A stretch of DNA of 64,000 nucleotides from an uncultured Prevotellaceae bacterium (GTDB lineage: Bacteria; Bacteroidota; Bacteroidia; Bacteroidales; Bacteroidaceae), in NCBI GenBank assembly GCA_947166305.1, contig CAMVDV010000005.1, positions 39,210 through 103,209 of the forward strand, written 5' to 3'. The notes under the pieces are model-generated. The model worked only from the letters and a program-made list of their open reading frames with translations. It ran no database searches and was not told the origin of the DNA. Below, piece by piece: positions 1 to 64,000 of this stretch. How positions within the stretch are numbered: position 1 is the stretch's first letter; every line of letters starts with the position of its first letter. The position numbers and the translations under genes were made by a program.

Positions 1-862
1 CGCCCTCGATAGTATTGATGTTGTTGACGTAGGAATGAAGATTCTCGTTGAAACCGATGTTATACATGATGGCAACCTCAATGGGTATGCCTTGCTTCTC
101 TGTGTTGAGGTAGATGACATCGTCGAAGAGGTGTGTGCGGCTGCTGTCGATGTAGCGCACGAAATCGCGCACACCGCCTTCGCTGTAGAATTTCTCTGTC
201 TTTGTATTGCCTTCCTCGTCGGGTCGGAGGTCGGTGAGTGTGATTGTGATGCCGGCGTTGAGGTATGCGAGCTCACGCATACGGTTTGCCAGGATGTCAT
301 ACTTGTAGGTAGTGGTGGTGAAGATGGTCTTGTCGGGCCAGAACTGCTGCCGTGTGCCGCGCAAGTCTGTTGTGCCGATGACCTCGACGCCCGTCACGGG
401 CTTGCCGATGGCGTACTCTTGCTGATAGATCTTGCCGTCGCGATAGACTTGGCTCACCATCTTCGACGAGAGAGCGTTGACGCAACTGACGCCAACGCCG
501 TGGAGTCCGCCGGACACCTTATAGGAACCTTTGTCGAACTTGCCGCCTGCGTGGAGCACCGTCATGACCACTTCCAGGGCACTCTTGTGTTCCTTCTCGT
601 GCATATCGACGGGGATGCCGCGGCCATTGTCCTGCACCGTGATGCTGCCGTCCTCGTTGATGGTCACCTCGATGTGTGTGCAGTAGCCGGCGAGGGCTTC
701 GTCGATGGAGTTATCGACGGTTTCGTAGACAAGGTGATGCAGGCCCTTCTCGCTGATGTCGCCGATATACATCGCCGGACGCTTGCGCACTGCTTCCAGA
801 CCTTCCAGCACCTGAATGTTCGACGCGCTGTATTCCTGTGGTTGCTTTTCCAGTTCTTCCAT
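1..862 (-). CDS. gyrB: DNA gyrase subunit B, 5' part (gene runs off the left edge)
   Basis: Minus strand from ATG at 862 reads MEELEKQPQEYSASNIQVLEGLEAVRKRPAMYIGDISEKGLHHLVYETVDNSIDEALAGYCTHIEVT, the GyrB ATPase N-terminus. Missing from the ORF track because it is truncated by the window edge. Confidence 0.95.
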   Translation of the reverse strand, partial: MEELEKQPQEYSASNIQVLEGLEAVRKRPAMYIGDISEKGLHHLVYETVDNSIDEALAGYCTHIEVTINEDGSITVQDNGRGIPVDMHEKEHKSALEVVMTVLHAGGKFDKGSYKVSGGLHGVGVSCVNALSSKMVSQVYRDGKIYQQEYAIGKPVTGVEVIGTTDLRGTRQQFWPDKTIFTTTTYKYDILANRMRELAYLNAGITITLTDLRPDEEGNTKTEKFYSEGGVRDFVRYIDSSRTHLFDDVIYLNTEKQGIPIEVAIMYNIGFNENLHSYVNNINTIEG

Positions 863-896
863 AAAGATTTGTTAGGTTTTTCGTTAAATTTGTGTG

Positions 897-904
897 CAAA
901 GATA
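897..904 (-). promoter_or_regulatory. Bacteroidetes -7 box (TATCTTTG) upstream of gyrB
   Basis: CAAAGATA on + strand = TATCTTTG on minus, matching TAnnTTTG; CAA at 925-927 could be part of the -33 element. Confidence 0.6.
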
Positions 905-1492
905 CAACTTTTCTTTCACATTTGCAAGCAAATGCGTAAGAAAAACGGCCTCGCAGCCTTCTCTTTTCCGCCTTTTCCCCGCTTTTCTCAAAAAAAGAGC
1001 CCGAAGTCCCCAGAGACCCCGGCGGCCTTGCTCACTGCGAGGCCATACAAATCCCTCGCTGAGGCTGTAAAAAAACTTACAGGATTTTGCCATGTTCGGG
1101 CGAAAGCCTTGCCGGATTGAGCAATCGAGGCAGACGGATTTCTCAACGTCCTATACGGTGATGGCCAACACACTACAGGGCGTTGCCAAAAACCCTATGC
1201 CGCGATGCCCGTATGCGAGTGCCAAAATTTGCGATGGAATGGCCGATTTTTTATCCAAAAGCACGGAGAATGCTCCCTTTCTCCGCACATCGTTGTTTGT
1301 CGCCGAAAGCCAAGTCTCTGGCAGTCAAACGGATGGAAAAACGTCGAAAAACGGGCCCCGGAAGCCATCGGAGCGTGCCGAATGCGGTTTTCCCGTGCCG
1401 TGCGTCACGAATAAGGATAAAATCATTACAATTTGTTCCTGCCACAAAAAAATAATGCAGTCCGTCAGAGTAAAGTAGAATCCGCCAAGTAG

Positions 1493-1688
1493 GGACGCGC
1501 CGTGGCGCGTCCGCGCAGGGGAAGCAGCCCCCTCCCCGCTCCCCCTTTGGGGGAGTGCTTTTGAATGACAGAGCTTTCACATGTAAATAATCCGCCATGT
1601 AGGGACGCGCCGTGGCGCGTCCGCGTTGGCGGCGAAGGTGTGGTGGATGAGGATGCATCGCAGTTGGCGGACGCGCCACGGCGCGTCC
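1493..1688. repeat. Three copies of palindromic 20-mer GGACGCGCC(GT/AC)GGCGCGTCC
   Basis: Copies at 1493-1512, 1603-1622 and 1669-1688 (last in opposite orientation); further copies at 60458-60477 and 60718-60737. Confidence 0.85.
1527..1557. repeat. Hairpin repeat GCCCCCTCCCCGCTCCCCCTTTGGGGGAGTG
   Basis: Same 31-mer found as the left arm of the element inside the receptor gene at 47305-47335. Confidence 0.85.
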
Positions 1689-1724
1689 CTACAGGGAGGA
1701 CGTGTCACGCCTGCCGTCGGGCAA

Positions 1725-1754
1725 CAAAAAACGGCCGCTGGGATGCGGCCGTTT
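1725..1754 (-). terminator. Intrinsic terminator of the LRR gene
   Basis: Stem AAACGGCCGC (1729-1738) / GCGGCCGTTT (1745-1754), followed by a T-run on the minus strand. Confidence 0.75.
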
Positions 1755-1775
1755 GGGGGTATAGGGTGGGGGAGA

Positions 1776-2525
1776 TTACTTTGTGGCGGCTGTTCCGTTC
1801 ATGTTGATGTTGTCGGGTTTCTCCTCGCTCTCCTCGATGAAAAACTCGCGCCAAATCTCGCTGTCCTTGTATGTCTTGCTGCCTTTGGGCACATAGAGCG
1901 TGCACCATGTGCGGTCCACCTTGGAGAATGCGTTCGGCTCGCACTTGGGTGCGTCCTTGGCAAGGCAATAGATGGAGATGAGGGCCGAGCATCTCGAGAA
2001 GGCTTCCTCGCCCACGCTTGCCACACTCTCGGGGATGATGACTCCCTTGAGCGATTTGCATCCGAAGAATGTCTCGTCCTCGATGGCGGGCACGCCCTTG
2101 GGCAGCACCATCCAGGTCAGTGAGGCACAGCCCTCGAAGGCTCCCATTCCTATCTCCGTCACGCTCGCCGGGATGTTGACACTCGTCATGGCATTGCACC
2201 CATAGAAGGCGAATGTCTTGATGGCCCTCACGCTGTTGGGAATCGTGACGGAGGTGATGGACGAACAGTCGCGGAAGGCATAGTCGCCGATGCTGACCAC
2301 GTTGAAGGTCTTGCCGTTGTACGTCACCGAGGCAGGTATGGTGATAGAGCCGGTGTAGGCTGCGAAATTTTGGTCGGAGAACACCTTGTTGGTCACCTCC
2401 ACCTCTGTTGCCGAGATACGGCTGTAGTAAATGCCGTCCACCTCGCAGTCGTAGGCCATGACAGACGGCGTCATGGCAAAGAGGGCAGCCAGCGTTGCGA
2501 AGAAAGAATAAAGTGAAGTCTTCAT
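1776..2525 (-). CDS. BspA-type leucine-rich-repeat secreted protein (start at MKTSLYSFF)
   Basis: ORF track 1776..2552; signal peptide then LRR_5-type repeats (VVSIGDYAFRDCSSITSVTIPNSVRAIKTFAFYGCNAMTSVNIPASV). The promoter box at 2550-2557 overlaps the annotated longer start, so 2525 is preferred. Confidence 0.85.
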   Translation of the reverse strand: MKTSLYSFFATLAALFAMTPSVMAYDCEVDGIYYSRISATEVEVTNKVFSDQNFAAYTGSITIPASVTYNGKTFNVVSIGDYAFRDCSSITSVTIPNSVRAIKTFAFYGCNAMTSVNIPASVTEIGMGAFEGCASLTWMVLPKGVPAIEDETFFGCKSLKGVIIPESVASVGEEAFSRCSALISIYCLAKDAPKCEPNAFSKVDRTWCTLYVPKGSKTYKDSEIWREFFIEESEEKPDNINMNGTAATK

Positions 2526-2549
2526 TATCAAAAAAGTTAAATTTCGCGG

Positions 2550-2557
2550 CAAAGATA
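2550..2557 (-). promoter_or_regulatory. -7 box TATCTTTG for the LRR gene
   Basis: CAAAGATA on + strand, 25 bp upstream of ATG at 2525. Confidence 0.55.
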
Positions 2558-2923
2558 GTGATTATTTTCTTTCGACGGCACTTTTTCGCTCAAAAAAATA
2601 CGCTTTATTGTAAAAATCTCTGTCCGACCCCTCGTTAAGCGCCTTGAGTTGACGCCATTTTCCCCTGAAAATCCGTCGGGAACGACACCGTTTTCGTCAG
2701 CCCGTCGGCAAGGCCGTAAGTGCCCGGGCAATTCGGCGGCAAAAGACACCCTGTTTTCTTCGTCTTTGCATATTACAGTTTTCGAGTGCATAAAAATTAC
2801 ATATCGCCGATTCCTCGCCAGATAAGCACTTATCGAAAATGTGAAGAAAAAAGGACAAGGAAGACGATTTAATGCCAAAATGGGGGTGTAAAATGAAAAA
2901 ATGTGCAAATAAGCGAAAAAAAT

Positions 2924-2965
2924 GGGGGGGGGTATTGCATATATAAAAAAGACATTTTAACTTTG
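2924..2965 (+). promoter_or_regulatory. Candidate promoter of the fimbrial operon with an adjacent G9 tract
   Basis: G9 at 2924-2932, TATTG at 2933-2937, 20-bp spacer, TAACTTTG at 2958-2965 (TAnnTTTG). Confidence 0.6.
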
Positions 2966-3128
2966 CAGCCGATTTTAGTTGCGCATATGTTAAAACAATT
3001 AAAAATATGCATACACGCGCGAGCGAATAAATAAGTGTAGTTAACTAATACCGATAGAAAACTTAACTTACATTCAAACAAAGGAATCAACGACATTCAG
3101 GTTAACAACGTTTAACAACACGGAGAAT

Positions 3129-4775
3129 ATGGTAATAAGATTGTGGCATAGCAGAGTACATGGCATGGCAGGGAAGAGTTTCTCTGCGACAGCAGCTTCC
3201 GTTGCTGCGGCAATAGTCTTTTCCTTCCTCCTCGGCAGCGCACCGGCTGTGGCAGCGCCCGCCATACCCGCGTTCCCCATGCCCGCTCCCATCGACACCA
3301 CCGCCTATAAGTCCTACTCTTACGTCCGCTTCATCGATGGGCAGGACTCCGTGAAGCTGACCGACGAGCAGTTCTACGACATAGCCGGCAAGGTTATCTT
3401 CCCCATCAACAAGTATTATCTGCCCAAGAACGACTCGCTCATCCTCCAACTGAAGAACGAAGTGTTCCCCCTCATCAACCGCGACTCGCTCGAGCTGGCT
3501 TATATGATGCTGCGCGGTGCAGCCTCGCCCGAAGGTCCCACACGCTGGAACAAGATCCTCGGTGAGAGGCGTGCCGAAGCCCTCTTGAACTTCGTCAAGC
3601 AGAACCTCGTCGTCCCCGTCAAGGAAGACCTCGACATGGATATCGACATTGAGGACTACCGCACACTCTGCATCATGATGCGCCGCAGAGGCGACAAGGA
3701 CTACGGCTACGTCCAGGCCCTCTGCGACCAATACCTCCCCAAGGACCAGATAGCCAAACTGAAGGCCACCCTGCGCGCCACACGTCAGGGCACACTCTGG
3801 TTCCGCCTCTTCCGCGAATACTTCCCGCAGTTGCGTGCAGCACGCGTCATCTTCTTCTTCCACGCCCCGCAGAGCCACAAGAAACCCGAGGTGGTGGAGC
3901 CTATCCCAGTGGTGCCCGTGACCGTGGAGCCCGCTAAGGTGGAGCCTGAAAAGGTGGAGCCTGCACCCATCGCGAAGGACACCGCCACCGTGGTGCCCGT
4001 TTCCCCCGCACCCGCACCCCAGCCTTGGATGGAACGCTACGCACGCCGTGAGCTCCTCTCCGTCAAGACAAACCTGCTGGGCTATGTAGGCTATATGCCC
4101 AACTACGGTCGCTATTGCCCCATACCCAACGTCGCCATCGAGTACTATCCCCTGCGCGGACACTTCACATACGGCGCCTCGTTCGACTTCCCCTGGTGGC
4201 AACACTACTGGCAGCACAAGTACTTCCAGATAAGAAACTATCAGCTTGAGAGCCGATACTACTTCCGTCGCGGCGACATCGAACTGCGTCCCGAGGGACA
4301 GGGAGCCGCCTACAAGGGCCTCTACCTCCAGGCTTACGGCAACATCGCCGTCTTCGGCATCTGCTTCGACGAGCGTCGCGGCTGGGAAGGCGAAGTCTTC
4401 GGTGCCGGACTCGGAGTGGGCTATGTCCTCCCCCTCGGCAAGAGAGAGCACTGGCGCATGGAGTTCCAGCTCCAAGTGGGCTTCCTCTATGGCGGATACG
4501 ACCCCTATCAGTGGGAAAACCCCGTCAATCCCGCCTACCAGGATCACCTCTATTATTACGACTGGACGCAGAAACCGTCCTTCTTCAAAAAGCGTCAGTA
4601 CCGCTTCACCTGGGTTGGTCCCACCAGAATCGGCGTCACCTTGAGCTACGACCTGCTCTATCGCAAGGCACGCAACAAGACAAACGGCATACACACCTCC
4701 GACGATACAGAGCCGACGAAACGCTATAATCCCCTCGTGCCCTACGAGAAACGTGAGAAAGGAGACCGCCAATGA
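3129..4775 (+). CDS. DUF3575-family / OmpA-like fimbrial-locus outer-membrane protein
   Basis: Signal peptide; MLRGAASPEGPTRWNKILGERRAEAL (OmpA-like SPEG..N..L...RA); C-terminal SVKTNLLGYVGYMPNYGRYCPIPNVAIEYYPL typical of DUF3575 proteins at fimbrillin loci. Confidence 0.75.
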   Translation: MVIRLWHSRVHGMAGKSFSATAASVAAAIVFSFLLGSAPAVAAPAIPAFPMPAPIDTTAYKSYSYVRFIDGQDSVKLTDEQFYDIAGKVIFPINKYYLPKNDSLILQLKNEVFPLINRDSLELAYMMLRGAASPEGPTRWNKILGERRAEALLNFVKQNLVVPVKEDLDMDIDIEDYRTLCIMMRRRGDKDYGYVQALCDQYLPKDQIAKLKATLRATRQGTLWFRLFREYFPQLRAARVIFFFHAPQSHKKPEVVEPIPVVPVTVEPAKVEPEKVEPAPIAKDTATVVPVSPAPAPQPWMERYARRELLSVKTNLLGYVGYMPNYGRYCPIPNVAIEYYPLRGHFTYGASFDFPWWQHYWQHKYFQIRNYQLESRYYFRRGDIELRPEGQGAAYKGLYLQAYGNIAVFGICFDERRGWEGEVFGAGLGVGYVLPLGKREHWRMEFQLQVGFLYGGYDPYQWENPVNPAYQDHLYYYDWTQKPSFFKKRQYRFTWVGPTRIGVTLSYDLLYRKARNKTNGIHTSDDTEPTKRYNPLVPYEKREKGDRQ

Positions 4776-5926
4776 AGAAACTCATCATCAGCCTCCTGGC
4801 ACTCCTTGCCCTCTCCGGCTGCTACCGCAAGCCCGACCTCTACCTCTACGACTGGGAGAACCCGGCCCTCATGTTGCCTTGGGTGGACCTCGACCTCGAC
4901 CTCTTCTGGGGATACGCTCCCGACTGGCGAGCAGAATGGTACTATGGCGACTGCGGACGCCCAGGCGGATGGGACGACGAAGACAAGCGTATCTTCGGCG
5001 AACTGGAGTATGTGGAGCCAACAAACTTCTTCGTCCGCCGATACTTCACGGGCGACCTCCCCTACGGGCCGCGCCGAAGGATGTACGAGGCATACATTCA
5101 GGGCCGACACTTTCGTGCCAAGTACGACTGGGGCTACTGGGATATCCTCGCATGGAACGACATCAAGACCATCGACGGCGTGCAGAGCCTCATCTTCCGC
5201 GAACCGAAATCGCTCGACGAGGACATCATTGCCTTCACAAACCAGACCATGTATAGCTCGCGCTACCATGCTCCGCGCTATCAGAACTCCTTCTATGCGC
5301 CCGAACAGCTCTTCGCTGCCTGCGAACGAGGCATCGACATAGACGAGACCCTCAAGGGCTTCGTCTATATCCCCGAAGAAAACATGTGGCTCCGACAGCT
5401 CCGCATGACCCTCGAGCCGCTCACCTATATCTATCTGCCGCAAGTCATCATCCACCACAACAACGGCACCATCGTGGGAGCGCCCGACAAAGCTAACCTC
5501 TCCGGACTGGCCCGCGCCACGTCGCTCAACACCGGCATCGCCAGCACCGACGCCGTCTCCGTCAACTTCGACGTGCGAATGAAGCTCGACAAGGACTTCC
5601 GCCAGGGCGAGAAGGTCGACATCGTGGGCGGACGACTCATGACCTTCGGCATCTGCGGGCAGAACGGTAACCGAGTGATGCGAGTCGAGGACAGCAAAGA
5701 CCCCGAGAAACATTACCTCGACGTCAAGATGATGTTCAAGAACGGCATGGACTCCACCTTCGTCTTCGACGTTACGGAACAAGTGCGCCGACGCTATCGT
5801 GGCGGAGTCATCACGGTGGAACTCGACATGGACACCGTGCCTATGCCTGTCAGACCCGGCGGCTCTGGATTCAACGCCGTGGTCAAGGACTACGAAGACG
5901 GCGGACAGTGGGAGTTCGAGATGTAG
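4772..5926 (+). CDS. DUF5119-like lipoprotein
   Basis: Lipobox LSGC (MKKLIISLLALLALSGCYRKPDLYLYDWENPA); overlaps the upstream stop by 4 bp. Confidence 0.7.
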   Translation: MKKLIISLLALLALSGCYRKPDLYLYDWENPALMLPWVDLDLDLFWGYAPDWRAEWYYGDCGRPGGWDDEDKRIFGELEYVEPTNFFVRRYFTGDLPYGPRRRMYEAYIQGRHFRAKYDWGYWDILAWNDIKTIDGVQSLIFREPKSLDEDIIAFTNQTMYSSRYHAPRYQNSFYAPEQLFAACERGIDIDETLKGFVYIPEENMWLRQLRMTLEPLTYIYLPQVIIHHNNGTIVGAPDKANLSGLARATSLNTGIASTDAVSVNFDVRMKLDKDFRQGEKVDIVGGRLMTFGICGQNGNRVMRVEDSKDPEKHYLDVKMMFKNGMDSTFVFDVTEQVRRRYRGGVITVELDMDTVPMPVRPGGSGFNAVVKDYEDGGQWEFEM

Positions 5927-6094
5927 GCATAGCAACAACGCCCCGAGCGTTAATATATATATAATAATGTATAGAACAAAAAAACATCCAAAAGAAAAAG
6001 CACAACAAAGAGCACAACAAATCAGTAAAACCAACAATTTAGAAAAAACAAGTATTAAATTATCTTTTTATTAACTCTCAAAATTCAAAAAAAA

Positions 6095-8470
6095 ATGAGA
6101 AAAGTTTATTTAACTCTCGCAACAGTTGCAGGCATGACCCTCGCTGGTTGCACAAGTGACGAAATCGTTGTCGACAACAACGTCGGCAGCTACGAGGGCA
6201 CAGAGACCCCCATCGTGTTCAGTTCCCTGCGTAAGGGCATGACTCGTGCCGACTTTGTTGGCGCAGAGGCTGCTGAGAAGCTGGGCAACAAGTTCGTTGT
6301 CAGCGGCTACAAGGGCGGTGCTACTGCTACAACAGAGCCTTCCATCGTATTCGACAACTACCTCGTTGAGTACGAAGAGAACACAGCCAACACCACCGCT
6401 TCCAACACCAACAACTGGGAGTATGTAGGCAAGGGCGTCATCAAGCACGCTGCTGACAAGGGCATCACAAGCCAGACCATCAAGTACTGGGACTACAGCA
6501 AGACTCAGTATGACTTCCTCGCATGGTCCACAGGCAAGGCAACTGCCATCTACGAAGGCGATCCCGTTGCCGGTCAGGTGCTCGTTAGCGCCATCAAGAC
6601 AGATGCTCTCGGCACAGAGGCTTACACCTTCACAGGTACAGCTGCTGACCTGAGCGACTGCTACGTTTCTGACATCGTGACAGTGAACAAGGAAGGTACT
6701 GCAGGCATAGGCGAAGTGACTGGCTACAACCAGCCCGTTACTCTCAAGTTCCGCGCTCTCGGCACGAAGGTTCGTATCGGTATCTACGAGACCATCCCCG
6801 GCTACTCTGTAAAGAACGTGACGTTCTACAGCGCCGCAGCTTCCGATGATGCTAACACCACTCCCAAGCTCTTCACCACCGCTGCCAACAACATCTTCAC
6901 CGAGGGTACTTACACCGTGACCTTCCCCACCGTTGACCAGCCCGGTAGCGAGGACAACAACCAGGCTCACGTTGCATTTGCTCCCAAGACCAGCACACAG
7001 TCCAGCTCAGTTGCATGGGGTAACTTGAACTACACCATCGCCCAGCAGAGCGAGAAGACCACAGGTGAGGTATTCCTGGGCCGCACATCCAACACTGCTT
7101 CCTTCGCAGGCGACGAGGCTGACAACTACTATGTTATCTACCTCCCCAACGAGGCTGGTACAAACCTCAACCTCCGCGTGAACTACACCCTCGAGAGCAT
7201 CGACGGTAGCGGCGAGACTATCGAGGTGAAGGGTGCAACTGCTCAGGTACCCAGCATCTACACCACTTGGAAGCCCGGCTTCGCTTACACTTATCTCTTC
7301 AAGATCAGCGACAGGACCAACGGCTTCACTGGTCCCTACGATCCCGAAAATCCCGACGCTTTGTCAACTGAAAGCAATCCCGCCGGCCTCTATCCCATCA
7401 CCTTCGACGCTGTCGTAGTGAATGCAGAGGACAACGGCCAGACGCAGGAGACCATTACTACGGTCAGCGCACCCAGCATCACCACCTACCAGAAGGGCTC
7501 TAATGTTGTCAACCAGAACGAGTATTCTGCTCCTGGCAAAATCTTCGTGACTGTGAACGACACCAATGATCCTACAAAGTCTCCTGACCTTGCTAACGGC
7601 GATCTCCAGACTCTGACTGGCAAGGCTGCCCTCTACACCATCCCCGCAGGCAAGACTGAGGCTGACGTTGTTGACGCTCTGCAGATGCAGGACGACGATG
7701 CTGCCACAGGCACCATCAAGGGTCGTAGCGAACTCGTGCTCACTGTGGCTACCTCTACGCTCACCAACAGCATTGAGTATGGCGTGGACGGCAATGCCAT
7801 CAGCGTTGGCACTGACCAGGCTCTCAGCTTCACTCCTGCTACCGGCACCACCTATGCTTTCGTTTACACGAAGAAGGCTGCCACTGCCAACACCGATATG
7901 TTCCAGCCTGTCACCAAGGCTGTGGATGAAAGTGTAGAAGGTCTCTACCGCTACGCTCTCACGGGAGCTCCTGCAGGTGATGCTCAGAAGGGTGTGAAGT
8001 ACTTCGCAAATAATGACGCTTCTACAGGTATGCTGACTCCGTTCATCGGCCAGGGCGTAAGCAACCTCTACCTCGACAACGCTGGTACAACCGTTGCTAC
8101 AGGCTATGCTGTTACAGGCACTACCTACTATTACACAACCGACGCAGGCATGACTTACACAGCAGCAACGCCCATCGCTTATGCTGATTTCAAGACTGCT
8201 ACGCTCTACACCTACGACGAGGTTACTCATACCTTCACAGCTAAGACGGAGACCGAGCCTGTCAATGGCACAGCTTACTATGCTGCCGAGGATCTCAACA
8301 CCTACTGCGTCATCCTGCCTCAGCAGACCGATGGCTGGTATGTGATTGACGAGGCAGCTGCAAAGGTTGCTTGCGGTGCTACTGACAAGGCTGTAAGCGG
8401 CATGACTTACTTCGACAAGTACGTCCAGAACGACGGCGTTTACTACACCAAGGTTATCAAGGTTCAGTAA
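6095..8470 (+). CDS. Fimbrillin-family (Mfa-like) lipoprotein with a C-terminal YY-rich extension
   Basis: MRKVYLTLATVAGMTLAGCTSDEI lipobox; PIVFSSLRKGMTRAD and WDYSKTQYDFLAWS motifs typical of fimbrillin-like proteins. Confidence 0.8.
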   Translation: MRKVYLTLATVAGMTLAGCTSDEIVVDNNVGSYEGTETPIVFSSLRKGMTRADFVGAEAAEKLGNKFVVSGYKGGATATTEPSIVFDNYLVEYEENTANTTASNTNNWEYVGKGVIKHAADKGITSQTIKYWDYSKTQYDFLAWSTGKATAIYEGDPVAGQVLVSAIKTDALGTEAYTFTGTAADLSDCYVSDIVTVNKEGTAGIGEVTGYNQPVTLKFRALGTKVRIGIYETIPGYSVKNVTFYSAAASDDANTTPKLFTTAANNIFTEGTYTVTFPTVDQPGSEDNNQAHVAFAPKTSTQSSSVAWGNLNYTIAQQSEKTTGEVFLGRTSNTASFAGDEADNYYVIYLPNEAGTNLNLRVNYTLESIDGSGETIEVKGATAQVPSIYTTWKPGFAYTYLFKISDRTNGFTGPYDPENPDALSTESNPAGLYPITFDAVVVNAEDNGQTQETITTVSAPSITTYQKGSNVVNQNEYSAPGKIFVTVNDTNDPTKSPDLANGDLQTLTGKAALYTIPAGKTEADVVDALQMQDDDAATGTIKGRSELVLTVATSTLTNSIEYGVDGNAISVGTDQALSFTPATGTTYAFVYTKKAATANTDMFQPVTKAVDESVEGLYRYALTGAPAGDAQKGVKYFANNDASTGMLTPFIGQGVSNLYLDNAGTTVATGYAVTGTTYYYTTDAGMTYTAATPIAYADFKTATLYTYDEVTHTFTAKTETEPVNGTAYYAAEDLNTYCVILPQQTDGWYVIDEAAAKVACGATDKAVSGMTYFDKYVQNDGVYYTKVIKVQ

Positions 8471-8494
8471 TCAGTCTCTGACATACTCTCTAAA

Positions 8495-8525
8495 AGCTCA
8501 TCGGGGTTCGACTCCCCGATGGGCT
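8495..8525. promoter_or_regulatory. 12-bp hairpin downstream of the first fimbrillin gene
   Basis: AGCTCATCGGGG-TTCGACT-CCCCGATGGGCT, one G.U pair, 7-nt loop; no T-run follows. Confidence 0.7.
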
Positions 8526-8574
8526 GCAAAGCTAAAGACGCTAAACAGCAGTAGCGTAGGATATTGCAGGCTGC

Positions 8575-8662
8575 CGGAAATAATGCTTGGCCTTTACAGG
8601 AAGAAGGCTTGACCATTAGCGGCAGAATGCTTGGCCATTACGGAGATAATGCTTGACCATTA
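8575..8662. repeat. 22-nt tandem array (4 units)
   Basis: CGGAAATAATGCTTGGCCTTTA / CAGGAAGAAGGCTTGACCATTA / GCGGCAGAATGCTTGGCCATTA / CGGAGATAATGCTTGACCATTA, starting at 8575, 8597, 8619 and 8641. Confidence 0.95.
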
Positions 8663-8779
8663 TTGACCGTTTGCCGCAGGGTGCGTGTCGGCACAGGCTT
8701 CCCGGCATATCCGAAACTCAAATAAATATAATGTCCGCGCACATACGAGGCCGGTGCCTCGGCGCGACGCAGAGAGAAG

Positions 8780-9934
8780 ATGACAATAAAAGACACATAT
8801 ATAGCAGGCAGGACAGCATGGATGGCAGCACTCATGGGCCTCGTGGGCCTTTGGGGCTGTTCGGGCAACGACCTGGAGGGGCCTCAATCGGGGCAGATGC
8901 CTATCAGCTTTGCCGGCAACATGCAGAAGGAGACTGCCGTGTCGCGTGCCGACAAGGGCCTGGAGGAAATGCTCGACAGCAAGACCTTCAAGGCCTGGGG
9001 CTACAAGAATATGACCGTCAGCGGCAATGACTATACCGACTATCAGGCAGTGATGTCGGGCTACAACGTCATCTACGAGGCGAACAGCGCGTCCGTCTCC
9101 AACACCTGCAACTGGGAGTACGTGAACGAGTCGGCAGGACAGTACATCAAGTACTGGGACTTCTCGGCCGCAGCCTATCGCTTCTTTGCCTATGCCCTGG
9201 GCAACGGCACGCCGACGGCTGTCAGCGAGGACATATCCGACCCGTCCAAGGCCGTGTTCTCCAGTTCGGTGAGCACATCCTCCGATGCCACCATCGATGC
9301 CGCCCCCTACTTCTCCGAGCTCTGGTTCTCCAACGACAAGCAGGCAGACTACGGCCAGGTGGTGACTCTGAGGTTCGTCAAGCCCTTCGCCCGCGTGCGT
9401 TTCCTGTTCAAGTTTGCCGACAACCTCCGCATCGGGCGTGAGTCGCTCCACTTCATCCGCTTCTATCCTAACCCGACCACCGAGGAGTCCCATCCCGTCA
9501 TTCCCACCGCAGGCAGCGTCGTTGTCGATTACCCGCTGCGGGGAACGGCAACGCAGGCTGCGTGGAAGACAATCGCCGCAAGCGGCATTTCGCAGTTCGA
9601 CATCGACTGGTATGAGGCTCCTGCTCCCGTCACCCTCCCCGCAGGCGTGCCAGCCGATGCCCTTCCCACCACATGGCCCAACACGCCCGAGAAATGGTAC
9701 AACGTCCTGCCGGCTCCCAACCAGGGCAGCTACAACGTGGAAGTGCAAGTCATGTCCGGAGAGATAAAGACGGCCACCGTCCCCGCCGAGTTCATGAGCT
9801 GGAAGCCCGGCTATCAGTACACCTACGTCTTCAAGATTATGGAGCAGGGCGGCGTTGCCATCGACGTCATCCAGGTGGCTGTGAACGACTGGAACCGCGT
9901 GATGACATTCGACCACGAAGTGTATAACTGGTAA
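8780..9934 (+). CDS. Fimbrillin-family lipoprotein
   Basis: Lipobox LWGC; PISFAGNMQKETAVSRADKG; YIKYWDFSAAAYRFFAY as in the preceding fimbrillin. Confidence 0.75.
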   Translation: MTIKDTYIAGRTAWMAALMGLVGLWGCSGNDLEGPQSGQMPISFAGNMQKETAVSRADKGLEEMLDSKTFKAWGYKNMTVSGNDYTDYQAVMSGYNVIYEANSASVSNTCNWEYVNESAGQYIKYWDFSAAAYRFFAYALGNGTPTAVSEDISDPSKAVFSSSVSTSSDATIDAAPYFSELWFSNDKQADYGQVVTLRFVKPFARVRFLFKFADNLRIGRESLHFIRFYPNPTTEESHPVIPTAGSVVVDYPLRGTATQAAWKTIAASGISQFDIDWYEAPAPVTLPAGVPADALPTTWPNTPEKWYNVLPAPNQGSYNVEVQVMSGEIKTATVPAEFMSWKPGYQYTYVFKIMEQGGVAIDVIQVAVNDWNRVMTFDHEVYNW

Positions 9935-9964
9935 GGAAAGAGAGAGAAAACGAGAAAGCCTAAG

Positions 9965-11155
9965 ATGAAAAGCAAGAACTACATACGAGAGATACAGCTT
10001 CCGCTGCTTGTTGCCGTCGGCATACTGCTGCTGGCAAGCTGCCGGAACGAGACCGACGACAGCGTCGGAAACACTCCGCAGTCGGCTGTGGAGCTGGTTC
10101 CCCTCCTGTCCCCTTACCGCGACGTGCAGGAACCATCCTCCCGTGCCGACGGAATGCTCCCCGAAGGCTACCTCTCCTACGACGAGCTTTACCCCACAAC
10201 GATGCCGCCCAACAAGACCATCGGCATCTTCCTCACCCCCGACAGGTCCACGTCGCTCGGAACATTCATCTACGAAGGAAAGGTGGATGGCATCAGCAAC
10301 TGGAAATCGACCATCACCGTGGAGCAGGGCAAGCAGTACTACATCTACGGCTTCATGCCTCGCGAGGATGCCGACGGCGCATCCATCTCCTCCATCGACG
10401 GCAACTATGCCAACGGAGCCGTCCTGGAGATAGAAAAATACAAGACGCTGACAACGGCCGATGCCAGCGTGGTTGTCGGCGTGCGCAACGCCACGGCAGC
10501 AGAAAAGATAAGCGGTCCCCTGTCACCCGTCAAGCTCGGTGCCTTCTCCTACCTCGGCATGGAGGAAGGAGACAACCGCATCTTCGTGCTCCTCAAGCAC
10601 ATCTTTGCCGCCGTGCACGTCAAGGCTTTCATCGGACCCAAGTACCACAAGCTGCGCAGCATCAAGATAACGGGCGTGGACCTCGTGGCATACGACATCC
10701 CGGCCACGGTGGACATCACCATCAGGCTGGAGGCCAACGACGAGGGGAACGACCCGGTGACGGAAACCATCTACGCTCCCTCCGTTACACAGACAACCCG
10801 TACGGCCACATTGTTCCCCTACGAAGGCGTCACGGAGTATGATGTCCCGGAGAAAGCCTCCGACCCCAATCCCGAAGGCTTCCTGGCTTGCTTCATGCCC
10901 ATCATTCCCGACCCCTCACAGCCGCTCACCTTTGCGCTTCGCACCACCTACAACGTCTACGACAGCAAAGGCACCCTCATCCGCGAAGGATGCGTGGCAG
11001 AGAACAAAATTGACCACACCAAGGTGCCGGGCCTCGATGCCATCAAGGCGGGCGACCTCTTCACAGTCAATCTCGAAGTGGAGCCTGACTACCTCTATGT
11101 GCTGTCCGACCCCGACCTCGACAATCCTACCATCCAGCTAACGACCACCCCATAA
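9965..11155 (+). CDS. Fimbrillin-family lipoprotein
   Basis: Lipobox LASC; SSRADGMLPEGYLSYDELYP; same operon and similar overall layout. Confidence 0.7.
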   Translation: MKSKNYIREIQLPLLVAVGILLLASCRNETDDSVGNTPQSAVELVPLLSPYRDVQEPSSRADGMLPEGYLSYDELYPTTMPPNKTIGIFLTPDRSTSLGTFIYEGKVDGISNWKSTITVEQGKQYYIYGFMPREDADGASISSIDGNYANGAVLEIEKYKTLTTADASVVVGVRNATAAEKISGPLSPVKLGAFSYLGMEEGDNRIFVLLKHIFAAVHVKAFIGPKYHKLRSIKITGVDLVAYDIPATVDITIRLEANDEGNDPVTETIYAPSVTQTTRTATLFPYEGVTEYDVPEKASDPNPEGFLACFMPIIPDPSQPLTFALRTTYNVYDSKGTLIREGCVAENKIDHTKVPGLDAIKAGDLFTVNLEVEPDYLYVLSDPDLDNPTIQLTTTP

Positions 11156-11156
11156 T

Positions 11157-14100
11157 ATGCCTAATATGCTCAATAAGCTCTATAAGCCAGATATGTTATA
11201 TGTGAAGCTCCTTCTGGGAGCTCTGCTGCTTTGCCCGATGCAGGTTCTCGGCCAGATCGTCATCGGCGGCAACGTCTATGGCGGCGGCAATCGCGGCGAC
11301 CTCAAGGGAACTGCCACCGTGGTCGTTCAGAGCGGCACCATTGAGGGAGACGTGTTCGGCGGAGCCCGTATGGCCGACGTGACGCCCACCACGTTCGAGG
11401 AACAGACCATCAACGGCGTCACCCTCCCGGAGGACTATGCCACCCATGTGCTGATATGGGGCGGCAACGTAAATAATGTATATGGCGGCAACGACATCAC
11501 AGGCAACATCACCGGCGGCACCAACGTGGAGATATACAGCAACGTGGGCGGCGACGTCTATGGCGGCGGCAACGGCTCCTATGTCTATACAGACCAAACC
11601 TCACTGAAGGACGACATCACCTACGGCGACCTCTTCTATGAGGTGGGCGAGGGACAGACATCGGTGCAGGCGCTCAATGCCTTCCGTCCCAACATCGACA
11701 AGACATTGGTCCACATCTCCGGCAAGAGCGCCGAACTCACCGGCAGCACAGAGCAGACCACCTACATCGCCGGCCGCGTGTTCTGCGGCGGCAACAGCGC
11801 CACGCTCCGCTCCTCGGCCGGCGACCCCTTGGCCGAACTCAGGATAGGTTCTCATGTCGTGGCAAACAATGTCTTCCTCGGCTCCAACGGTGAGAACATG
11901 GTCAACACCACCACTCTCCAGAACTATGCCGACGCTTCCGTCAACAGCATGGACCTGACCGATGCCGGCACCTTTGCCGACTATATGCTCGGCGTGGACA
12001 TGAACATCAACCCGACGGTTTCCTTCGATGCAAACTATGCCGAAGAGACGGCCTACATCGGTTCCTTCTTCGTCGGAGGCAACGTGGGCAGTATGTCTGC
12101 CGCAGGCACCTTCGACATCAGCTTCCCGCACAAGGTTCTCATTTACAACAAGCTTGTGGGCGGTTGCAACCAGGCCAACGTCCCCTATTCCGAATACAAT
12201 GCAGCCCATGAGGGTGGCATCACCACTGCGGCCAATCCCAAGGTCGTCCTCAATCTTGCAGGCCTGAAGCTTGAACCGCGTCTGCTCAATTTCGACACGT
12301 CCACCAATACCTATTCCCTCGACTGGAACAAGACGGCCGACAATATGCTCATCGGCGGCAATGTCTATGGCGGCTGCTATAACAGCGGCTACGTCAATGG
12401 TGGCGTGAACATCAACCTCTGGGCCGATGCCATATCGCCCGCAGTCAGAACGGCTGCCGACGGCACCACCTTGAAGACGCTTGTCGACCATCGCGACGCT
12501 GTGCTCAACACAGCTCTCAGCATCTTCGGCGCCGGCTATGGCGAGGACTCCGAGATTTGGGGCAACACAACCATCAACATCTCCGACAAAGCCGACATCG
12601 TCAAGGTCTTCGGCGGCGGCGAGAAGGGCGTCGTGGGCAACCTGACCCGTGATGCCAACGGCGTTCGTACAGGAGGAGTTGATGCGGTTTCCAATACGAC
12701 GATTAACCTCACCGCGGGCAACGTCGGCAAGATCTACGGCGGCGGCTTCGAGGGAGGAGTCACAGGTCATACCACCGTCAACCTCGTCGGCGGCACAGCC
12801 TACGACGTCATCGGCGGTGCCTGCAATGCCGAGATCGGTGAATATGCCGAGACATACATCGGTAAGGCCGGCACTTCCACCATGCCTAACATTATTAATA
12901 ATGTATATGGTGCCAACGACTTTGGCGGAGTGATAAAGGGTTCAAAGAGCTATGCAGACCGTGTCACTTCCGAGGCTTCTTCTCAGGTTTACAACAACAG
13001 CCTGCTCACGACATCTGCCTACGTAGAGTACCTCAAGGGAAAGGTCAACTATATCTTCGGCGGCGCCAAAGCTTCTTACGACTACAAAGACCAGACCCTC
13101 TACTCTGCTTACGCCAATGCCGACGGAACAGCGAAGGATGGTTTTGAGAAGCCCTCCATCAGCGGAGCCTTTGTTAACTTCCGCCCCGAGTATTCTGTCG
13201 ATAGCAGAGTGGCCCGTGTCTATGGTGCAGGCCAAGGATACTTCAATGAGATAGACAAGGACCTCCTTCAGGATCATGGCTATGTCCTCATCGACATTCC
13301 GGCCGACGTGGAGAACTTCGGTCGTCTGGAAGTGTTCGGTGCAGGCGACTATAGTGGCATCGGCATGGAAGTCCCTGCCGCTGCGGTTCGTACTAACGAA
13401 GAAACAGAAGGCGACGTCACAGCAGCAGCCGTCATCGACCTCGTGCGCGGCAACATTAACTCTGTCTATGGCGGAAGCTATAAGCAAGGCTTCACACGTC
13501 GCACCATTGTGAACGTGCCCGAAGGCTCAACCATCGACTTGAACTACCTCTATGGTGGTGCATACGGCGTTTCAGCTGCCGACGGCAATTTGCTCGGCAA
13601 TCTTTATCCTTGCGACGTTTACGAATCGAATGTGAACTTCAAAGGCAAAGACGCCCGCGTCAGGACAATCTACGGCGGCAACAACAGCTATCGCCGTACA
13701 CTCTATGCGCACGTCAACATTCACACGCCGGTGAAGTATGTGCATCAATCCTATGGACTGACCCACGCCAACATCTTCGGCGCAGGTTATGGTGAGAACA
13801 CCTGGGCACAATATACAGAAATAAACCTGCTCGACAACGCTGCGGTTTATGAAACTTACGGCGGCGGCGAGGCAGGTAGTGTATATAATAAGGTATCAGC
13901 ACAAGCTCTGGCCGATGCGAATGGCTGGAGCCTTGCCATGCCTGGTGACTACGGAACGACAGATGCTTCTTATGACCACGGCGGCCTTGACAATGCCTTG
14001 GCTCACTCCAACCAGCTCTATGCTGACTACGGACCGACCAACGACAATGTCAACGTAGCAGAGAAGTATAATACTAATGTACATATTAATAAAGGTACAA

Positions 14101-17100
14101 ACGTATTGAACTATGCCTATGGTGCCGGTCTGGGTAGCCATATCTATACTTACAAGTTCGACGGCAACTTTGCAGGCAACACTCAGCCCCAGCCGTCAGA
14201 CTATATTTCTGGAGCCACGTCTCCCGATGACTTGGATGCAGAGGCAAGGGCTAAGTATCAGTCTGCACTGGAGGCTTACAATGCATACAGTGCTTACACC
14301 AGCGGAACAATTGTAGGTGCCAATGAGTACAATGCTTTCAACGATACGCAGAAGTCGCATTGGAATCTGGAAGCACAGCGCACCACAGCCGTCGTGAGCG
14401 GAACCTCCTATATTGAACTTTTGGGCGGTACAGTAGCAAAGGACCTTTATGCAGCCGGCACAGTCGGTGCCGTGCAGGACACGCTCCGTCTCGGTACGGG
14501 CGTCTTCACCGCATCGTCAACGGCATACGTCAGGGGTGGAACAGCACGTAACGTCTATGGCGGCGGTTGGGAAGGTCCTGTCGGCAAGCACGACATGTCG
14601 AAGGCTGCCAACTTCCTCGACGAGGATGAATTGGGCGTGACCAACGTCATCGTAGGCCGTCCAGAGGAAGATATTGCAACGGACTATGCAGCAGCACTTG
14701 CAGGCGATGCAACGCTCGACAAGCAAGAGTTCTACTACTACAATGGCATCCCGGCTATCTTGCGCGACGTCTATGCCGGTGGTGAAGGAGGTGTGGTACG
14801 TGGCACGGCCAACCTCGATATCTTCAACGGAATGGTTGGCTATCGTTACAAGGACAAGTCTGCCATTACAGCAGGAGAGAAGAACTACTATAAGATTACG
14901 ACCGACGGTGATGGTAACATCACTTATGTACCCCTTAAGGACGGCGACGACTTGAGCGCCGAGAAGAGCCTCTATGTTGAAGAAGTCGACCAGGACAATG
15001 TCGGCGACAACATCTTGTTCGAAGCCGGCAATGCCTTCGGTGGCGGCTATGCAGCCAACAGTGATGTCGATATCGCTAACATTACTCTTTGGGACGGCAT
15101 CATCCGCAACAGTATGTATGGTGGCGGTGAGATTGCTACCATTGGCCGAGGCACTCAGGCCAAGAATGCTTCAAATGAATTTGAAGTAACTGTCAACAAG
15201 CCCGGCGAGACTCACGTCACCATGATGGGTGGCCATGTGCTGCGCGACGTCTTTGGCGGCGGCCGTGGTTTCAATGCATGGAAGACCGAGGATAAGACGG
15301 AAGGCAATACCAACGGCTATGTCTTCGGACAGACCGACGTCAACATCCACCTTGGCACGATTGGCACTCTCGAGGGAGTGTCAAAGGGTTATGGCAATGT
15401 ATTCGGCGGTGGTAACGTCGGATTCGTCTATAGCCAATATGGCAAGCAAGCAGACGGATGGTATTATGAAGATTACAGCACGAAGAAGCTCTCTGAAGAC
15501 ACTCGTGTAGAAGTGAAGGCTTATGGCAGGGCTTTGGAAGCTGTCAGCATTGACGGCACCACCTACCAGAAGCGCGACTACATTCCTAACACCAAGCTCG
15601 ACAAGCTGACCAACAGCGATGCCGACAAGCAGTTGTGGGCAAAGGTAGATCAGAGCGGCATCACCATCTACAATGCCGTCTTTGCCGGTGGCAACGTTTC
15701 GGCTGGTAGTGATAAGATTATGGCCTTCTCGAAGACCGTTTACGGCAACTCCACTGCCGCAGTCATCGACGTCTATTCGCGAGACCTCATCAGTGTCGGA
15801 GGCAAAGGCGTAGGCGGACTCTATGGCGACGGCAACCTCACTTTCGTCGACGGCTACCGCGAACTCAACATCACCAACTACGGCACCGACTGGTACTCGC
15901 TCTCCGGAGGCGTGGACTCTGACGAGGAGTTCAATGCGCTGACAGTCCGCCAGCAGTCGTTCTATACCACACAGTACGAATGCGTCGAGGCATATTCTCC
16001 TTATGAAAAGGGCGACATCATCCTGCACGACGTGTTCCTCTTGGTGGACGATGCAGACAAGGACAAATGGAAGCGCAAGCAGTCTATTGTCAATGAAGGA
16101 CGCTTCATCAACACAGTCCAGCGTTGCGACTTCTGTGGCATCAAGGGCAGCCGACTGGTGCTCCACGGAGCCATCGACCGTGCACAGGATGAGGCTGAGG
16201 CCGACTATACCAACTACACTATCAACCGTGTGGGCGAGCTCTCTCTCAACCAGAACCAAGAACATGGCAGCTACTTCGGCATCAACAACGTGGTGAAGTT
16301 CCTCGGTGGCGTCACGTCCGATGTGAACTTCTCAGAAGTGCGCAAGACGAACAGTGCCGTTACAGGCGACTATGCAGCAGACGGAAAGACCTATTACGAA
16401 TGGAAGGAGGAACACATCAACGATAACATGCGCAACGATGGCAGTGCTCCCAACAAAATTGCACTTTCCTCTGGCGTGTTCCTCGAAATCGTGAAGGAGC
16501 TTGATACGAGTGGCAACAAGGTCTATGGCCCCATCACTGGTGTCGTAGAGCTCGACTTGCTCAATGTCTCTCCCGGTGAAGGTGGTGGCTATGTATATGC
16601 CAAGAACATCCATGGTGTGCCCACGCACACTCCCATGTATGCCGACGTCATCTCCGATGCCAACCAGAACCTCGTCACGAACCGTGCGTTCACCTATGCC
16701 GAGGCTACTGCCGACAACGAGATGCAGACCTCTGGCAACTTCATCCATTCGCTGCCCAAGCACATCCTTGATGACTGCTTCCCCGAGTCGAAGAAGTATG
16801 TAGGTGCCAATGCCTCACCCGCTCACTATTGGTACATCCGTGGTGAGTACTATGTATATGAGCAGCTTGTGTCGGCCTATACAGGCGGAGCCGATGCTTA
16901 TAATACCGAGATGAGCATCCCGCTCACCATGTCCATCCAGGGCAATGCCAAACTGCGTCTGCTCAACGTGATACCCGGCCTTTATGCCGATCCTTCCCAG
17001 TTGGCACTTCGCTCCTACAATTCGGCCGATCCTTCCCTTTCCATCTCCGACTCCATCTCCATCGCCCGCAACGCTGTGGTCAAGACCTACGGACAGGGTG

Positions 17101-20100
17101 ACCCCATCAGCTACTGGGATTGGTACAATGCCACCACTGCCGAGCGCAGCATGTTCGTGATGGAAGGCGATGCCATGGTCTGCAACACAGAGGCAACCAT
17201 CGATGGCAGGAAGTATTACCCGCGCGAAGCCATCACTCGGAGTGCCTACGAAGCACTTGCCGGCAAGACGGCGTATGATGACAGCGGCAATGTCATCCTC
17301 GACGAGGACACCATGCAGCCCGTCGATGCCCAGAGTCTCTTCTTCGTCATCAATGAGGTGAACCACGACAATGGCTACCTGCTCACTCTCGACTTCTCCA
17401 ATCCTTCCAGCCGCGACGACTACTATCGCCTCATCAGCGAGGCAGGCGGCACTCCGATAAAGAAGAAAGACTGGGCGGCACTCTCCGACCTGGAGAAAGA
17501 GAAGTATGTCAAGAGCGCCACGTTCACCTGCAACGCGTCGGGCACCTACGGACAGTATGTGTTCCGCAAGGAGGACATCATCTCTCACAACGTGTACACG
17601 ATGCAGACGTCCGACGTCCAAAACAACGCCACTCAGACCCAGGCTGAGTTCAATCCTGCATACCTTGCAAAAGAAGACTGTGAGGTTAACGTGGGAGGCC
17701 TGTTGAAATCCTTCACTAAGGGCACGCCTATATCGTCGACAGACTACGCCGTTATTGCCAATGCCTCCGACTACTTCGAGCCAGCCTACATTTGTGTCAG
17801 CACAGTCCTCGTAGGCAGCGGAGACTACCGCGTGCTCAACCAGCTGGTAGGAGAGTCTGAGTATAGCGCATGGGGTGGCGACATCCAAGAGAGGTTCCAG
17901 CAGGCATACTATTGTACGAAGGACGGCTCATGGGGCGGTAAGTACTATGAGGCGGGCAAGAACTACAATGGTGTCGACTACTGCCAGTTGCTGCCGGAGG
18001 AACGCGCCCACTTCGACTACAACTACGATGCGCTCGATGCTCTCCTCTATAATAATTATGCATCAAATCATGCCCAGGGTGCATACCACTACGGTTCGAT
18101 TGGCGACTACACGAGCTACATCAACCAGGTGGGCGGCACCAACCACAACTCTGCAATCAGCGTGTTCGACCGCCCCGGACAGCCCTTCTATTCCGCTTCT
18201 GCAAGGCTCGATTACAGGGCAACGTTCAACTCTGAGAATGCCGACAACAACTTCCAGTATGCGAAGGATACCGACGACATCGCCGTCTCGGAAGGCACAG
18301 TGCTCAACAACGAGCAGTATGAGAACCTGCCCAACGACCGCAAGTTCTATGCAAGCTTTGCCGTGAGCGATGCTCACCTCAAAGACATGGACGACAACGA
18401 CTGGGCCGATGGCAACTACCATACGTTCATCGTCAAGAACACCTTCGAGGTGGCCGGCAATATGTATAATGCTGGTAAGACAATTTCGCACAAGGATTAC
18501 AGCAACCTCACCACTACACAGCAAGGATATGTCGATGAGGTTGTCATACCTTACAGCGAGGAAGGCACTCACGGCATAGGCACATATTACTTCTGTATCG
18601 AGGAGTATCCGGTGGGAGCCAACGACGGCAGCATCACAAGCCACGGTTCCGGCATACCCGACTTCCCGACTGAGGTGACAGACATCAACAACACGACCTA
18701 TGCCAAGGGCTCGTCTGTCCCCGTCGGAACAGTCATTAACTCTGCCACGATGGCATCCATCCCGAACTATCAGATGCACTTCAATATCACAGGCGAGATA
18801 CCTATCGAGGAGACCACTCTCTATGTGCCCGTATCGGCCGACATCGACGCCCTGCAGCGCGATCGTTATGTCACAGCCATCTACGAGTATTCCTACACCG
18901 AGAGCGACGCCAGCGGCATGAACTACGAGACACGTGTGGAGAAACACATCATCAACATCCGCATCAAGTTCCTCAGTGGCACGCCCGTCATCGGTTCGCT
19001 CAAGGAGCCCGACCTCGTGCTTCCGCTCGAAACGGTTGCCCTCGACATTCCAAGCATCCAGGAAGGCGCCTTCCCGATACTGGGTGGCGGATGGGAAATC
19101 TATCCCACCGAGGACAATGCCAAGCACCATCGCAACGGACGCGAATACGTCAACGGCGGCGAGCCACTCTATTTCTACCAGAACGACTACTATGTCGCCT
19201 ACTACGCACTGACCCGCATGGGCAAGACCTTCTCCGATCCTGTGCCCGTCCATGTGGCTAACTACCAACGTATGGCCGACGTCATCAACAACCCCTTCCA
19301 CATGTATATCAACCACCGCGACAACGACCGCGATCCGAAGATATACATCGACGGACGTTCTGTTGACACCTATGGCGAGGCCATCAGGGATAAGGACGAG
19401 GCCGAGGTGGTTCGCGAGTACAACAACGAGCTGGACGCTATGCAAGCCGTTTGGCGTATCGTCAACACAAGCTACGGTAGCCAGTACAACGAGGAAGTGG
19501 ATGGCAAGTCGCGCAACATCACTGGTGCCAACGGACTTGAGTTCTTCCTCCAGAACGAGGTTGGTTCGCAGTTGCCGTCGTGGACGCCTATCGGTGACAA
19601 CACCCAGTGTTTCGCAGGTATCTTCCATGGTAACGGCAACACGGTGACGGGCTTGAACAACTCCCTCTTCGGTCATCTCTGCGGACGCGTCTATAACTTG
19701 GGCGTCATGGGTAACTTCACCACCGGAGGCGTTGCCAATACTGGCGAGGGACGTATCGAGAATGCTTGGGTATGGACTTCTGCCACACCTTCCGGCCAGG
19801 CTGTTTATGCCAACCCGGATGCAGGTGCAAGGGTCATCAACACCTACTATCCCGATGCCAACAGCACCTTCACGGGCTCTACCGGCAACCTCGAGATAAC
19901 GGAACGTCCGGTCGAGGACTTCGTGAACGGCTCCGTGGCCTACGACCTCAACCGCTATTACCTTGAGGCACGCCATCGCCTCTTCGGACAGAAGACCGAC
20001 GGCACCGTCAACGACAACATCTTCTACCGCCTGCCCAACGGCTCTCTGCAGAAGGACAAGACCACGCAGATTGCCGACGCTAACGGCAAGAACCCGGGCG

Positions 20101-22154
20101 ACGAAGGATATGTCACCACGTATGCCAACATGGTTTACACGCTCAACTATGCCGACACCGACTACGCTCGCTTCGACAAGACGACGGGCGGCAAGGTGGG
20201 TTACGTCGAGAAGTACGTCGACGACGGCGACTTCCGCTTCTCCGACGGCAAGAAGCCTTTGAAGCCCGACATGCGCTTCTCTTCCGACTACGGCTATCTG
20301 CCGCTCTTCCCCGACGACTACATCTTCTTCGGACAGAAGCTTACGTACAACATCCAGACTGGCGCCGGCGGCGCTGTCATCCCCCACGCCTTGCATCCGC
20401 AGGCTGTGGCCAAGAGCCACACCATTGGCAGCGACGAGGATGTCGACAACAGCCGTCACGGTCTGCTCATCAACGACATCAACGATCGCTCGGAGAACCG
20501 CATCTTCCGTGCACCGGCCTACTATCGCAACGGCACCTACGGGCGGTATGCCATCTTCAATGCCCGTGCCGTCTTCGTCGATAACTTCGACTTCACGGCT
20601 GGCGGAGCGTCCTATCACACCACGCCGCACGAGGGCATGACGGCCATCGACTTCACCGGTGGCAACGGCGACACCCACGGATATCAAGGCGTAGTGGCTG
20701 GCGTTGAGGACAAGGAAGGTGTGGCCGGCGACTTCACCGACCGCGCTCATGGCTATCGTCCGTTGCTCGACTTCGAGCGCCTCGATGCCTTCCAGACGCA
20801 GGGCCTCACCCAGAACCTGTTGGCCTACACGCCGCCCACCGGACAGGAGGGCACTAAGAACCAGCAGACGCACGATGTGCTCGCAAACTACTTCCACGAT
20901 CTCAGCTATGCCGAGGAGGACGACAACTATCGCACCGTCTCAGTGCAGAACGCACAGAACGTCAAGGGTCACGTCGTGCTGCAGGCCGGCACAGAGCTCG
21001 TTGACGGCGAGTACAGCTACGTCACCGATGTCGATCACTTCCTTGTGGACAAGCAGGACTTCAACGCACCGATTCCGTTCAAGTATGCGGCCGACAAGCG
21101 TATGTGGTACCAGCGTACGCCCGACAACTACGTAGAGGCCACCTGGAGCGACGATGCCACGCCTGTTCGCACCACCAAGGGTTGGGAAGGCGTCTGCCTG
21201 CCCTTCCAGGCCGAGCTCGTCACCACGCAGCAGAAGGGTGAGCTCACCCACTTCTACGACGGCAGCACTTATGGCCATGAGTACTGGCTCCGAGGCTTTG
21301 CCGACGGCGGTACGCTCAATGGCGACATCTATGAGGCCAACTTTGTCTATCCCGAGGCCGGCACCAACGAGAAGGACTACACCAACACCTTCCTTTGGGA
21401 CTACTACTATCAGTACTCCAGCAGCAACCGTCAGGACGACAATACCGACGAGTACCAGCAGCGCTACTATGCTGCAGCCAAGCAGTATGCCGACTATCCC
21501 TTCTCCACGGCAGGCAAGCCCTACATCGCAGGCTTCCCAGGCACTACGTACTATGAGTTCGACCTCAGCGGAACGTTCGTGCCCGAGCACCCGCTGCAGG
21601 ATGTCGAGGCACTCGATGCACAGGTCATCACCTTCGCTTCCGCAGCCGGTGGCAGCATCGCCAAGAGCGACACCGAGCTCACTGCAGGAGCCGACGGCAG
21701 CACCTTCGGCGGATACGTCTTCACGCCCACCTATCTCAACGCGGCAGTCAGCGCCGGAGCCTACATGCTCAACGCCGACGGTAGCAGCTACGTGCTCACC
21801 GATGCCGAGACGCAGGCAGTGCCCTTCCGCCCGTACTTCACGCAGGCAGGCGGAGGAGTCAAGGAGTACAAGCCGGCCCTTGCACGCGCCATCAGCTTCA
21901 AGCGCGTCAGCACCGACATCCAGAGCGAAGAGCAGGCGGAGGGCGACAAGAACCTCGACGGACAGCTTGTCATCACATCAAGGCACAGACGCATCATCGT
22001 CAACTCCGGACTCCACGAGGAGACCACGGTGCGCATCTACAACACCTCCGGTGCCATCGTGCGCGTCTTCGACATACAGCCCGGACAGACCGTCGAGACC
22101 CAAGTCGCACCAGGCATCTACATCGTCAACAAGAAAAAGATATCAGTAAAGTAA
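11157..22154 (+). CDS. Giant Gly-rich repeat secreted protein (3665 aa) with C-terminal sorting-like domain
   Basis: Sec signal (LLLGALLLCPMQVLGQ); many NVYGGG/VFGGG repeats; GLUG-like segment near 19600-19830; C-terminus TTVRIYNTSGAIVRVFDIQPGQTVETQVAPGIYIVNKKKISVK resembles a type IX secretion sorting domain. Start lies 1 nt after the fimbrillin stop. Confidence 0.85.
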   Translation: MPNMLNKLYKPDMLYVKLLLGALLLCPMQVLGQIVIGGNVYGGGNRGDLKGTATVVVQSGTIEGDVFGGARMADVTPTTFEEQTINGVTLPEDYATHVLIWGGNVNNVYGGNDITGNITGGTNVEIYSNVGGDVYGGGNGSYVYTDQTSLKDDITYGDLFYEVGEGQTSVQALNAFRPNIDKTLVHISGKSAELTGSTEQTTYIAGRVFCGGNSATLRSSAGDPLAELRIGSHVVANNVFLGSNGENMVNTTTLQNYADASVNSMDLTDAGTFADYMLGVDMNINPTVSFDANYAEETAYIGSFFVGGNVGSMSAAGTFDISFPHKVLIYNKLVGGCNQANVPYSEYNAAHEGGITTAANPKVVLNLAGLKLEPRLLNFDTSTNTYSLDWNKTADNMLIGGNVYGGCYNSGYVNGGVNINLWADAISPAVRTAADGTTLKTLVDHRDAVLNTALSIFGAGYGEDSEIWGNTTINISDKADIVKVFGGGEKGVVGNLTRDANGVRTGGVDAVSNTTINLTAGNVGKIYGGGFEGGVTGHTTVNLVGGTAYDVIGGACNAEIGEYAETYIGKAGTSTMPNIINNVYGANDFGGVIKGSKSYADRVTSEASSQVYNNSLLTTSAYVEYLKGKVNYIFGGAKASYDYKDQTLYSAYANADGTAKDGFEKPSISGAFVNFRPEYSVDSRVARVYGAGQGYFNEIDKDLLQDHGYVLIDIPADVENFGRLEVFGAGDYSGIGMEVPAAAVRTNEETEGDVTAAAVIDLVRGNINSVYGGSYKQGFTRRTIVNVPEGSTIDLNYLYGGAYGVSAADGNLLGNLYPCDVYESNVNFKGKDARVRTIYGGNNSYRRTLYAHVNIHTPVKYVHQSYGLTHANIFGAGYGENTWAQYTEINLLDNAAVYETYGGGEAGSVYNKVSAQALADANGWSLAMPGDYGTTDASYDHGGLDNALAHSNQLYADYGPTNDNVNVAEKYNTNVHINKGTNVLNYAYGAGLGSHIYTYKFDGNFAGNTQPQPSDYISGATSPDDLDAEARAKYQSALEAYNAYSAYTSGTIVGANEYNAFNDTQKSHWNLEAQRTTAVVSGTSYIELLGGTVAKDLYAAGTVGAVQDTLRLGTGVFTASSTAYVRGGTARNVYGGGWEGPVGKHDMSKAANFLDEDELGVTNVIVGRPEEDIATDYAAALAGDATLDKQEFYYYNGIPAILRDVYAGGEGGVVRGTANLDIFNGMVGYRYKDKSAITAGEKNYYKITTDGDGNITYVPLKDGDDLSAEKSLYVEEVDQDNVGDNILFEAGNAFGGGYAANSDVDIANITLWDGIIRNSMYGGGEIATIGRGTQAKNASNEFEVTVNKPGETHVTMMGGHVLRDVFGGGRGFNAWKTEDKTEGNTNGYVFGQTDVNIHLGTIGTLEGVSKGYGNVFGGGNVGFVYSQYGKQADGWYYEDYSTKKLSEDTRVEVKAYGRALEAVSIDGTTYQKRDYIPNTKLDKLTNSDADKQLWAKVDQSGITIYNAVFAGGNVSAGSDKIMAFSKTVYGNSTAAVIDVYSRDLISVGGKGVGGLYGDGNLTFVDGYRELNITNYGTDWYSLSGGVDSDEEFNALTVRQQSFYTTQYECVEAYSPYEKGDIILHDVFLLVDDADKDKWKRKQSIVNEGRFINTVQRCDFCGIKGSRLVLHGAIDRAQDEAEADYTNYTINRVGELSLNQNQEHGSYFGINNVVKFLGGVTSDVNFSEVRKTNSAVTGDYAADGKTYYEWKEEHINDNMRNDGSAPNKIALSSGVFLEIVKELDTSGNKVYGPITGVVELDLLNVSPGEGGGYVYAKNIHGVPTHTPMYADVISDANQNLVTNRAFTYAEATADNEMQTSGNFIHSLPKHILDDCFPESKKYVGANASPAHYWYIRGEYYVYEQLVSAYTGGADAYNTEMSIPLTMSIQGNAKLRLLNVIPGLYADPSQLALRSYNSADPSLSISDSISIARNAVVKTYGQGDPISYWDWYNATTAERSMFVMEGDAMVCNTEATIDGRKYYPREAITRSAYEALAGKTAYDDSGNVILDEDTMQPVDAQSLFFVINEVNHDNGYLLTLDFSNPSSRDDYYRLISEAGGTPIKKKDWAALSDLEKEKYVKSATFTCNASGTYGQYVFRKEDIISHNVYTMQTSDVQNNATQTQAEFNPAYLAKEDCEVNVGGLLKSFTKGTPISSTDYAVIANASDYFEPAYICVSTVLVGSGDYRVLNQLVGESEYSAWGGDIQERFQQAYYCTKDGSWGGKYYEAGKNYNGVDYCQLLPEERAHFDYNYDALDALLYNNYASNHAQGAYHYGSIGDYTSYINQVGGTNHNSAISVFDRPGQPFYSASARLDYRATFNSENADNNFQYAKDTDDIAVSEGTVLNNEQYENLPNDRKFYASFAVSDAHLKDMDDNDWADGNYHTFIVKNTFEVAGNMYNAGKTISHKDYSNLTTTQQGYVDEVVIPYSEEGTHGIGTYYFCIEEYPVGANDGSITSHGSGIPDFPTEVTDINNTTYAKGSSVPVGTVINSATMASIPNYQMHFNITGEIPIEETTLYVPVSADIDALQRDRYVTAIYEYSYTESDASGMNYETRVEKHIINIRIKFLSGTPVIGSLKEPDLVLPLETVALDIPSIQEGAFPILGGGWEIYPTEDNAKHHRNGREYVNGGEPLYFYQNDYYVAYYALTRMGKTFSDPVPVHVANYQRMADVINNPFHMYINHRDNDRDPKIYIDGRSVDTYGEAIRDKDEAEVVREYNNELDAMQAVWRIVNTSYGSQYNEEVDGKSRNITGANGLEFFLQNEVGSQLPSWTPIGDNTQCFAGIFHGNGNTVTGLNNSLFGHLCGRVYNLGVMGNFTTGGVANTGEGRIENAWVWTSATPSGQAVYANPDAGARVINTYYPDANSTFTGSTGNLEITERPVEDFVNGSVAYDLNRYYLEARHRLFGQKTDGTVNDNIFYRLPNGSLQKDKTTQIADANGKNPGDEGYVTTYANMVYTLNYADTDYARFDKTTGGKVGYVEKYVDDGDFRFSDGKKPLKPDMRFSSDYGYLPLFPDDYIFFGQKLTYNIQTGAGGAVIPHALHPQAVAKSHTIGSDEDVDNSRHGLLINDINDRSENRIFRAPAYYRNGTYGRYAIFNARAVFVDNFDFTAGGASYHTTPHEGMTAIDFTGGNGDTHGYQGVVAGVEDKEGVAGDFTDRAHGYRPLLDFERLDAFQTQGLTQNLLAYTPPTGQEGTKNQQTHDVLANYFHDLSYAEEDDNYRTVSVQNAQNVKGHVVLQAGTELVDGEYSYVTDVDHFLVDKQDFNAPIPFKYAADKRMWYQRTPDNYVEATWSDDATPVRTTKGWEGVCLPFQAELVTTQQKGELTHFYDGSTYGHEYWLRGFADGGTLNGDIYEANFVYPEAGTNEKDYTNTFLWDYYYQYSSSNRQDDNTDEYQQRYYAAAKQYADYPFSTAGKPYIAGFPGTTYYEFDLSGTFVPEHPLQDVEALDAQVITFASAAGGSIAKSDTELTAGADGSTFGGYVFTPTYLNAAVSAGAYMLNADGSSYVLTDAETQAVPFRPYFTQAGGGVKEYKPALARAISFKRVSTDIQSEEQAEGDKNLDGQLVITSRHRRIIVNSGLHEETTVRIYNTSGAIVRVFDIQPGQTVETQVAPGIYIVNKKKISVK

Positions 22155-22174
22155 CGCACACACTCTCTCATCAC

Positions 22175-22275
22175 CTCGCACGCGGAGCTTCAGGACTCCG
22201 CGTGCGAGGATAGCAAACACCGCACGCGACAACCGGCATCGCCGCACGCGACGACCGCCAACACCGCACGCGAAA
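22175..22275. repeat. 22-nt phased array (5 cores), units 1 and 2 forming a 13-bp hairpin
   Basis: CGCACGCG or its inverse CGCGTGCG at 22177, 22199(inv), 22221, 22243 and 22265. CTCGCACGCGGAG/CTCCGCGTGCGAG stem at 22175-22208. Confidence 0.95.
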
Positions 22276-22468
22276 ATTCACACCCTCACTCACCCCATCC
22301 ACGCAACACCCTGTCAACGACATGACAACAACGCATACACCAACCGACACGCCGCAGCAGGCAGACCCCATGCTTTGCTTGCAAGGATATGCTATACCCA
22401 TCCGCAAAACCATCGAGACCGACTCATAAAACGGTACGAATCGCAATAACTTAACCATCGAAACGACT

Positions 22469-25400
22469 ATGCAGTTCAATATGTTCAATAGAAAAGTATC
22501 AAAGGCTCTTCTGTGCCTTGCCCTCCTGCTGACAACTTTTGCAGCGCAGGCGCAGACGGAGATAACTTCTCTGGACCAGATAACGAATGAGGACGGCAAC
22601 TACAAGCTGACGAGCGATGCCTCCGGCACTCCCGGCGTCACCACCTTCCGAGGCACACTCGAGGCCGCTATCGACCCCACAACGAAGATGCCCTACCGCA
22701 TCACGGGTCTCGACAAACCGCTGTTCACCACCCTGACCGGAACAGTGAAGAACCTCGTCCTGGAAGATGTCAACATCAGCGGCAACACCGGCAACACCGG
22801 CGCCATCGCAGCCACTGCCGAGGGCGCTGCCCGCATCTACAACATCGGCATCCTGAGCGGCTCGGTTGGCGGCACAGACAACACCGGCGGCCTGGTAGGT
22901 TTGCTCCGCGGCACAGCCCACGTGGTGAACTGCTACAGCTATGCCACCATCACTGGCGGCAGCAACGTAGGCGGCATCGTTGGTAACAACAATACCACCA
23001 CCACCGCTGCCAGCATCAAAACCATGGTGATGAACTGTATGTTCTACGGCGACATCACAGGCGGCTCCACCGTCTCGCCTGTTTTTGGTGGCACCAATAT
23101 CGCCAACCTCAACAACGGCGGTCTCAACACCTTCAACTATTATGCCTACGACGAGTTGAAGACCAAAGCCATCAGCAACAACAAATACAACAGCGCCCTG
23201 GCCGTGGAGCAGAAGTTTTTGAACCGCTTCGAGTTCTACCGTCTGCTGCTGAACAGCAACAAGAAGCTGGCAGCCTTCTACGCAACGGGCAATGTGGCCG
23301 ACGGTGGCCAGATGCTCAAGTGGGTGCTTGAAACGGCCGACCGCACCATCGACAATCCCAAGCCTTACCCCATACTGAAAGCCCAAGGCAAGTATCCCTC
23401 CATCATCAACCCCGACATCGAACACGCTCCCGACAGTGCAACAGTCGGACGCAACCATGGCGGAAAGTTAAGCAACAAGTCAGGCGGCACCAAGACGCTT
23501 TCTGTAACGATTAGCGGCGTGGGCAGTAATGCTCCAAGCGGTGCGAGCATCACGCAAGGGAACCTTACCCTGATACGTACCGACAAGGACTTCGATCGCT
23601 TCAACTTCAACTACGACAAGGTGCAGCTGCCCTACTACAACGACGTCGGTACAGGCAACTGCACAGGCAACCGCGTGGTGACAGGCTGGAAGATTACGGC
23701 CATCACAGCCATAGACAGCGACCCCTATACCGCGGCCAACTATCCCACCACGGGCATCAAGGACTTCCCCGACCATAACTACGCCGACCGCCGCAGCTCC
23801 AACAAGGACCTCTACAGCGTCAGCAAGCGCGTCTTCTCGCAAGGTGCCTACTTCGACGTGCCCTACGGTGTGACCTCCATCACCATCGAACCCTACTGGG
23901 GCAAGGCATACTATATCGCCGACCAATACTACGATGTTGTTTATTCGGCTAATTATCAAACAAAACAGGGTGTGAGTCAAACCGGCACGCAGGTGAACAC
24001 GAGTTCCACGCTGTTTAATGGGCAAAAAGTAGAAACGAGTATTGAGCGAGCCTTAAACAAGATAACCAGCGAACTGGGTGGCTTAGGTTCTACCGTCTAT
24101 GACAATGCTCTCGTACTCGTGGGCAATCTTCATTTGAACACTGTGCCGCAAAACGGAACCACACCATTCACCATGACATCGGTGGACATGGACAACGACC
24201 ATGAGCCAGACTACAGCCTTATCTATCACCATACGGGCAGATTGAGCATAACTCCCATACGTTACGACTTCCTGAACATTCCCGGTACAGCGCAGGCGCA
24301 GAAACCCAACGGCGCCAGCCTTATCTGCAACTTCACCATCTTCAAGACAAGAGGATGGTTCGAGACCACCAATACAGCACTTTTCTACACCTCTCAGCTG
24401 GAGTATGAGAATTTGGATAACAACACCAAGACCGATGCTCCACTCATCTTGCTTGGCGGCGTGGTTGACCAGTTTGTATCGACGCAGAGCAAGGCTGTCA
24501 CCGGTAAAACTATCTACATCCATGTCGGCGGCAATGTATGGATCCAAGAGTTCGGCATGGGCACCCATAGTGATGGTAGTCAGTCCACCCCCCACGTTCC
24601 CGTATCAGTGACGGGAGGCGAGTTCCCAGGCTTCTACCTCACGGGAACCTACAATGCCAATGCGACTATCAGGGAAGACAATGCCGAATGCTACATCAGC
24701 GGCGGTTACTTCCATGAAGTGGCAGGAGCATCGCAGGAAGGCATCAAGGGCAACGTACACTGGCAAATCTACAATGCCGATATCGATCAGTTTTTTGGAG
24801 GCGGCATCAACGAGGCCAGACCCATACAGGGAACCGTCACTACCGACATCTACAACAGCCATGTCACACTCTTCTGTGGCGGACCGAAGTTCGGCAACAT
24901 GACAACGGGAAAGGCTGTCACGACCAACGCCGAGGGCTGCACATTTGGCAACTTCTTCGGCGCAGGCTATGGCGGCAACTCTTATAGCCGAAAGAAATAC
25001 TACGATAAAGATGGAGACCAAAACTGGACAACTCTTCAAAACTATTATGTTAACGACCGCGGCGAATACTACAATGGAACAAGCACCGGCTCGTCGCAAA
25101 CTTCAGGAAAAGACTACGGCAAGAAAGGTCCCGGCGTAGCTACGGACTTCGACTATGAGTTCTTCGTCTGGAGTTCCGGAACCACCGGTGCCCGTCTGTT
25201 TGTGAAGTTCGTCTCTTTCTCATTGGCACAATGCGATAGTGTCTCTTCCACGCTGAAGAAGTGTACCATCAACGAGAATTTCTATGGCGGCGGCAGTCTC
25301 GGCAAAGTGTCGGGAACAGCCAGGTCGGAACTCGAAGACTGCACCGTGATGGGCAATGCCTTCGGTGCCGGCTATTCCGCTACCCTGCCCACCATCCCTG

Positions 25401-28400
25401 TCAGAAATGGTGGTTTCACGACGGATCCTAATTACAACAAGAACTCAGGTATGTTCGAGCCTGGTATCTATACAGGCACAACAGAATACACATGGGAGCA
25501 AGTCGCCAACTACCCTGCAGAGGGTGGTGCGGGCTTCGACGGCACACAGGTCATCACCACGCAGAACCTCGATAAGACCAACCTCGGCTCTGTCGGCAAC
25601 GTCCAGCTCACCATCAAAGGCACCACCGAGGTGAAAGGCAGTGTCTATGGCGGCGGCGAAGAGTCCATAGTGACCGGCAATACAGTCGTCAACATCGAGG
25701 GCGGCACCATCGGCACCGGTGGCTTGGGCGGTGCAGACTTTGGCAACGTCTATGGCGGCGGTAAGGGAATGAAAAACGACGTCAAGGCAGGATGGGTTCA
25801 GGGAAATACCACCGTCAACATCAGCAGCCTGCCCGACAACAACAAGACAAAAGTGCTGCACAACGTCTATGGCGGCGGCGCCTTCGGCTCGGTGGGTACC
25901 TTCACTTACGCTGCCGACAGTACGATAACGGGATACACCTCCGGCGGTCAGGCCACGCTGAACATCTTATCCGGCACCTTCGGCACCGATGGACACGACA
26001 ACGGCATGATTTTCGGTTCTTCTCGTGGTCAGGAAGGCAATCCCCTCACAGATACCAATATCGACAAATTGGCTTGGGTGTACAACACCGTAGTCAACGT
26101 CGGCACGGCAGGCTCTGCCACCGGCCCCATGGTCAACGGCTCCGTCTATGGCGGCGGCGAGAACGGACACAACTACCAGAATGCCGCAGTCAACATCCAC
26201 AGCGGCACCATCGGCTATACATCCTACGACCCCACGTCCGGCTACAATTGCGGCAGTGTCTTCGGCGCTGGCTGCGGCACAGACAAATACACCGTTGGCG
26301 AAGTGCAGCACTACAATCCCCTGGCCGGTACGGTCTGGGGCAATACCACCATCGCGATTGACGGCGGACACATCCGTCACAACGTCTATGGCGGCGGTGC
26401 CATCGGCTCGGCTGGCAAGGCCGACGGCTCCAATGGCAAAGCCACCATCACCGTCACCGGAGGCCGCGTCGGTACCGACGGCAATGACAACGGTAACATC
26501 TATGGTGCTCCACGAGGCGACAGCGATGCGACAGATGCCGATATCGCTCAGGTGGTAGATACAGAAGTAAACATTAATTACGCCACCACGCCCACCGGCG
26601 ACAATACGGAGCATACGGCCCAACTCATTGCGGGCTCTGTCTTCGGCGGCGGTCAGTCGGGTGTCGTCAGACATAGCGTCGTCGTCAACATGAAAGGCGG
26701 ACTCGTGCTTCGCGACCTCTATGGCGGCAGTGCGCTGGCCAATACGAACATCGGCAACGCCACGAACTACGGCACCAGTAGCGAAGCCATATCTTCCACT
26801 TCGACCTATACCACAACGCTGAACCTCCACGGCGGCATCGTCGGACACAATGTCTATGGCGGCGGCTTGGGACGCAAGGCCGCTACGGGCGTGGCACCTG
26901 TGGCAGCCCTCGTTTATGGTGATGTAATGGTGAAGCTGAACGAGACCATCGCTACGGACAATTGCAGAGTAAAGGGGAATGTCTTTGGCTGCAACAACTA
27001 CAACGGAACGCCGAAGGGAATACCTACTGTCCACGTTTACAAGACCGTGGGCTACGACGAAAGCCACAAGAAATCGACGGATAAGGACGACACCACTTAC
27101 GACGTCCATGCGGTCTATGGCGGCGGCAACGAGGCGGCTTACCAACCCGCCTTGAGCACCTCCTCCACCAACGTCATCATCGACGGCTGCGACCTGACGA
27201 GCATACAGTACGTCTATGGCGGCGGCAACGCTGCACCGGCTCCTGCCACACAAGTGACCGTCAACAGTTGCTACGAGATAGGCAGTCTGTTCGGCGGCGG
27301 TAATGGTTACGACGATTTGGAAGACGGCTCGCCTAACCCTGGTGCTGATGTCGGTCTCATCAATGGCTCACCCTATGGCTCAGGCGATGCCAATACCATC
27401 ATCTACGGCGGCACAATCCACGAAGCCTATGGAGCCAGCAACCAGAAAGGCTCCATCCGAGGCTCCATCAACCTCAACGTGCAGGAAGACGGCGCCTGCC
27501 CCCTGAACATCGACAAGATGGTAGGTGCCGGCAGGAACGCTGACATCGACGGCGACGTTATCCTCGTCATGGGCTGTATGCCCGACACGAAGACGGCACT
27601 CGTCTTTGGCGGTGCCGACAATGCCAACGTCAATGGCAACGTCGAGCTGACCATCACCAGCGGCACGTTCGGGCAAGTGTTCGGCGGCAACAACCTGGGT
27701 GGCATCATCAAGGGCCACCTCAAGGTCAACATCGAGGAGACAGGCTGTCGCCCCATCAAGATTGACGAGCTCTATCTCGGCGGCAACGAGGCTGCCTACT
27801 CCGTCTTCGGTTACTACGACAGCGGAGAGACCGACACCTTCGACAGGCCGATTTATCTGCCCAGAGTGTCGGCCGACGATGCAAATGCAGCCATCGCCAA
27901 TCCTGCAGCCGATGCCAATCACTCCTTCCCCTACGCTCAGCCAGTGCTCAATGTCATCTCCTGCACGAGCATCGGCAAGGTGTTCGGCGGCGGACTCGGT
28001 ACGGGAGCGGCCATGTATGCCAACCCGACGGTCAACATCAATATGATACCAGGCAAGTATGCCAATCTCTTGCCCGACGACGAGAACAACCCCAACCGGC
28101 TCGGCGCAGTGGAGAACGTCTATGGCGGCGGCAACGAAGCTGCCGTCCACGGCAACACCACAGTCAACGTGGGCACTACGATAGGGCAGGAGATAACTCT
28201 GGCATCCACCGGAGCCACGGCAAATGTCCTGGGAGCATACATCACCGGCACCGTCTATGGCGCAGGCAAGGGCATCGCTTCCGACCCCGATGCTGCCATC
28301 GTGACGGGCAATACGCAGGTCAACCTTGGCGGCGGTCATGTATTGCGCAGCATCTATGGCGGCGGCGAACTTGGCTCTGTCGGCACCTTCACTGAGAAGT

Positions 28401-31400
28401 GGGACGCAAACCAGTTCGATTCCGACAAGAAGGCTTGGCACTTCAAGGACGAACCCAAGGCTTGTAAGGAAGGAACGGGCTTGGCTGAGGTCATCATCAC
28501 CGGAGGACAGGTGGGCCTCAACGGACAGCTCATGCCCGACCCCACAAAGCCGACGGCCGACGACGACTTCGGCTACGTCTTCTGCGCCAGCAAGGGCATT
28601 GCCGACTCCCTCACCTACGAGAAGGCCAACCTGCTCGCCGTGGTAGGCAATACACACCTCGAAGTCAGCGGCGGCCTCATCATCGCTTCCGTCTATGGCG
28701 GCTCCGAGAACGGAGAGGTGCTCACCGACACGCATGTCGAGATAAAGGGCGGTCAGATTGGCACAGGCCACTACAAGGAAGGCGAAGAAGATCGCTGGGA
28801 CGGCATATACGAAGAGGATGCCTGGACGGCAGCCATTGCCAAGGTCAAGGACGGCACCTTCACCGATGCCGATGCCGAAGGCTTCCACCTGTGCGACGCC
28901 TGGCCCTTCGGTCCGGAAGGCGACCGCCATGTCTACGACCACTATGCCGGCACGGAAGGCTATGATGCCAAGGGCGGAGCCTCTCCCGGCAGCGACGGTC
29001 ACAGCTACTTCGGCCACGTCTTCGGTGGCGGCAGCGGATACTATCCCTTTGCTGCTGGCATGTGGCGCCGTACGGCAGGTCGCGTTTGCGGCAATACAAA
29101 AGTAGACATCACAGGCGGACACATATTAACTAATGTATATGGCGGCAACGAAATCACCGACGTGCTCGGCACGAGCCGGGTGGAGATGACGGGAGGCACC
29201 GTCGGCGTGCCACGCACACTGGCCGACATACAGGGACGCCCCGTCAACTGCAACCTCTTCGGTGCCGGCATGGGCGACCCGCGCGTCCTCTTCAACGGAT
29301 GGTCCAACGTGGCTTCCACCGAAGTCATCGTCAGGGGCGAGGCCGTCGTCTTCGGTTCCGTCTTCGGCGGCGGCGAGGACGGACACGTCTGGGGCAACGC
29401 CAGCACGACAATCGAAGGCAACGCCGTGGTAGGCACCTTCGGCTCCTCGGGCGTCGACGGCAACGTCTTTGGCAGCGGCCGCGGCTTCTCGGGCATCGCA
29501 CTCACGGCAGGCGTGGTCTGCGGCAACGTCGAGGTCAACATCAACGGCAAAGCCAAGGTTTATGGCTCTGTCTTCGGCGGCGGCCGTATGGCAGCCGTTG
29601 GCACCTACCTCGCGGCTGATGACAACGAAAACTATGGCGCAATGCAGTCAGGAGCTGACCATGGCAACGTCACGGTCAACATCACCGGCGGCACCATTGG
29701 CAACCTGACGAAGATGAACGACAACGAGTTCAGCACGGGCGACGTCTTCGGCGGCAGCAAGGGCGTGCTCTTGGACGAATGGGCCAAGAGCCAGAAGCTC
29801 GGCCTGGTGAAGAACACCACGGTGAACATCTCTCAGGCCGATGCAGCAAGCCCCACCACCATCTACGGCAACGTCTACGGCGGCGGCGAGATTGCCTCTG
29901 TCGGCTACTATAAGTATGCTACGGCAGAAGAGGCTGCCAGCTACAACGCCACCCACACCTTCGAGGAGAGGTCTGTGGGCGACGTGTATGCCCTGCTCGA
30001 CGAGAATGCAGGCACGGCCACCATCAACATCACCGGCGGCACCATCGGCCAGAACAGCACTACCGACACTCATGGCCTTGTCTTCGGCGGCTGCCTCGGA
30101 AGGTCCGGCAAAGACTACTCCGGCTATTCCTTCGTGAACAAGTCCTTCGTCACCCTCGACGGCGGCACCGTCTATGGCTGCGTCTTCGGCGGCGGCGAGA
30201 ACGGACACGTCTTCAACGACACTGATGTGGAGATCAAGAGCGGCACCGTCGGCATTCCCTTGGACAAGGAGCACATCGCCGATGCTGCCCTCGTGGACAA
30301 CCTTATATATAGAGGTAACGTCTATGGCGGCGGTCGAGGCATCGACTTGACCCCTGGCGGCGACTATAGCATCACGGCCGGCAAGGTGGCAGGCAACACC
30401 GTGGTCAACGTCACGGGCGGCATCATCTATCGTAACGTCTATGGCGGTGGCTCGCTTGCCTCGGTGGGTGACCCCAACGAGACGGCCGATACCGACGGCA
30501 ACTTCAGCACCGGCCTTGCCACAGTCAACATCACTGGCGGACAGATAGGCACCGACGGCGCTGCCAGCGCCAACGACTATACCAGCACTTCCACTACTCC
30601 CATCCGCGAACACCGCAGGGAGAACGGCTTCGTCTTCGGCTCCGGCCGTGGTATGGCAGCAGGCTCTGTGGGCAACAAGACGCTCGTGGACATGGCTTAC
30701 GTCAAGAACACCCTCGTCACCATCGCTGGCGAGGCAAACGTCACGGGCTCCGTCTTCGGCGGCGGCGAGAACGGCCATGTGCGCAAGGACACCAAGGTCT
30801 ATGTCAAGGAGAACTGCTTCATCGGCACCGAACTGAATGATGCCGAGCATGAGATAGACGATAACGGTCGAGGCCGACTCCTCTATCGTGGCAACGCATA
30901 CGGTGGCGGCCGAGGCATCGACCACATGGTCGATGATCCTTCGCAGTACAGCCTCACCGCCGGACGTGTGGAGGGCAACACCTTCATCGAAGTGAGCGGC
31001 GGCAAGATTTACCACGACGTCTTCGGCGGTGGTTCGCTGGCATCTGTCGGCAAGGCTACGGTGAACAACGTGACCGGCGAGGTGACCTACGAAGGCGATA
31101 CCGGCAACAGCGAGGTACACATCAAGGGAGGCATCATCGGCTACTCTTCCGATGCCGACAAGCAAGGCTTCAACTGCGGCTTTGTCTATGGCGGCTGCCG
31201 CGGTCTGGCCGTAGCACCCTACGACGATGCCGTGAAGATGGCTTATGTCCACAATGCCCGAGTCTATATCGAGCCGGGAGCCGACGTCAAGGGTTCCGTC
31301 TTCGGTGGCGGTGCCAATGGTCATGTGAAGGGCAACACCTATGTTGAAATCACTGGCGGTTCCGTAGGCACAGCACTTCAGTCCGAAGAAGTGGGCTTCG

Positions 31401-34400
31401 ACGATTATGGTGTAGCCGTGAAGCCTGTGTTCCGAGGCAACGTCTATGCCGGCGGACGCGGCGTGGACCTCTATCAGCAGGAAGGCACCGACCGCTTCAG
31501 TCTGACGGCAGGTGCTGTCTATGGCAATGCCGAACTGAAGATGACGGGCGGCCACGTCTGGCACAATGTCTATGGTTCCGGCGCTATGGCATCGGTAGGT
31601 ACCGTCGAGGCCAAGCCTGCGGGCGTTCATGTCCACGACGAGATAGTTGACGACGGCGGCAACATCGTCAACCCCGACGGCAGCGACGTGAACTACCTGA
31701 CCGGCGTCTTCACGGAGAACACCGGCAAGGTGACCGTAACCATCACGGGCGGCACCGTGGGCGACACTACTCCCGGCCACGAAGGGCGCAACAATGGCCG
31801 CGTCTATGGTGCAGGTCGAGGCGTATCGGCAAGCCGAAGCGACCATGTGGCCAGCATGGAGTATGTGAACGACACTTATGTCAACATCGGCACCAGCGGG
31901 CAGCAGCCCTCCGACTACAGCGGCAGCGCACCTGGCGAACTGAACTATCCTTATATATATGGTGCCGTGTTTGGCGGAGGAGAGAACGGTCACGTCAAGT
32001 CCGACACCCACGTCAACATCTACAGCGGCATCATCGGCTGGCCTCTCGACGAGGGTGAAAGCCAACAGCACAAGACTTCGGCCGACGGCACATCGAAGAA
32101 TCCTCGCCGAGGCCACGTCTATGGCGGCGGACGCGGTGTGGATCCCCTCTATCACTCGTCGTCCGAGACCCGAAGCTCTACGGCCGGCCGTGTCTATGGC
32201 CACGCCTATGTCACGATGACGGGCGGTGTGGTTCGCCGAGCCATCTATGGTGGTGGCAACCTGGCCTCCGTGGGTATCTACAGACTGGCACAGTCCGACC
32301 TCCACATCGTCGACATGATAGAGGATGAAGAAGATTCTGGCGATGCCACCATCAATATCAGTGGCGGCATCATCGGCAACGTCAACCCCGACGGAACAGC
32401 CCTCAGCGGAACTTCCACCACTGGCCTTCCCTTCCTTGCCCCAGGCGACAACAACGGCCATGTCTTCGGTTCCGGCTGCGGCATGGTGGCCGACAACTAC
32501 ATAGAGGACGGCGTTGCCATCGACCAGCAGTATCGTCAGATGGGTTACTCGCACTCCACTCATGTCAACATCAGTGGCGGACAGCTCTATGGCAGCGTGT
32601 TTGGCTCCGGCGAGAACGGCCACGTCTGGGAAGACACCCGCATCAACATCACTGGCGGCACTATAGGTAGCGAGGAAAGCACGCTCATCTACTCCGGCAA
32701 CGTCTATGGTTCCGGCCGAGGTGTTGACCATCCGCACTTCCATGTCAGTGAGACAGCCGGCAAGGTGCGTGGCAACACGACGGTGAACATCACCGGCGGC
32801 ACCGTATGGCGCGACGTCTACGGCGGCGGCTCCCTGGCCTCCGTTGGTGAAGAAGGCGAGACGGGCGACGATTCCCATATCAACGTCACCGAGGACCCGC
32901 TGACCACCAATCCCTTCCCCTTCTCTTCGGGTCTGACGCGCGTCTACGTCAACGGCACTTCGGCCACCCCCGTCATCCACGGTTCCGTCTATGGCAGCGG
33001 GCGCGGCGTAGCCAGCAGCAACACCGAGTACAGGCAGGCCGCTTACGTCAAGAACACGCTCGTCACCGTCGGCAAGGCCCACGTCTTCCAGAACGTATTC
33101 GGCGGCGGCAATGCCGGCCACGTAAGGCGTAACACGACGGTGAGCATCCTGGACGGCGCCAAGGTGGACGGCAACGTCTACGGCGGCGGCGCGGGCAGCA
33201 TCAAGTCGCCCACGGCCGGCCTCGTGAACCACGACGTCACGGTGAACATCGAAGGCGGCCTCGTGGGAGGCGACGTCTACGGCGGCGGTGCCATCGCCAA
33301 CACCAACACCCACGACAAGCGCAACAACCCGAGCCTCTATGCCGACGGCACGACAGCCAAGGCCCGCACCTCCGTCTACGGCAATCCCTCCGAGGACGCC
33401 CTCTGCAAGACCGCAGTGAACCTGACCGGCGGCATCGTCCTCGGCAACGCCTACGGCGGCGGACAAGGTGTCATCCCCGAGGCCGGCGCCTCGGCCGCCG
33501 ACATCGCCAACGCCGGCGCCCTGGTGCGCGGCGACGTGACCGTCATCCTGAACGGCACAGCCTTCCATCCCACCACAACGACCGACGACCAGGGCAACAC
33601 CATCGCCGCCACCGGCCGCGTCTTTGGCTGCAATAACCTCAACGGCACGCCGCAGGGCACGGTGCTCGTGCATGTGCTCCGCACGAGAGGCGTCACGGAG
33701 AGCGGCGGCACATACACTGTCAACGATACCAAGCCGGAGAAGGGCACCGAGACCTACGAGGTGCAGGCCGTCTATGGCGGCGGCAACCTGGCAGCCTACG
33801 AGCCGTGGGTGGATACAGCCGACGGCCAGTACACCGCAAACTCCCACGTTGCCACTCAGCGACCCCTGCAGGTAGTCGTAGATGGCTGCGACGAGGCGAG
33901 CATCGAGTACGTCTATGGTGGCGGCAACGCTGCTGCCACTCCCAGCACCGACGTGCTCATGGTGGGCTGCTACGAGGTGGGCTACCTCTTCGGAGGCGGT
34001 AACGGTAAGGACCGCATCTACAAGAGTGAGACGTGGCAGGCCAATCCCGGTGCCGACGTAGGCTACACGGATGGCACCGTCAGCTACGGCACCGGCGAGG
34101 CCATCGTGGAGGCTTTGGGCGGCACGATAGGCAGCATCTTCGGCGGATCCAACACCAAGGGCAACGTCCGCCACTCTTCTGTGGCCTATCTCGACGAGGG
34201 GGGCGACTGCCCGCTGGATATCGACGAGGTCTATGGCGGCGGCAACGAGGCATTCATGGCTGGCAACTCTCAGGTGAAACTCGGTTGCATCACCCGTCTG
34301 AAGGCGCTCTACGGCGGCGCCAAGGCTGCTGATGTGGGTGGCGACATCAACCTGACTATCACGAGCGGACACTACGATCGCGTCTTTGGCGGCAACAATA

Positions 34401-34969
34401 TCAGTGGCGAAATCAGTGGCTCCATCACGGTGAACGTTGAGGAGACCGGCTGTCACCCCATCACCATCGGCGAGCTCTACGGCTGTGGCAACCAGGCAGC
34501 CTACACCACTCAGGCGGGCAAGGCCGACCCTGTCGTCAACGTGAAGTCGTTCACCAGCATCGGCCGCATCTTCGGCGGCGGACTGGGCGAGGGGGCTGTG
34601 GTGAAAGGCAACCCGACGGTCAACATCAACGAAGTGACCGGCCTGCGCTCCACCTATTCGCCCTGGGCATATCCCGGCACGACCATCACCTACAAAGACG
34701 GCACCAGTGTCACTCTGCCCACGCATGAGTCGGGCAAGATAGGCGCCATCGGTACCGTCTTCGGCGGCGGCAACGCGGCTAAGGTGGAGGGCAATACCAG
34801 CGTGAACGTCGGCACCGAAGAGAACGTCGTCTTCGTGACGCCCGAGACCGACAGCGAGGCCGACAGGACGAAGGCCGTGGAAGGTGTCAACATCCTGGGC
34901 AACGTCTTCGGCGGCGGCAACGAGGCCGAAGTCTCAGGCAAGTCCAATGTCGTGATAGGAAGAAAATAA
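22469..34969 (+). CDS. Giant Gly-rich repeat secreted protein (4166 aa), no recognisable C-terminal sorting domain
   Basis: Sec signal (ALLCLALLLTTFAAQAQ); GLUG-like N-terminal region; very many VYGGG/VFGGGENGHV/GGGSLASVG repeats; ends GNVFGGGNEAEVSGKSNVVIGRK. Confidence 0.85.
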   Translation: MQFNMFNRKVSKALLCLALLLTTFAAQAQTEITSLDQITNEDGNYKLTSDASGTPGVTTFRGTLEAAIDPTTKMPYRITGLDKPLFTTLTGTVKNLVLEDVNISGNTGNTGAIAATAEGAARIYNIGILSGSVGGTDNTGGLVGLLRGTAHVVNCYSYATITGGSNVGGIVGNNNTTTTAASIKTMVMNCMFYGDITGGSTVSPVFGGTNIANLNNGGLNTFNYYAYDELKTKAISNNKYNSALAVEQKFLNRFEFYRLLLNSNKKLAAFYATGNVADGGQMLKWVLETADRTIDNPKPYPILKAQGKYPSIINPDIEHAPDSATVGRNHGGKLSNKSGGTKTLSVTISGVGSNAPSGASITQGNLTLIRTDKDFDRFNFNYDKVQLPYYNDVGTGNCTGNRVVTGWKITAITAIDSDPYTAANYPTTGIKDFPDHNYADRRSSNKDLYSVSKRVFSQGAYFDVPYGVTSITIEPYWGKAYYIADQYYDVVYSANYQTKQGVSQTGTQVNTSSTLFNGQKVETSIERALNKITSELGGLGSTVYDNALVLVGNLHLNTVPQNGTTPFTMTSVDMDNDHEPDYSLIYHHTGRLSITPIRYDFLNIPGTAQAQKPNGASLICNFTIFKTRGWFETTNTALFYTSQLEYENLDNNTKTDAPLILLGGVVDQFVSTQSKAVTGKTIYIHVGGNVWIQEFGMGTHSDGSQSTPHVPVSVTGGEFPGFYLTGTYNANATIREDNAECYISGGYFHEVAGASQEGIKGNVHWQIYNADIDQFFGGGINEARPIQGTVTTDIYNSHVTLFCGGPKFGNMTTGKAVTTNAEGCTFGNFFGAGYGGNSYSRKKYYDKDGDQNWTTLQNYYVNDRGEYYNGTSTGSSQTSGKDYGKKGPGVATDFDYEFFVWSSGTTGARLFVKFVSFSLAQCDSVSSTLKKCTINENFYGGGSLGKVSGTARSELEDCTVMGNAFGAGYSATLPTIPVRNGGFTTDPNYNKNSGMFEPGIYTGTTEYTWEQVANYPAEGGAGFDGTQVITTQNLDKTNLGSVGNVQLTIKGTTEVKGSVYGGGEESIVTGNTVVNIEGGTIGTGGLGGADFGNVYGGGKGMKNDVKAGWVQGNTTVNISSLPDNNKTKVLHNVYGGGAFGSVGTFTYAADSTITGYTSGGQATLNILSGTFGTDGHDNGMIFGSSRGQEGNPLTDTNIDKLAWVYNTVVNVGTAGSATGPMVNGSVYGGGENGHNYQNAAVNIHSGTIGYTSYDPTSGYNCGSVFGAGCGTDKYTVGEVQHYNPLAGTVWGNTTIAIDGGHIRHNVYGGGAIGSAGKADGSNGKATITVTGGRVGTDGNDNGNIYGAPRGDSDATDADIAQVVDTEVNINYATTPTGDNTEHTAQLIAGSVFGGGQSGVVRHSVVVNMKGGLVLRDLYGGSALANTNIGNATNYGTSSEAISSTSTYTTTLNLHGGIVGHNVYGGGLGRKAATGVAPVAALVYGDVMVKLNETIATDNCRVKGNVFGCNNYNGTPKGIPTVHVYKTVGYDESHKKSTDKDDTTYDVHAVYGGGNEAAYQPALSTSSTNVIIDGCDLTSIQYVYGGGNAAPAPATQVTVNSCYEIGSLFGGGNGYDDLEDGSPNPGADVGLINGSPYGSGDANTIIYGGTIHEAYGASNQKGSIRGSINLNVQEDGACPLNIDKMVGAGRNADIDGDVILVMGCMPDTKTALVFGGADNANVNGNVELTITSGTFGQVFGGNNLGGIIKGHLKVNIEETGCRPIKIDELYLGGNEAAYSVFGYYDSGETDTFDRPIYLPRVSADDANAAIANPAADANHSFPYAQPVLNVISCTSIGKVFGGGLGTGAAMYANPTVNINMIPGKYANLLPDDENNPNRLGAVENVYGGGNEAAVHGNTTVNVGTTIGQEITLASTGATANVLGAYITGTVYGAGKGIASDPDAAIVTGNTQVNLGGGHVLRSIYGGGELGSVGTFTEKWDANQFDSDKKAWHFKDEPKACKEGTGLAEVIITGGQVGLNGQLMPDPTKPTADDDFGYVFCASKGIADSLTYEKANLLAVVGNTHLEVSGGLIIASVYGGSENGEVLTDTHVEIKGGQIGTGHYKEGEEDRWDGIYEEDAWTAAIAKVKDGTFTDADAEGFHLCDAWPFGPEGDRHVYDHYAGTEGYDAKGGASPGSDGHSYFGHVFGGGSGYYPFAAGMWRRTAGRVCGNTKVDITGGHILTNVYGGNEITDVLGTSRVEMTGGTVGVPRTLADIQGRPVNCNLFGAGMGDPRVLFNGWSNVASTEVIVRGEAVVFGSVFGGGEDGHVWGNASTTIEGNAVVGTFGSSGVDGNVFGSGRGFSGIALTAGVVCGNVEVNINGKAKVYGSVFGGGRMAAVGTYLAADDNENYGAMQSGADHGNVTVNITGGTIGNLTKMNDNEFSTGDVFGGSKGVLLDEWAKSQKLGLVKNTTVNISQADAASPTTIYGNVYGGGEIASVGYYKYATAEEAASYNATHTFEERSVGDVYALLDENAGTATINITGGTIGQNSTTDTHGLVFGGCLGRSGKDYSGYSFVNKSFVTLDGGTVYGCVFGGGENGHVFNDTDVEIKSGTVGIPLDKEHIADAALVDNLIYRGNVYGGGRGIDLTPGGDYSITAGKVAGNTVVNVTGGIIYRNVYGGGSLASVGDPNETADTDGNFSTGLATVNITGGQIGTDGAASANDYTSTSTTPIREHRRENGFVFGSGRGMAAGSVGNKTLVDMAYVKNTLVTIAGEANVTGSVFGGGENGHVRKDTKVYVKENCFIGTELNDAEHEIDDNGRGRLLYRGNAYGGGRGIDHMVDDPSQYSLTAGRVEGNTFIEVSGGKIYHDVFGGGSLASVGKATVNNVTGEVTYEGDTGNSEVHIKGGIIGYSSDADKQGFNCGFVYGGCRGLAVAPYDDAVKMAYVHNARVYIEPGADVKGSVFGGGANGHVKGNTYVEITGGSVGTALQSEEVGFDDYGVAVKPVFRGNVYAGGRGVDLYQQEGTDRFSLTAGAVYGNAELKMTGGHVWHNVYGSGAMASVGTVEAKPAGVHVHDEIVDDGGNIVNPDGSDVNYLTGVFTENTGKVTVTITGGTVGDTTPGHEGRNNGRVYGAGRGVSASRSDHVASMEYVNDTYVNIGTSGQQPSDYSGSAPGELNYPYIYGAVFGGGENGHVKSDTHVNIYSGIIGWPLDEGESQQHKTSADGTSKNPRRGHVYGGGRGVDPLYHSSSETRSSTAGRVYGHAYVTMTGGVVRRAIYGGGNLASVGIYRLAQSDLHIVDMIEDEEDSGDATINISGGIIGNVNPDGTALSGTSTTGLPFLAPGDNNGHVFGSGCGMVADNYIEDGVAIDQQYRQMGYSHSTHVNISGGQLYGSVFGSGENGHVWEDTRINITGGTIGSEESTLIYSGNVYGSGRGVDHPHFHVSETAGKVRGNTTVNITGGTVWRDVYGGGSLASVGEEGETGDDSHINVTEDPLTTNPFPFSSGLTRVYVNGTSATPVIHGSVYGSGRGVASSNTEYRQAAYVKNTLVTVGKAHVFQNVFGGGNAGHVRRNTTVSILDGAKVDGNVYGGGAGSIKSPTAGLVNHDVTVNIEGGLVGGDVYGGGAIANTNTHDKRNNPSLYADGTTAKARTSVYGNPSEDALCKTAVNLTGGIVLGNAYGGGQGVIPEAGASAADIANAGALVRGDVTVILNGTAFHPTTTTDDQGNTIAATGRVFGCNNLNGTPQGTVLVHVLRTRGVTESGGTYTVNDTKPEKGTETYEVQAVYGGGNLAAYEPWVDTADGQYTANSHVATQRPLQVVVDGCDEASIEYVYGGGNAAATPSTDVLMVGCYEVGYLFGGGNGKDRIYKSETWQANPGADVGYTDGTVSYGTGEAIVEALGGTIGSIFGGSNTKGNVRHSSVAYLDEGGDCPLDIDEVYGGGNEAFMAGNSQVKLGCITRLKALYGGAKAADVGGDINLTITSGHYDRVFGGNNISGEISGSITVNVEETGCHPITIGELYGCGNQAAYTTQAGKADPVVNVKSFTSIGRIFGGGLGEGAVVKGNPTVNINEVTGLRSTYSPWAYPGTTITYKDGTSVTLPTHESGKIGAIGTVFGGGNAAKVEGNTSVNVGTEENVVFVTPETDSEADRTKAVEGVNILGNVFGGGNEAEVSGKSNVVIGRK

Positions 34970-34992
34970 CCGCTCCGAGCGGTCATAGAAAA

Positions 34993-35072
34993 CGTCGCAC
35001 GCGAAGTCGGTCGATTTCGCGTGCGACGATTCGTATCATCGCGTGCGACGATTGGCATCGCCGCACGCGACG
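34993..35072. repeat. 22-nt phased array (4 cores)
   Basis: CGCACGCG 34996, CGCGTGCG 35018, CGCGTGCG 35040, CGCACGCG 35062; perfect 13-bp stem CGTCGCACGCGAA / TTCGCGTGCGACG. Confidence 0.95.
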
Positions 35073-35164
35073 TTTTTCAACCCCGTGGGCGGGGCGGAAA
35101 CACGTTATTTGCATACTTTTCGTAAAAAACAGGCGGCAAGTGTGTGTTTGTATCAAAAAAAACG

Positions 35165-35172
35165 TAACTTTG
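35165..35172 (+). promoter_or_regulatory. -7 box TAACTTTG of the regulator/NRPS operon
   Basis: TAnnTTTG match 38 bp upstream of ATG at 35210. Confidence 0.6.
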
Positions 35173-35209
35173 TGGGGCAAAGAACACCGTTTGAAAGCAT
35201 CGTCCTAAC

Positions 35210-37528
35210 ATGAGCAAGCCGAGCAGATTCCTCATCTTCCTGTCCAAGAGGCGCGCGCTGCTGATAGTCATCGTGGCCGCCCTGCTCATCGAGCTGCTCT
35301 CCGCAGTGCAGTATGTCTTCACGCACCGGCTGCTGGAGGACGAACTGGAACGGCGTGCCGAGCTGGAGCTGACGCTCAAGGCCATCATCACCAAGGGACT
35401 TATTCAGGACTCGGAGCGCACCGTCAAGAGCCACATCAAGGAGGTGAAGAGCAACCTCTCGAATCCCGACTCGCTGGCCGGCATCGTGGCCTGGACTCTC
35501 AAGCACGCTCCCCACCTCGAGGGCTGCGGCATCGCTTTCAGCCCAGGCTATTACGGCGGACGCCACGAGCTCTTCGAGCCGTACGCCCTGCGCACCGACA
35601 GCGGCATCCTCAGCCTGGAACTGGCCGGAGAGGAGTTTGACTACACACGCTACGGCTTCTACAACGACATACGCAAGCGCAAGGAGAACAGCTGGGTGGG
35701 CCCTTACTACGACCACTACCTCCACGAGCAGATCGTATCCTACGCCGTGCCCATCTACGACGAGTCGGGCGACACCGTAGCCGTCTATGGCATCGACATC
35801 CACACCGGCGACCTGGGCGACACACTCAACTACCGGCACCTCTATCCCTCCTCCTTTGTCTTCCTCCTCACAGAGCATGGACAGCTTCTGGCAGGCCCTA
35901 AGGACCCGGAGCAGCAGCAGCGCGTGGAGCAGATGACCGCCCTCATGGGCGACAGCACCGTGGAGAAGCGGTGGAACCAGCGCGGCACGATGCGCATCAT
36001 CTCCCACTACGACCGCGAGGCCGACGACAATCTCACCCTCTTCTTCGCCAACATGCGCGGACAACCCCACTGGCAGGTGGCCGTCGTCTGCTACGACGAC
36101 GAGGTTTATGCCCCCCTCATCTGGCTTCGCCTGCGCCTTTTGCTGTTCTCCCTGCTTGCCTTCGGCATCCTCCTCTTCCTCATTAGCGCCTTCGCCCGCA
36201 GCGAACAGAAGCTCAGGCAACGCACCATGGAGCAGAATCGCATAGCGGGCGAGCTGCGCATCGCCGCCGACATACAGCAAGCCCTGTTGCCTGCCGAGGA
36301 ACCCTCCCTTCTGGGTCGCACCGATGTCAGCGTCGAGGGACGGCTCATCCCCGCCAAAGCCGTGGGAGGCGACCTTTACAATGCCTTCGTGCGCGACGGC
36401 AAACTCTTCTTCTGCATAGGCGACGTCAGCGGCAAGGGCGTGCCCGCCGCCCTCATCATGGCCATCGTTCAAGCCCTCTTCCGCACCATTGCGACGCGCG
36501 AGGACAACCCTGCCCACATCATGAGACACCTCAACGAGTCGGCATGTCAGGGCAACACCAAAAACTTCTTCGTCACGCTCTTCATCGGCGTCCTCGACCT
36601 TCCCACAGGTCACTTCCGCTATTGCAACGCAGGCCACGAGGTGCCACTCGTCATTGACCATTCACCATTGACCATTGACCTTTCTTCCCCGTTGAGCATT
36701 GATCATTCGCAGCAAGGCACAGCGGCAGGAGAATGTTCAATGTTCAATGTTCAATGTTCAATGGAAAAAGGTCAGTGTTCAATGTTAGACTGTTTGCCTA
36801 ACCTCCCCATCGGCATCCTCGACGACTTCGACTACCAGATGCAGTCGATGACGATGAAGCCAGGTTCGGCACTCTTCCTCTACACCGATGGCCTCACCGA
36901 AGCCCGCAACGAAGAGAACAAACTGCTGGGCAGGGAAGCGGTGTTGCAGATGGTCAGCAAATTCAACACCTCTGAGCCGAAAGAGCTCGTCGCGAAGGCC
37001 ATCCAGGCATGGCACGCCTTCGTTGGCTCCACGGAGCAAAGCGATGACCTCACGCTCCTGGCAGTACGTTATACTCCTATGCACGCCCAAGAACTGTTCA
37101 GCGAAGCGCTCACGCTCGGGAACGATGTGCAGGAAGTGGAAGCCCTGGGAGCGTTCGTCAAAGGCATTGCCGCCAAACTCTCGCTCGAAAGGTCGCTGGC
37201 CTCCAAGCTTCGCCTCGCCGTGGAGGAAGCCGTGGTGAACGTTATGGAGTATGCCTACCCGAAGGGAACCACAGGACAAGTGGACATTCGCGCCACCTCC
37301 GACGGCCAAAGGCTACGCTTTGTCATCACAGACAACGGCATCCCTTTCAATCCGACCGAAGTCTCTCAAGCCGACACAACGCTCTCCGCCGAGGAACGAC
37401 CCGTGGGAGGGCTTGGCATACTGCTCGTCAGGCAGCTCATGGATAGCATCAATTACGAGCGCATCGGCACGCAGAACGTGCTGACTTTGCAAAAGACGCT
37501 CCCCAAAACGGTCAATCCCACGAAGTGA
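35210..37528 (+). CDS. Membrane sensor with SpoIIE/RsbU PP2C phosphatase and C-terminal RsbW-like HATPase domain
   Basis: Two TM segments flanking an extracytoplasmic region; AADIQQALLP, AVGGDLYNAF, GDVSGKGVPAALIMA, LYTDGLTEARN; C-terminal LRLAVEEAVVNVMEYAYP and GLGILLVRQLMD. Confidence 0.9.
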   Translation: MSKPSRFLIFLSKRRALLIVIVAALLIELLSAVQYVFTHRLLEDELERRAELELTLKAIITKGLIQDSERTVKSHIKEVKSNLSNPDSLAGIVAWTLKHAPHLEGCGIAFSPGYYGGRHELFEPYALRTDSGILSLELAGEEFDYTRYGFYNDIRKRKENSWVGPYYDHYLHEQIVSYAVPIYDESGDTVAVYGIDIHTGDLGDTLNYRHLYPSSFVFLLTEHGQLLAGPKDPEQQQRVEQMTALMGDSTVEKRWNQRGTMRIISHYDREADDNLTLFFANMRGQPHWQVAVVCYDDEVYAPLIWLRLRLLLFSLLAFGILLFLISAFARSEQKLRQRTMEQNRIAGELRIAADIQQALLPAEEPSLLGRTDVSVEGRLIPAKAVGGDLYNAFVRDGKLFFCIGDVSGKGVPAALIMAIVQALFRTIATREDNPAHIMRHLNESACQGNTKNFFVTLFIGVLDLPTGHFRYCNAGHEVPLVIDHSPLTIDLSSPLSIDHSQQGTAAGECSMFNVQCSMEKGQCSMLDCLPNLPIGILDDFDYQMQSMTMKPGSALFLYTDGLTEARNEENKLLGREAVLQMVSKFNTSEPKELVAKAIQAWHAFVGSTEQSDDLTLLAVRYTPMHAQELFSEALTLGNDVQEVEALGAFVKGIAAKLSLERSLASKLRLAVEEAVVNVMEYAYPKGTTGQVDIRATSDGQRLRFVITDNGIPFNPTEVSQADTTLSAEERPVGGLGILLVRQLMDSINYERIGTQNVLTLQKTLPKTVNPTK
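36653..36792. repeat. Heptanucleotide element in frame within the SpoIIE-domain gene
   Basis: ATTGACC/ATTCACC/ATTGACC/ATTGACC arm, spacer, (TGTTCAA)n arm; translated IDHSPLTIDLSS...ECSMFNVQCSMEKGQCSM. Confidence 0.9.
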
Positions 37529-37562
37529 AACAATAAAAAACAAAACAAAAAAAACATACAAC

Positions 37563-37865
37563 ATGAAGACAACAATCGAACAACAGGAAGGCAAGTATCT
37601 CGTCACGCTTGTTGGCGAACTCGACACGGCTGCTGCGGCAGAGGTTGAGCAAACGTTGCAACCTCTCTACACGGCCAGCGGCAAAGACGTCGTCATTGAT
37701 TGCGCCGGACTGGACTACATTGCATCCAGCGGCCTGCGTATCCTCATCAGCATCCTCAAGGCGGCTAAGGCAGGAGGCAGCAAGGTGGTGCTCAAGGACA
37801 TGAACGACGACATCAAGACGGTGTTCCGTCTTACAGGATTCATCAACATATTCGAAGTGGAATGA
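37563..37865 (+). CDS. STAS-domain anti-sigma-factor antagonist-like protein
   Basis: TLVGELDTAAAAEVEQTL...DVVIDCAGLDYIASSGLRILISILKAAK. Confidence 0.9.
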   Translation: MKTTIEQQEGKYLVTLVGELDTAAAAEVEQTLQPLYTASGKDVVIDCAGLDYIASSGLRILISILKAAKAGGSKVVLKDMNDDIKTVFRLTGFINIFEVE

Positions 37866-39205
37866 AAGCGAGAGCGGCAATGATGGTGCTGCTCGCCTGG
37901 ACTACGGTTTTGGCCTGGGGCGAGCAACCTGCCGACAGTTTGCAACAGGCAGAGCCGAAGAACCAGATCGACGTTGACCTCGACTTGCTTGGGCACGGCG
38001 AGATGCGCTTCGGCGGACTGGGCAATACGGAAAACGAGGACGGCACATACGACGACCGCGCACAGTTTCTCATGGGAAGGACACGCCTCTCCATCGGCTA
38101 CAAACGTCCCTACATCGCGGCAAAGGTGACGGCACGGCATCAAGGCGTGTGGGGACAGAATGGCGGCGGAAGTTTCAACCTCTACGAAGCCTGGGTGCAG
38201 CTTACGGCCAAGATGGGCTTCTTCGCCAAGATGGGTCGCCAAGTGCTTTCCTACGACGATGAACGTATCATCGGTTCCAACGACTGGGCCATGGCATCCC
38301 TCTCTCACGATGTCATCAAACTCGGTTATGAAGGCTACGGACACAAGGTTCATGCCATCCTTGGCTTCAACCAGAATGCTGAGAACGTCAGCGGCGGCAC
38401 ATACTATGTCAACGGCTCACAGCCCTACAAGGTGATGCACACGCTCTGGTATCACTTCGACGTGCCCCGCACACAGCTCGGCCTTTCCTTGCTCTTCATG
38501 AACATCGGTATGCAAGGAGGCGAGAAGGACGGCGTGGGCGACAACGAGCCTCGCAACCGCTACCAGCAGCTCGTGGGTGGATACCTCTCCTACAACTTCT
38601 GGAAACTCTCCACCGAAGCCTCCTATTACCATCAGCTCGGGCGCAACGAGCATAACGTCAAGATAGACGCATGGATGGCGAGCGTGAAGGCAAAGCTGCA
38701 ACTGGACCGTCACTGGGGCTTCCACACAGGCTTCGACTACCTGAGCGGCGACGACTATTTTGCCGTGAGGGACAAAGGCAAGATGGGCCTGGTGCAACAC
38801 AAGACCATCAAGTACTTCAACCCAGTTTACGGCTCTCACCACAAGTTCTACGGCATGATGGACTTCTTCTATGTGCAGAACTTCACCGACGGCTTCAGCC
38901 CAGGCCTGCAGAACCTCTACGCCGGCGTGAGCTACAGCCCGTTCCATAAGCTGAAACTGAGCGCCACGTACCACTATCTGGCCATGGCCACGAAGCTCGA
39001 AGGCCTGAATATGTCGCTGGGACACGACATCGACTTCGAGGCATCCTATCAGATCTTGAAGGACGTGAACCTCTCCCTCGGCTTCTCCTACATGAAGAGC
39101 AACGACACGATGGAGAAACTGAAGCGAGCCGACAAGAACACCGACCTCAAGTGGGCCTGGTTCTCGCTCTACGTCTCGCCACGCATCATATCAAAAAAGT
39201 GGTGA
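37862..39205 (+). CDS. Alginate-export-family-like outer-membrane porin
   Basis: Signal peptide; GEMRFGG, LYEAWVQL, GRQVLSYDDERIIGSNDW; barrel-like alternation; 4-bp overlap with the STAS gene. Confidence 0.75.
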   Translation: MKARAAMMVLLAWTTVLAWGEQPADSLQQAEPKNQIDVDLDLLGHGEMRFGGLGNTENEDGTYDDRAQFLMGRTRLSIGYKRPYIAAKVTARHQGVWGQNGGGSFNLYEAWVQLTAKMGFFAKMGRQVLSYDDERIIGSNDWAMASLSHDVIKLGYEGYGHKVHAILGFNQNAENVSGGTYYVNGSQPYKVMHTLWYHFDVPRTQLGLSLLFMNIGMQGGEKDGVGDNEPRNRYQQLVGGYLSYNFWKLSTEASYYHQLGRNEHNVKIDAWMASVKAKLQLDRHWGFHTGFDYLSGDDYFAVRDKGKMGLVQHKTIKYFNPVYGSHHKFYGMMDFFYVQNFTDGFSPGLQNLYAGVSYSPFHKLKLSATYHYLAMATKLEGLNMSLGHDIDFEASYQILKDVNLSLGFSYMKSNDTMEKLKRADKNTDLKWAWFSLYVSPRIISKKW

Positions 39206-39227
39206 GGCTGACGGAGTGACAGATTTC

Positions 39228-39306
39228 CGCCTGCGGGGATGTCCATCGCAGCACGCGACGACAGCCATCGCCGCACGCGGAGATGCCCGTCGCCGCACGC
39301 GGAGAT
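39228..39306. repeat. 22-nt phased array (4 cores)
   Basis: CGCCTGCG 39228, AGCACGCG 39250, CGCACGCG 39272, CGCACGCG 39294. Confidence 0.9.
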
Positions 39307-39381
39307 TTCTGACCCCCCCGGCCGACGGACTCGAAGATACAAGTCAAACAAAGTAAAAAACCTGTAAATCATAGACCAACC

Positions 39382-42300
39382 ATGACGACTCCTTTAAGCA
39401 AGACGCAGTACGGCATCTACGTAGAATGCGTCAAACACAGTGGCGAAATCTGCTACAATCTCCCATTTCTCTATACGTTCAGCAGAGACCTCGATGCAGA
39501 AAAGTTCTGCAAGGCCGTTGAGACGGCTGTGAAGGCACACCCGACGCTCTTCACCCGCATACGCCTCGACGACGAGGGCGAGCCGGTGCAAGTCATCGAA
39601 GCGGACGAGGACTTCAAGGTCTCCGTAGAAGACATCAGCGAAGACATCGCAGTGAAAAGAGAGTCGTTGATAAAGCCCTTCGACATCTACGCCGACCGCC
39701 TCTTCCGCATCCACGTGCTTCGCGATGCCAGTCACCTCTATCTCTTCGTCGATTATCACCACATCATCGTGGATGGTGGCTCGATAAAACTCATGATTTC
39801 TACCATCGACAAGGCATATCATGGTCTCGCGCCCGACGCCGAGGAACTGACACTTGCCGAGAAAACCATGGAAGAACAGGGCGTGCGGGAGACGGAAGCC
39901 TTCCGCGAGGCAAAGGAATGGTATGCCCGCAGCTTCGATTGTGGCGACGTTTACTCGCCGTTGATGCCCGATGTGGACAACGGCCAGACACCGGTTCCAG
40001 GGCAAGAGACAGAGACGATGCGCGTCAGGGCACTCCATACGGACAAGGGGCGCGTGGAAGCCTTCTGCCGGGAAAACGGCATCTTCAAGAGCACCCTGTT
40101 CACTGCGGCTTACGCTTTCCTGCTCGCCAAGTACAACAATGAGCAGGAATCGCTCTTCACGACGGCCTATAGCGGCAGGCAAGACAAGCGACTCAAGCAT
40201 ACGGTCGGTATGTTCGTCAAGACCATTCCTTCCTACTACAAGTTCAGCGCAGACACCTCCGTGCTCGACTTTCTCCGTGCCGGCCAGGAGCAAATGTCAG
40301 GATGCCGTCAGCACGAAGCCTACGCCTTCAGCGACGTGATGACCGACCTCGGCCTGCAGTTGGCTACGACGTTTGCCTGGCACGGCGAAACCATCAACAA
40401 CGATGCCTTCGACGGCAAGACAGTGACGGCACCGGTCCTTGTGAACAACACGCGCGATGTACCCATCTATCTCAAGGCTTACATCGTGGGGCAGCAATGT
40501 TTCATCGATGCAGAATACAACACCACACAGTATTCTGAGGCATTCATCCAGCAACTTTTGGAGAGCTACGAAGCTGTGGTGGAAGGATTCCTTGCCAAGG
40601 AATACCTGCGCGACATCAGCATCATCAGTCCCGAACAAGTTCGGTTGCTCGACACCTTCAACAACACAGACCAGCCTTACGATGAAAGTCAGACAATAGT
40701 CTCACTGTTCCGACGTCAGGCACAAAGTGCACCCGACAAGACTGCCGTCGTCTTCCGCGAGAATCGGTACACCTACAAGGAGGTGGACGAACTGAGCGAC
40801 CGCATTGCCGGCTTTATCATCGAAAAGGGATTGGGTGCCGAAGATGTCGTGGCGATACTCATTCCTCGGTGCGAATGGATGGCGATAGCATCCCTCGGCG
40901 TACTGAAAGCCGACTGTGCTTTCCAGCCGCTCGATCCAAGTTACCCTAAGGACAGGCTGAACTTCATGGTGCAGGACACCAAAGCTCGCTTGCTGATAGC
41001 AGACGAAGCCCTGCTGCCGATAATGGACGAGTACAAGGGAGAAATCCTTCTGACCAAGGACCTGAAGAGCCTGAAGGACTCGAAAAGCACCAGAGACCCG
41101 AGGCCCGACAGCCTCTTTACCTTAATATACACCAGCGGCTCGACCGGCGTGCCCAAGGGAGGCATGTCCGAGCATCGCAATTGGGTAGCGTTTTGCCACA
41201 TGCATCAACAAGGGCTACACATCGACGCCCAGAGCCGTGTGGCAGCATACGCAAGCTTTGGCTTCGATGCCTCACCCATGGAAATCTTCTCCGCGCTGAC
41301 TATTGGAGCAGAACTCTACATCATCCCCGAGGAGCTGCGACTCGACCTGATTGCCCTGAGCGACTACTTCGAGGCAAATGGCATCACGCATACTTTCATG
41401 ACCACGCAGGTGGCCTATCAGTTTGCCACCAGCATAGAGAACCACTCCCTGCAAGTGCTGATGACGGGCGGCGAGAAGCTGCCTTCCCTGACACCGCCCG
41501 CGACATTCAGCCTCACCAATGGCTATGGTCCGTCGGAAACAATATGTTATGTCACCAATTATTGGGTGAAGGAACAGAAGAAGAACATCCCTATTGGAAA
41601 GGCCGTGCAGAACTGCAAACTCTATATCGTGGACAAGGAAGGCTTCCGCTTGCCTGCAGGAGCCTGCGGCGAGTTGTGGGTGGCTGGTCCGCAAGTGACG
41701 CGTGGCTATCTGAACCGCCCCGAAAAGACGGCCGAGGTGTATATCAGCAACCCGTTTACTGATGAGCCTAAGTACAACCGCATCTATAAGACTGGCGACA
41801 TCGTGCGCTACTTGCCCGACGGCAACATCGAGTTTGTGGGAAGAAGAGACGGACAAGTCAAGATCCGTGGCTTCCGAATTGAGTTGAAGGAGGTGGAATC
41901 TGTCATCCGCGAGTTCCCTGGCATCAAGGATGCTACGGTGCAGGCATTCGACATGGAAGGCGAAGGCTCCGGCAAGTACATTGCTGCTTACATTGTCAGC
42001 GACGAGAAGATTGACATCGACGCACTCAACAACTTCATTCTCGAAGAGAAGCCGCCCTACATGGTGCCTGCTGTCACGATGCAAATCGACGCCATTCCTC
42101 TCAATCAGAACCAGAAGGTCAATAAACGTGCGCTGCCCAAACCGGAGAAGAAGGCAGAGGCTGTCGAGGCAGTCAGCGCACCAATGAATGTGCTCGAGCA
42201 GGAGTTGTTCGACTTGATAGCAGGCATTGTGAACAACAAGGAGTTCGGCATTACAACTATCCTTGGCTATGCCGGGCTCACATCCATCTCAGCTATCAGG

Positions 42301-45300
42301 CTCGCGGTGCTCATCAGCAAGCGTTACGGCGTTGCCATTGATGCCAAATCGCTCGTCAAGACAGGCACTTTGCAAGGCATCGAGAACGAAATCCTAAAGA
42401 GCTTGATGCAACCGGGGGCTGTCCATTCGCCACAAGAAACGCCCGCACAGCCTGCTCAGGAACTGCAAAAAGTTCCGCTCTCCTACGCTCAGATGGGTGT
42501 TTATGTGGACTGCATGAAGAATCCCACCTCTACCATATATAATATCCCGCTGAAGATTGCCTTCCCGCCCTCTGTCGATGTGCAGGAACTCAAGGCGGCA
42601 TTGACAACTTTTGTGAAGGCTCATCCGGAGCTTAGCATACACTTCGAGACGGAAAACACAGAGATAACTCAGGTTCAGGACTTGGGACAAACCGTCAACA
42701 TCGCGTTGAGCGAGATGACAGAGGAAGCGCTGTCGGGCTACAAACTGGAGTTCGTGAAGCCCTTCAACCTGAGTAAAGGACCGCTATACCGGCTGGAGAT
42801 TGTGAAGACACCGCAGAAGGTCTATCTGCTCTCCGACTTCCATCACCTCGTGTTTGACGGAGGTTCCTACGATCTCTTCCTCCATCAGTTGTGCGACCTG
42901 ATGAACGGTGGCGAGATTGAGGCAGAGGACATGAGCTATGCGGCCTTCGTCGTCAGGGAGAAAGAGGCAGAGAAGGGTGCGGAATATGCTGCCGCCCGCG
43001 ATTTCTTCCAGAGCCAACTTGGTGCCGTCGAAGGGCCGACTGTGATTCAACCCGACTTGACTAATCCGCACGACCAAGGCATCATCGGGGTGACCTCTTC
43101 TGCAATCGACATCGAAGCCATCAGCGAATTCTGTCGAAAGCACCAGATAACACCGGCTCACCTCACTTTGTCTGCCGTTTTCTACGCGCTGTCGCGCTTC
43201 TCCAACAACGAGCGTCTTTGCATCACCACCATCAGCAACGGTCGTAGCAACCTGAGAATCCAAGGCACGATAGGCATGTTTGTCAACACACTTGCCCTCA
43301 GTGCCAATATCGGAACGCAGAGTGTGATGGAGTTCATCAAGGAGACGAGCGAGGACTTCGACACAACATTGACCCACGAGAACTATCCTTTTGCTCAAAT
43401 CGCATCCGACTTCGACCTGACTGCCGAGATAATGTTTGCCTATCAGATTGGGGTGTTCAGCGACTACCAGTGCCAAGGTGTACCGTTGGAAATAGAAAAT
43501 CTCGAGCTAAACGTGCCGAAGTTTAGCATAGCCTTCTACATAAGGGAGTACAATGGCAGGGATTGTGTGTATATAGAGTACGACGATGGTCGGTATAGCC
43601 AAAGCCTGATGCAAAGTTTGGCCGATGCGGTCAGTGCGGCCGTCGTTGCCTTTATGCGTCAGCCCGATGCACCTTTGCTGAGCGTGTCGTTGCTCAATGA
43701 CAAGCAGAAGGCACTGCTCGACAGCTTCAACCAAACGGATGTTGACTACGATGCCTCGCAGACTATCGTTTCTCTCTTTGCCGAGCAAGCCAAACGTGTG
43801 CCGGACAACATTGCCGTTGTCTATAAGGATATACATTATACATATAAGGAAGTGGACGAGATAAGCGACCGTATTGCTGGCTTCATCGCTTCGAAGGGAC
43901 TGAAGGCAGAGGACGTCGTGTCTGTGCTCATCCCGCGTTGCGAATGGATGGCGCTTGCCTCGCTTGGCGTGCTGAAGGCCGGTTGTGCCTATCAGCCGCT
44001 TGACCCAAGCTATCCGAAGGAGCGGCTGAACTTCATGATGCAGGACGCCGATGCCAAACTGCTGATTGCAGACGAGACGTTGCGGGACATCGTGGACGAA
44101 TACAAAGGCGACGTCTTGCTGACGAAGGACATACCAAATCTGCCGAGTTCTCAGGGGATTCCTGCCACTTCGATTGCTCCTTCTTCTCTTTTCATCCTTC
44201 TCTACACCTCGGGCTCCACTGGCGTTCCGAAGGGATGCCAGTTGACGCACGGCAATCTCGTGGCCTTCTGTCATTGGTATCAGCGTTACTATGAGCTTAC
44301 TTCCGAGAGCCGTGTGGCTGCATACGCCAGCTATGGCTTCGATGCTTGCATGATGGATATGTATCCAGCCTTGACGTGTGGCGCATCGGTCTACATCATA
44401 GGTGAAGACATTCGCTTGAATCTGCCCGATTTGAACGAGTACTTCAACGCCAACGGCATCACGCATTCGTTCATCACGACGCAGGTGGGCTACCAGTTTG
44501 CCACGAATGTCGACAACCATTCGCTGCGCCATTTCTCCGTCGGGGGCGAGAAACTTTCCGCGCTCAACCCGCCAAAGAACTATCAGATGCACAATGGATA
44601 TGGTCCCACGGAGTGCACCATCTTCACGACCACCTACCCGCTGAAGGACTATGAGGCCGACATTCCTATCGGCAAGCCGCTCGACAACATCCGTCTCTAC
44701 ATTGTCGATCCGCAGTTCCACCGTTTGCCTCTTGGTGCCGCCGGCGAGCTTTGGGTGTCGGGCCCACAGGTGGGAAGGGGCTATCTGAACAGGCCGGAGA
44801 AGACAGCGGAGAGCTTCATCAGGAATCCCTTCACGTCGGAAGAGAAATACAGCCGCGTCTATCGCACCGGCGACATTGTGCGTTACTTGCCGGACGGCAA
44901 GGTGCAGTTCGTGGGACGGCGCGACGGACAGGTGAAGATCCGCGGCTTCCGCATCGAACTGAAAGAGGTGGAGGCGGTCATTCGGCAGTTCCCGGGCATC
45001 AAGGACGCCACCGTCCAGGCCTTTGATTACGAGAATGGAGGCAAGTTTATTGCTGCCTATGTCGTGAGCGACGAGCAGGTGGACGTCAAGGCCCTCAGCC
45101 AGTTCATCCTCTCGCAGAAGCCCCCGTACATGGTTCCGGCAGCCACGATGCAGATTGATGCCATTCCGCTGAACCAAAACCAGAAGGTGAACCGCAAGGC
45201 TTTGCCGGCGCCTGTCATCCAGACCAGCGACCGCGAATACGTGGAACCCAAGGGCGAGCAGGAACGTTTGTTTGCCAAAATCTTCGGGGACGTGCTGCAG

Positions 45301-46701
45301 TTGGACAAGGTGGGGGCAACGGATAACTTCTTCGACCTTGGCGGCACGTCGTTGATGGTGACGCGGGTCATCATCGAATGCGACAAGGCGGGACTCCATG
45401 TGGCCTACGGCGACATCTTTGCCAACCCGACGCCCCGGCTCCTGGCGCGCTTCGTGTCGGGTGACACGGCGGAGGAGAACTTCGACGAGATAACGGGATT
45501 CGACTACACGCCCATCAACAACCTGCTGCAAGGGAACACCGTCGAGGCCTTCAAGCGCGGCGAGCGTCAGGAGTTGGGGTGCGTCCTGCTGACAGGCGCC
45601 ACAGGCTATCTGGGCATCCATGTGCTGAGGGAACTGATTGATTCCGAAGCCACCAGCATCTATTGCCTTGTGCGTGGCGAGACGCAGGAGAAGGCCGAAA
45701 GCCGTCTGCGCACGTTGCTCTTCTACTACTTCGACGATGCCTTCAAGGAACTCTTCGGCAGGAGATTGCACGTCATCCTGGGCGACGTCACCGAAGACCT
45801 CACGGCAAAACTCCAGATGCCCAATGGTCAATCCTCAATGGTCAATGATAAAATCTCCACAGTTATCAACTGTGCAGCTAACGTGAAGCACTTCTCGAAG
45901 GGCACCGACATTGAGGACGTGAACATCGGAGGCGCGCGGCGGTGCGTGGAATTCTGCCTGAAGACGGGCGCACGCCTGGTCCATGTCTCCACCACCAGCG
46001 TGGGGGGAACCTCCATCAACGGTTATCCGGCAGCCGACGTCCTGCTCAATGAGCAGCGACTCTACTTTGGACAGTACCTGGGCAACCAGTACATCTACTC
46101 CAAGTTTATGGCCGACCGCATCATCCTCGACGCCGTGGCCCGGCACGGACTCAATGCCAAAGTCATGCGCGTGGGCAACCTTGCAGCCCGAAGCACCGAT
46201 GGTGAGTTCCAGGTAAACTTCCAGTCTAACAGCTACATGGGGCGCATACGCGTCTATAACATGCTGGGCTGTTGCCCATTCTCCCACTATGATGCGCTCG
46301 CCGAGTTCTCCCCCATCAACGAGACAGCCCGTGCCATCGTGCTGCTGTCGGCCACGCCGAAGGAGTGCGTCGTGTTCCATCCCTACAACAACCACGTCGA
46401 GCTCATGGGCGACATCCTCACCCAGCTGGCCGGCATCACGGGCGGCATCCGATTTGTCGACCCCCAGGAGTTCGACGACGCGATGGAACAGGCCAAGAAC
46501 GACCCGCAGAAGGCCAAGGCACTCTCCAGTATGCTTGCCTACAAAGACTTGGCTCACGGACAGAAGTCGGCGATGGTGGACCGCCAGAACAACTACACTT
46601 CCGAGGTTCTCCACCGCCTGGGCTTCTACTGGAGCACCACGTCGCAGGACTACATCGAGCGGATGCTGACCGCCATCGCGGGCTTCGGTTTCTTCGAGTG
46701 A
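39382..46701 (+). CDS. Two-module NRPS, C-A-T-C-A-T-R (terminal thioester reductase)
   Basis: C1 HHIIVDG; A1 YTSGSTGVPKG and KIRGFRIELKEVE; T1 GLTSISAIRL; C2 HHLVFDG; A2 YTSGSTGVPKG; T2 DNFFDLGGTSL; reductase VLLTGATGYLGIHVLREL and VINCAANVKHFSKG. Confidence 0.95.
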   Translation: MTTPLSKTQYGIYVECVKHSGEICYNLPFLYTFSRDLDAEKFCKAVETAVKAHPTLFTRIRLDDEGEPVQVIEADEDFKVSVEDISEDIAVKRESLIKPFDIYADRLFRIHVLRDASHLYLFVDYHHIIVDGGSIKLMISTIDKAYHGLAPDAEELTLAEKTMEEQGVRETEAFREAKEWYARSFDCGDVYSPLMPDVDNGQTPVPGQETETMRVRALHTDKGRVEAFCRENGIFKSTLFTAAYAFLLAKYNNEQESLFTTAYSGRQDKRLKHTVGMFVKTIPSYYKFSADTSVLDFLRAGQEQMSGCRQHEAYAFSDVMTDLGLQLATTFAWHGETINNDAFDGKTVTAPVLVNNTRDVPIYLKAYIVGQQCFIDAEYNTTQYSEAFIQQLLESYEAVVEGFLAKEYLRDISIISPEQVRLLDTFNNTDQPYDESQTIVSLFRRQAQSAPDKTAVVFRENRYTYKEVDELSDRIAGFIIEKGLGAEDVVAILIPRCEWMAIASLGVLKADCAFQPLDPSYPKDRLNFMVQDTKARLLIADEALLPIMDEYKGEILLTKDLKSLKDSKSTRDPRPDSLFTLIYTSGSTGVPKGGMSEHRNWVAFCHMHQQGLHIDAQSRVAAYASFGFDASPMEIFSALTIGAELYIIPEELRLDLIALSDYFEANGITHTFMTTQVAYQFATSIENHSLQVLMTGGEKLPSLTPPATFSLTNGYGPSETICYVTNYWVKEQKKNIPIGKAVQNCKLYIVDKEGFRLPAGACGELWVAGPQVTRGYLNRPEKTAEVYISNPFTDEPKYNRIYKTGDIVRYLPDGNIEFVGRRDGQVKIRGFRIELKEVESVIREFPGIKDATVQAFDMEGEGSGKYIAAYIVSDEKIDIDALNNFILEEKPPYMVPAVTMQIDAIPLNQNQKVNKRALPKPEKKAEAVEAVSAPMNVLEQELFDLIAGIVNNKEFGITTILGYAGLTSISAIRLAVLISKRYGVAIDAKSLVKTGTLQGIENEILKSLMQPGAVHSPQETPAQPAQELQKVPLSYAQMGVYVDCMKNPTSTIYNIPLKIAFPPSVDVQELKAALTTFVKAHPELSIHFETENTEITQVQDLGQTVNIALSEMTEEALSGYKLEFVKPFNLSKGPLYRLEIVKTPQKVYLLSDFHHLVFDGGSYDLFLHQLCDLMNGGEIEAEDMSYAAFVVREKEAEKGAEYAAARDFFQSQLGAVEGPTVIQPDLTNPHDQGIIGVTSSAIDIEAISEFCRKHQITPAHLTLSAVFYALSRFSNNERLCITTISNGRSNLRIQGTIGMFVNTLALSANIGTQSVMEFIKETSEDFDTTLTHENYPFAQIASDFDLTAEIMFAYQIGVFSDYQCQGVPLEIENLELNVPKFSIAFYIREYNGRDCVYIEYDDGRYSQSLMQSLADAVSAAVVAFMRQPDAPLLSVSLLNDKQKALLDSFNQTDVDYDASQTIVSLFAEQAKRVPDNIAVVYKDIHYTYKEVDEISDRIAGFIASKGLKAEDVVSVLIPRCEWMALASLGVLKAGCAYQPLDPSYPKERLNFMMQDADAKLLIADETLRDIVDEYKGDVLLTKDIPNLPSSQGIPATSIAPSSLFILLYTSGSTGVPKGCQLTHGNLVAFCHWYQRYYELTSESRVAAYASYGFDACMMDMYPALTCGASVYIIGEDIRLNLPDLNEYFNANGITHSFITTQVGYQFATNVDNHSLRHFSVGGEKLSALNPPKNYQMHNGYGPTECTIFTTTYPLKDYEADIPIGKPLDNIRLYIVDPQFHRLPLGAAGELWVSGPQVGRGYLNRPEKTAESFIRNPFTSEEKYSRVYRTGDIVRYLPDGKVQFVGRRDGQVKIRGFRIELKEVEAVIRQFPGIKDATVQAFDYENGGKFIAAYVVSDEQVDVKALSQFILSQKPPYMVPAATMQIDAIPLNQNQKVNRKALPAPVIQTSDREYVEPKGEQERLFAKIFGDVLQLDKVGATDNFFDLGGTSLMVTRVIIECDKAGLHVAYGDIFANPTPRLLARFVSGDTAEENFDEITGFDYTPINNLLQGNTVEAFKRGERQELGCVLLTGATGYLGIHVLRELIDSEATSIYCLVRGETQEKAESRLRTLLFYYFDDAFKELFGRRLHVILGDVTEDLTAKLQMPNGQSSMVNDKISTVINCAANVKHFSKGTDIEDVNIGGARRCVEFCLKTGARLVHVSTTSVGGTSINGYPAADVLLNEQRLYFGQYLGNQYIYSKFMADRIILDAVARHGLNAKVMRVGNLAARSTDGEFQVNFQSNSYMGRIRVYNMLGCCPFSHYDALAEFSPINETARAIVLLSATPKECVVFHPYNNHVELMGDILTQLAGITGGIRFVDPQEFDDAMEQAKNDPQKAKALSSMLAYKDLAHGQKSAMVDRQNNYTSEVLHRLGFYWSTTSQDYIERMLTAIAGFGFFE
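45821..45852. repeat. Heptamer element in frame within the NRPS reductase domain
   Basis: CCCAATGGTCAATCCTCAATGGTCAATGAT, translated PNGQSSMVND, just before the TVINCAANV strand. Confidence 0.8.
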
Positions 46702-46710
46702 AGGCGACCT

Positions 46711-46804
46711 CCGGAAACGCCGCGTGCGACGATGTCCATCGCCGCACGCGATGATGCCCGTCGCCGCACGCGACGTTGGACATCGTCGCACGCGAAGTTT
46801 CCGG
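46711..46804. repeat. 22-nt phased array with a long inverted repeat between convergent genes
   Basis: Cores at 46721(inv), 46743, 46765, 46787; arms CCGGAAACgcCGCGTGCGACGATGTCC (46711-46737) and GGACATCGTCGCACGCGaaGTTTCCGG (46778-46804). Confidence 0.95.
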
Positions 46805-46835
46805 GCACTGCCTTCGGCGTTCGTCAGGACCGCAG

Positions 46836-49800
46836 CTAAGGTCTCTTTTGAGGCTTCTTGTCGAGGCGATAGACGACGTGCAGGAGTCCGTAGCGCGGCA
46901 GCACGCCTGTGTAGGTTTCCGTGCGCCCTTGTGCATTGATGGTGCGCGTCACGTTCGAGAGCTGCCCGAGGATGTCGAAGCCGTCGAGCATGACTATCCA
47001 TTTTCCCTTGAACAAAGCCCGGCTCAAGCGCGCGTTCCAAACCACGTCGGCCGTGTTGAGGCTCGCATCGTTGTAGCCCGTTCGCCCGTAGAGGGTGAGG
47101 TCTGTCGTCAGGTCGAACTGCCAGGGAAGGTGGATGATTGCGTCCGCGCCGATGCGATATTGCCAGGCCGATATGCTTTGGAACGTTGCGCGGTCGCTCG
47201 TATAGCGGTTCCAACTGATGGCCGACGAGAAGCCGAGCGTGTGTTTCCCTAACGAAAGATTCACTTTTGGCTCAAGAGAAAGGGTGACGGAGCGTACCAC
47301 ACTGGCCCCCTCCCCGCTCCCCCTTTGGGGGAGTGCCTCATTGCCGCTTGCCTCTCCTGCTGCCGTAGAATCACTCCCCCAAAGGGGGAGCGGGGAGGGG
47401 GCCTTGTCGACACTGTTCCTATAGCTGAACAATGTGACCATACCGGCACTGTGTTTCTTGCCGTCGCCAAAGCTGTAGTTGACGGTATGCTTGGCCGAAG
47501 CGTCCCAGTTGCCGTTGACATTCGTGGGGATGAAAGTGCGGCGGCCGGTCGTGCGGTCATAGACTTGTCCCATACTTATAGCATTGTGAGTGAAGCCATA
47601 GCTGAGGTCGATGCGGTTATGCAAACGCTTTTCCAGGGAATACAGATTGCCGTCCAGGACGGCATCGGTGCGGATGGCGTATCGAAGGTCAGGGTTGCCG
47701 ATGCGGATGTTCATGGGGTCCGTGTCGTCGACGATGCCAGCTTCGTTCAGAAGCTCGGGCGCCTCGCTCCTCACCCGCACTTCCAGTCCGGCATGATGCC
47801 CGTCCTTTGTCCTCAGCCAGGGCTTCGTCTTGAACTCGAACGTCGGGCTGAAGCGGTGGAGAACGGTGTCGACGATGCCTCTCTCGATGTCGTGTCTTTG
47901 TGCATTCAGCGTGGCATCAATCCTGAAATCGAGGTAGAACTGTCCCCATTCCTTCTCCCCCAAGCCGTATTTGAAGTCGGCCCAAAAGGCGTTTGTGTTG
48001 TCGATGTAATGCGCCAAATGACTGTTCGCGCGGTCGAAGACCTGCTGATATTCGGTTACGCTGGGCAGCAAGTCGATGGGTTTAGAGAAGCTTGAGTCGG
48101 CATTCGCCAGGCAGTCCAGGCGATAGATGCTCTCCTGTTCGCGCCGATTGCTGTGGGAGAACCGATAGCCCAACACGAATTGTCGGTAGTGTTCGCCAAG
48201 CATGAAGGTATATTGGACGAAGGAATTGAGTTTGAACTTACTGCGAGGCGGGGTGTCGGCGTACTGGTGTCGGAAGATCGTGCCTGCCTGTTGTCGGCTG
48301 AACTCCTGCCTTTTGTTCTCCTCATAGCTGCCGTTTATGCCGAAGTTCATATAGTCGCCCGAGCCTTTTATCTTCAGTGTCTCGTACAGATAGGCAGTTG
48401 TCTCGATGTCGTGCCCCGTGCCTTTGCTCTCGCGCAGCTGGCGGTTGATGAGAGTGTCGCGCAGGTTCGGACGGGAAGATGTCGGGGAGAAGAGGTCGTC
48501 GAGCAGGCTGCGACTGACCTCGACGGGCGCAGAGAAGAGGGCCGACGTGCTGCCGGAGGCATTGCGGAAGTAGCGGTAGCTGGCATCTGCCGTTGCGTAA
48601 GTCCGCAGTCGCTTGCCGTTATGGATGAAGCGGTTCCACAGCGAGACGTCCCACGCTTCGTTCTTCATATTGCCGAAGCCATAGTCGTATGTGTCGCCGT
48701 CGGGCAGGAAGGTCTGCGTCGTGGTGCGCGTGTCCTGCCATTCCTTCCTGTGATTCGCCTCGACATAGACAAAGTAATCGCGCTTCTTGTCGTCGGACAT
48801 CAAGTTGGCATCCACGCGAACCAACTCGTTGCGACTCAGTTTGCCGGATCTGTCGGGCTGCCATCCGTCGCCCCAGACCATGTCGCCCGAGCCTTCGTCG
48901 TTCAGGTTGTTGGCTTTCGCAAAGAACCGTATGTGCGATCGCTCATCGCTCCGCATGGCAAAAAGGCGTGCCAAGTAAGGTGTTTCGTCCTGCCGAAAGC
49001 CTGCTCCAGCCTCGGCGTTTGCTATCCAACCGACCTGGTATTCTCGCTTCAACCGCACGTCGATAACGTGGTGTTGGCTGCCCTCGTCGGTCCGACCGAG
49101 CCACTCATTTTCCTCTGTTTGCTTGTCGTAGACGGCCACATCCTTCACGGTGTAGGCCGGAAGGTTCTCGAGCATCAGCTTCCGACTGCCTTTGAAAAGG
49201 TCTTTTCCGTTGAGGAGGAGGTCGTCCACGAACTTGCCATTGTGGTAGATTCGCCCGTCGCTCTTGAGCTCGACGCCCGGCAACTGACGGAGAAGGGCGT
49301 CGAGCATCGACCCTTCGGCCAGTTGGAATTGGCTGGCATCGTACACGACGGTGTCGCCCCTGAAGTAGAATTTCACTCGAGATGCCCTGACAGTCACCTC
49401 CTGGAGGGTCTTGGAAATCTTATGAATGTAGAAGGGTGACAGGTTGCGCGACGTTTCGCGTCGGCCCACTTTGTCTATGACGTAGTCAAAGCAGACGGTG
49501 CGATAGTCGTCCATCGAAATGCGGAAGATGTAGTGGCGGGGTAGGGCGGGCACCTCCAGGGCGTAGCGTGGCATGTCGTAGTCCACTTGGCGTCCGCTTC
49601 CGTCGTAGTAGAAGGCGCTTTGTCTGGCACGCACCGAGTCGATGAGCGTGCTGTCCTCACTGAGGAGTTCCACCTTCGCGTCCATTAGAGACTCACGCGT
49701 CCGGGCATCGCAGACTATGCCGGAGAGCTTGATGGTGCGTGGCTTGTAGCTGCGGTCGTACTGGATGAAGATGTCTTTTCCCTTTATCTTTGCCTTGACG

Positions 49801-50036
49801 GGCTGTCCCTGGCAGAGGCGTTTGACGGCCTCCGTCATGGAAAGTCCCGTGAGGTCGGCATGGACGGGCAACTGCTCGAGGTCGTTTGCGATGAAGTTAA
49901 TCGTGTAGTCCGACCTGATGTCCCTGAGGGTGGCGAGTGCCGTGGCAAGCGATTCGCCGCGGAAGTGGAGGTCGCGCGCCGTGGCGTTCAGGCAGAAACC
50001 TATATATATAATAAGGTATATGGCGAGGCGTTTCAT
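46836..50036 (-). CDS. TonB-receptor-like outer-membrane protein with N-terminal STN-like domain
   Basis: 1066 aa; STN-like N-terminus, carboxypeptidase-like segment (IKLSGIVCDARTRESLMDAKVEL), plug-like KTLQEVTVRASRVKFYFRGDTVVYDASQFQLAEGSMLDALLRQLPGVEL. Confidence 0.8.
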   Translation of the reverse strand: MKRLAIYLIIYIGFCLNATARDLHFRGESLATALATLRDIRSDYTINFIANDLEQLPVHADLTGLSMTEAVKRLCQGQPVKAKIKGKDIFIQYDRSYKPRTIKLSGIVCDARTRESLMDAKVELLSEDSTLIDSVRARQSAFYYDGSGRQVDYDMPRYALEVPALPRHYIFRISMDDYRTVCFDYVIDKVGRRETSRNLSPFYIHKISKTLQEVTVRASRVKFYFRGDTVVYDASQFQLAEGSMLDALLRQLPGVELKSDGRIYHNGKFVDDLLLNGKDLFKGSRKLMLENLPAYTVKDVAVYDKQTEENEWLGRTDEGSQHHVIDVRLKREYQVGWIANAEAGAGFRQDETPYLARLFAMRSDERSHIRFFAKANNLNDEGSGDMVWGDGWQPDRSGKLSRNELVRVDANLMSDDKKRDYFVYVEANHRKEWQDTRTTTQTFLPDGDTYDYGFGNMKNEAWDVSLWNRFIHNGKRLRTYATADASYRYFRNASGSTSALFSAPVEVSRSLLDDLFSPTSSRPNLRDTLINRQLRESKGTGHDIETTAYLYETLKIKGSGDYMNFGINGSYEENKRQEFSRQQAGTIFRHQYADTPPRSKFKLNSFVQYTFMLGEHYRQFVLGYRFSHSNRREQESIYRLDCLANADSSFSKPIDLLPSVTEYQQVFDRANSHLAHYIDNTNAFWADFKYGLGEKEWGQFYLDFRIDATLNAQRHDIERGIVDTVLHRFSPTFEFKTKPWLRTKDGHHAGLEVRVRSEAPELLNEAGIVDDTDPMNIRIGNPDLRYAIRTDAVLDGNLYSLEKRLHNRIDLSYGFTHNAISMGQVYDRTTGRRTFIPTNVNGNWDASAKHTVNYSFGDGKKHSAGMVTLFSYRNSVDKAPSPLPLWGSDSTAAGEASGNEALPQRGSGEGASVVRSVTLSLEPKVNLSLGKHTLGFSSAISWNRYTSDRATFQSISAWQYRIGADAIIHLPWQFDLTTDLTLYGRTGYNDASLNTADVVWNARLSRALFKGKWIVMLDGFDILGQLSNVTRTINAQGRTETYTGVLPRYGLLHVVYRLDKKPQKRP
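47305..47402. repeat. 98-bp inverted-repeat element in frame inside the receptor gene
   Basis: Perfect 31-bp arms 47305-47335 and 47372-47402; translated APSPLPLWGSDSTAAGEASGNEALPQRGSGEGA. Confidence 0.95.
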
Positions 50037-50689
50037 CTCTTGTCCTCCTTCGTTTCTTCCGGTTCGACATAGAGTGTGTAGAATTCCTGCGTGATGCGGA
50101 AGCCGTCGAACACGTTCAAAGTCTCCACAAAGTCGTTGAGTTTCTGCGAAGTCCGGCAGGTGATGTAGAGCCTGAGGTGCTTCGGGGCGTTGTCCATGAA
50201 GACGACTTCCCGGCCATAGTGCCTGCCTACTACGGAGAGGATGCTGTCCAGGCGGATGTTCTCGAAGCGGAAGATGGTGTCGCCGTCCTGCACATCATAG
50301 GTGAAACGCTGCCGGACGACCTCCGTCGTGTCGGCCTTTGCCTGAACTTTCGGCGTGCGATTCCAGCCAGAGACGAAGTGGTATCCGGCCAACGACATGA
50401 AGCCGAGGAACATGAATGCAACGAGGATAGCGGCAATGCGGACCCTCTCCCGACCTCTCCCTTGCAGGGAGAGGAGTAGTTTGTGCTTTCGTCCAGAAAG
50501 ACAGTCACTTCCCTCCCTGCAAGAGAGGGGTTGGGGGTGGGTCAGTCGGGAGAGGGTCTTCTCCCATGCCAGCGCTGTGTCCGGCTCCTTGTCAAGCTCA
50601 GTCATTGCCTGTTCCAGCTGCTCGTCGGAGTATCGCTCCGGGTGTTCCTGCATGTCGAGCAACAGCTCTTTGTCATACGAAGGGTTCAT
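50033..50689 (-). CDS. FecR-like (DUF4974-type) anti-sigma factor
   Basis: Single TM (IAAILVAFMFLGFMSLAGYHFVSGW), periplasmic FRFENIRLDSILSVVGRHYGREVVFMDN; 4-bp overlaps with both neighbours. Confidence 0.75.
   Translation of the reverse strand: MNPSYDKELLLDMQEHPERYSDEQLEQAMTELDKEPDTALAWEKTLSRLTHPQPLSCREGSDCLSGRKHKLLLSLQGRGRERVRIAAILVAFMFLGFMSLAGYHFVSGWNRTPKVQAKADTTEVVRQRFTYDVQDGDTIFRFENIRLDSILSVVGRHYGREVVFMDNAPKHLRLYITCRTSQKLNDFVETLNVFDGFRITQEFYTLYVEPEETKEDKR
50441..50558. repeat. 118-bp inverted-repeat element in frame inside the FecR-like gene
   Basis: Outer arms GACCCTCTCCCGA (50441-50453) / TCGGGAGAGGGTC (50546-50558); inner hairpin CTCTCCC-TTGCA-GGGAGAG (50455-50473). Confidence 0.95.
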
Positions 50690-51255
50690 AGGCTTCTCGG
50701 GTTAAACTGTTTCTTGATGGACGCGATGATGTGCGAGAGGTGTTTCCACACGGCCACCTTGCTGATGCCCTCGGCCAGGGCTATCTCCTCGTAGCTGCAT
50801 CCTTCCCGGAAGCGCAGGCCGAAGATGCGCCTGTCCTGCTCCGAGAGATGGCTCGCCACGTACTCCACGATGTCGTCCAGCCTGTCGTCCGACGAACATT
50901 GACCATTGACCATTGACCATTGACCATTGTGTATTGGATCTTCGCCATTATTGGCTGTGCCATTTGCCGCTGCGAAATGGTCAATGGTCAATGATGAATG
51001 TTCAATGGCCTCATGCCTGAGTCGCTTCAGACAGCGGTTCCTGACGCTCGTCATCAGGTAGGCTTCCTCCGTCTCCGGCACGAGAACCGTCTCGCCACGG
51101 AGCAGGCTCTCGAAGATGTCCACACAGACATCCTCGCTCTCCTGAGCATCCAGAAGCAGCGTACGCGCCACCCTGTGCATCCGGGCATAGTGCTGCATGA
51201 ACAGCTGCCTAACGGTCTCTCTTTCCATCGCGCCTTTACCTATAATACCCTTCAA
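50686..51255 (-). CDS. ECF-type RNA polymerase sigma factor
   Basis: LFMQHYARMHRVARTLLLDAQESEDVCVDIFESLL (sigma2) and LSEQDRRIFGLRFREGCSYEEIALAEGISKVAVWKHLSHI (sigma4). Confidence 0.9.
   Translation of the reverse strand: MKGIIGKGAMERETVRQLFMQHYARMHRVARTLLLDAQESEDVCVDIFESLLRGETVLVPETEEAYLMTSVRNRCLKRLRHEAIEHSSLTIDHFAAANGTANNGEDPIHNGQWSMVNGQCSSDDRLDDIVEYVASHLSEQDRRIFGLRFREGCSYEEIALAEGISKVAVWKHLSHIIASIKKQFNPRSL
50897..51009. repeat. Heptamer inverted-repeat element in frame in the sigma2-sigma4 linker
   Basis: (ATTGACC)n arm at 50897-50929 and (GGTCAAT)n/TTCAATG arm at 50976-51009; translated EHSSLTIDHFAAANG...IHNGQWSMVNGQCSS. Confidence 0.9.
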
Positions 51256-51292
51256 AGGCAGAAAAAACTAACCCTGAAAACAATTTTTTTCG

Positions 51293-51300
51293 CAAAGGTA
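51293..51300 (-). promoter_or_regulatory. -7 box TACCTTTG for the sigma operon
   Basis: CAAAGGTA on + strand upstream of ATG at 51255. Confidence 0.5.
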
Positions 51301-51386
51301 GTGTTTTTCTGCCGATTTCCCTCGTTCCGATGGCGAATTTCTGCTTCCGCGCGACGTGACACGACACACATGGTCGGCAAACATGG

Positions 51387-51474
51387 CAGGGATACTTCGT
51401 TGCTTCATCATGATGAAGCAATTGCTTGTACATGATGAAGCAATTGCTTATACATGATGCAGCAATCAACTATG
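51387..51474. repeat. 22-nt tandem array (3 clear units plus a degenerate one)
   Basis: CATGATGAAGCAATTGCTTGTA at 51409, CATGATGAAGCAATTGCTTATA at 51431, CATGATGCAGCAATCAACTATG at 51453; degenerate unit at 51387. Confidence 0.9.
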
Positions 51475-51559
51475 CAGGGCATGTTGTCTGGGACGAAAGC
51501 AAAAAGGGAGCGACACACCGTGCAGAACGATGTGCCGCTCCCTGTCTTGTCGGCCGGAT

Positions 51560-52279
51560 CTATTCTGCTCCGAGGCCTTTGGCTATCTCCCTCCAGAGAG
51601 GTTCTTCGGGCAGCGGCGCCTCGATGGTAATGGGCAGATGTGAGACGGGGTGCTCCAGTTCGAGCCTCCAGGCATGGAGCGAGATGCTGCCGTCAGGGTT
51701 GCTGCGAGGCGCACCATACTTCAGGTCGCCCCGGATGGGACAGCCTATCTTGGCGAGCTGGCAGCGTATCTGATGATGACGGCCTGTCTGCAGCTCCACT
51801 TCGAGGAGAAAGTAACGCTCCGACGCAGCGACGAGCCGGTAGTGCAGCACGGCCTTCTTGCTGCCGGGCACTTCGCGGTCGTAGGCTCGGGCCATGTTCT
51901 TCTGCTCGTTGCGCGTGAGCCAGTGGGTGAGCGTGCCTTCCGTTTCGGGCGGACGGCGCGCGACGATGGCGAGATAGGTCTTGCGCACGCCCTTGTGCTC
52001 AGCAAACATCTTGTTGAGCCTGGGCAGGGCTTTGCTCGTCTTGGCAAAGAGTACGACGCCACTGACAGGCCGGTCGAGCCGATGGACCACGCCGAGCCAG
52101 GCTTCACCCGGTTTGCTGTACTTCTCGCGGAGAAAGGTTTTCACCATATCGCACAAGGGGACATCGCCGGTCTTGTCGCCCTGCACGATGTCCCCTGCTC
52201 GCTTCGAGACTGCTATGAGGTGGTTGTCCTCGTAGATGATTTCACGATTTGACAATTTCACAATTTCACAATGTGACAA
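51560..52279 (-). CDS. RluA-family pseudouridine synthase
   Basis: IIYEDNHLIAVSKRAGDIVQ and WLGVVHRLDRPVSGVVLFAKTSKA, LQTGRHHQIRCQLAKIGCPIRGDLKYG. Confidence 0.9.
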   Translation of the reverse strand: MSHCEIVKLSNREIIYEDNHLIAVSKRAGDIVQGDKTGDVPLCDMVKTFLREKYSKPGEAWLGVVHRLDRPVSGVVLFAKTSKALPRLNKMFAEHKGVRKTYLAIVARRPPETEGTLTHWLTRNEQKNMARAYDREVPGSKKAVLHYRLVAASERYFLLEVELQTGRHHQIRCQLAKIGCPIRGDLKYGAPRSNPDGSISLHAWRLELEHPVSHLPITIEAPLPEEPLWREIAKGLGAE

Positions 52280-52382
52280 TCCTAATCAATTTACGATTTG
52301 ACGATTTACTATTTACGATTTATTTTCGATATGACGATATAACGATATAACGTTTTAACGACAGAACGTTTTAACTTTTTAA
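52240..52382. repeat. Short-period (7-8 nt) A/T-rich tandem repeats around the RluA-family gene start
   Basis: Minus: ATTGTGAA ATTGTGAA ATTGTCAA ATCGTGAA; plus: ATATGACG ATATAACG ATATAACG TTTTAACG ACAGAACG TTTTAAC. Confidence 0.8.
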
Positions 52383-53137
52383 CAGTTCATGCCGCCGTCC
52401 ACCTGGATGACCTGTCCGCTGACGTAGCTACTCATGTCGCTTGCGAGGAATGTGGCTACGTTGGCAATGTCGTCCACCTGTCCGCCGCGGCGCAGAGGGA
52501 TTTTCTTTTTCCACTCCTCGCGTATTTCCTCACTGAGTTGGGCGGTCATGGCTGTCTCGATGAATCCGGGTGCTATGGCGTTGGCGCGTATGCCCTTTGG
52601 CCCCATCTCCTGTGCGATGCTCTTGGCGAGGGCTATCATTCCGGCTTTGGAGGCGGCGTAGTTGGCCTGACCTGCATTGCCATGTACGCCTACGACGCTG
52701 GCCATGTTGATGATGCTACCGCTGCGCTGGCGCATCATGACAGGGATGCAGGCGTGGGTGAAGTTGAAGGTGCTCTTGAGGTTGACGTTGATGACGGCAT
52801 CCCACTGCTGTTCGGTCATGCGGAGCATGAGTCCGTCCTTGGTGATGCCTGCGTTGTTGACGAGGATGTCGATGGTTCCGAAGTCTTCCTTTATTTTCTT
52901 CACGACTTCTTCTGTGGCGTTGAAGTCGGCGGCGTTGCCTGCGTAGGCGCGGCAGGTGACGCCCACGGCTTCTATCTCCCTGCGTGTGGCCTCGAGAGCG
53001 GCTGCCATGTCGTCGTTAAGGACGAGGTCTGTGAATGCTATGTTAGCGCCTTCGGAGGCGAACTTCAGGGCGATGGCTTTGCCGATGCCCCTGGCTGCAC
53101 CCGTGATGAGTGCGGTTTTTCCTTCAAGTAATCCCAT
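52379..53137 (-). CDS. fabG: 3-oxoacyl-[ACP] reductase
   Basis: KTALITGAARGIGKAIALKFASEGA, LVNNAGITKDGLMLRM, YAASKAGMIALAKSIAQEMG. Confidence 0.95.
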   Translation of the reverse strand: MGLLEGKTALITGAARGIGKAIALKFASEGANIAFTDLVLNDDMAAALEATRREIEAVGVTCRAYAGNAADFNATEEVVKKIKEDFGTIDILVNNAGITKDGLMLRMTEQQWDAVINVNLKSTFNFTHACIPVMMRQRSGSIINMASVVGVHGNAGQANYAASKAGMIALAKSIAQEMGPKGIRANAIAPGFIETAMTAQLSEEIREEWKKKIPLRRGGQVDDIANVATFLASDMSSYVSGQVIQVDGGMNC

Positions 53138-53225
53138 TTTTATTTGACAAATTTACGATTTTACGATTATACGATTTGACAATTTCACAATTTTTGGCAG
53201 GGGCGGCAGCAAATTATTCACTTTT

Positions 53226-53289
53226 CACTCTTCCCTTTTCCCTTCTCACTCTTCCCTTTTCCCTTCTCACTCTTCCCTTTTCCCTTTCT
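53226..53289. repeat. 21-nt (3 x 7) tandem repeat, 3 copies
   Basis: CACTCTTCCCTTTTCCCTTCT at 53226, 53247 and 53268; on the minus strand GGGAAAA GGGAAGA GTGAGAA heptamers. Confidence 0.9.
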
Positions 53290-53897
53290 CAGAGGTACTG
53301 TCCGAAGTGTCTGTCGGGTCGGCAGAGTGCTTTGTGTATGAGTTTCTGCACGATGCCTCGGCTCATTCCCTGTGGCATTCCGTCGGCCAGGCGGCCGTAG
53401 ATGTAGGGGATTTCGAGTCCTTTGACGCAGTAGTGCATGATGTCGGAGCAGAGGGGTATGCTGTCTATCTCGAAGCGTCCTTGCTGTACGCCTTCGGCCA
53501 TGATGGATGCGAAGAGTCGCTGTTCGTTGCGGTCGAAGTTCTTGCGCACCTTTTCCACCATGATGATGTTGCGGAAGAACTCTGCCCGCAGGTTTCCGTT
53601 GCGCTGCACGGCTTCCTTGATCATGTTGAGGTGTGTGTAGATGACTTCCATGAGCTTGTCTTCCGGCTCCATGGGCTGTGTGGCCACCTCGTTCATGCGT
53701 TCGTTGATGCGTTCAAGCTCGCCTTCGATGACGGCCCAGTAGATTTCCTCCTTGCTCTTGAAGTAGGTGTATAGTGTCCGCCGGCCCTTGCCTGATGCCA
53801 GGGCAATGTCGTTCATCGTGGTGTTCTCGAGTCCTTTCTTGGCGAACAGTTGCCGGGCCACGTCCACGAGTTTTATGCGTGTCTTCACTACTGCCAT
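53289..53897 (-). CDS. TetR-family transcriptional regulator
   Basis: KLVDVARQLFAKKGLENTTMNDIALASGKGRRTLYTYFKSKEEIYWAVIEGEL. Confidence 0.85.
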   Translation of the reverse strand: MAVVKTRIKLVDVARQLFAKKGLENTTMNDIALASGKGRRTLYTYFKSKEEIYWAVIEGELERINERMNEVATQPMEPEDKLMEVIYTHLNMIKEAVQRNGNLRAEFFRNIIMVEKVRKNFDRNEQRLFASIMAEGVQQGRFEIDSIPLCSDIMHYCVKGLEIPYIYGRLADGMPQGMSRGIVQKLIHKALCRPDRHFGQYL

Positions 53898-53905
53898 TTC
53901 GTTTG

Positions 53906-53913
53906 CAAAGTTA
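53906..53913 (-). promoter_or_regulatory. -7 box TAACTTTG for the TetR gene
   Basis: CAAAGTTA on + strand immediately upstream of ATG at 53897. Confidence 0.5.
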
Positions 53914-54027
53914 GCACATTTCGATGAATTTGTGCAATAAATTCCTGTTAAAAATGCTCAAACGCCCCTTTTTTGTGCAAGAAAAGTCAAAAAAGCGCGT
54001 CAGAATGCATATTTTTGAATTATGGAT

Positions 54028-54058
54028 TTTGTATTTTGAATAAATTGTCGTACCTTTG
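54028..54058 (+). promoter_or_regulatory. Promoter of the tRNA gene: TTTG - 19 bp - TACCTTTG
   Basis: TTTG at 54028-54031 and TACCTTTG at 54051-54058; fits Bacteroidetes -33/-7. Confidence 0.7.
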
Positions 54059-54079
54059 CAGCGCAAATCGAGAAAACAT

Positions 54080-54152
54080 CGCGGGGTAGAGCAGTTGGTA
54101 GCTCGTCAGGCTCATAACCTGGAGGTCGCCCGTTCGAGTCGGGCTCCCGCAA
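54080..54152 (+). tRNA. tRNA-Met (CAU), initiator type
   Basis: CGCGGGGTAGAGCAGTTGGTAGCTCGTCAGGCTCATAACCTGGAGGTCGCCCGTTCGAGTCGGGCTCCCGCAA folds as cloverleaf; C1.A72 mismatch and A11:U24 mark an initiator; CCA not encoded. Confidence 0.9.
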
Positions 54153-54163
54153 CGAGGGTGGTT

Positions 54164-54201
54164 GCGCCCCGGAGACATTCGTGTCCCGGGGTGCTTTTTT
54201 T
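54164..54201 (+). terminator. Intrinsic terminator after the tRNA gene
   Basis: GCGCCCCGGaGACA-TTCG-TGTCCCGGGGTGC stem followed by T7. Confidence 0.85.
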
Positions 54202-54273
54202 GTGGTGGCTTTTTCCGTGGGGTTTGGGTGCTTCCTGCGTTCGGCTTGCCTTGCCGGTCTGTGGAATGTCTGA

Positions 54274-54358
54274 AAACGCCCCGTGGAGCGTTGGCCATCG
54301 CCCCACGGGGAAATTGCCAACGCTCCACGGGGCGTTTGCCATCGCCGCACGCGGCGTT
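54274..54358. repeat. 22-nt phased array; unit 1 is the exact inverse of unit 3
   Basis: AAACGCCCCGTGGAGCGTTGGC (54274-54295) and GCCAACGCTCCACGGGGCGTTT (54316-54337) are perfect 22-nt inverse copies; core centres 54283.5, 54305.5, 54327.5, 54349.5. Confidence 0.95.
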
Positions 54359-54370
54359 TTCAGTCGCGGC

Positions 54371-56485
54371 CTACCGTGTTATCTTCAGTTGCTTGCCGCC
54401 TACTTCGACGACGAACTGTCCGGGCATGATGCGCATGGCGTTGGATTTGGGGTCCCACCACTCGAAAGCCGAGTCGGGAAGGGGAATGCTTACGGTCTGC
54501 GTGGTGCCGGCCGGGACGTCGACGCGCTTGAATGCTCTCAGGGTACGCACGGGACCTTCGGCATCGCCCACCTTCTTGATGTAGACAAGCACGGTCTCCG
54601 TGCCGTCGCGCTCCGACTTGTTGGAGAGCGGGAGCGAGAGCGTTCCGTTGGCGAAGCGGGGCTTGCCATAGACAAACTTGCTGTAGCTGAGTCCGTAGCC
54701 AAAGGGATAGAGCGGTTCGCCGCGGAAGAATCGGTAGGTGTGGCCTTCCATGTCGTAGTTCTCGTAGTCGGGAAGCTGGTCCACGTTCTTGTAGAAAGTG
54801 ACGGGGAGCTTGCCGCTCGGGTTGACGCGGCCGAAGATGACCTCTGCCACGGCCTGTCCGCCGGCCTCTCCGCCGTACCATACCTGCAGAATGGCGTCGG
54901 TGGACTGCTGTTCGGGCACGAGTCCAATGGCGCTGCCCGAGCAGTTGGCCAGGATGACGCGCTTGCCAGCCTTGTGGAGGGCGGCCATGACGTCGCGCTG
55001 TGCCTGCGGCATTTCAATCATCGTGCGGTCTCCTTTCTTGAACCCCGGTTCGTCCACGTCCATCTCCTCGCCCTCGAGCTTGGGAGAGATGCCTCCGCAG
55101 AAGATGACCGTCTTGGCGTCCCTGGCCGCATCCAGTTGCTTCTGCACGTCTTTCTCCCATGGTATGAGCCTGGCCGACGGGCAGATGCTCCGGATGCCTT
55201 CGGAGATGGTGATGGTGTGCTCGGGCGTTCCGTTGTAGTTGCCCCACATCATCGTGCTATCGGCAGCGTTGGGGCCCATGATGCAGAGGCCCTCCGTCGT
55301 CTGTTCGCTCAGGGGCAGGATGTTCTTCTCGTTGCGGAGCAGGACAATGCCCTTGCGTGCAGCCTCCAGCGCCAGCGCCTTGTGGTAGGGCGTGCAGAGG
55401 CTGTCGTCGGGAATCCTCATCCAGGGCACCTCGTCGGGCGTGTCGAAGTCGCCCACGCGGAAGCGCGCTTCGAGCAGACGGACTACGCTCTTGTCGAGAA
55501 CCTCCTCCTTGATGTTGCCATCGCGCACAGCCTTCGCCAGATTTTCGAAGCTCTCGCCGCACTCCACGTCAGTGCCTGCCGTGGCAGCCTGCACGATGGC
55601 CTCATCCTTACTCTTGCTGTATCGGTGCGCCTTCTCGTCCCAGAAGTCATTGATGGCACCGCAATCGGTCACAACCACTCCCTGATATCCCCACTCGTCG
55701 CGCAGGATGTGCTGCAAGAGGCGGTCGCTGCCGCAGCAAGGCTTGCCCTCGAAGCGGTTGTAGGCACACATCACCTGCGCCACCTTTGTTTCCTTGACCA
55801 GTGCACGGAAGGCGTAGAGGTACGTCTCGTAGAGGTCTCTCAGCTTGATGTTCTCGGCGTTGAAGCTGTGACGGTTCCACTCTGGGCCGCTATGCACGGC
55901 AAAGTGCTTGGCACAGGCCAGCAGCTTCTGGTAGCGAGCATCGGCAGGTCCCTGCAAACCCCTCACGACGCTCTTGCCCATGACTGCCGTCAGGTAGGGG
56001 TCTTCGCCGTAGGTTTCCTGTCCACGTCCCCAGCGTGGGTCGCGGAAGATATTGATGTTCGGTGTCCAGACGGACAGGCCGTGGTACATCCATCCCTGCG
56101 TGCCGAGTCGCCGCGCCTGGTTGTTCTTGACGCGACCCTCGTCGCTGACCGTGGAGAAGATGCGCTCGACGAGTGTAGAGTCGAACGTCGAGGCCATAGC
56201 CATCGTGATGGGATAGACGGTGGCAGTGCCGTTGCGTGCATAGCCGTGCAGCGCTTCGCTCCACCATTGGAAGGAAGGCACGCCGAGCCTCTCAATGATG
56301 TGGGGATGACGGCGCATCAGTTTCGCCTTGTCATCCACTGTGAGGCGATGACAAAGGTCAACGGCTCGCTCGTGAGGGCTGAGGTTTGGGTTCTGATAGG
56401 GATAGCGATAAGTTTTCGCAAAGACGCTGGCTGATGCCAGCAAGCCTGCCCCTATGAGGCAGAGGAGAGAAGTGTTCTTTTTCAT
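54371..56485 (-). CDS. Glycoside hydrolase family 3 (beta-xylosidase/beta-glucosidase type)
   Basis: Signal peptide; FQWWSEALHGYAR, RDPRWGRGQETYGEDPYL, ACAKHFAVHSGPE, VVVTDCGAINDF, TAGTDVECGESF. Confidence 0.9.
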   Translation of the reverse strand: MKKNTSLLCLIGAGLLASASVFAKTYRYPYQNPNLSPHERAVDLCHRLTVDDKAKLMRRHPHIIERLGVPSFQWWSEALHGYARNGTATVYPITMAMASTFDSTLVERIFSTVSDEGRVKNNQARRLGTQGWMYHGLSVWTPNINIFRDPRWGRGQETYGEDPYLTAVMGKSVVRGLQGPADARYQKLLACAKHFAVHSGPEWNRHSFNAENIKLRDLYETYLYAFRALVKETKVAQVMCAYNRFEGKPCCGSDRLLQHILRDEWGYQGVVVTDCGAINDFWDEKAHRYSKSKDEAIVQAATAGTDVECGESFENLAKAVRDGNIKEEVLDKSVVRLLEARFRVGDFDTPDEVPWMRIPDDSLCTPYHKALALEAARKGIVLLRNEKNILPLSEQTTEGLCIMGPNAADSTMMWGNYNGTPEHTITISEGIRSICPSARLIPWEKDVQKQLDAARDAKTVIFCGGISPKLEGEEMDVDEPGFKKGDRTMIEMPQAQRDVMAALHKAGKRVILANCSGSAIGLVPEQQSTDAILQVWYGGEAGGQAVAEVIFGRVNPSGKLPVTFYKNVDQLPDYENYDMEGHTYRFFRGEPLYPFGYGLSYSKFVYGKPRFANGTLSLPLSNKSERDGTETVLVYIKKVGDAEGPVRTLRAFKRVDVPAGTTQTVSIPLPDSAFEWWDPKSNAMRIMPGQFVVEVGGKQLKITR

Positions 56486-56518
56486 GTTATTAAGATAGTG
56501 TTACGGAAAAAATCTCCA

Positions 56519-56526
56519 CAAAGGTA
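56519..56526 (-). promoter_or_regulatory. -7 box TACCTTTG for the GH3 gene
   Basis: CAAAGGTA on + strand upstream of ATG at 56485. Confidence 0.5.
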
Positions 56527-56633
56527 CGATTTTTTAAGGAATAATGAAGAAGGAAAAGGGAAAAAGATGTCACCGCAACGTCCTTTTGTACGTTATTTTT
56601 TGCTTTTTGCTTTCCTCTGTACGCTTTTTATCG

Positions 56634-56641
56634 TAACTTTG
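56634..56641 (+). promoter_or_regulatory. -7 box TAACTTTG for the outer-membrane protein gene
   Basis: TAnnTTTG match 30 bp upstream of ATG at 56672; supports the shorter start. Confidence 0.55.
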
Positions 56642-56671
56642 CACGGAAAAGTAACCAAACGCTGCTTCCCG

Positions 56672-58885
56672 ATGACACATCTCCACGCCCTGCTGCCGTT
56701 CATGCTCTTTTGTCTGCTCCCTCTGGGGCTTTCTGCACAGGAGAAGGCCGAACCTCTCGACACCACACTCCTGAAGGAAGTGAGCATTAACGGCCAGCGC
56801 AGCCGCATCAGCTACCGTCCGGGACGGCAGAAGATCGACGCCTCGCAAGTGCTCACCGCCAGCGGAGGCACGGCGCTCGACGTGCTTCGGGCTGTACCGG
56901 GAGTCGTGGTGGATGCTGACGGAAGCCTTTCCTACCGCAGCAGTCAGGAGTTTCTCGTCTATGTGGACGGCAAGTTGTCGCCCCTCACGGGCACCGAAGC
57001 CTTGCAGATGATAGGCGCGGCCAGCATCAAGGACATCGAGATTCTGACCACACCCTCCGCCAAGTACAGGACAGAAGGCGACGTGGGCATCATCAACATC
57101 GTCACCCGCCGCAGTGAAACCGACGGATGGGACGTTGTCGTCAACGGCACCGCGTCCACATGGCGAACGCTCTCGCTCGACACGAAAATCAACTTCCGTG
57201 CAGGACACCATAATATATATATAGGAGGCCAAGGTTCCGACGTGAGGAACAAGAGCCGCTTCGAGCAGGAAAAGCAGACCACGGCAGGCGATGTGTCCGT
57301 CACTTCCTATGCCGACGGCAGCCGTTTCCGCCACTTCCGGACGTTCCTCGGCAGTGGAGGCTATGAGTTCAACAACAGCAGGCACAGCCTTGGCATCGAC
57401 CTTCAGGGCGGCCGCACCATCAATCCTCGCGGCGGCGACATGCTCTACACGACCCAGACAGAACAGCACACGGGCCATCTGTCCAATACCAACTTAAATA
57501 GCCACGACCGCTACAAACTTACGAAGTACCTCTTTCAGGCTTCGACCGACTACACTTGGAGGCTCAACAATCGAGGCGATGAGTTCAGCATCTCAAACCG
57601 TTTCCGCTACGACCGCTTCTCCGAGGAATACACCGAGAGCAATATGTTCTCGCCCGAAGGCAACAGGCAGGAAGGCACAAGAGGCTATGAGACGGAGCAT
57701 CACTGGGACTGCGACGGCACCGCTTCCTACAAGCTTCACTACAGGCAGACGGGCTTGCTGGAGCTTGGATACCAGTACACCACCTACAGCGAGCACGGCG
57801 ATTATCGCATGAAGACCCTCTCTGACTCCCCCTTAAAGGGGGAGGATAAGGAGTCTCCCTTTAAGGGAGATTCAGAGGGTCTCTTCCTCTGGCAGGACGA
57901 CCTCTACGCGCCGTTCTACTACAGAAGGCAGACCCACAGCCCTTATGCCATGCTTTCCGACCGCATAGGGCGCTTCCAGTTCGATGCCGGACTGCGCATC
58001 GACCGCATTCTGGACGATATGGATCTGCCCACCATCACCAGCCGTCATAACCGACGGACCGAGCTTTATCCCTCCGCCCACCTTGCCTATACGGACGACA
58101 AGGCAGGCACGTTCACCATCGGCTACTCGCGCCGGACCAACAGGCCAGGCATCTGGAAGCTCGAACCTTACATCACCTACGAGGACTATCACACGCGTAT
58201 CATCGGAAATCCTGACCTCGAATCGGAGTTCGTCCACTCGCTTGAGTTCTCTTGGCGCAAGACGATGGGCACGACGCAACTCTCGGCGACGGTCTTCGCC
58301 CGGCGCAGAAAGGGCGTGGTGGACTACATTCGGCGCGCATATTCACTCGGCGTGACGCTCGACAGCATCATCAACGCGGGCAACGAATGGCGCGAAGGGC
58401 TGGAACTGCAAGCCGTCACGAAGCCCACCGAATGGTGGCAGCTCACCCTCAGCGGCACGCTCTCGCTCTACAACTACCGTGCTTCCTACGAAGGCTGCAC
58501 CAGTGCCCACGGCACGACAGGCACGGTGGGATGGATCAACAACCTGCGACTGACGAAGACCACCGCGCTCCAGTTCGACGGACACTACGTCGGCCGTCAG
58601 CATCTGACGCAGGGACGCGAGTCGGCCTACGTCTATTTCGACCTCGCCGCACGCCAGTCGCTCCTCCACGACAAATTGCAGCTGGGACTCGTCTGGCACG
58701 ACATCTTCCACACGGCACGCTATCACAGCCTGCGCACCTCGGCATTGCTGAGCAGCGAGACATGGGTGAGACCCAGCTTCCCCTGCATCGTCTTCTCCGT
58801 CGCCTACCGCTTCCGGCAGCCATCCGCCAAGGCAAAAGGAGGCGCACTGAGCACCGATGCCGAGTTCACGGGAAAGGACTTCTGA
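56672..58885 (+). CDS. Outer-membrane beta-barrel protein, TonB-receptor-like without clear TonB box
   Basis: Signal MTHLHALLPFMLFCLLPLGLSAQ; DVLRAVPGVVVDADGSLSYR, EILTTPSAKYRTEGDVGIINIVTRR. The ORF track start at 56498 would include the promoter box. Confidence 0.8.
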   Translation: MTHLHALLPFMLFCLLPLGLSAQEKAEPLDTTLLKEVSINGQRSRISYRPGRQKIDASQVLTASGGTALDVLRAVPGVVVDADGSLSYRSSQEFLVYVDGKLSPLTGTEALQMIGAASIKDIEILTTPSAKYRTEGDVGIINIVTRRSETDGWDVVVNGTASTWRTLSLDTKINFRAGHHNIYIGGQGSDVRNKSRFEQEKQTTAGDVSVTSYADGSRFRHFRTFLGSGGYEFNNSRHSLGIDLQGGRTINPRGGDMLYTTQTEQHTGHLSNTNLNSHDRYKLTKYLFQASTDYTWRLNNRGDEFSISNRFRYDRFSEEYTESNMFSPEGNRQEGTRGYETEHHWDCDGTASYKLHYRQTGLLELGYQYTTYSEHGDYRMKTLSDSPLKGEDKESPFKGDSEGLFLWQDDLYAPFYYRRQTHSPYAMLSDRIGRFQFDAGLRIDRILDDMDLPTITSRHNRRTELYPSAHLAYTDDKAGTFTIGYSRRTNRPGIWKLEPYITYEDYHTRIIGNPDLESEFVHSLEFSWRKTMGTTQLSATVFARRRKGVVDYIRRAYSLGVTLDSIINAGNEWREGLELQAVTKPTEWWQLTLSGTLSLYNYRASYEGCTSAHGTTGTVGWINNLRLTKTTALQFDGHYVGRQHLTQGRESAYVYFDLAARQSLLHDKLQLGLVWHDIFHTARYHSLRTSALLSSETWVRPSFPCIVFSVAYRFRQPSAKAKGGALSTDAEFTGKDF
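57814..57883. repeat. Inverted-repeat element in frame inside the outer-membrane protein gene
   Basis: GACCCTCTCTGA ... TTCAGAGGGTC outer arms; inner CTCCCCCTTAAAGGGGGAG and TCTCCCTTTAAGGGAGA; translated LSDSPLKGEDKESPFKGDSEG. Confidence 0.85.
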
Positions 58886-58909
58886 TGCAGCACTCCGGAA
58901 AGAATGACA

Positions 58910-58950
58910 TCACGTTATAACGTCATAACGTTATCACGAAAAAACGACAA
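58910..58950. repeat. 8-nt tandem repeat
   Basis: ATCACGTT ATAACGTC ATAACGTT ATCACGAA AAAACGAC. Confidence 0.75.
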
Positions 58951-58967
58951 CCTAAAAGACTCCCTTT

Positions 58968-60053
58968 ATGAAGAAGATTCTTTTCATCCTGAGCCTCATG
59001 GCATCGCTGCTCGTGTCGGCCCAGCAGACAAGCGGCCCGCTGCGCGTCGGCGTGGCAGGCGTGGCCCACGGACATCTCTGGAACCTCATCTCCGCCATGC
59101 ATCGCGGCGACTTCGTCATCGTCGGCGTGGCAGAAGAGAACGACGACTTCCGCCGCCACAACAACCTCGTGGGCCGACTCCCCGAGGAGAAATTCTACGC
59201 CTCGCTCCCCGAGATGCTCGACAAGGAGCGGCCCGAAGTCGTGGTTGACTACGGAAGCATCCTCCACCATGCGCAGACGGTGGAAGCCTGTGCGCCCAGA
59301 GGCATCCACGTCATGGTGGAAAAACCACTCGCCACCACCTACAAGCAAGCACTCCGAATGCAGGAACTCGCCCGGAAGCACGGCATCAAAATCATGACGA
59401 ACTACGAGACGACATGGTACGCCGCCAATCATCACATCAAGCAACTCGTGGACCGCGGACAGTTCGGCCGCCTGACGCGCATCAACGTCTACGACGGACA
59501 TCAGGGACCGAAAGAGATAGGATGCGACCAGATGTTCCTCTCTTGGCTCACCGACCCCAGGCAAAACGGCGGCGGTGCCGTCATAGACTTCGGCTGCTAC
59601 GGCATCAATCTCGCCACATGGCTGCTCGAAGGCAAGGCACCGAAGAGCGTCAGCTGCGTCCTCGCCCACAACAAGCCCGACATCTATCCGCTTGTCGACG
59701 ACGACGCCACCATCACCCTCGACTACGGCGACTGCGTCGTGCAGGTCATGGCCTCATGGTGCTGGCCGCTCAACCGCAAGGATATGTACGTCTACGGACA
59801 GCGCGGCTATGCCTACCAGCGCACAGGCAGTCGCCTGCAGCTCCTCATCGACGGCAAGCAAGGTCCAGAGTTCACAGCCCCGCGACTGCTGTCTCCCCGC
59901 GACGACTCCTATCGCTATCTCGCCGCCCTCGTCAGAGGTCAGATAGAAGAACGTCCGTCCGACCCCTCCGCCCTGCAGAACAACGTCCTCGTCTGCCGCA
60001 TCCTCGAGGCCGCCATCCGCAGTGCCCGCACCGGCCGCGCCGTCAAACTTTAG
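58968..60053 (+). CDS. Gfo/Idh/MocA-family oxidoreductase (secreted)
   Basis: Signal MKKILFILSLMASLLVSAQ; RVGVAGVAHGHLWNL, EVVVDYGSILHHAQTVEACAPRGIHVMVEKPLATT. Confidence 0.85.
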   Translation: MKKILFILSLMASLLVSAQQTSGPLRVGVAGVAHGHLWNLISAMHRGDFVIVGVAEENDDFRRHNNLVGRLPEEKFYASLPEMLDKERPEVVVDYGSILHHAQTVEACAPRGIHVMVEKPLATTYKQALRMQELARKHGIKIMTNYETTWYAANHHIKQLVDRGQFGRLTRINVYDGHQGPKEIGCDQMFLSWLTDPRQNGGGAVIDFGCYGINLATWLLEGKAPKSVSCVLAHNKPDIYPLVDDDATITLDYGDCVVQVMASWCWPLNRKDMYVYGQRGYAYQRTGSRLQLLIDGKQGPEFTAPRLLSPRDDSYRYLAALVRGQIEERPSDPSALQNNVLVCRILEAAIRSARTGRAVKL

Positions 60054-60119
60054 CCCAGCAAGCCACCCTCCGCCCGTCCGCTCCGCAGGCATCCTCATCC
60101 CCATCCACAGCCCCCGTCT

Positions 60120-60229
60120 GCAAAAAGCACACGAGAAGTCTGCCATCTCCTCATGTGCTTTTTGCCAACTCCTCGTGAGGTTTTTGCCAACTCCTCATGA
60201 GCTTTTTTCCATCTTCTCATGAAGAGTTC
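60120..60229. repeat. 22-nt tandem array (5 units, first inverted)
   Basis: GCCATCTCCTCATGTGCTTTTT 60142, GCCAACTCCTCGTGAGGTTTTT 60164, GCCAACTCCTCATGAGCTTTTT 60186, TCCATCTTCTCATGAAGAGTTC 60208; 60120-60141 is an inverted unit. Confidence 0.9.
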
Positions 60230-60250
60230 TCAAACCACCCGTGAGGAGAA

Positions 60251-60338
60251 GCCGATTTACTAATGAATGAATGCCGATTTACTAATGGATAAATGCTGAT
60301 TTACTAAGGCATAAATCGCAAACCATCCAATAGTAAAT
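60251..60338. repeat. 22-nt tandem array (3 units plus a degenerate fourth)
   Basis: GCCGATTTACTAATGAATGAAT 60251, GCCGATTTACTAATGGATAAAT 60273, GCTGATTTACTAAGGCATAAAT 60295. Confidence 0.95.
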
Positions 60339-60367
60339 TACTTTTACTCGTTAGCAGTCTTCATCCG

Positions 60368-60455
60368 ACACGTTTACTTCGCCAAATAAACGTGTTTAGT
60401 TGCCCAACTAAACGTGTTAACAACGCAAACTAAACGTGTTTAGCAGTGCCCCAGT
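60368..60455. repeat. 22-nt tandem array (4 units)
   Basis: ACACGTTTAC 60368, ACGTGTTTAG 60390, ACGTGTTAAC 60412, ACGTGTTTAG 60434. Confidence 0.95.
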
Positions 60456-60457
60456 AG

Positions 60458-60737
60458 GGACGCGCCGTGGCGCGTCCGCAAATGTCACACAGAAATCACA
60501 GAAACAATTATTGCAAGCACCCGTTCTGTCGGATTTGCTGGTCCGACAGCATTTAATATAAGCATTTGTAATGCGCTGAAACTTGTTATAGCGGGATTGC
60601 AAATCCCTATACTCCCAACGTGCGGATTACAAATCCGCACGAACGAGACAACCCTTTCTGGAAACGAATTGAAATAATTATAATAACGTCAGTTCAGCAT
60701 AAACAGTCGCGCTGTAGGGACGCGCCACGGCGCGTCC
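60458..60737. repeat. Palindromic 20-mers GGACGCGCC(GT/AC)GGCGCGTCC
   Basis: 60458-60477 and 60718-60737; same element as at 1.5-1.7 kb. Confidence 0.9.
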
Positions 60738-61100
60738 GCAACAATAGGCGGAGAGAAACGAAAAAAATAAAAATAGGCGGCGCATCTGCCATTTCCGCAG
60801 ACCTGTCAGCGTTCCATCGGATTCAAACGTCAACCGCTCGAAGAATCGTTGCCGCTCGCCGATGCGTTCAAGGTGCCATGTACCGACAAGTAGCGGCCCA
60901 TATTGCTCCTGAAGTTGCACTGTCTTTTCGTGTGCTTCTTGGTCTGCCCATTGTGGTTCTTCGCTGCTGCATGAGGCGAGGAAGAAAACAGTAAGAACCA
61001 TAAAAGCAATTGCATAAATCGCTTTTGCTCGGCCATTAGCAAACGAGTTTGCATAGCTCTCACTAAATCGCGTTTTTCTCAATAGGTTTATCATTCTCAT
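60678..61100 (-). pseudogene. Probable truncated lipoprotein (lipocalin-like N-terminus), C-terminus replaced by repeat sequence
   Basis: Lipobox LASC, then LLVGTWHLERIGERQRFFERLTFESDGTLTG, then an abrupt change to sequence encoded across the GGACGCGCC palindrome (CCGRAVARPYSATV). Confidence 0.55.
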
Positions 61101-61175
61101 TACGTATGAATGTTTTGTTGTTTCTTACTCTTTTTTATAAACGCTCACAGGGCGTAGATATTGTGAAGGGTGACA

Positions 61176-62207
61176 TTAAGTTCTTTTCAGATTGTCCATC
61201 AACCGATAAGTGTCATTTATTGTTTCGAGAGTCGAAATGACGTGGCTATCATGATGTTCAACGGCTTCCACGAAAGTGGCCAATTCATTGTAATATCCTT
61301 GTGAATAGACCCGATTGGCCGACAATATTGGGGTGAAGCTGTTGTTCTGATAGAGATATTCTACCGTTGTTTTGTGAGGGCGCAATTTCTCCATTGGGAT
61401 GCCTGAGACAGTCCGTGACGAAGGGGTAAAAGAGAGTTCTTCCATTTGTGAAAGGCGATAAATGCCAGAACGGGTGCATACCTTCAGCGACTCTTCTGCA
61501 TCAGTCCATGAGTAAGCTGTGGAGAGTTCGAGCGTGCCGACGATGTGGGGATGACGGAGCATGAGGATGTAAGAACCTTTGGCAATCTGACGGTAGGCAA
61601 GGATTTCGGGTTTGCCAAACAGGAAGCAGACGAGGTCGAGAGGATGGATGTAGAGGTCTAAAAGTGCATCACCCTCTGGGTATACGCCTGTGAGATAATG
61701 CAAATCGTAATTGATTAGGTGCTCCTTGTTGAGACGCTTCTTTAGCAGCTGGATGGCTGGGGCATAGCGTTTCTGCAAGCCGACCATGACGACGGGCGAG
61801 CCGTGGAGTCGCTGTAAATCAATGAGCGTGTCGAGTTCTTCCAATGTCCGGCAGGGTGGTTTCTCGATGAAAAGCGATTTGCCACTGCGAAGCACTTGCG
61901 AGGCTATGGAGAAATGGGCTGTTGGAGAGGCTGAAACGAAAATGCCTTTGATTGCTTCATCGTTCAGAATCTCGTTGAGCGAGGTCGTGGCTTTCACATC
62001 AGGAAACTTCTGCTCTATCAGTCGGGCTTTTCTTGCCGACGTGACGCAGATGTATTTCAGTGGCACTCCGAGGTAATGAAGAACGGGATAGAGATTGGTC
62101 AGCGAGTGCTGCCCCATGCCTACGAAGGCATATTGATATTGATATGTTTGGCGCAGGAAACGCTCTGTACGCATCTGCTTGTATCGTTTGATGAGTGCTT
62201 GTATCAT
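61176..62207 (-). CDS. Gfo/Idh/MocA-family oxidoreductase
   Basis: QYAFVGMGQHSLTNLYPVLHYLGV, GIFVSASPTAHFSIASQVLRSGKSLFIEKPPCRTLEEL. Confidence 0.85.
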   Translation of the reverse strand: MIQALIKRYKQMRTERFLRQTYQYQYAFVGMGQHSLTNLYPVLHYLGVPLKYICVTSARKARLIEQKFPDVKATTSLNEILNDEAIKGIFVSASPTAHFSIASQVLRSGKSLFIEKPPCRTLEELDTLIDLQRLHGSPVVMVGLQKRYAPAIQLLKKRLNKEHLINYDLHYLTGVYPEGDALLDLYIHPLDLVCFLFGKPEILAYRQIAKGSYILMLRHPHIVGTLELSTAYSWTDAEESLKVCTRSGIYRLSQMEELSFTPSSRTVSGIPMEKLRPHKTTVEYLYQNNSFTPILSANRVYSQGYYNELATFVEAVEHHDSHVISTLETINDTYRLMDNLKRT

Positions 62208-63265
62208 TGTATTGCTTTTAGATGTTTGCGGTATGTTTGCTTAGGGCTTGCCGTCCATTGATACGGACCGTAGAACTTCTCAATGAGCCATTTGGGCAAC
62301 ATTCGCTCAAAGTTGCGCACGAGAATGATGTCATACTTACGGTGGAAGTTTATCCAGCACTCATTGCAGTCCTTGGAATACTGGCATTGGGTCTGACATG
62401 CCGATGCACCGTTGAAAATCTCGTCGAGAGATTGCTCATGGATATTCCCCAGCACCACATCAAGATTCTGGCAGAGCGGTACGTCACCGTTGCTATGCAC
62501 GACGAGGCAACTCATGATGCTTTGGCAGCGCAAACGCAAATGCCCATTGCGCCACTGGTCGTAGAGTGCTACAAAGTCGAAATTCTCTTGTGTCTGGTGG
62601 ATGCTTTGCGGTATCTGCTTCACGAAGTCCGAAGTCGTCAGCAGTTCGCTTGTTGTGTCGAAGAAGGCCATTGTTCCATAGATGCCGATGCGAACGTCTA
62701 TATCGTAGTGCTTGGCAACGTCTATGACATAAGCCATATCTTCGAATGTGTTCCATGGAGACAGACAGAACATCAGCGATAGCGGCACCTCGTCTTTGAG
62801 CGCTTCGACCACCTCAATCACTCGGTCGTAGCCATCGCAGCCACGCATTCTTTGGTAAGTCTCGCGGCCACCGTCGAGAGAGACATACAGATGCCGGGGC
62901 TGATAGCGACGGACGGCATCTATGACACGACGGGGCGCGAGACAGTTAGATAGCAGCGTGTAGTTAGGGTGATTTTTCTGAAACCACGCCATGATCTCCT
63001 CAGCCTGCGGATGAAGGATAAACTCGCCGCCCTCCAGTCCTACGGTAGTCCTTCGTGTCACACATTTACTCTGGATGATCCGCTGAATGTCATTGAGCAA
63101 AAGATGCTCCACAGGTCGTTTCTGCCAGATGTTACAGTGCTTGCATTTCGACTGGCAGAGCGTAGTCGAATAAATCATCAGTTGCGATAGGCGCTTGTGC
63201 TTTGGCCTCATGACGTTGTTCAGATAGAGTAGCCCATTATAGGCGTAATCATAAATACTATACAT
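62204..63265 (-). CDS. Radical SAM/SPASM-domain protein
   Basis: CQSKCKHCNIW (CxxxCxxC); C-terminal Cys cluster CQTQCQYSKDCNECW; 4-bp overlap with the downstream oxidoreductase. Confidence 0.85.
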   Translation of the reverse strand: MYSIYDYAYNGLLYLNNVMRPKHKRLSQLMIYSTTLCQSKCKHCNIWQKRPVEHLLLNDIQRIIQSKCVTRRTTVGLEGGEFILHPQAEEIMAWFQKNHPNYTLLSNCLAPRRVIDAVRRYQPRHLYVSLDGGRETYQRMRGCDGYDRVIEVVEALKDEVPLSLMFCLSPWNTFEDMAYVIDVAKHYDIDVRIGIYGTMAFFDTTSELLTTSDFVKQIPQSIHQTQENFDFVALYDQWRNGHLRLRCQSIMSCLVVHSNGDVPLCQNLDVVLGNIHEQSLDEIFNGASACQTQCQYSKDCNECWINFHRKYDIILVRNFERMLPKWLIEKFYGPYQWTASPKQTYRKHLKAIQ

Positions 63266-63329
63266 ACAATTCGTTGCAATTATGTTCTCTACTTATAAAG
63301 TCCAAAATTGCAACGAATGACTGCACCGA

Positions 63330-64000
63330 TTACCACGTAAATCTGATGCCTATGGGCAATGTAAAGTTGAACGGATGCTCAGTGCGGTATGTTTCAATTT
63401 GTGTACCCGTCGGAATGTAGTATTGCAGACTTGGTTCTGCGAACAGTCCGATGTTGGGAGAGAAATTGTATTGCACGCCAAGACCTGTACCTACCGACCA
63501 CTGCCACGGAGCGTGGATGGTTGACTTGTCGGTAGCTTCCAACATGCCGTGCAAGTAGTAACTTGTGCTGAGCGGCGAGTAGAGAGGTATCTCCGTGGTA
63601 ACGCCGAGACTTTCGTAGAGGCTCCACGCCTTCCTATTATATATATTATAGGTGCCCTTCACGGGAATGCCGAGATAGTGGATGGTCTGCTGCTCATTGA
63701 TAGTATTACCATTTGAACCCATCTCAAATTCCGACTTCAACCTACTGTAGCTCAGCCCTGTCTCCAGTGCAAAGCGATTATTCAGTCTGTACTTTAATGC
63801 CAACGAGAAGTTGATGGGCATGTAGTGGTGGCTCTTACGGACAATCTTATCTGTGCCTGTACCTGTACCTTGCGCATCTCCGGCATTATTCAGTGCAATG
63901 TTCATAATGACGCTTCGGCTATGGCTGCTGCCGTCATCTGGCATCTCTGCCAAGAAGGCCGCATAGTCGCTCCAGTTCTCAAAGGTGACAGGCGATGGGG
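63330..64000 (-). CDS. Outer-membrane beta-barrel protein, C-terminal part (5' end beyond window)
   Basis: The frame stays open to the right edge (PSPVTFENWSDYAAFLAEMPDD...); LKYRLNNRFALETGLSYSRLKSEF and terminal PIGIRFTW. Confidence 0.75.
   Translation of the reverse strand, partial: PSPVTFENWSDYAAFLAEMPDDGSSHSRSVIMNIALNNAGDAQGTGTGTDKIVRKSHHYMPINFSLALKYRLNNRFALETGLSYSRLKSEFEMGSNGNTINEQQTIHYLGIPVKGTYNIYNRKAWSLYESLGVTTEIPLYSPLSTSYYLHGMLEATDKSTIHAPWQWSVGTGLGVQYNFSPNIGLFAEPSLQYYIPTGTQIETYRTEHPFNFTLPIGIRFTW

Follow-up and report, generated by a model that had tools for sequence, protein, structure and literature searches.

Two giant repeat proteins at the end of a putative type V-like pilus operon in uncultured Bacteroidales

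The window analyzed here, a stretch of 64,000 nucleotides from an uncultured Prevotellaceae bacterium, belongs to a metagenome-assembled genome, as do the loci of its relatives, and gene context was read from such assemblies throughout. On its plus strand, a run of genes opens with that for a DUF3575 outer-membrane-type protein of 548 aa (positions 3129 to 4775; Pfam DUF3575, E = 5.3e-12), overlapped by 4 nt by the gene for a 384-aa DUF5119-like lipoprotein with the lipobox LSGC (4772 to 5926). The DUF5119 match of the latter is weak and below the Pfam cut-off (13.2 vs 27 bits); the gene is a conserved neighbor in some relatives. Three fimbrillin-like genes follow, encoding a 791-aa lipoprotein with the lipobox LAGC (“fimA”; 6095 to 8470), a 384-aa FimB-like protein ending in VYNW (8780 to 9934), and a 396-aa FimC-like protein (9965 to 11155). 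Homologues of “fimA” occupy the same position in two relatives (G021 and G441), and short repeats of the type atgcttggcc(t)attacgg lie between the fimA-like and fimB-like genes (8590 to 8665). The run is completed by two giant genes, GIANT1 (3665 aa; 11157 to 22154) and GIANT2 (4166 aa; 22469 to 34969), whose coordinates and lengths agree with those given in an earlier, sequence-only reading of this DNA. As that reading also held, the first giant starts 1 nt after the fimbrillin-like gene directly 5′ of it, the FimC-like stop codon (TAA) lying at 11153 to 11155 and the GIANT1 ATG at 11157.

A promoter-like site of the Bacteroidota −33/−7 type (TTG ... TAACTTTG; 2934 to 2965, plus strand) precedes the operon. 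When the plus strand was scanned from 2400 to 35165 with TANNTTTG, the consensus of the Bacteroidota −7 box, the match at 2958 was the only intergenic one ahead of a further box at 35165 to 35172 (plus strand), while two other matches (17787 and 22896) fell within the giant ORFs. Intergenic promoter-like boxes were found by the scan once before the unit, once after it, and nowhere between the operon genes, an arrangement that fits a single transcription unit of ∼32 kb, of which the box at 35165 likely marks the end. This box precedes the gene adjoining GIANT2 (35210 to 37528), which encodes a sensor-type SpoIIE phosphatase with Cache-like and HATPase domains. Also close to the pilus operon is the gene for a two-module NRPS of 2439 aa (C-A-PCP-C-A-PCP; 39382 to 46701), which ends in a thioester-reductase-type NAD_binding_4 domain.

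In the window genome, GIANT1 and GIANT2 are separated by a hairpin-bearing gap of 314 nt, a feature that we counted against a pilus-operon reading. REP-like palindromes (TCGCACGCG...CGCGTGCGA) lie directly 3′ of GIANT1 (22174 to 22209; RNA fold −30.8 kcal/mol, z −6.1), of GIANT2 (34993 to 35028; −30.6 kcal/mol, z −5.4), and of the NRPS gene (46721 to 46794; −54 kcal/mol), and a genome-wide search for the exact short-loop palindrome returned only the sites behind the two giants. Three relatives, L126 (16544 to 17731), G139, and G010, carry an ORF of 380 to 425 aa between the giants. The one in L126 has an HVHILL motif, which on visual inspection suggests a tyrosine transposase of the REP-associated kind; Pfam gave no match for two of these ORFs.

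None of the three fimbrillin-like proteins encoded in the window had a Pfam match. Within the FimB-like family, however, 8 of 21 members matched P_gingi_FimA, 3 matched Mfa_like_1, and 3 matched Mfa2, while 3 of 26 relatives in the FimC-like family matched Mfa_like_1; when compared with the PDB, the FimC profile found 3sy6, the fimbrial protein BF1861 (E = 0.009). The name fimbrillin could thus be upheld because family or same-position relatives, rather than the window proteins themselves, match the FimA/Mfa families, and membership of the FimA/Mfa superfamily, expected of type V pilins, is seen through relatives, with the window proteins below threshold. Synthesis as lipoproteins, likewise expected of such pilins, is indicated by lipobox cysteines read by eye in P0005–P0008, that of FimC (C26) being invariant in 26 homologues.

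Both giants begin with Sec-type signal peptides, the ends of which were read by eye as QVLG/Q and AAQA/Q in GIANT1 and GIANT2, respectively, and neither has a lipobox. In its strict form, the motif [VIL][YF]GGG occurs 7 times in GIANT1 and 37 times in GIANT2, vs 0.06 and 0.25 expected from 200 composition-shuffled sequences; for the loose form, the counts are 20 and 60, vs 1.0 and 1.6. That GGG repeats dominate the giants, as had been claimed, holds for GIANT2, where ∼60 units fill aa 751 to 4166 (24719 to 34966, plus strand), mostly 25 to 109 aa apart and partly arranged in super-repeats of ∼170 to 220 aa. It does not hold for GIANT1, in which the repeat region spans aa 40 to 1550 (11274 to 15806, plus strand), or about 41% of the protein, the remaining ∼2100 aa consisting of different domains and a T9SS-type tail. 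The most conserved part of GIANT1 is a core at aa 1480 to 1920 (15594 to 16916, plus strand), in which, across 15 genomes, more than 100 columns are invariant, some of them occupied by D, E, H, C, or R. Since TRF found no long-period array, the repeats are old, and recent tandem duplication at the DNA level was rejected.

Searches of Pfam, NCBIfam, and the PDB returned no relative covering GIANT1 or GIANT2 beyond a short GLUG-like stretch and the T9SS tail, and a profile of the GIANT1 core had no relative in any of the three. The GLUG- or M26_N-like stretch lies near the N terminus of GIANT2 (aa 58 to 127; 22640 to 22849, plus strand; Pfam Peptidase_M26_N, E = 1.2e-8) and spans only positions 181 to 247 of the 250 in the profile; as the match is limited to the N-terminal spacer region and no peptidase domain was detected, identity as an M26 protease was rejected. 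A ZmpB match in these searches was far below cut-off, and the literature that we searched for giant pilus-linked proteins, or for such repeat proteins, yielded none.

AlphaFold2 modeled GIANT1 aa 1090 to 1930 from 50 sequences mostly as strands (pLDDT 84.8, pTM 0.87), and this model had no significant Foldseek match (best E 2.8 in PDB and 0.08 in BFVD). For a GIANT2 tile modeled from its own repeats (pLDDT 74, pTM 0.83), Foldseek gave weak matches, among them left-handed helix transferases, tailspikes, and, only at E > 2, hemolysin A, none of them significant. Both giants are, on these models, predicted to be beta-rich, and neither beta-rich model had a Foldseek match below E 0.6 (PDB) or 0.07 (BFVD). 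Of the long beta-solenoid suggested by the sequence-only reading, the beta-rich character is, thus, borne out by globally confident models, but no significant match to a solved solenoid was found with Foldseek; with no PDB match for the confident GIANT1 model, a standard beta-solenoid is no more than a possibility. Judging from the models, a new fold in GIANT1 and GIANT2 is possible.

GIANT1 ends in a T9SS type A sorting tail (aa 3611 to 3658; 21987 to 22130, plus strand), with the last 100 aa scoring 25.1 bits against TIGR04183 (cut-off 23); the same profile gave 16.7 bits on the full-length protein and 24.6 bits in the genome search. Of 28 GIANT1 tails, 17 matched TIGR04183 at E up to 0.01, and the tail follows the pattern GxYIVxxKKxxV. 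The window's genome has nine TIGR04183-type tails and encodes SprA, of the T9SS translocon (2653 bits). SprA was found in 22 of 23 family genomes with GIANT1 vs 89 of 128 others (p = 0.009, ancestry not corrected for); GIANT1 is present in G010, for which there was no SprA match, and this we counted against a T9SS-delivered pilus protein. No sorting tail was detected in GIANT2, including that of the window: None of 13 tails matched, most of them ending within the repeat itself, and GIANT2 as T9SS type A cargo was rejected on present evidence.

Among 151 genomes of the same family as the window, strong matches to the C-terminal third of GIANT1 were found in 23 and FimC profile matches in 22, 21 of which also have GIANT1 (Fisher p = 2e-22, shared ancestry not corrected for); in the sole FimC-only genome (G111), the N terminus of GIANT1 follows right after FimC at the contig end. 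A FimC-like gene lay directly 5′ of GIANT1 in all 17 contiguous family loci, with gaps of 10 to 78 nt. A GTDB scan with the conserved GIANT1 core returned 275 relatives, and among the best 80 of these, 76 were testable and 75 had FimC upstream of GIANT1, 73 of the 75 pairs being within 300 nt. A GGG- or GIANT2-type ORF was found downstream of GIANT1 by profile search in 56 of 60 loci. In a thin sample across the order, the GIANT1 core was present in 5 of 394 genomes, from three families. The hosts named in the relatives' records are herbivores (roe deer, yak, goat, sheep, cattle, water buffalo, horse, and reindeer). One GIANT1 relative (L181) sits in a genome labeled Lachnospiraceae (goat omasum RGIG2768), probably through a binning error. 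The upstream fimbrillin set differs among relatives, being either of the DUF5119/Mfa_like_1 type or of another type without Pfam matches, so that the fixed part is FimB-FimC-GIANT1. Linkage of GIANT1 to pilus genes, as proposed from the window alone, is strongly supported by this gene order, in which GIANT1 is immediately preceded by a FimC-like gene in virtually all relatives, and the promoter-like boxes before and after the operon also speak for it.

The giants were further compared with those of the relative L126. Four-fold synonymous differences in GIANT1 amounted to about 5 to 22% in aa 750 to 1050 and 1350 to 3150 and to about 27 to 56% in the other segments, while the neighboring DUF5119, FimB, and FimC genes differed at 41 to 52% of such sites and SprA, the one reference gene compared, at 52%. 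The core segments of GIANT1 are much closer than SprA, as expected from recombination between species, and by these synonymous sites GIANT1 appears as a recombination mosaic between two species. The GIANT2-type protein of L126, of which the first 1201 aa lie in the locus, had no match to the N-terminal 700 aa of the window's GIANT2. Lengths differ greatly as well, and GIANT2-type ORFs reach 11,862 aa with 211 GGG motifs (G104:C104:35259-70847, L088-L090), this longest one being preceded by two shorter GIANT2-type ORFs.

Mfa5 of Porphyromonas gingivalis is an ancillary protein at the tip of a type V pilus; it is exported by the T9SS and has the tail GAYIV...HKVLV (PMC7835359, PMC8313007). GIANT1 is like Mfa5 in being encoded with type V pilins, in its Sec signal, and in its T9SS C-terminal domain, a mark of the Mfa5 family that scores over cut-off here and ends in a similar pattern; this likeness supports the accessory or tip protein position ascribed to the giants before (PMC7835359, PMC8313007). 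GIANT1 is unlike Mfa5 in its 3665 aa, GGG repeats, conserved core, and the second giant behind it, and it has no PDB sequence or fold match; a search for VWA or Ig-like domains or homology to the solved Mfa5 gave no Pfam VWA match and no PDB sequence match. At most, by analogy, GIANT1 may work like Mfa5, and we do not class it as a member of that family. Type V pilus operons, as known for FimA/Mfa1 and Bacteroides relatives, likewise have several lipoprotein fimbrillins in a row that are FimA/Mfa relatives, and in the tip pilins known from them a single ligand-binding domain usually sits at the C terminus (PMC12632263); in the window, by contrast, two giants with no detected fimbrillin domain close the operon. 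The giants also share great length, repetitiveness, beta-richness, and secretion with exoproteins of the TpsA or filamentous haemagglutinin type, but they lack a significant fold match and a Pfam TPS domain, and the GIANT1 signal is of the T9SS type. Giant beta-helical adhesins that are very long, repetitive, and secreted make up that exoprotein type.

The reading that we favor, and consider fairly likely, is that the genes form a type V-like pilus operon (a DUF3575 protein, a DUF5119-like protein, and three fimbrillin lipoproteins) that closes with two giant accessory proteins, GIANT1 being a T9SS-delivered tip or ancillary adhesin and GIANT2 its partner. GIANT1 would be exported first by Sec and then, by virtue of its C-terminal sorting tail, by the T9SS; like Mfa5 in place and route, it would become part of the pilus, or be exposed together with it, as a very large tip or ancillary adhesin. 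A tip or adhesin role is what its position and export tag best suggest. GIANT2, as a partner repeat protein that is probably also extracellular, would lengthen this structure or attach to it. Both giants are probably outsized adhesive parts of the pilus. More tentatively, and with some doubt on our part, the giants may form an unrecognized class, with a fold absent from the PDB, that builds giant extracellular fibers on or with type V-like pili.

Could the giants instead be T9SS-type surface proteins, such as a coregulated coat or matrix fiber, that share the operon and are never part of the pilus? GGG-repeat giants of ∼2 to 3.8 kaa occur without fimbrial genes nearby in a few other families (G350, G496, and G487; L225-L231), some of them with T9SS-like tails, including giants in G350 and G487 with no fimbrial genes in view, and GIANT2 is divergently transcribed in G357; the repeat class is, thus, wider than the pilus system. 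GIANT1, moreover, has neither a lipobox nor a fimbrillin domain. However, of the fimbrillins it is linked specifically to FimC, and in different genera the two are paired almost one to one; from coregulation alone, so strict an order of FimB-FimC-GIANT1 would not be expected, which makes a mere coat unlikely in our view. The invariant D, E, H, C, and R residues among the more than 100 invariant columns of the GIANT1 core, together with the match of GIANT2 to the M26 N-terminal region, would suit surface enzymes, for instance hydrolases of glycans or peptides, or assembly factors, in which the repeats serve as spacers and the core as catalytic part. Yet the M26 match covers just the short GLUG-like profile end with no peptidase domain, no catalytic Pfam or NCBIfam family was found, and Foldseek matched no enzyme, leaving this role improbable. 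An assembly artefact in the operon neighborhood or the giant ORFs, which uncultured metagenome-assembled relatives and repetitive proteins might invite, is hardly credible, since dozens of assemblies, made independently in different studies and from different hosts, show the same order, with reading frames open over 11 to 36 kb.

If the giants are indeed accessory proteins of the pilus, the principle known from Mfa5, a T9SS-exported accessory on a lipoprotein-pathway pilus, would hold for several hundred uncultured members of the Bacteroidales, many of which come, judging from their records, from the guts of herbivores, with accessory proteins many times longer than Mfa5 and without known relatives. 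The conserved 440-aa core of GIANT1, with its more than 100 invariant positions, offers a structural target, and the locus connects, in a way that can be tested, two export pathways that may meet on one appendage. The giants would be candidates for what anchors these bacteria to fiber, mucus, protozoa, or neighbors.
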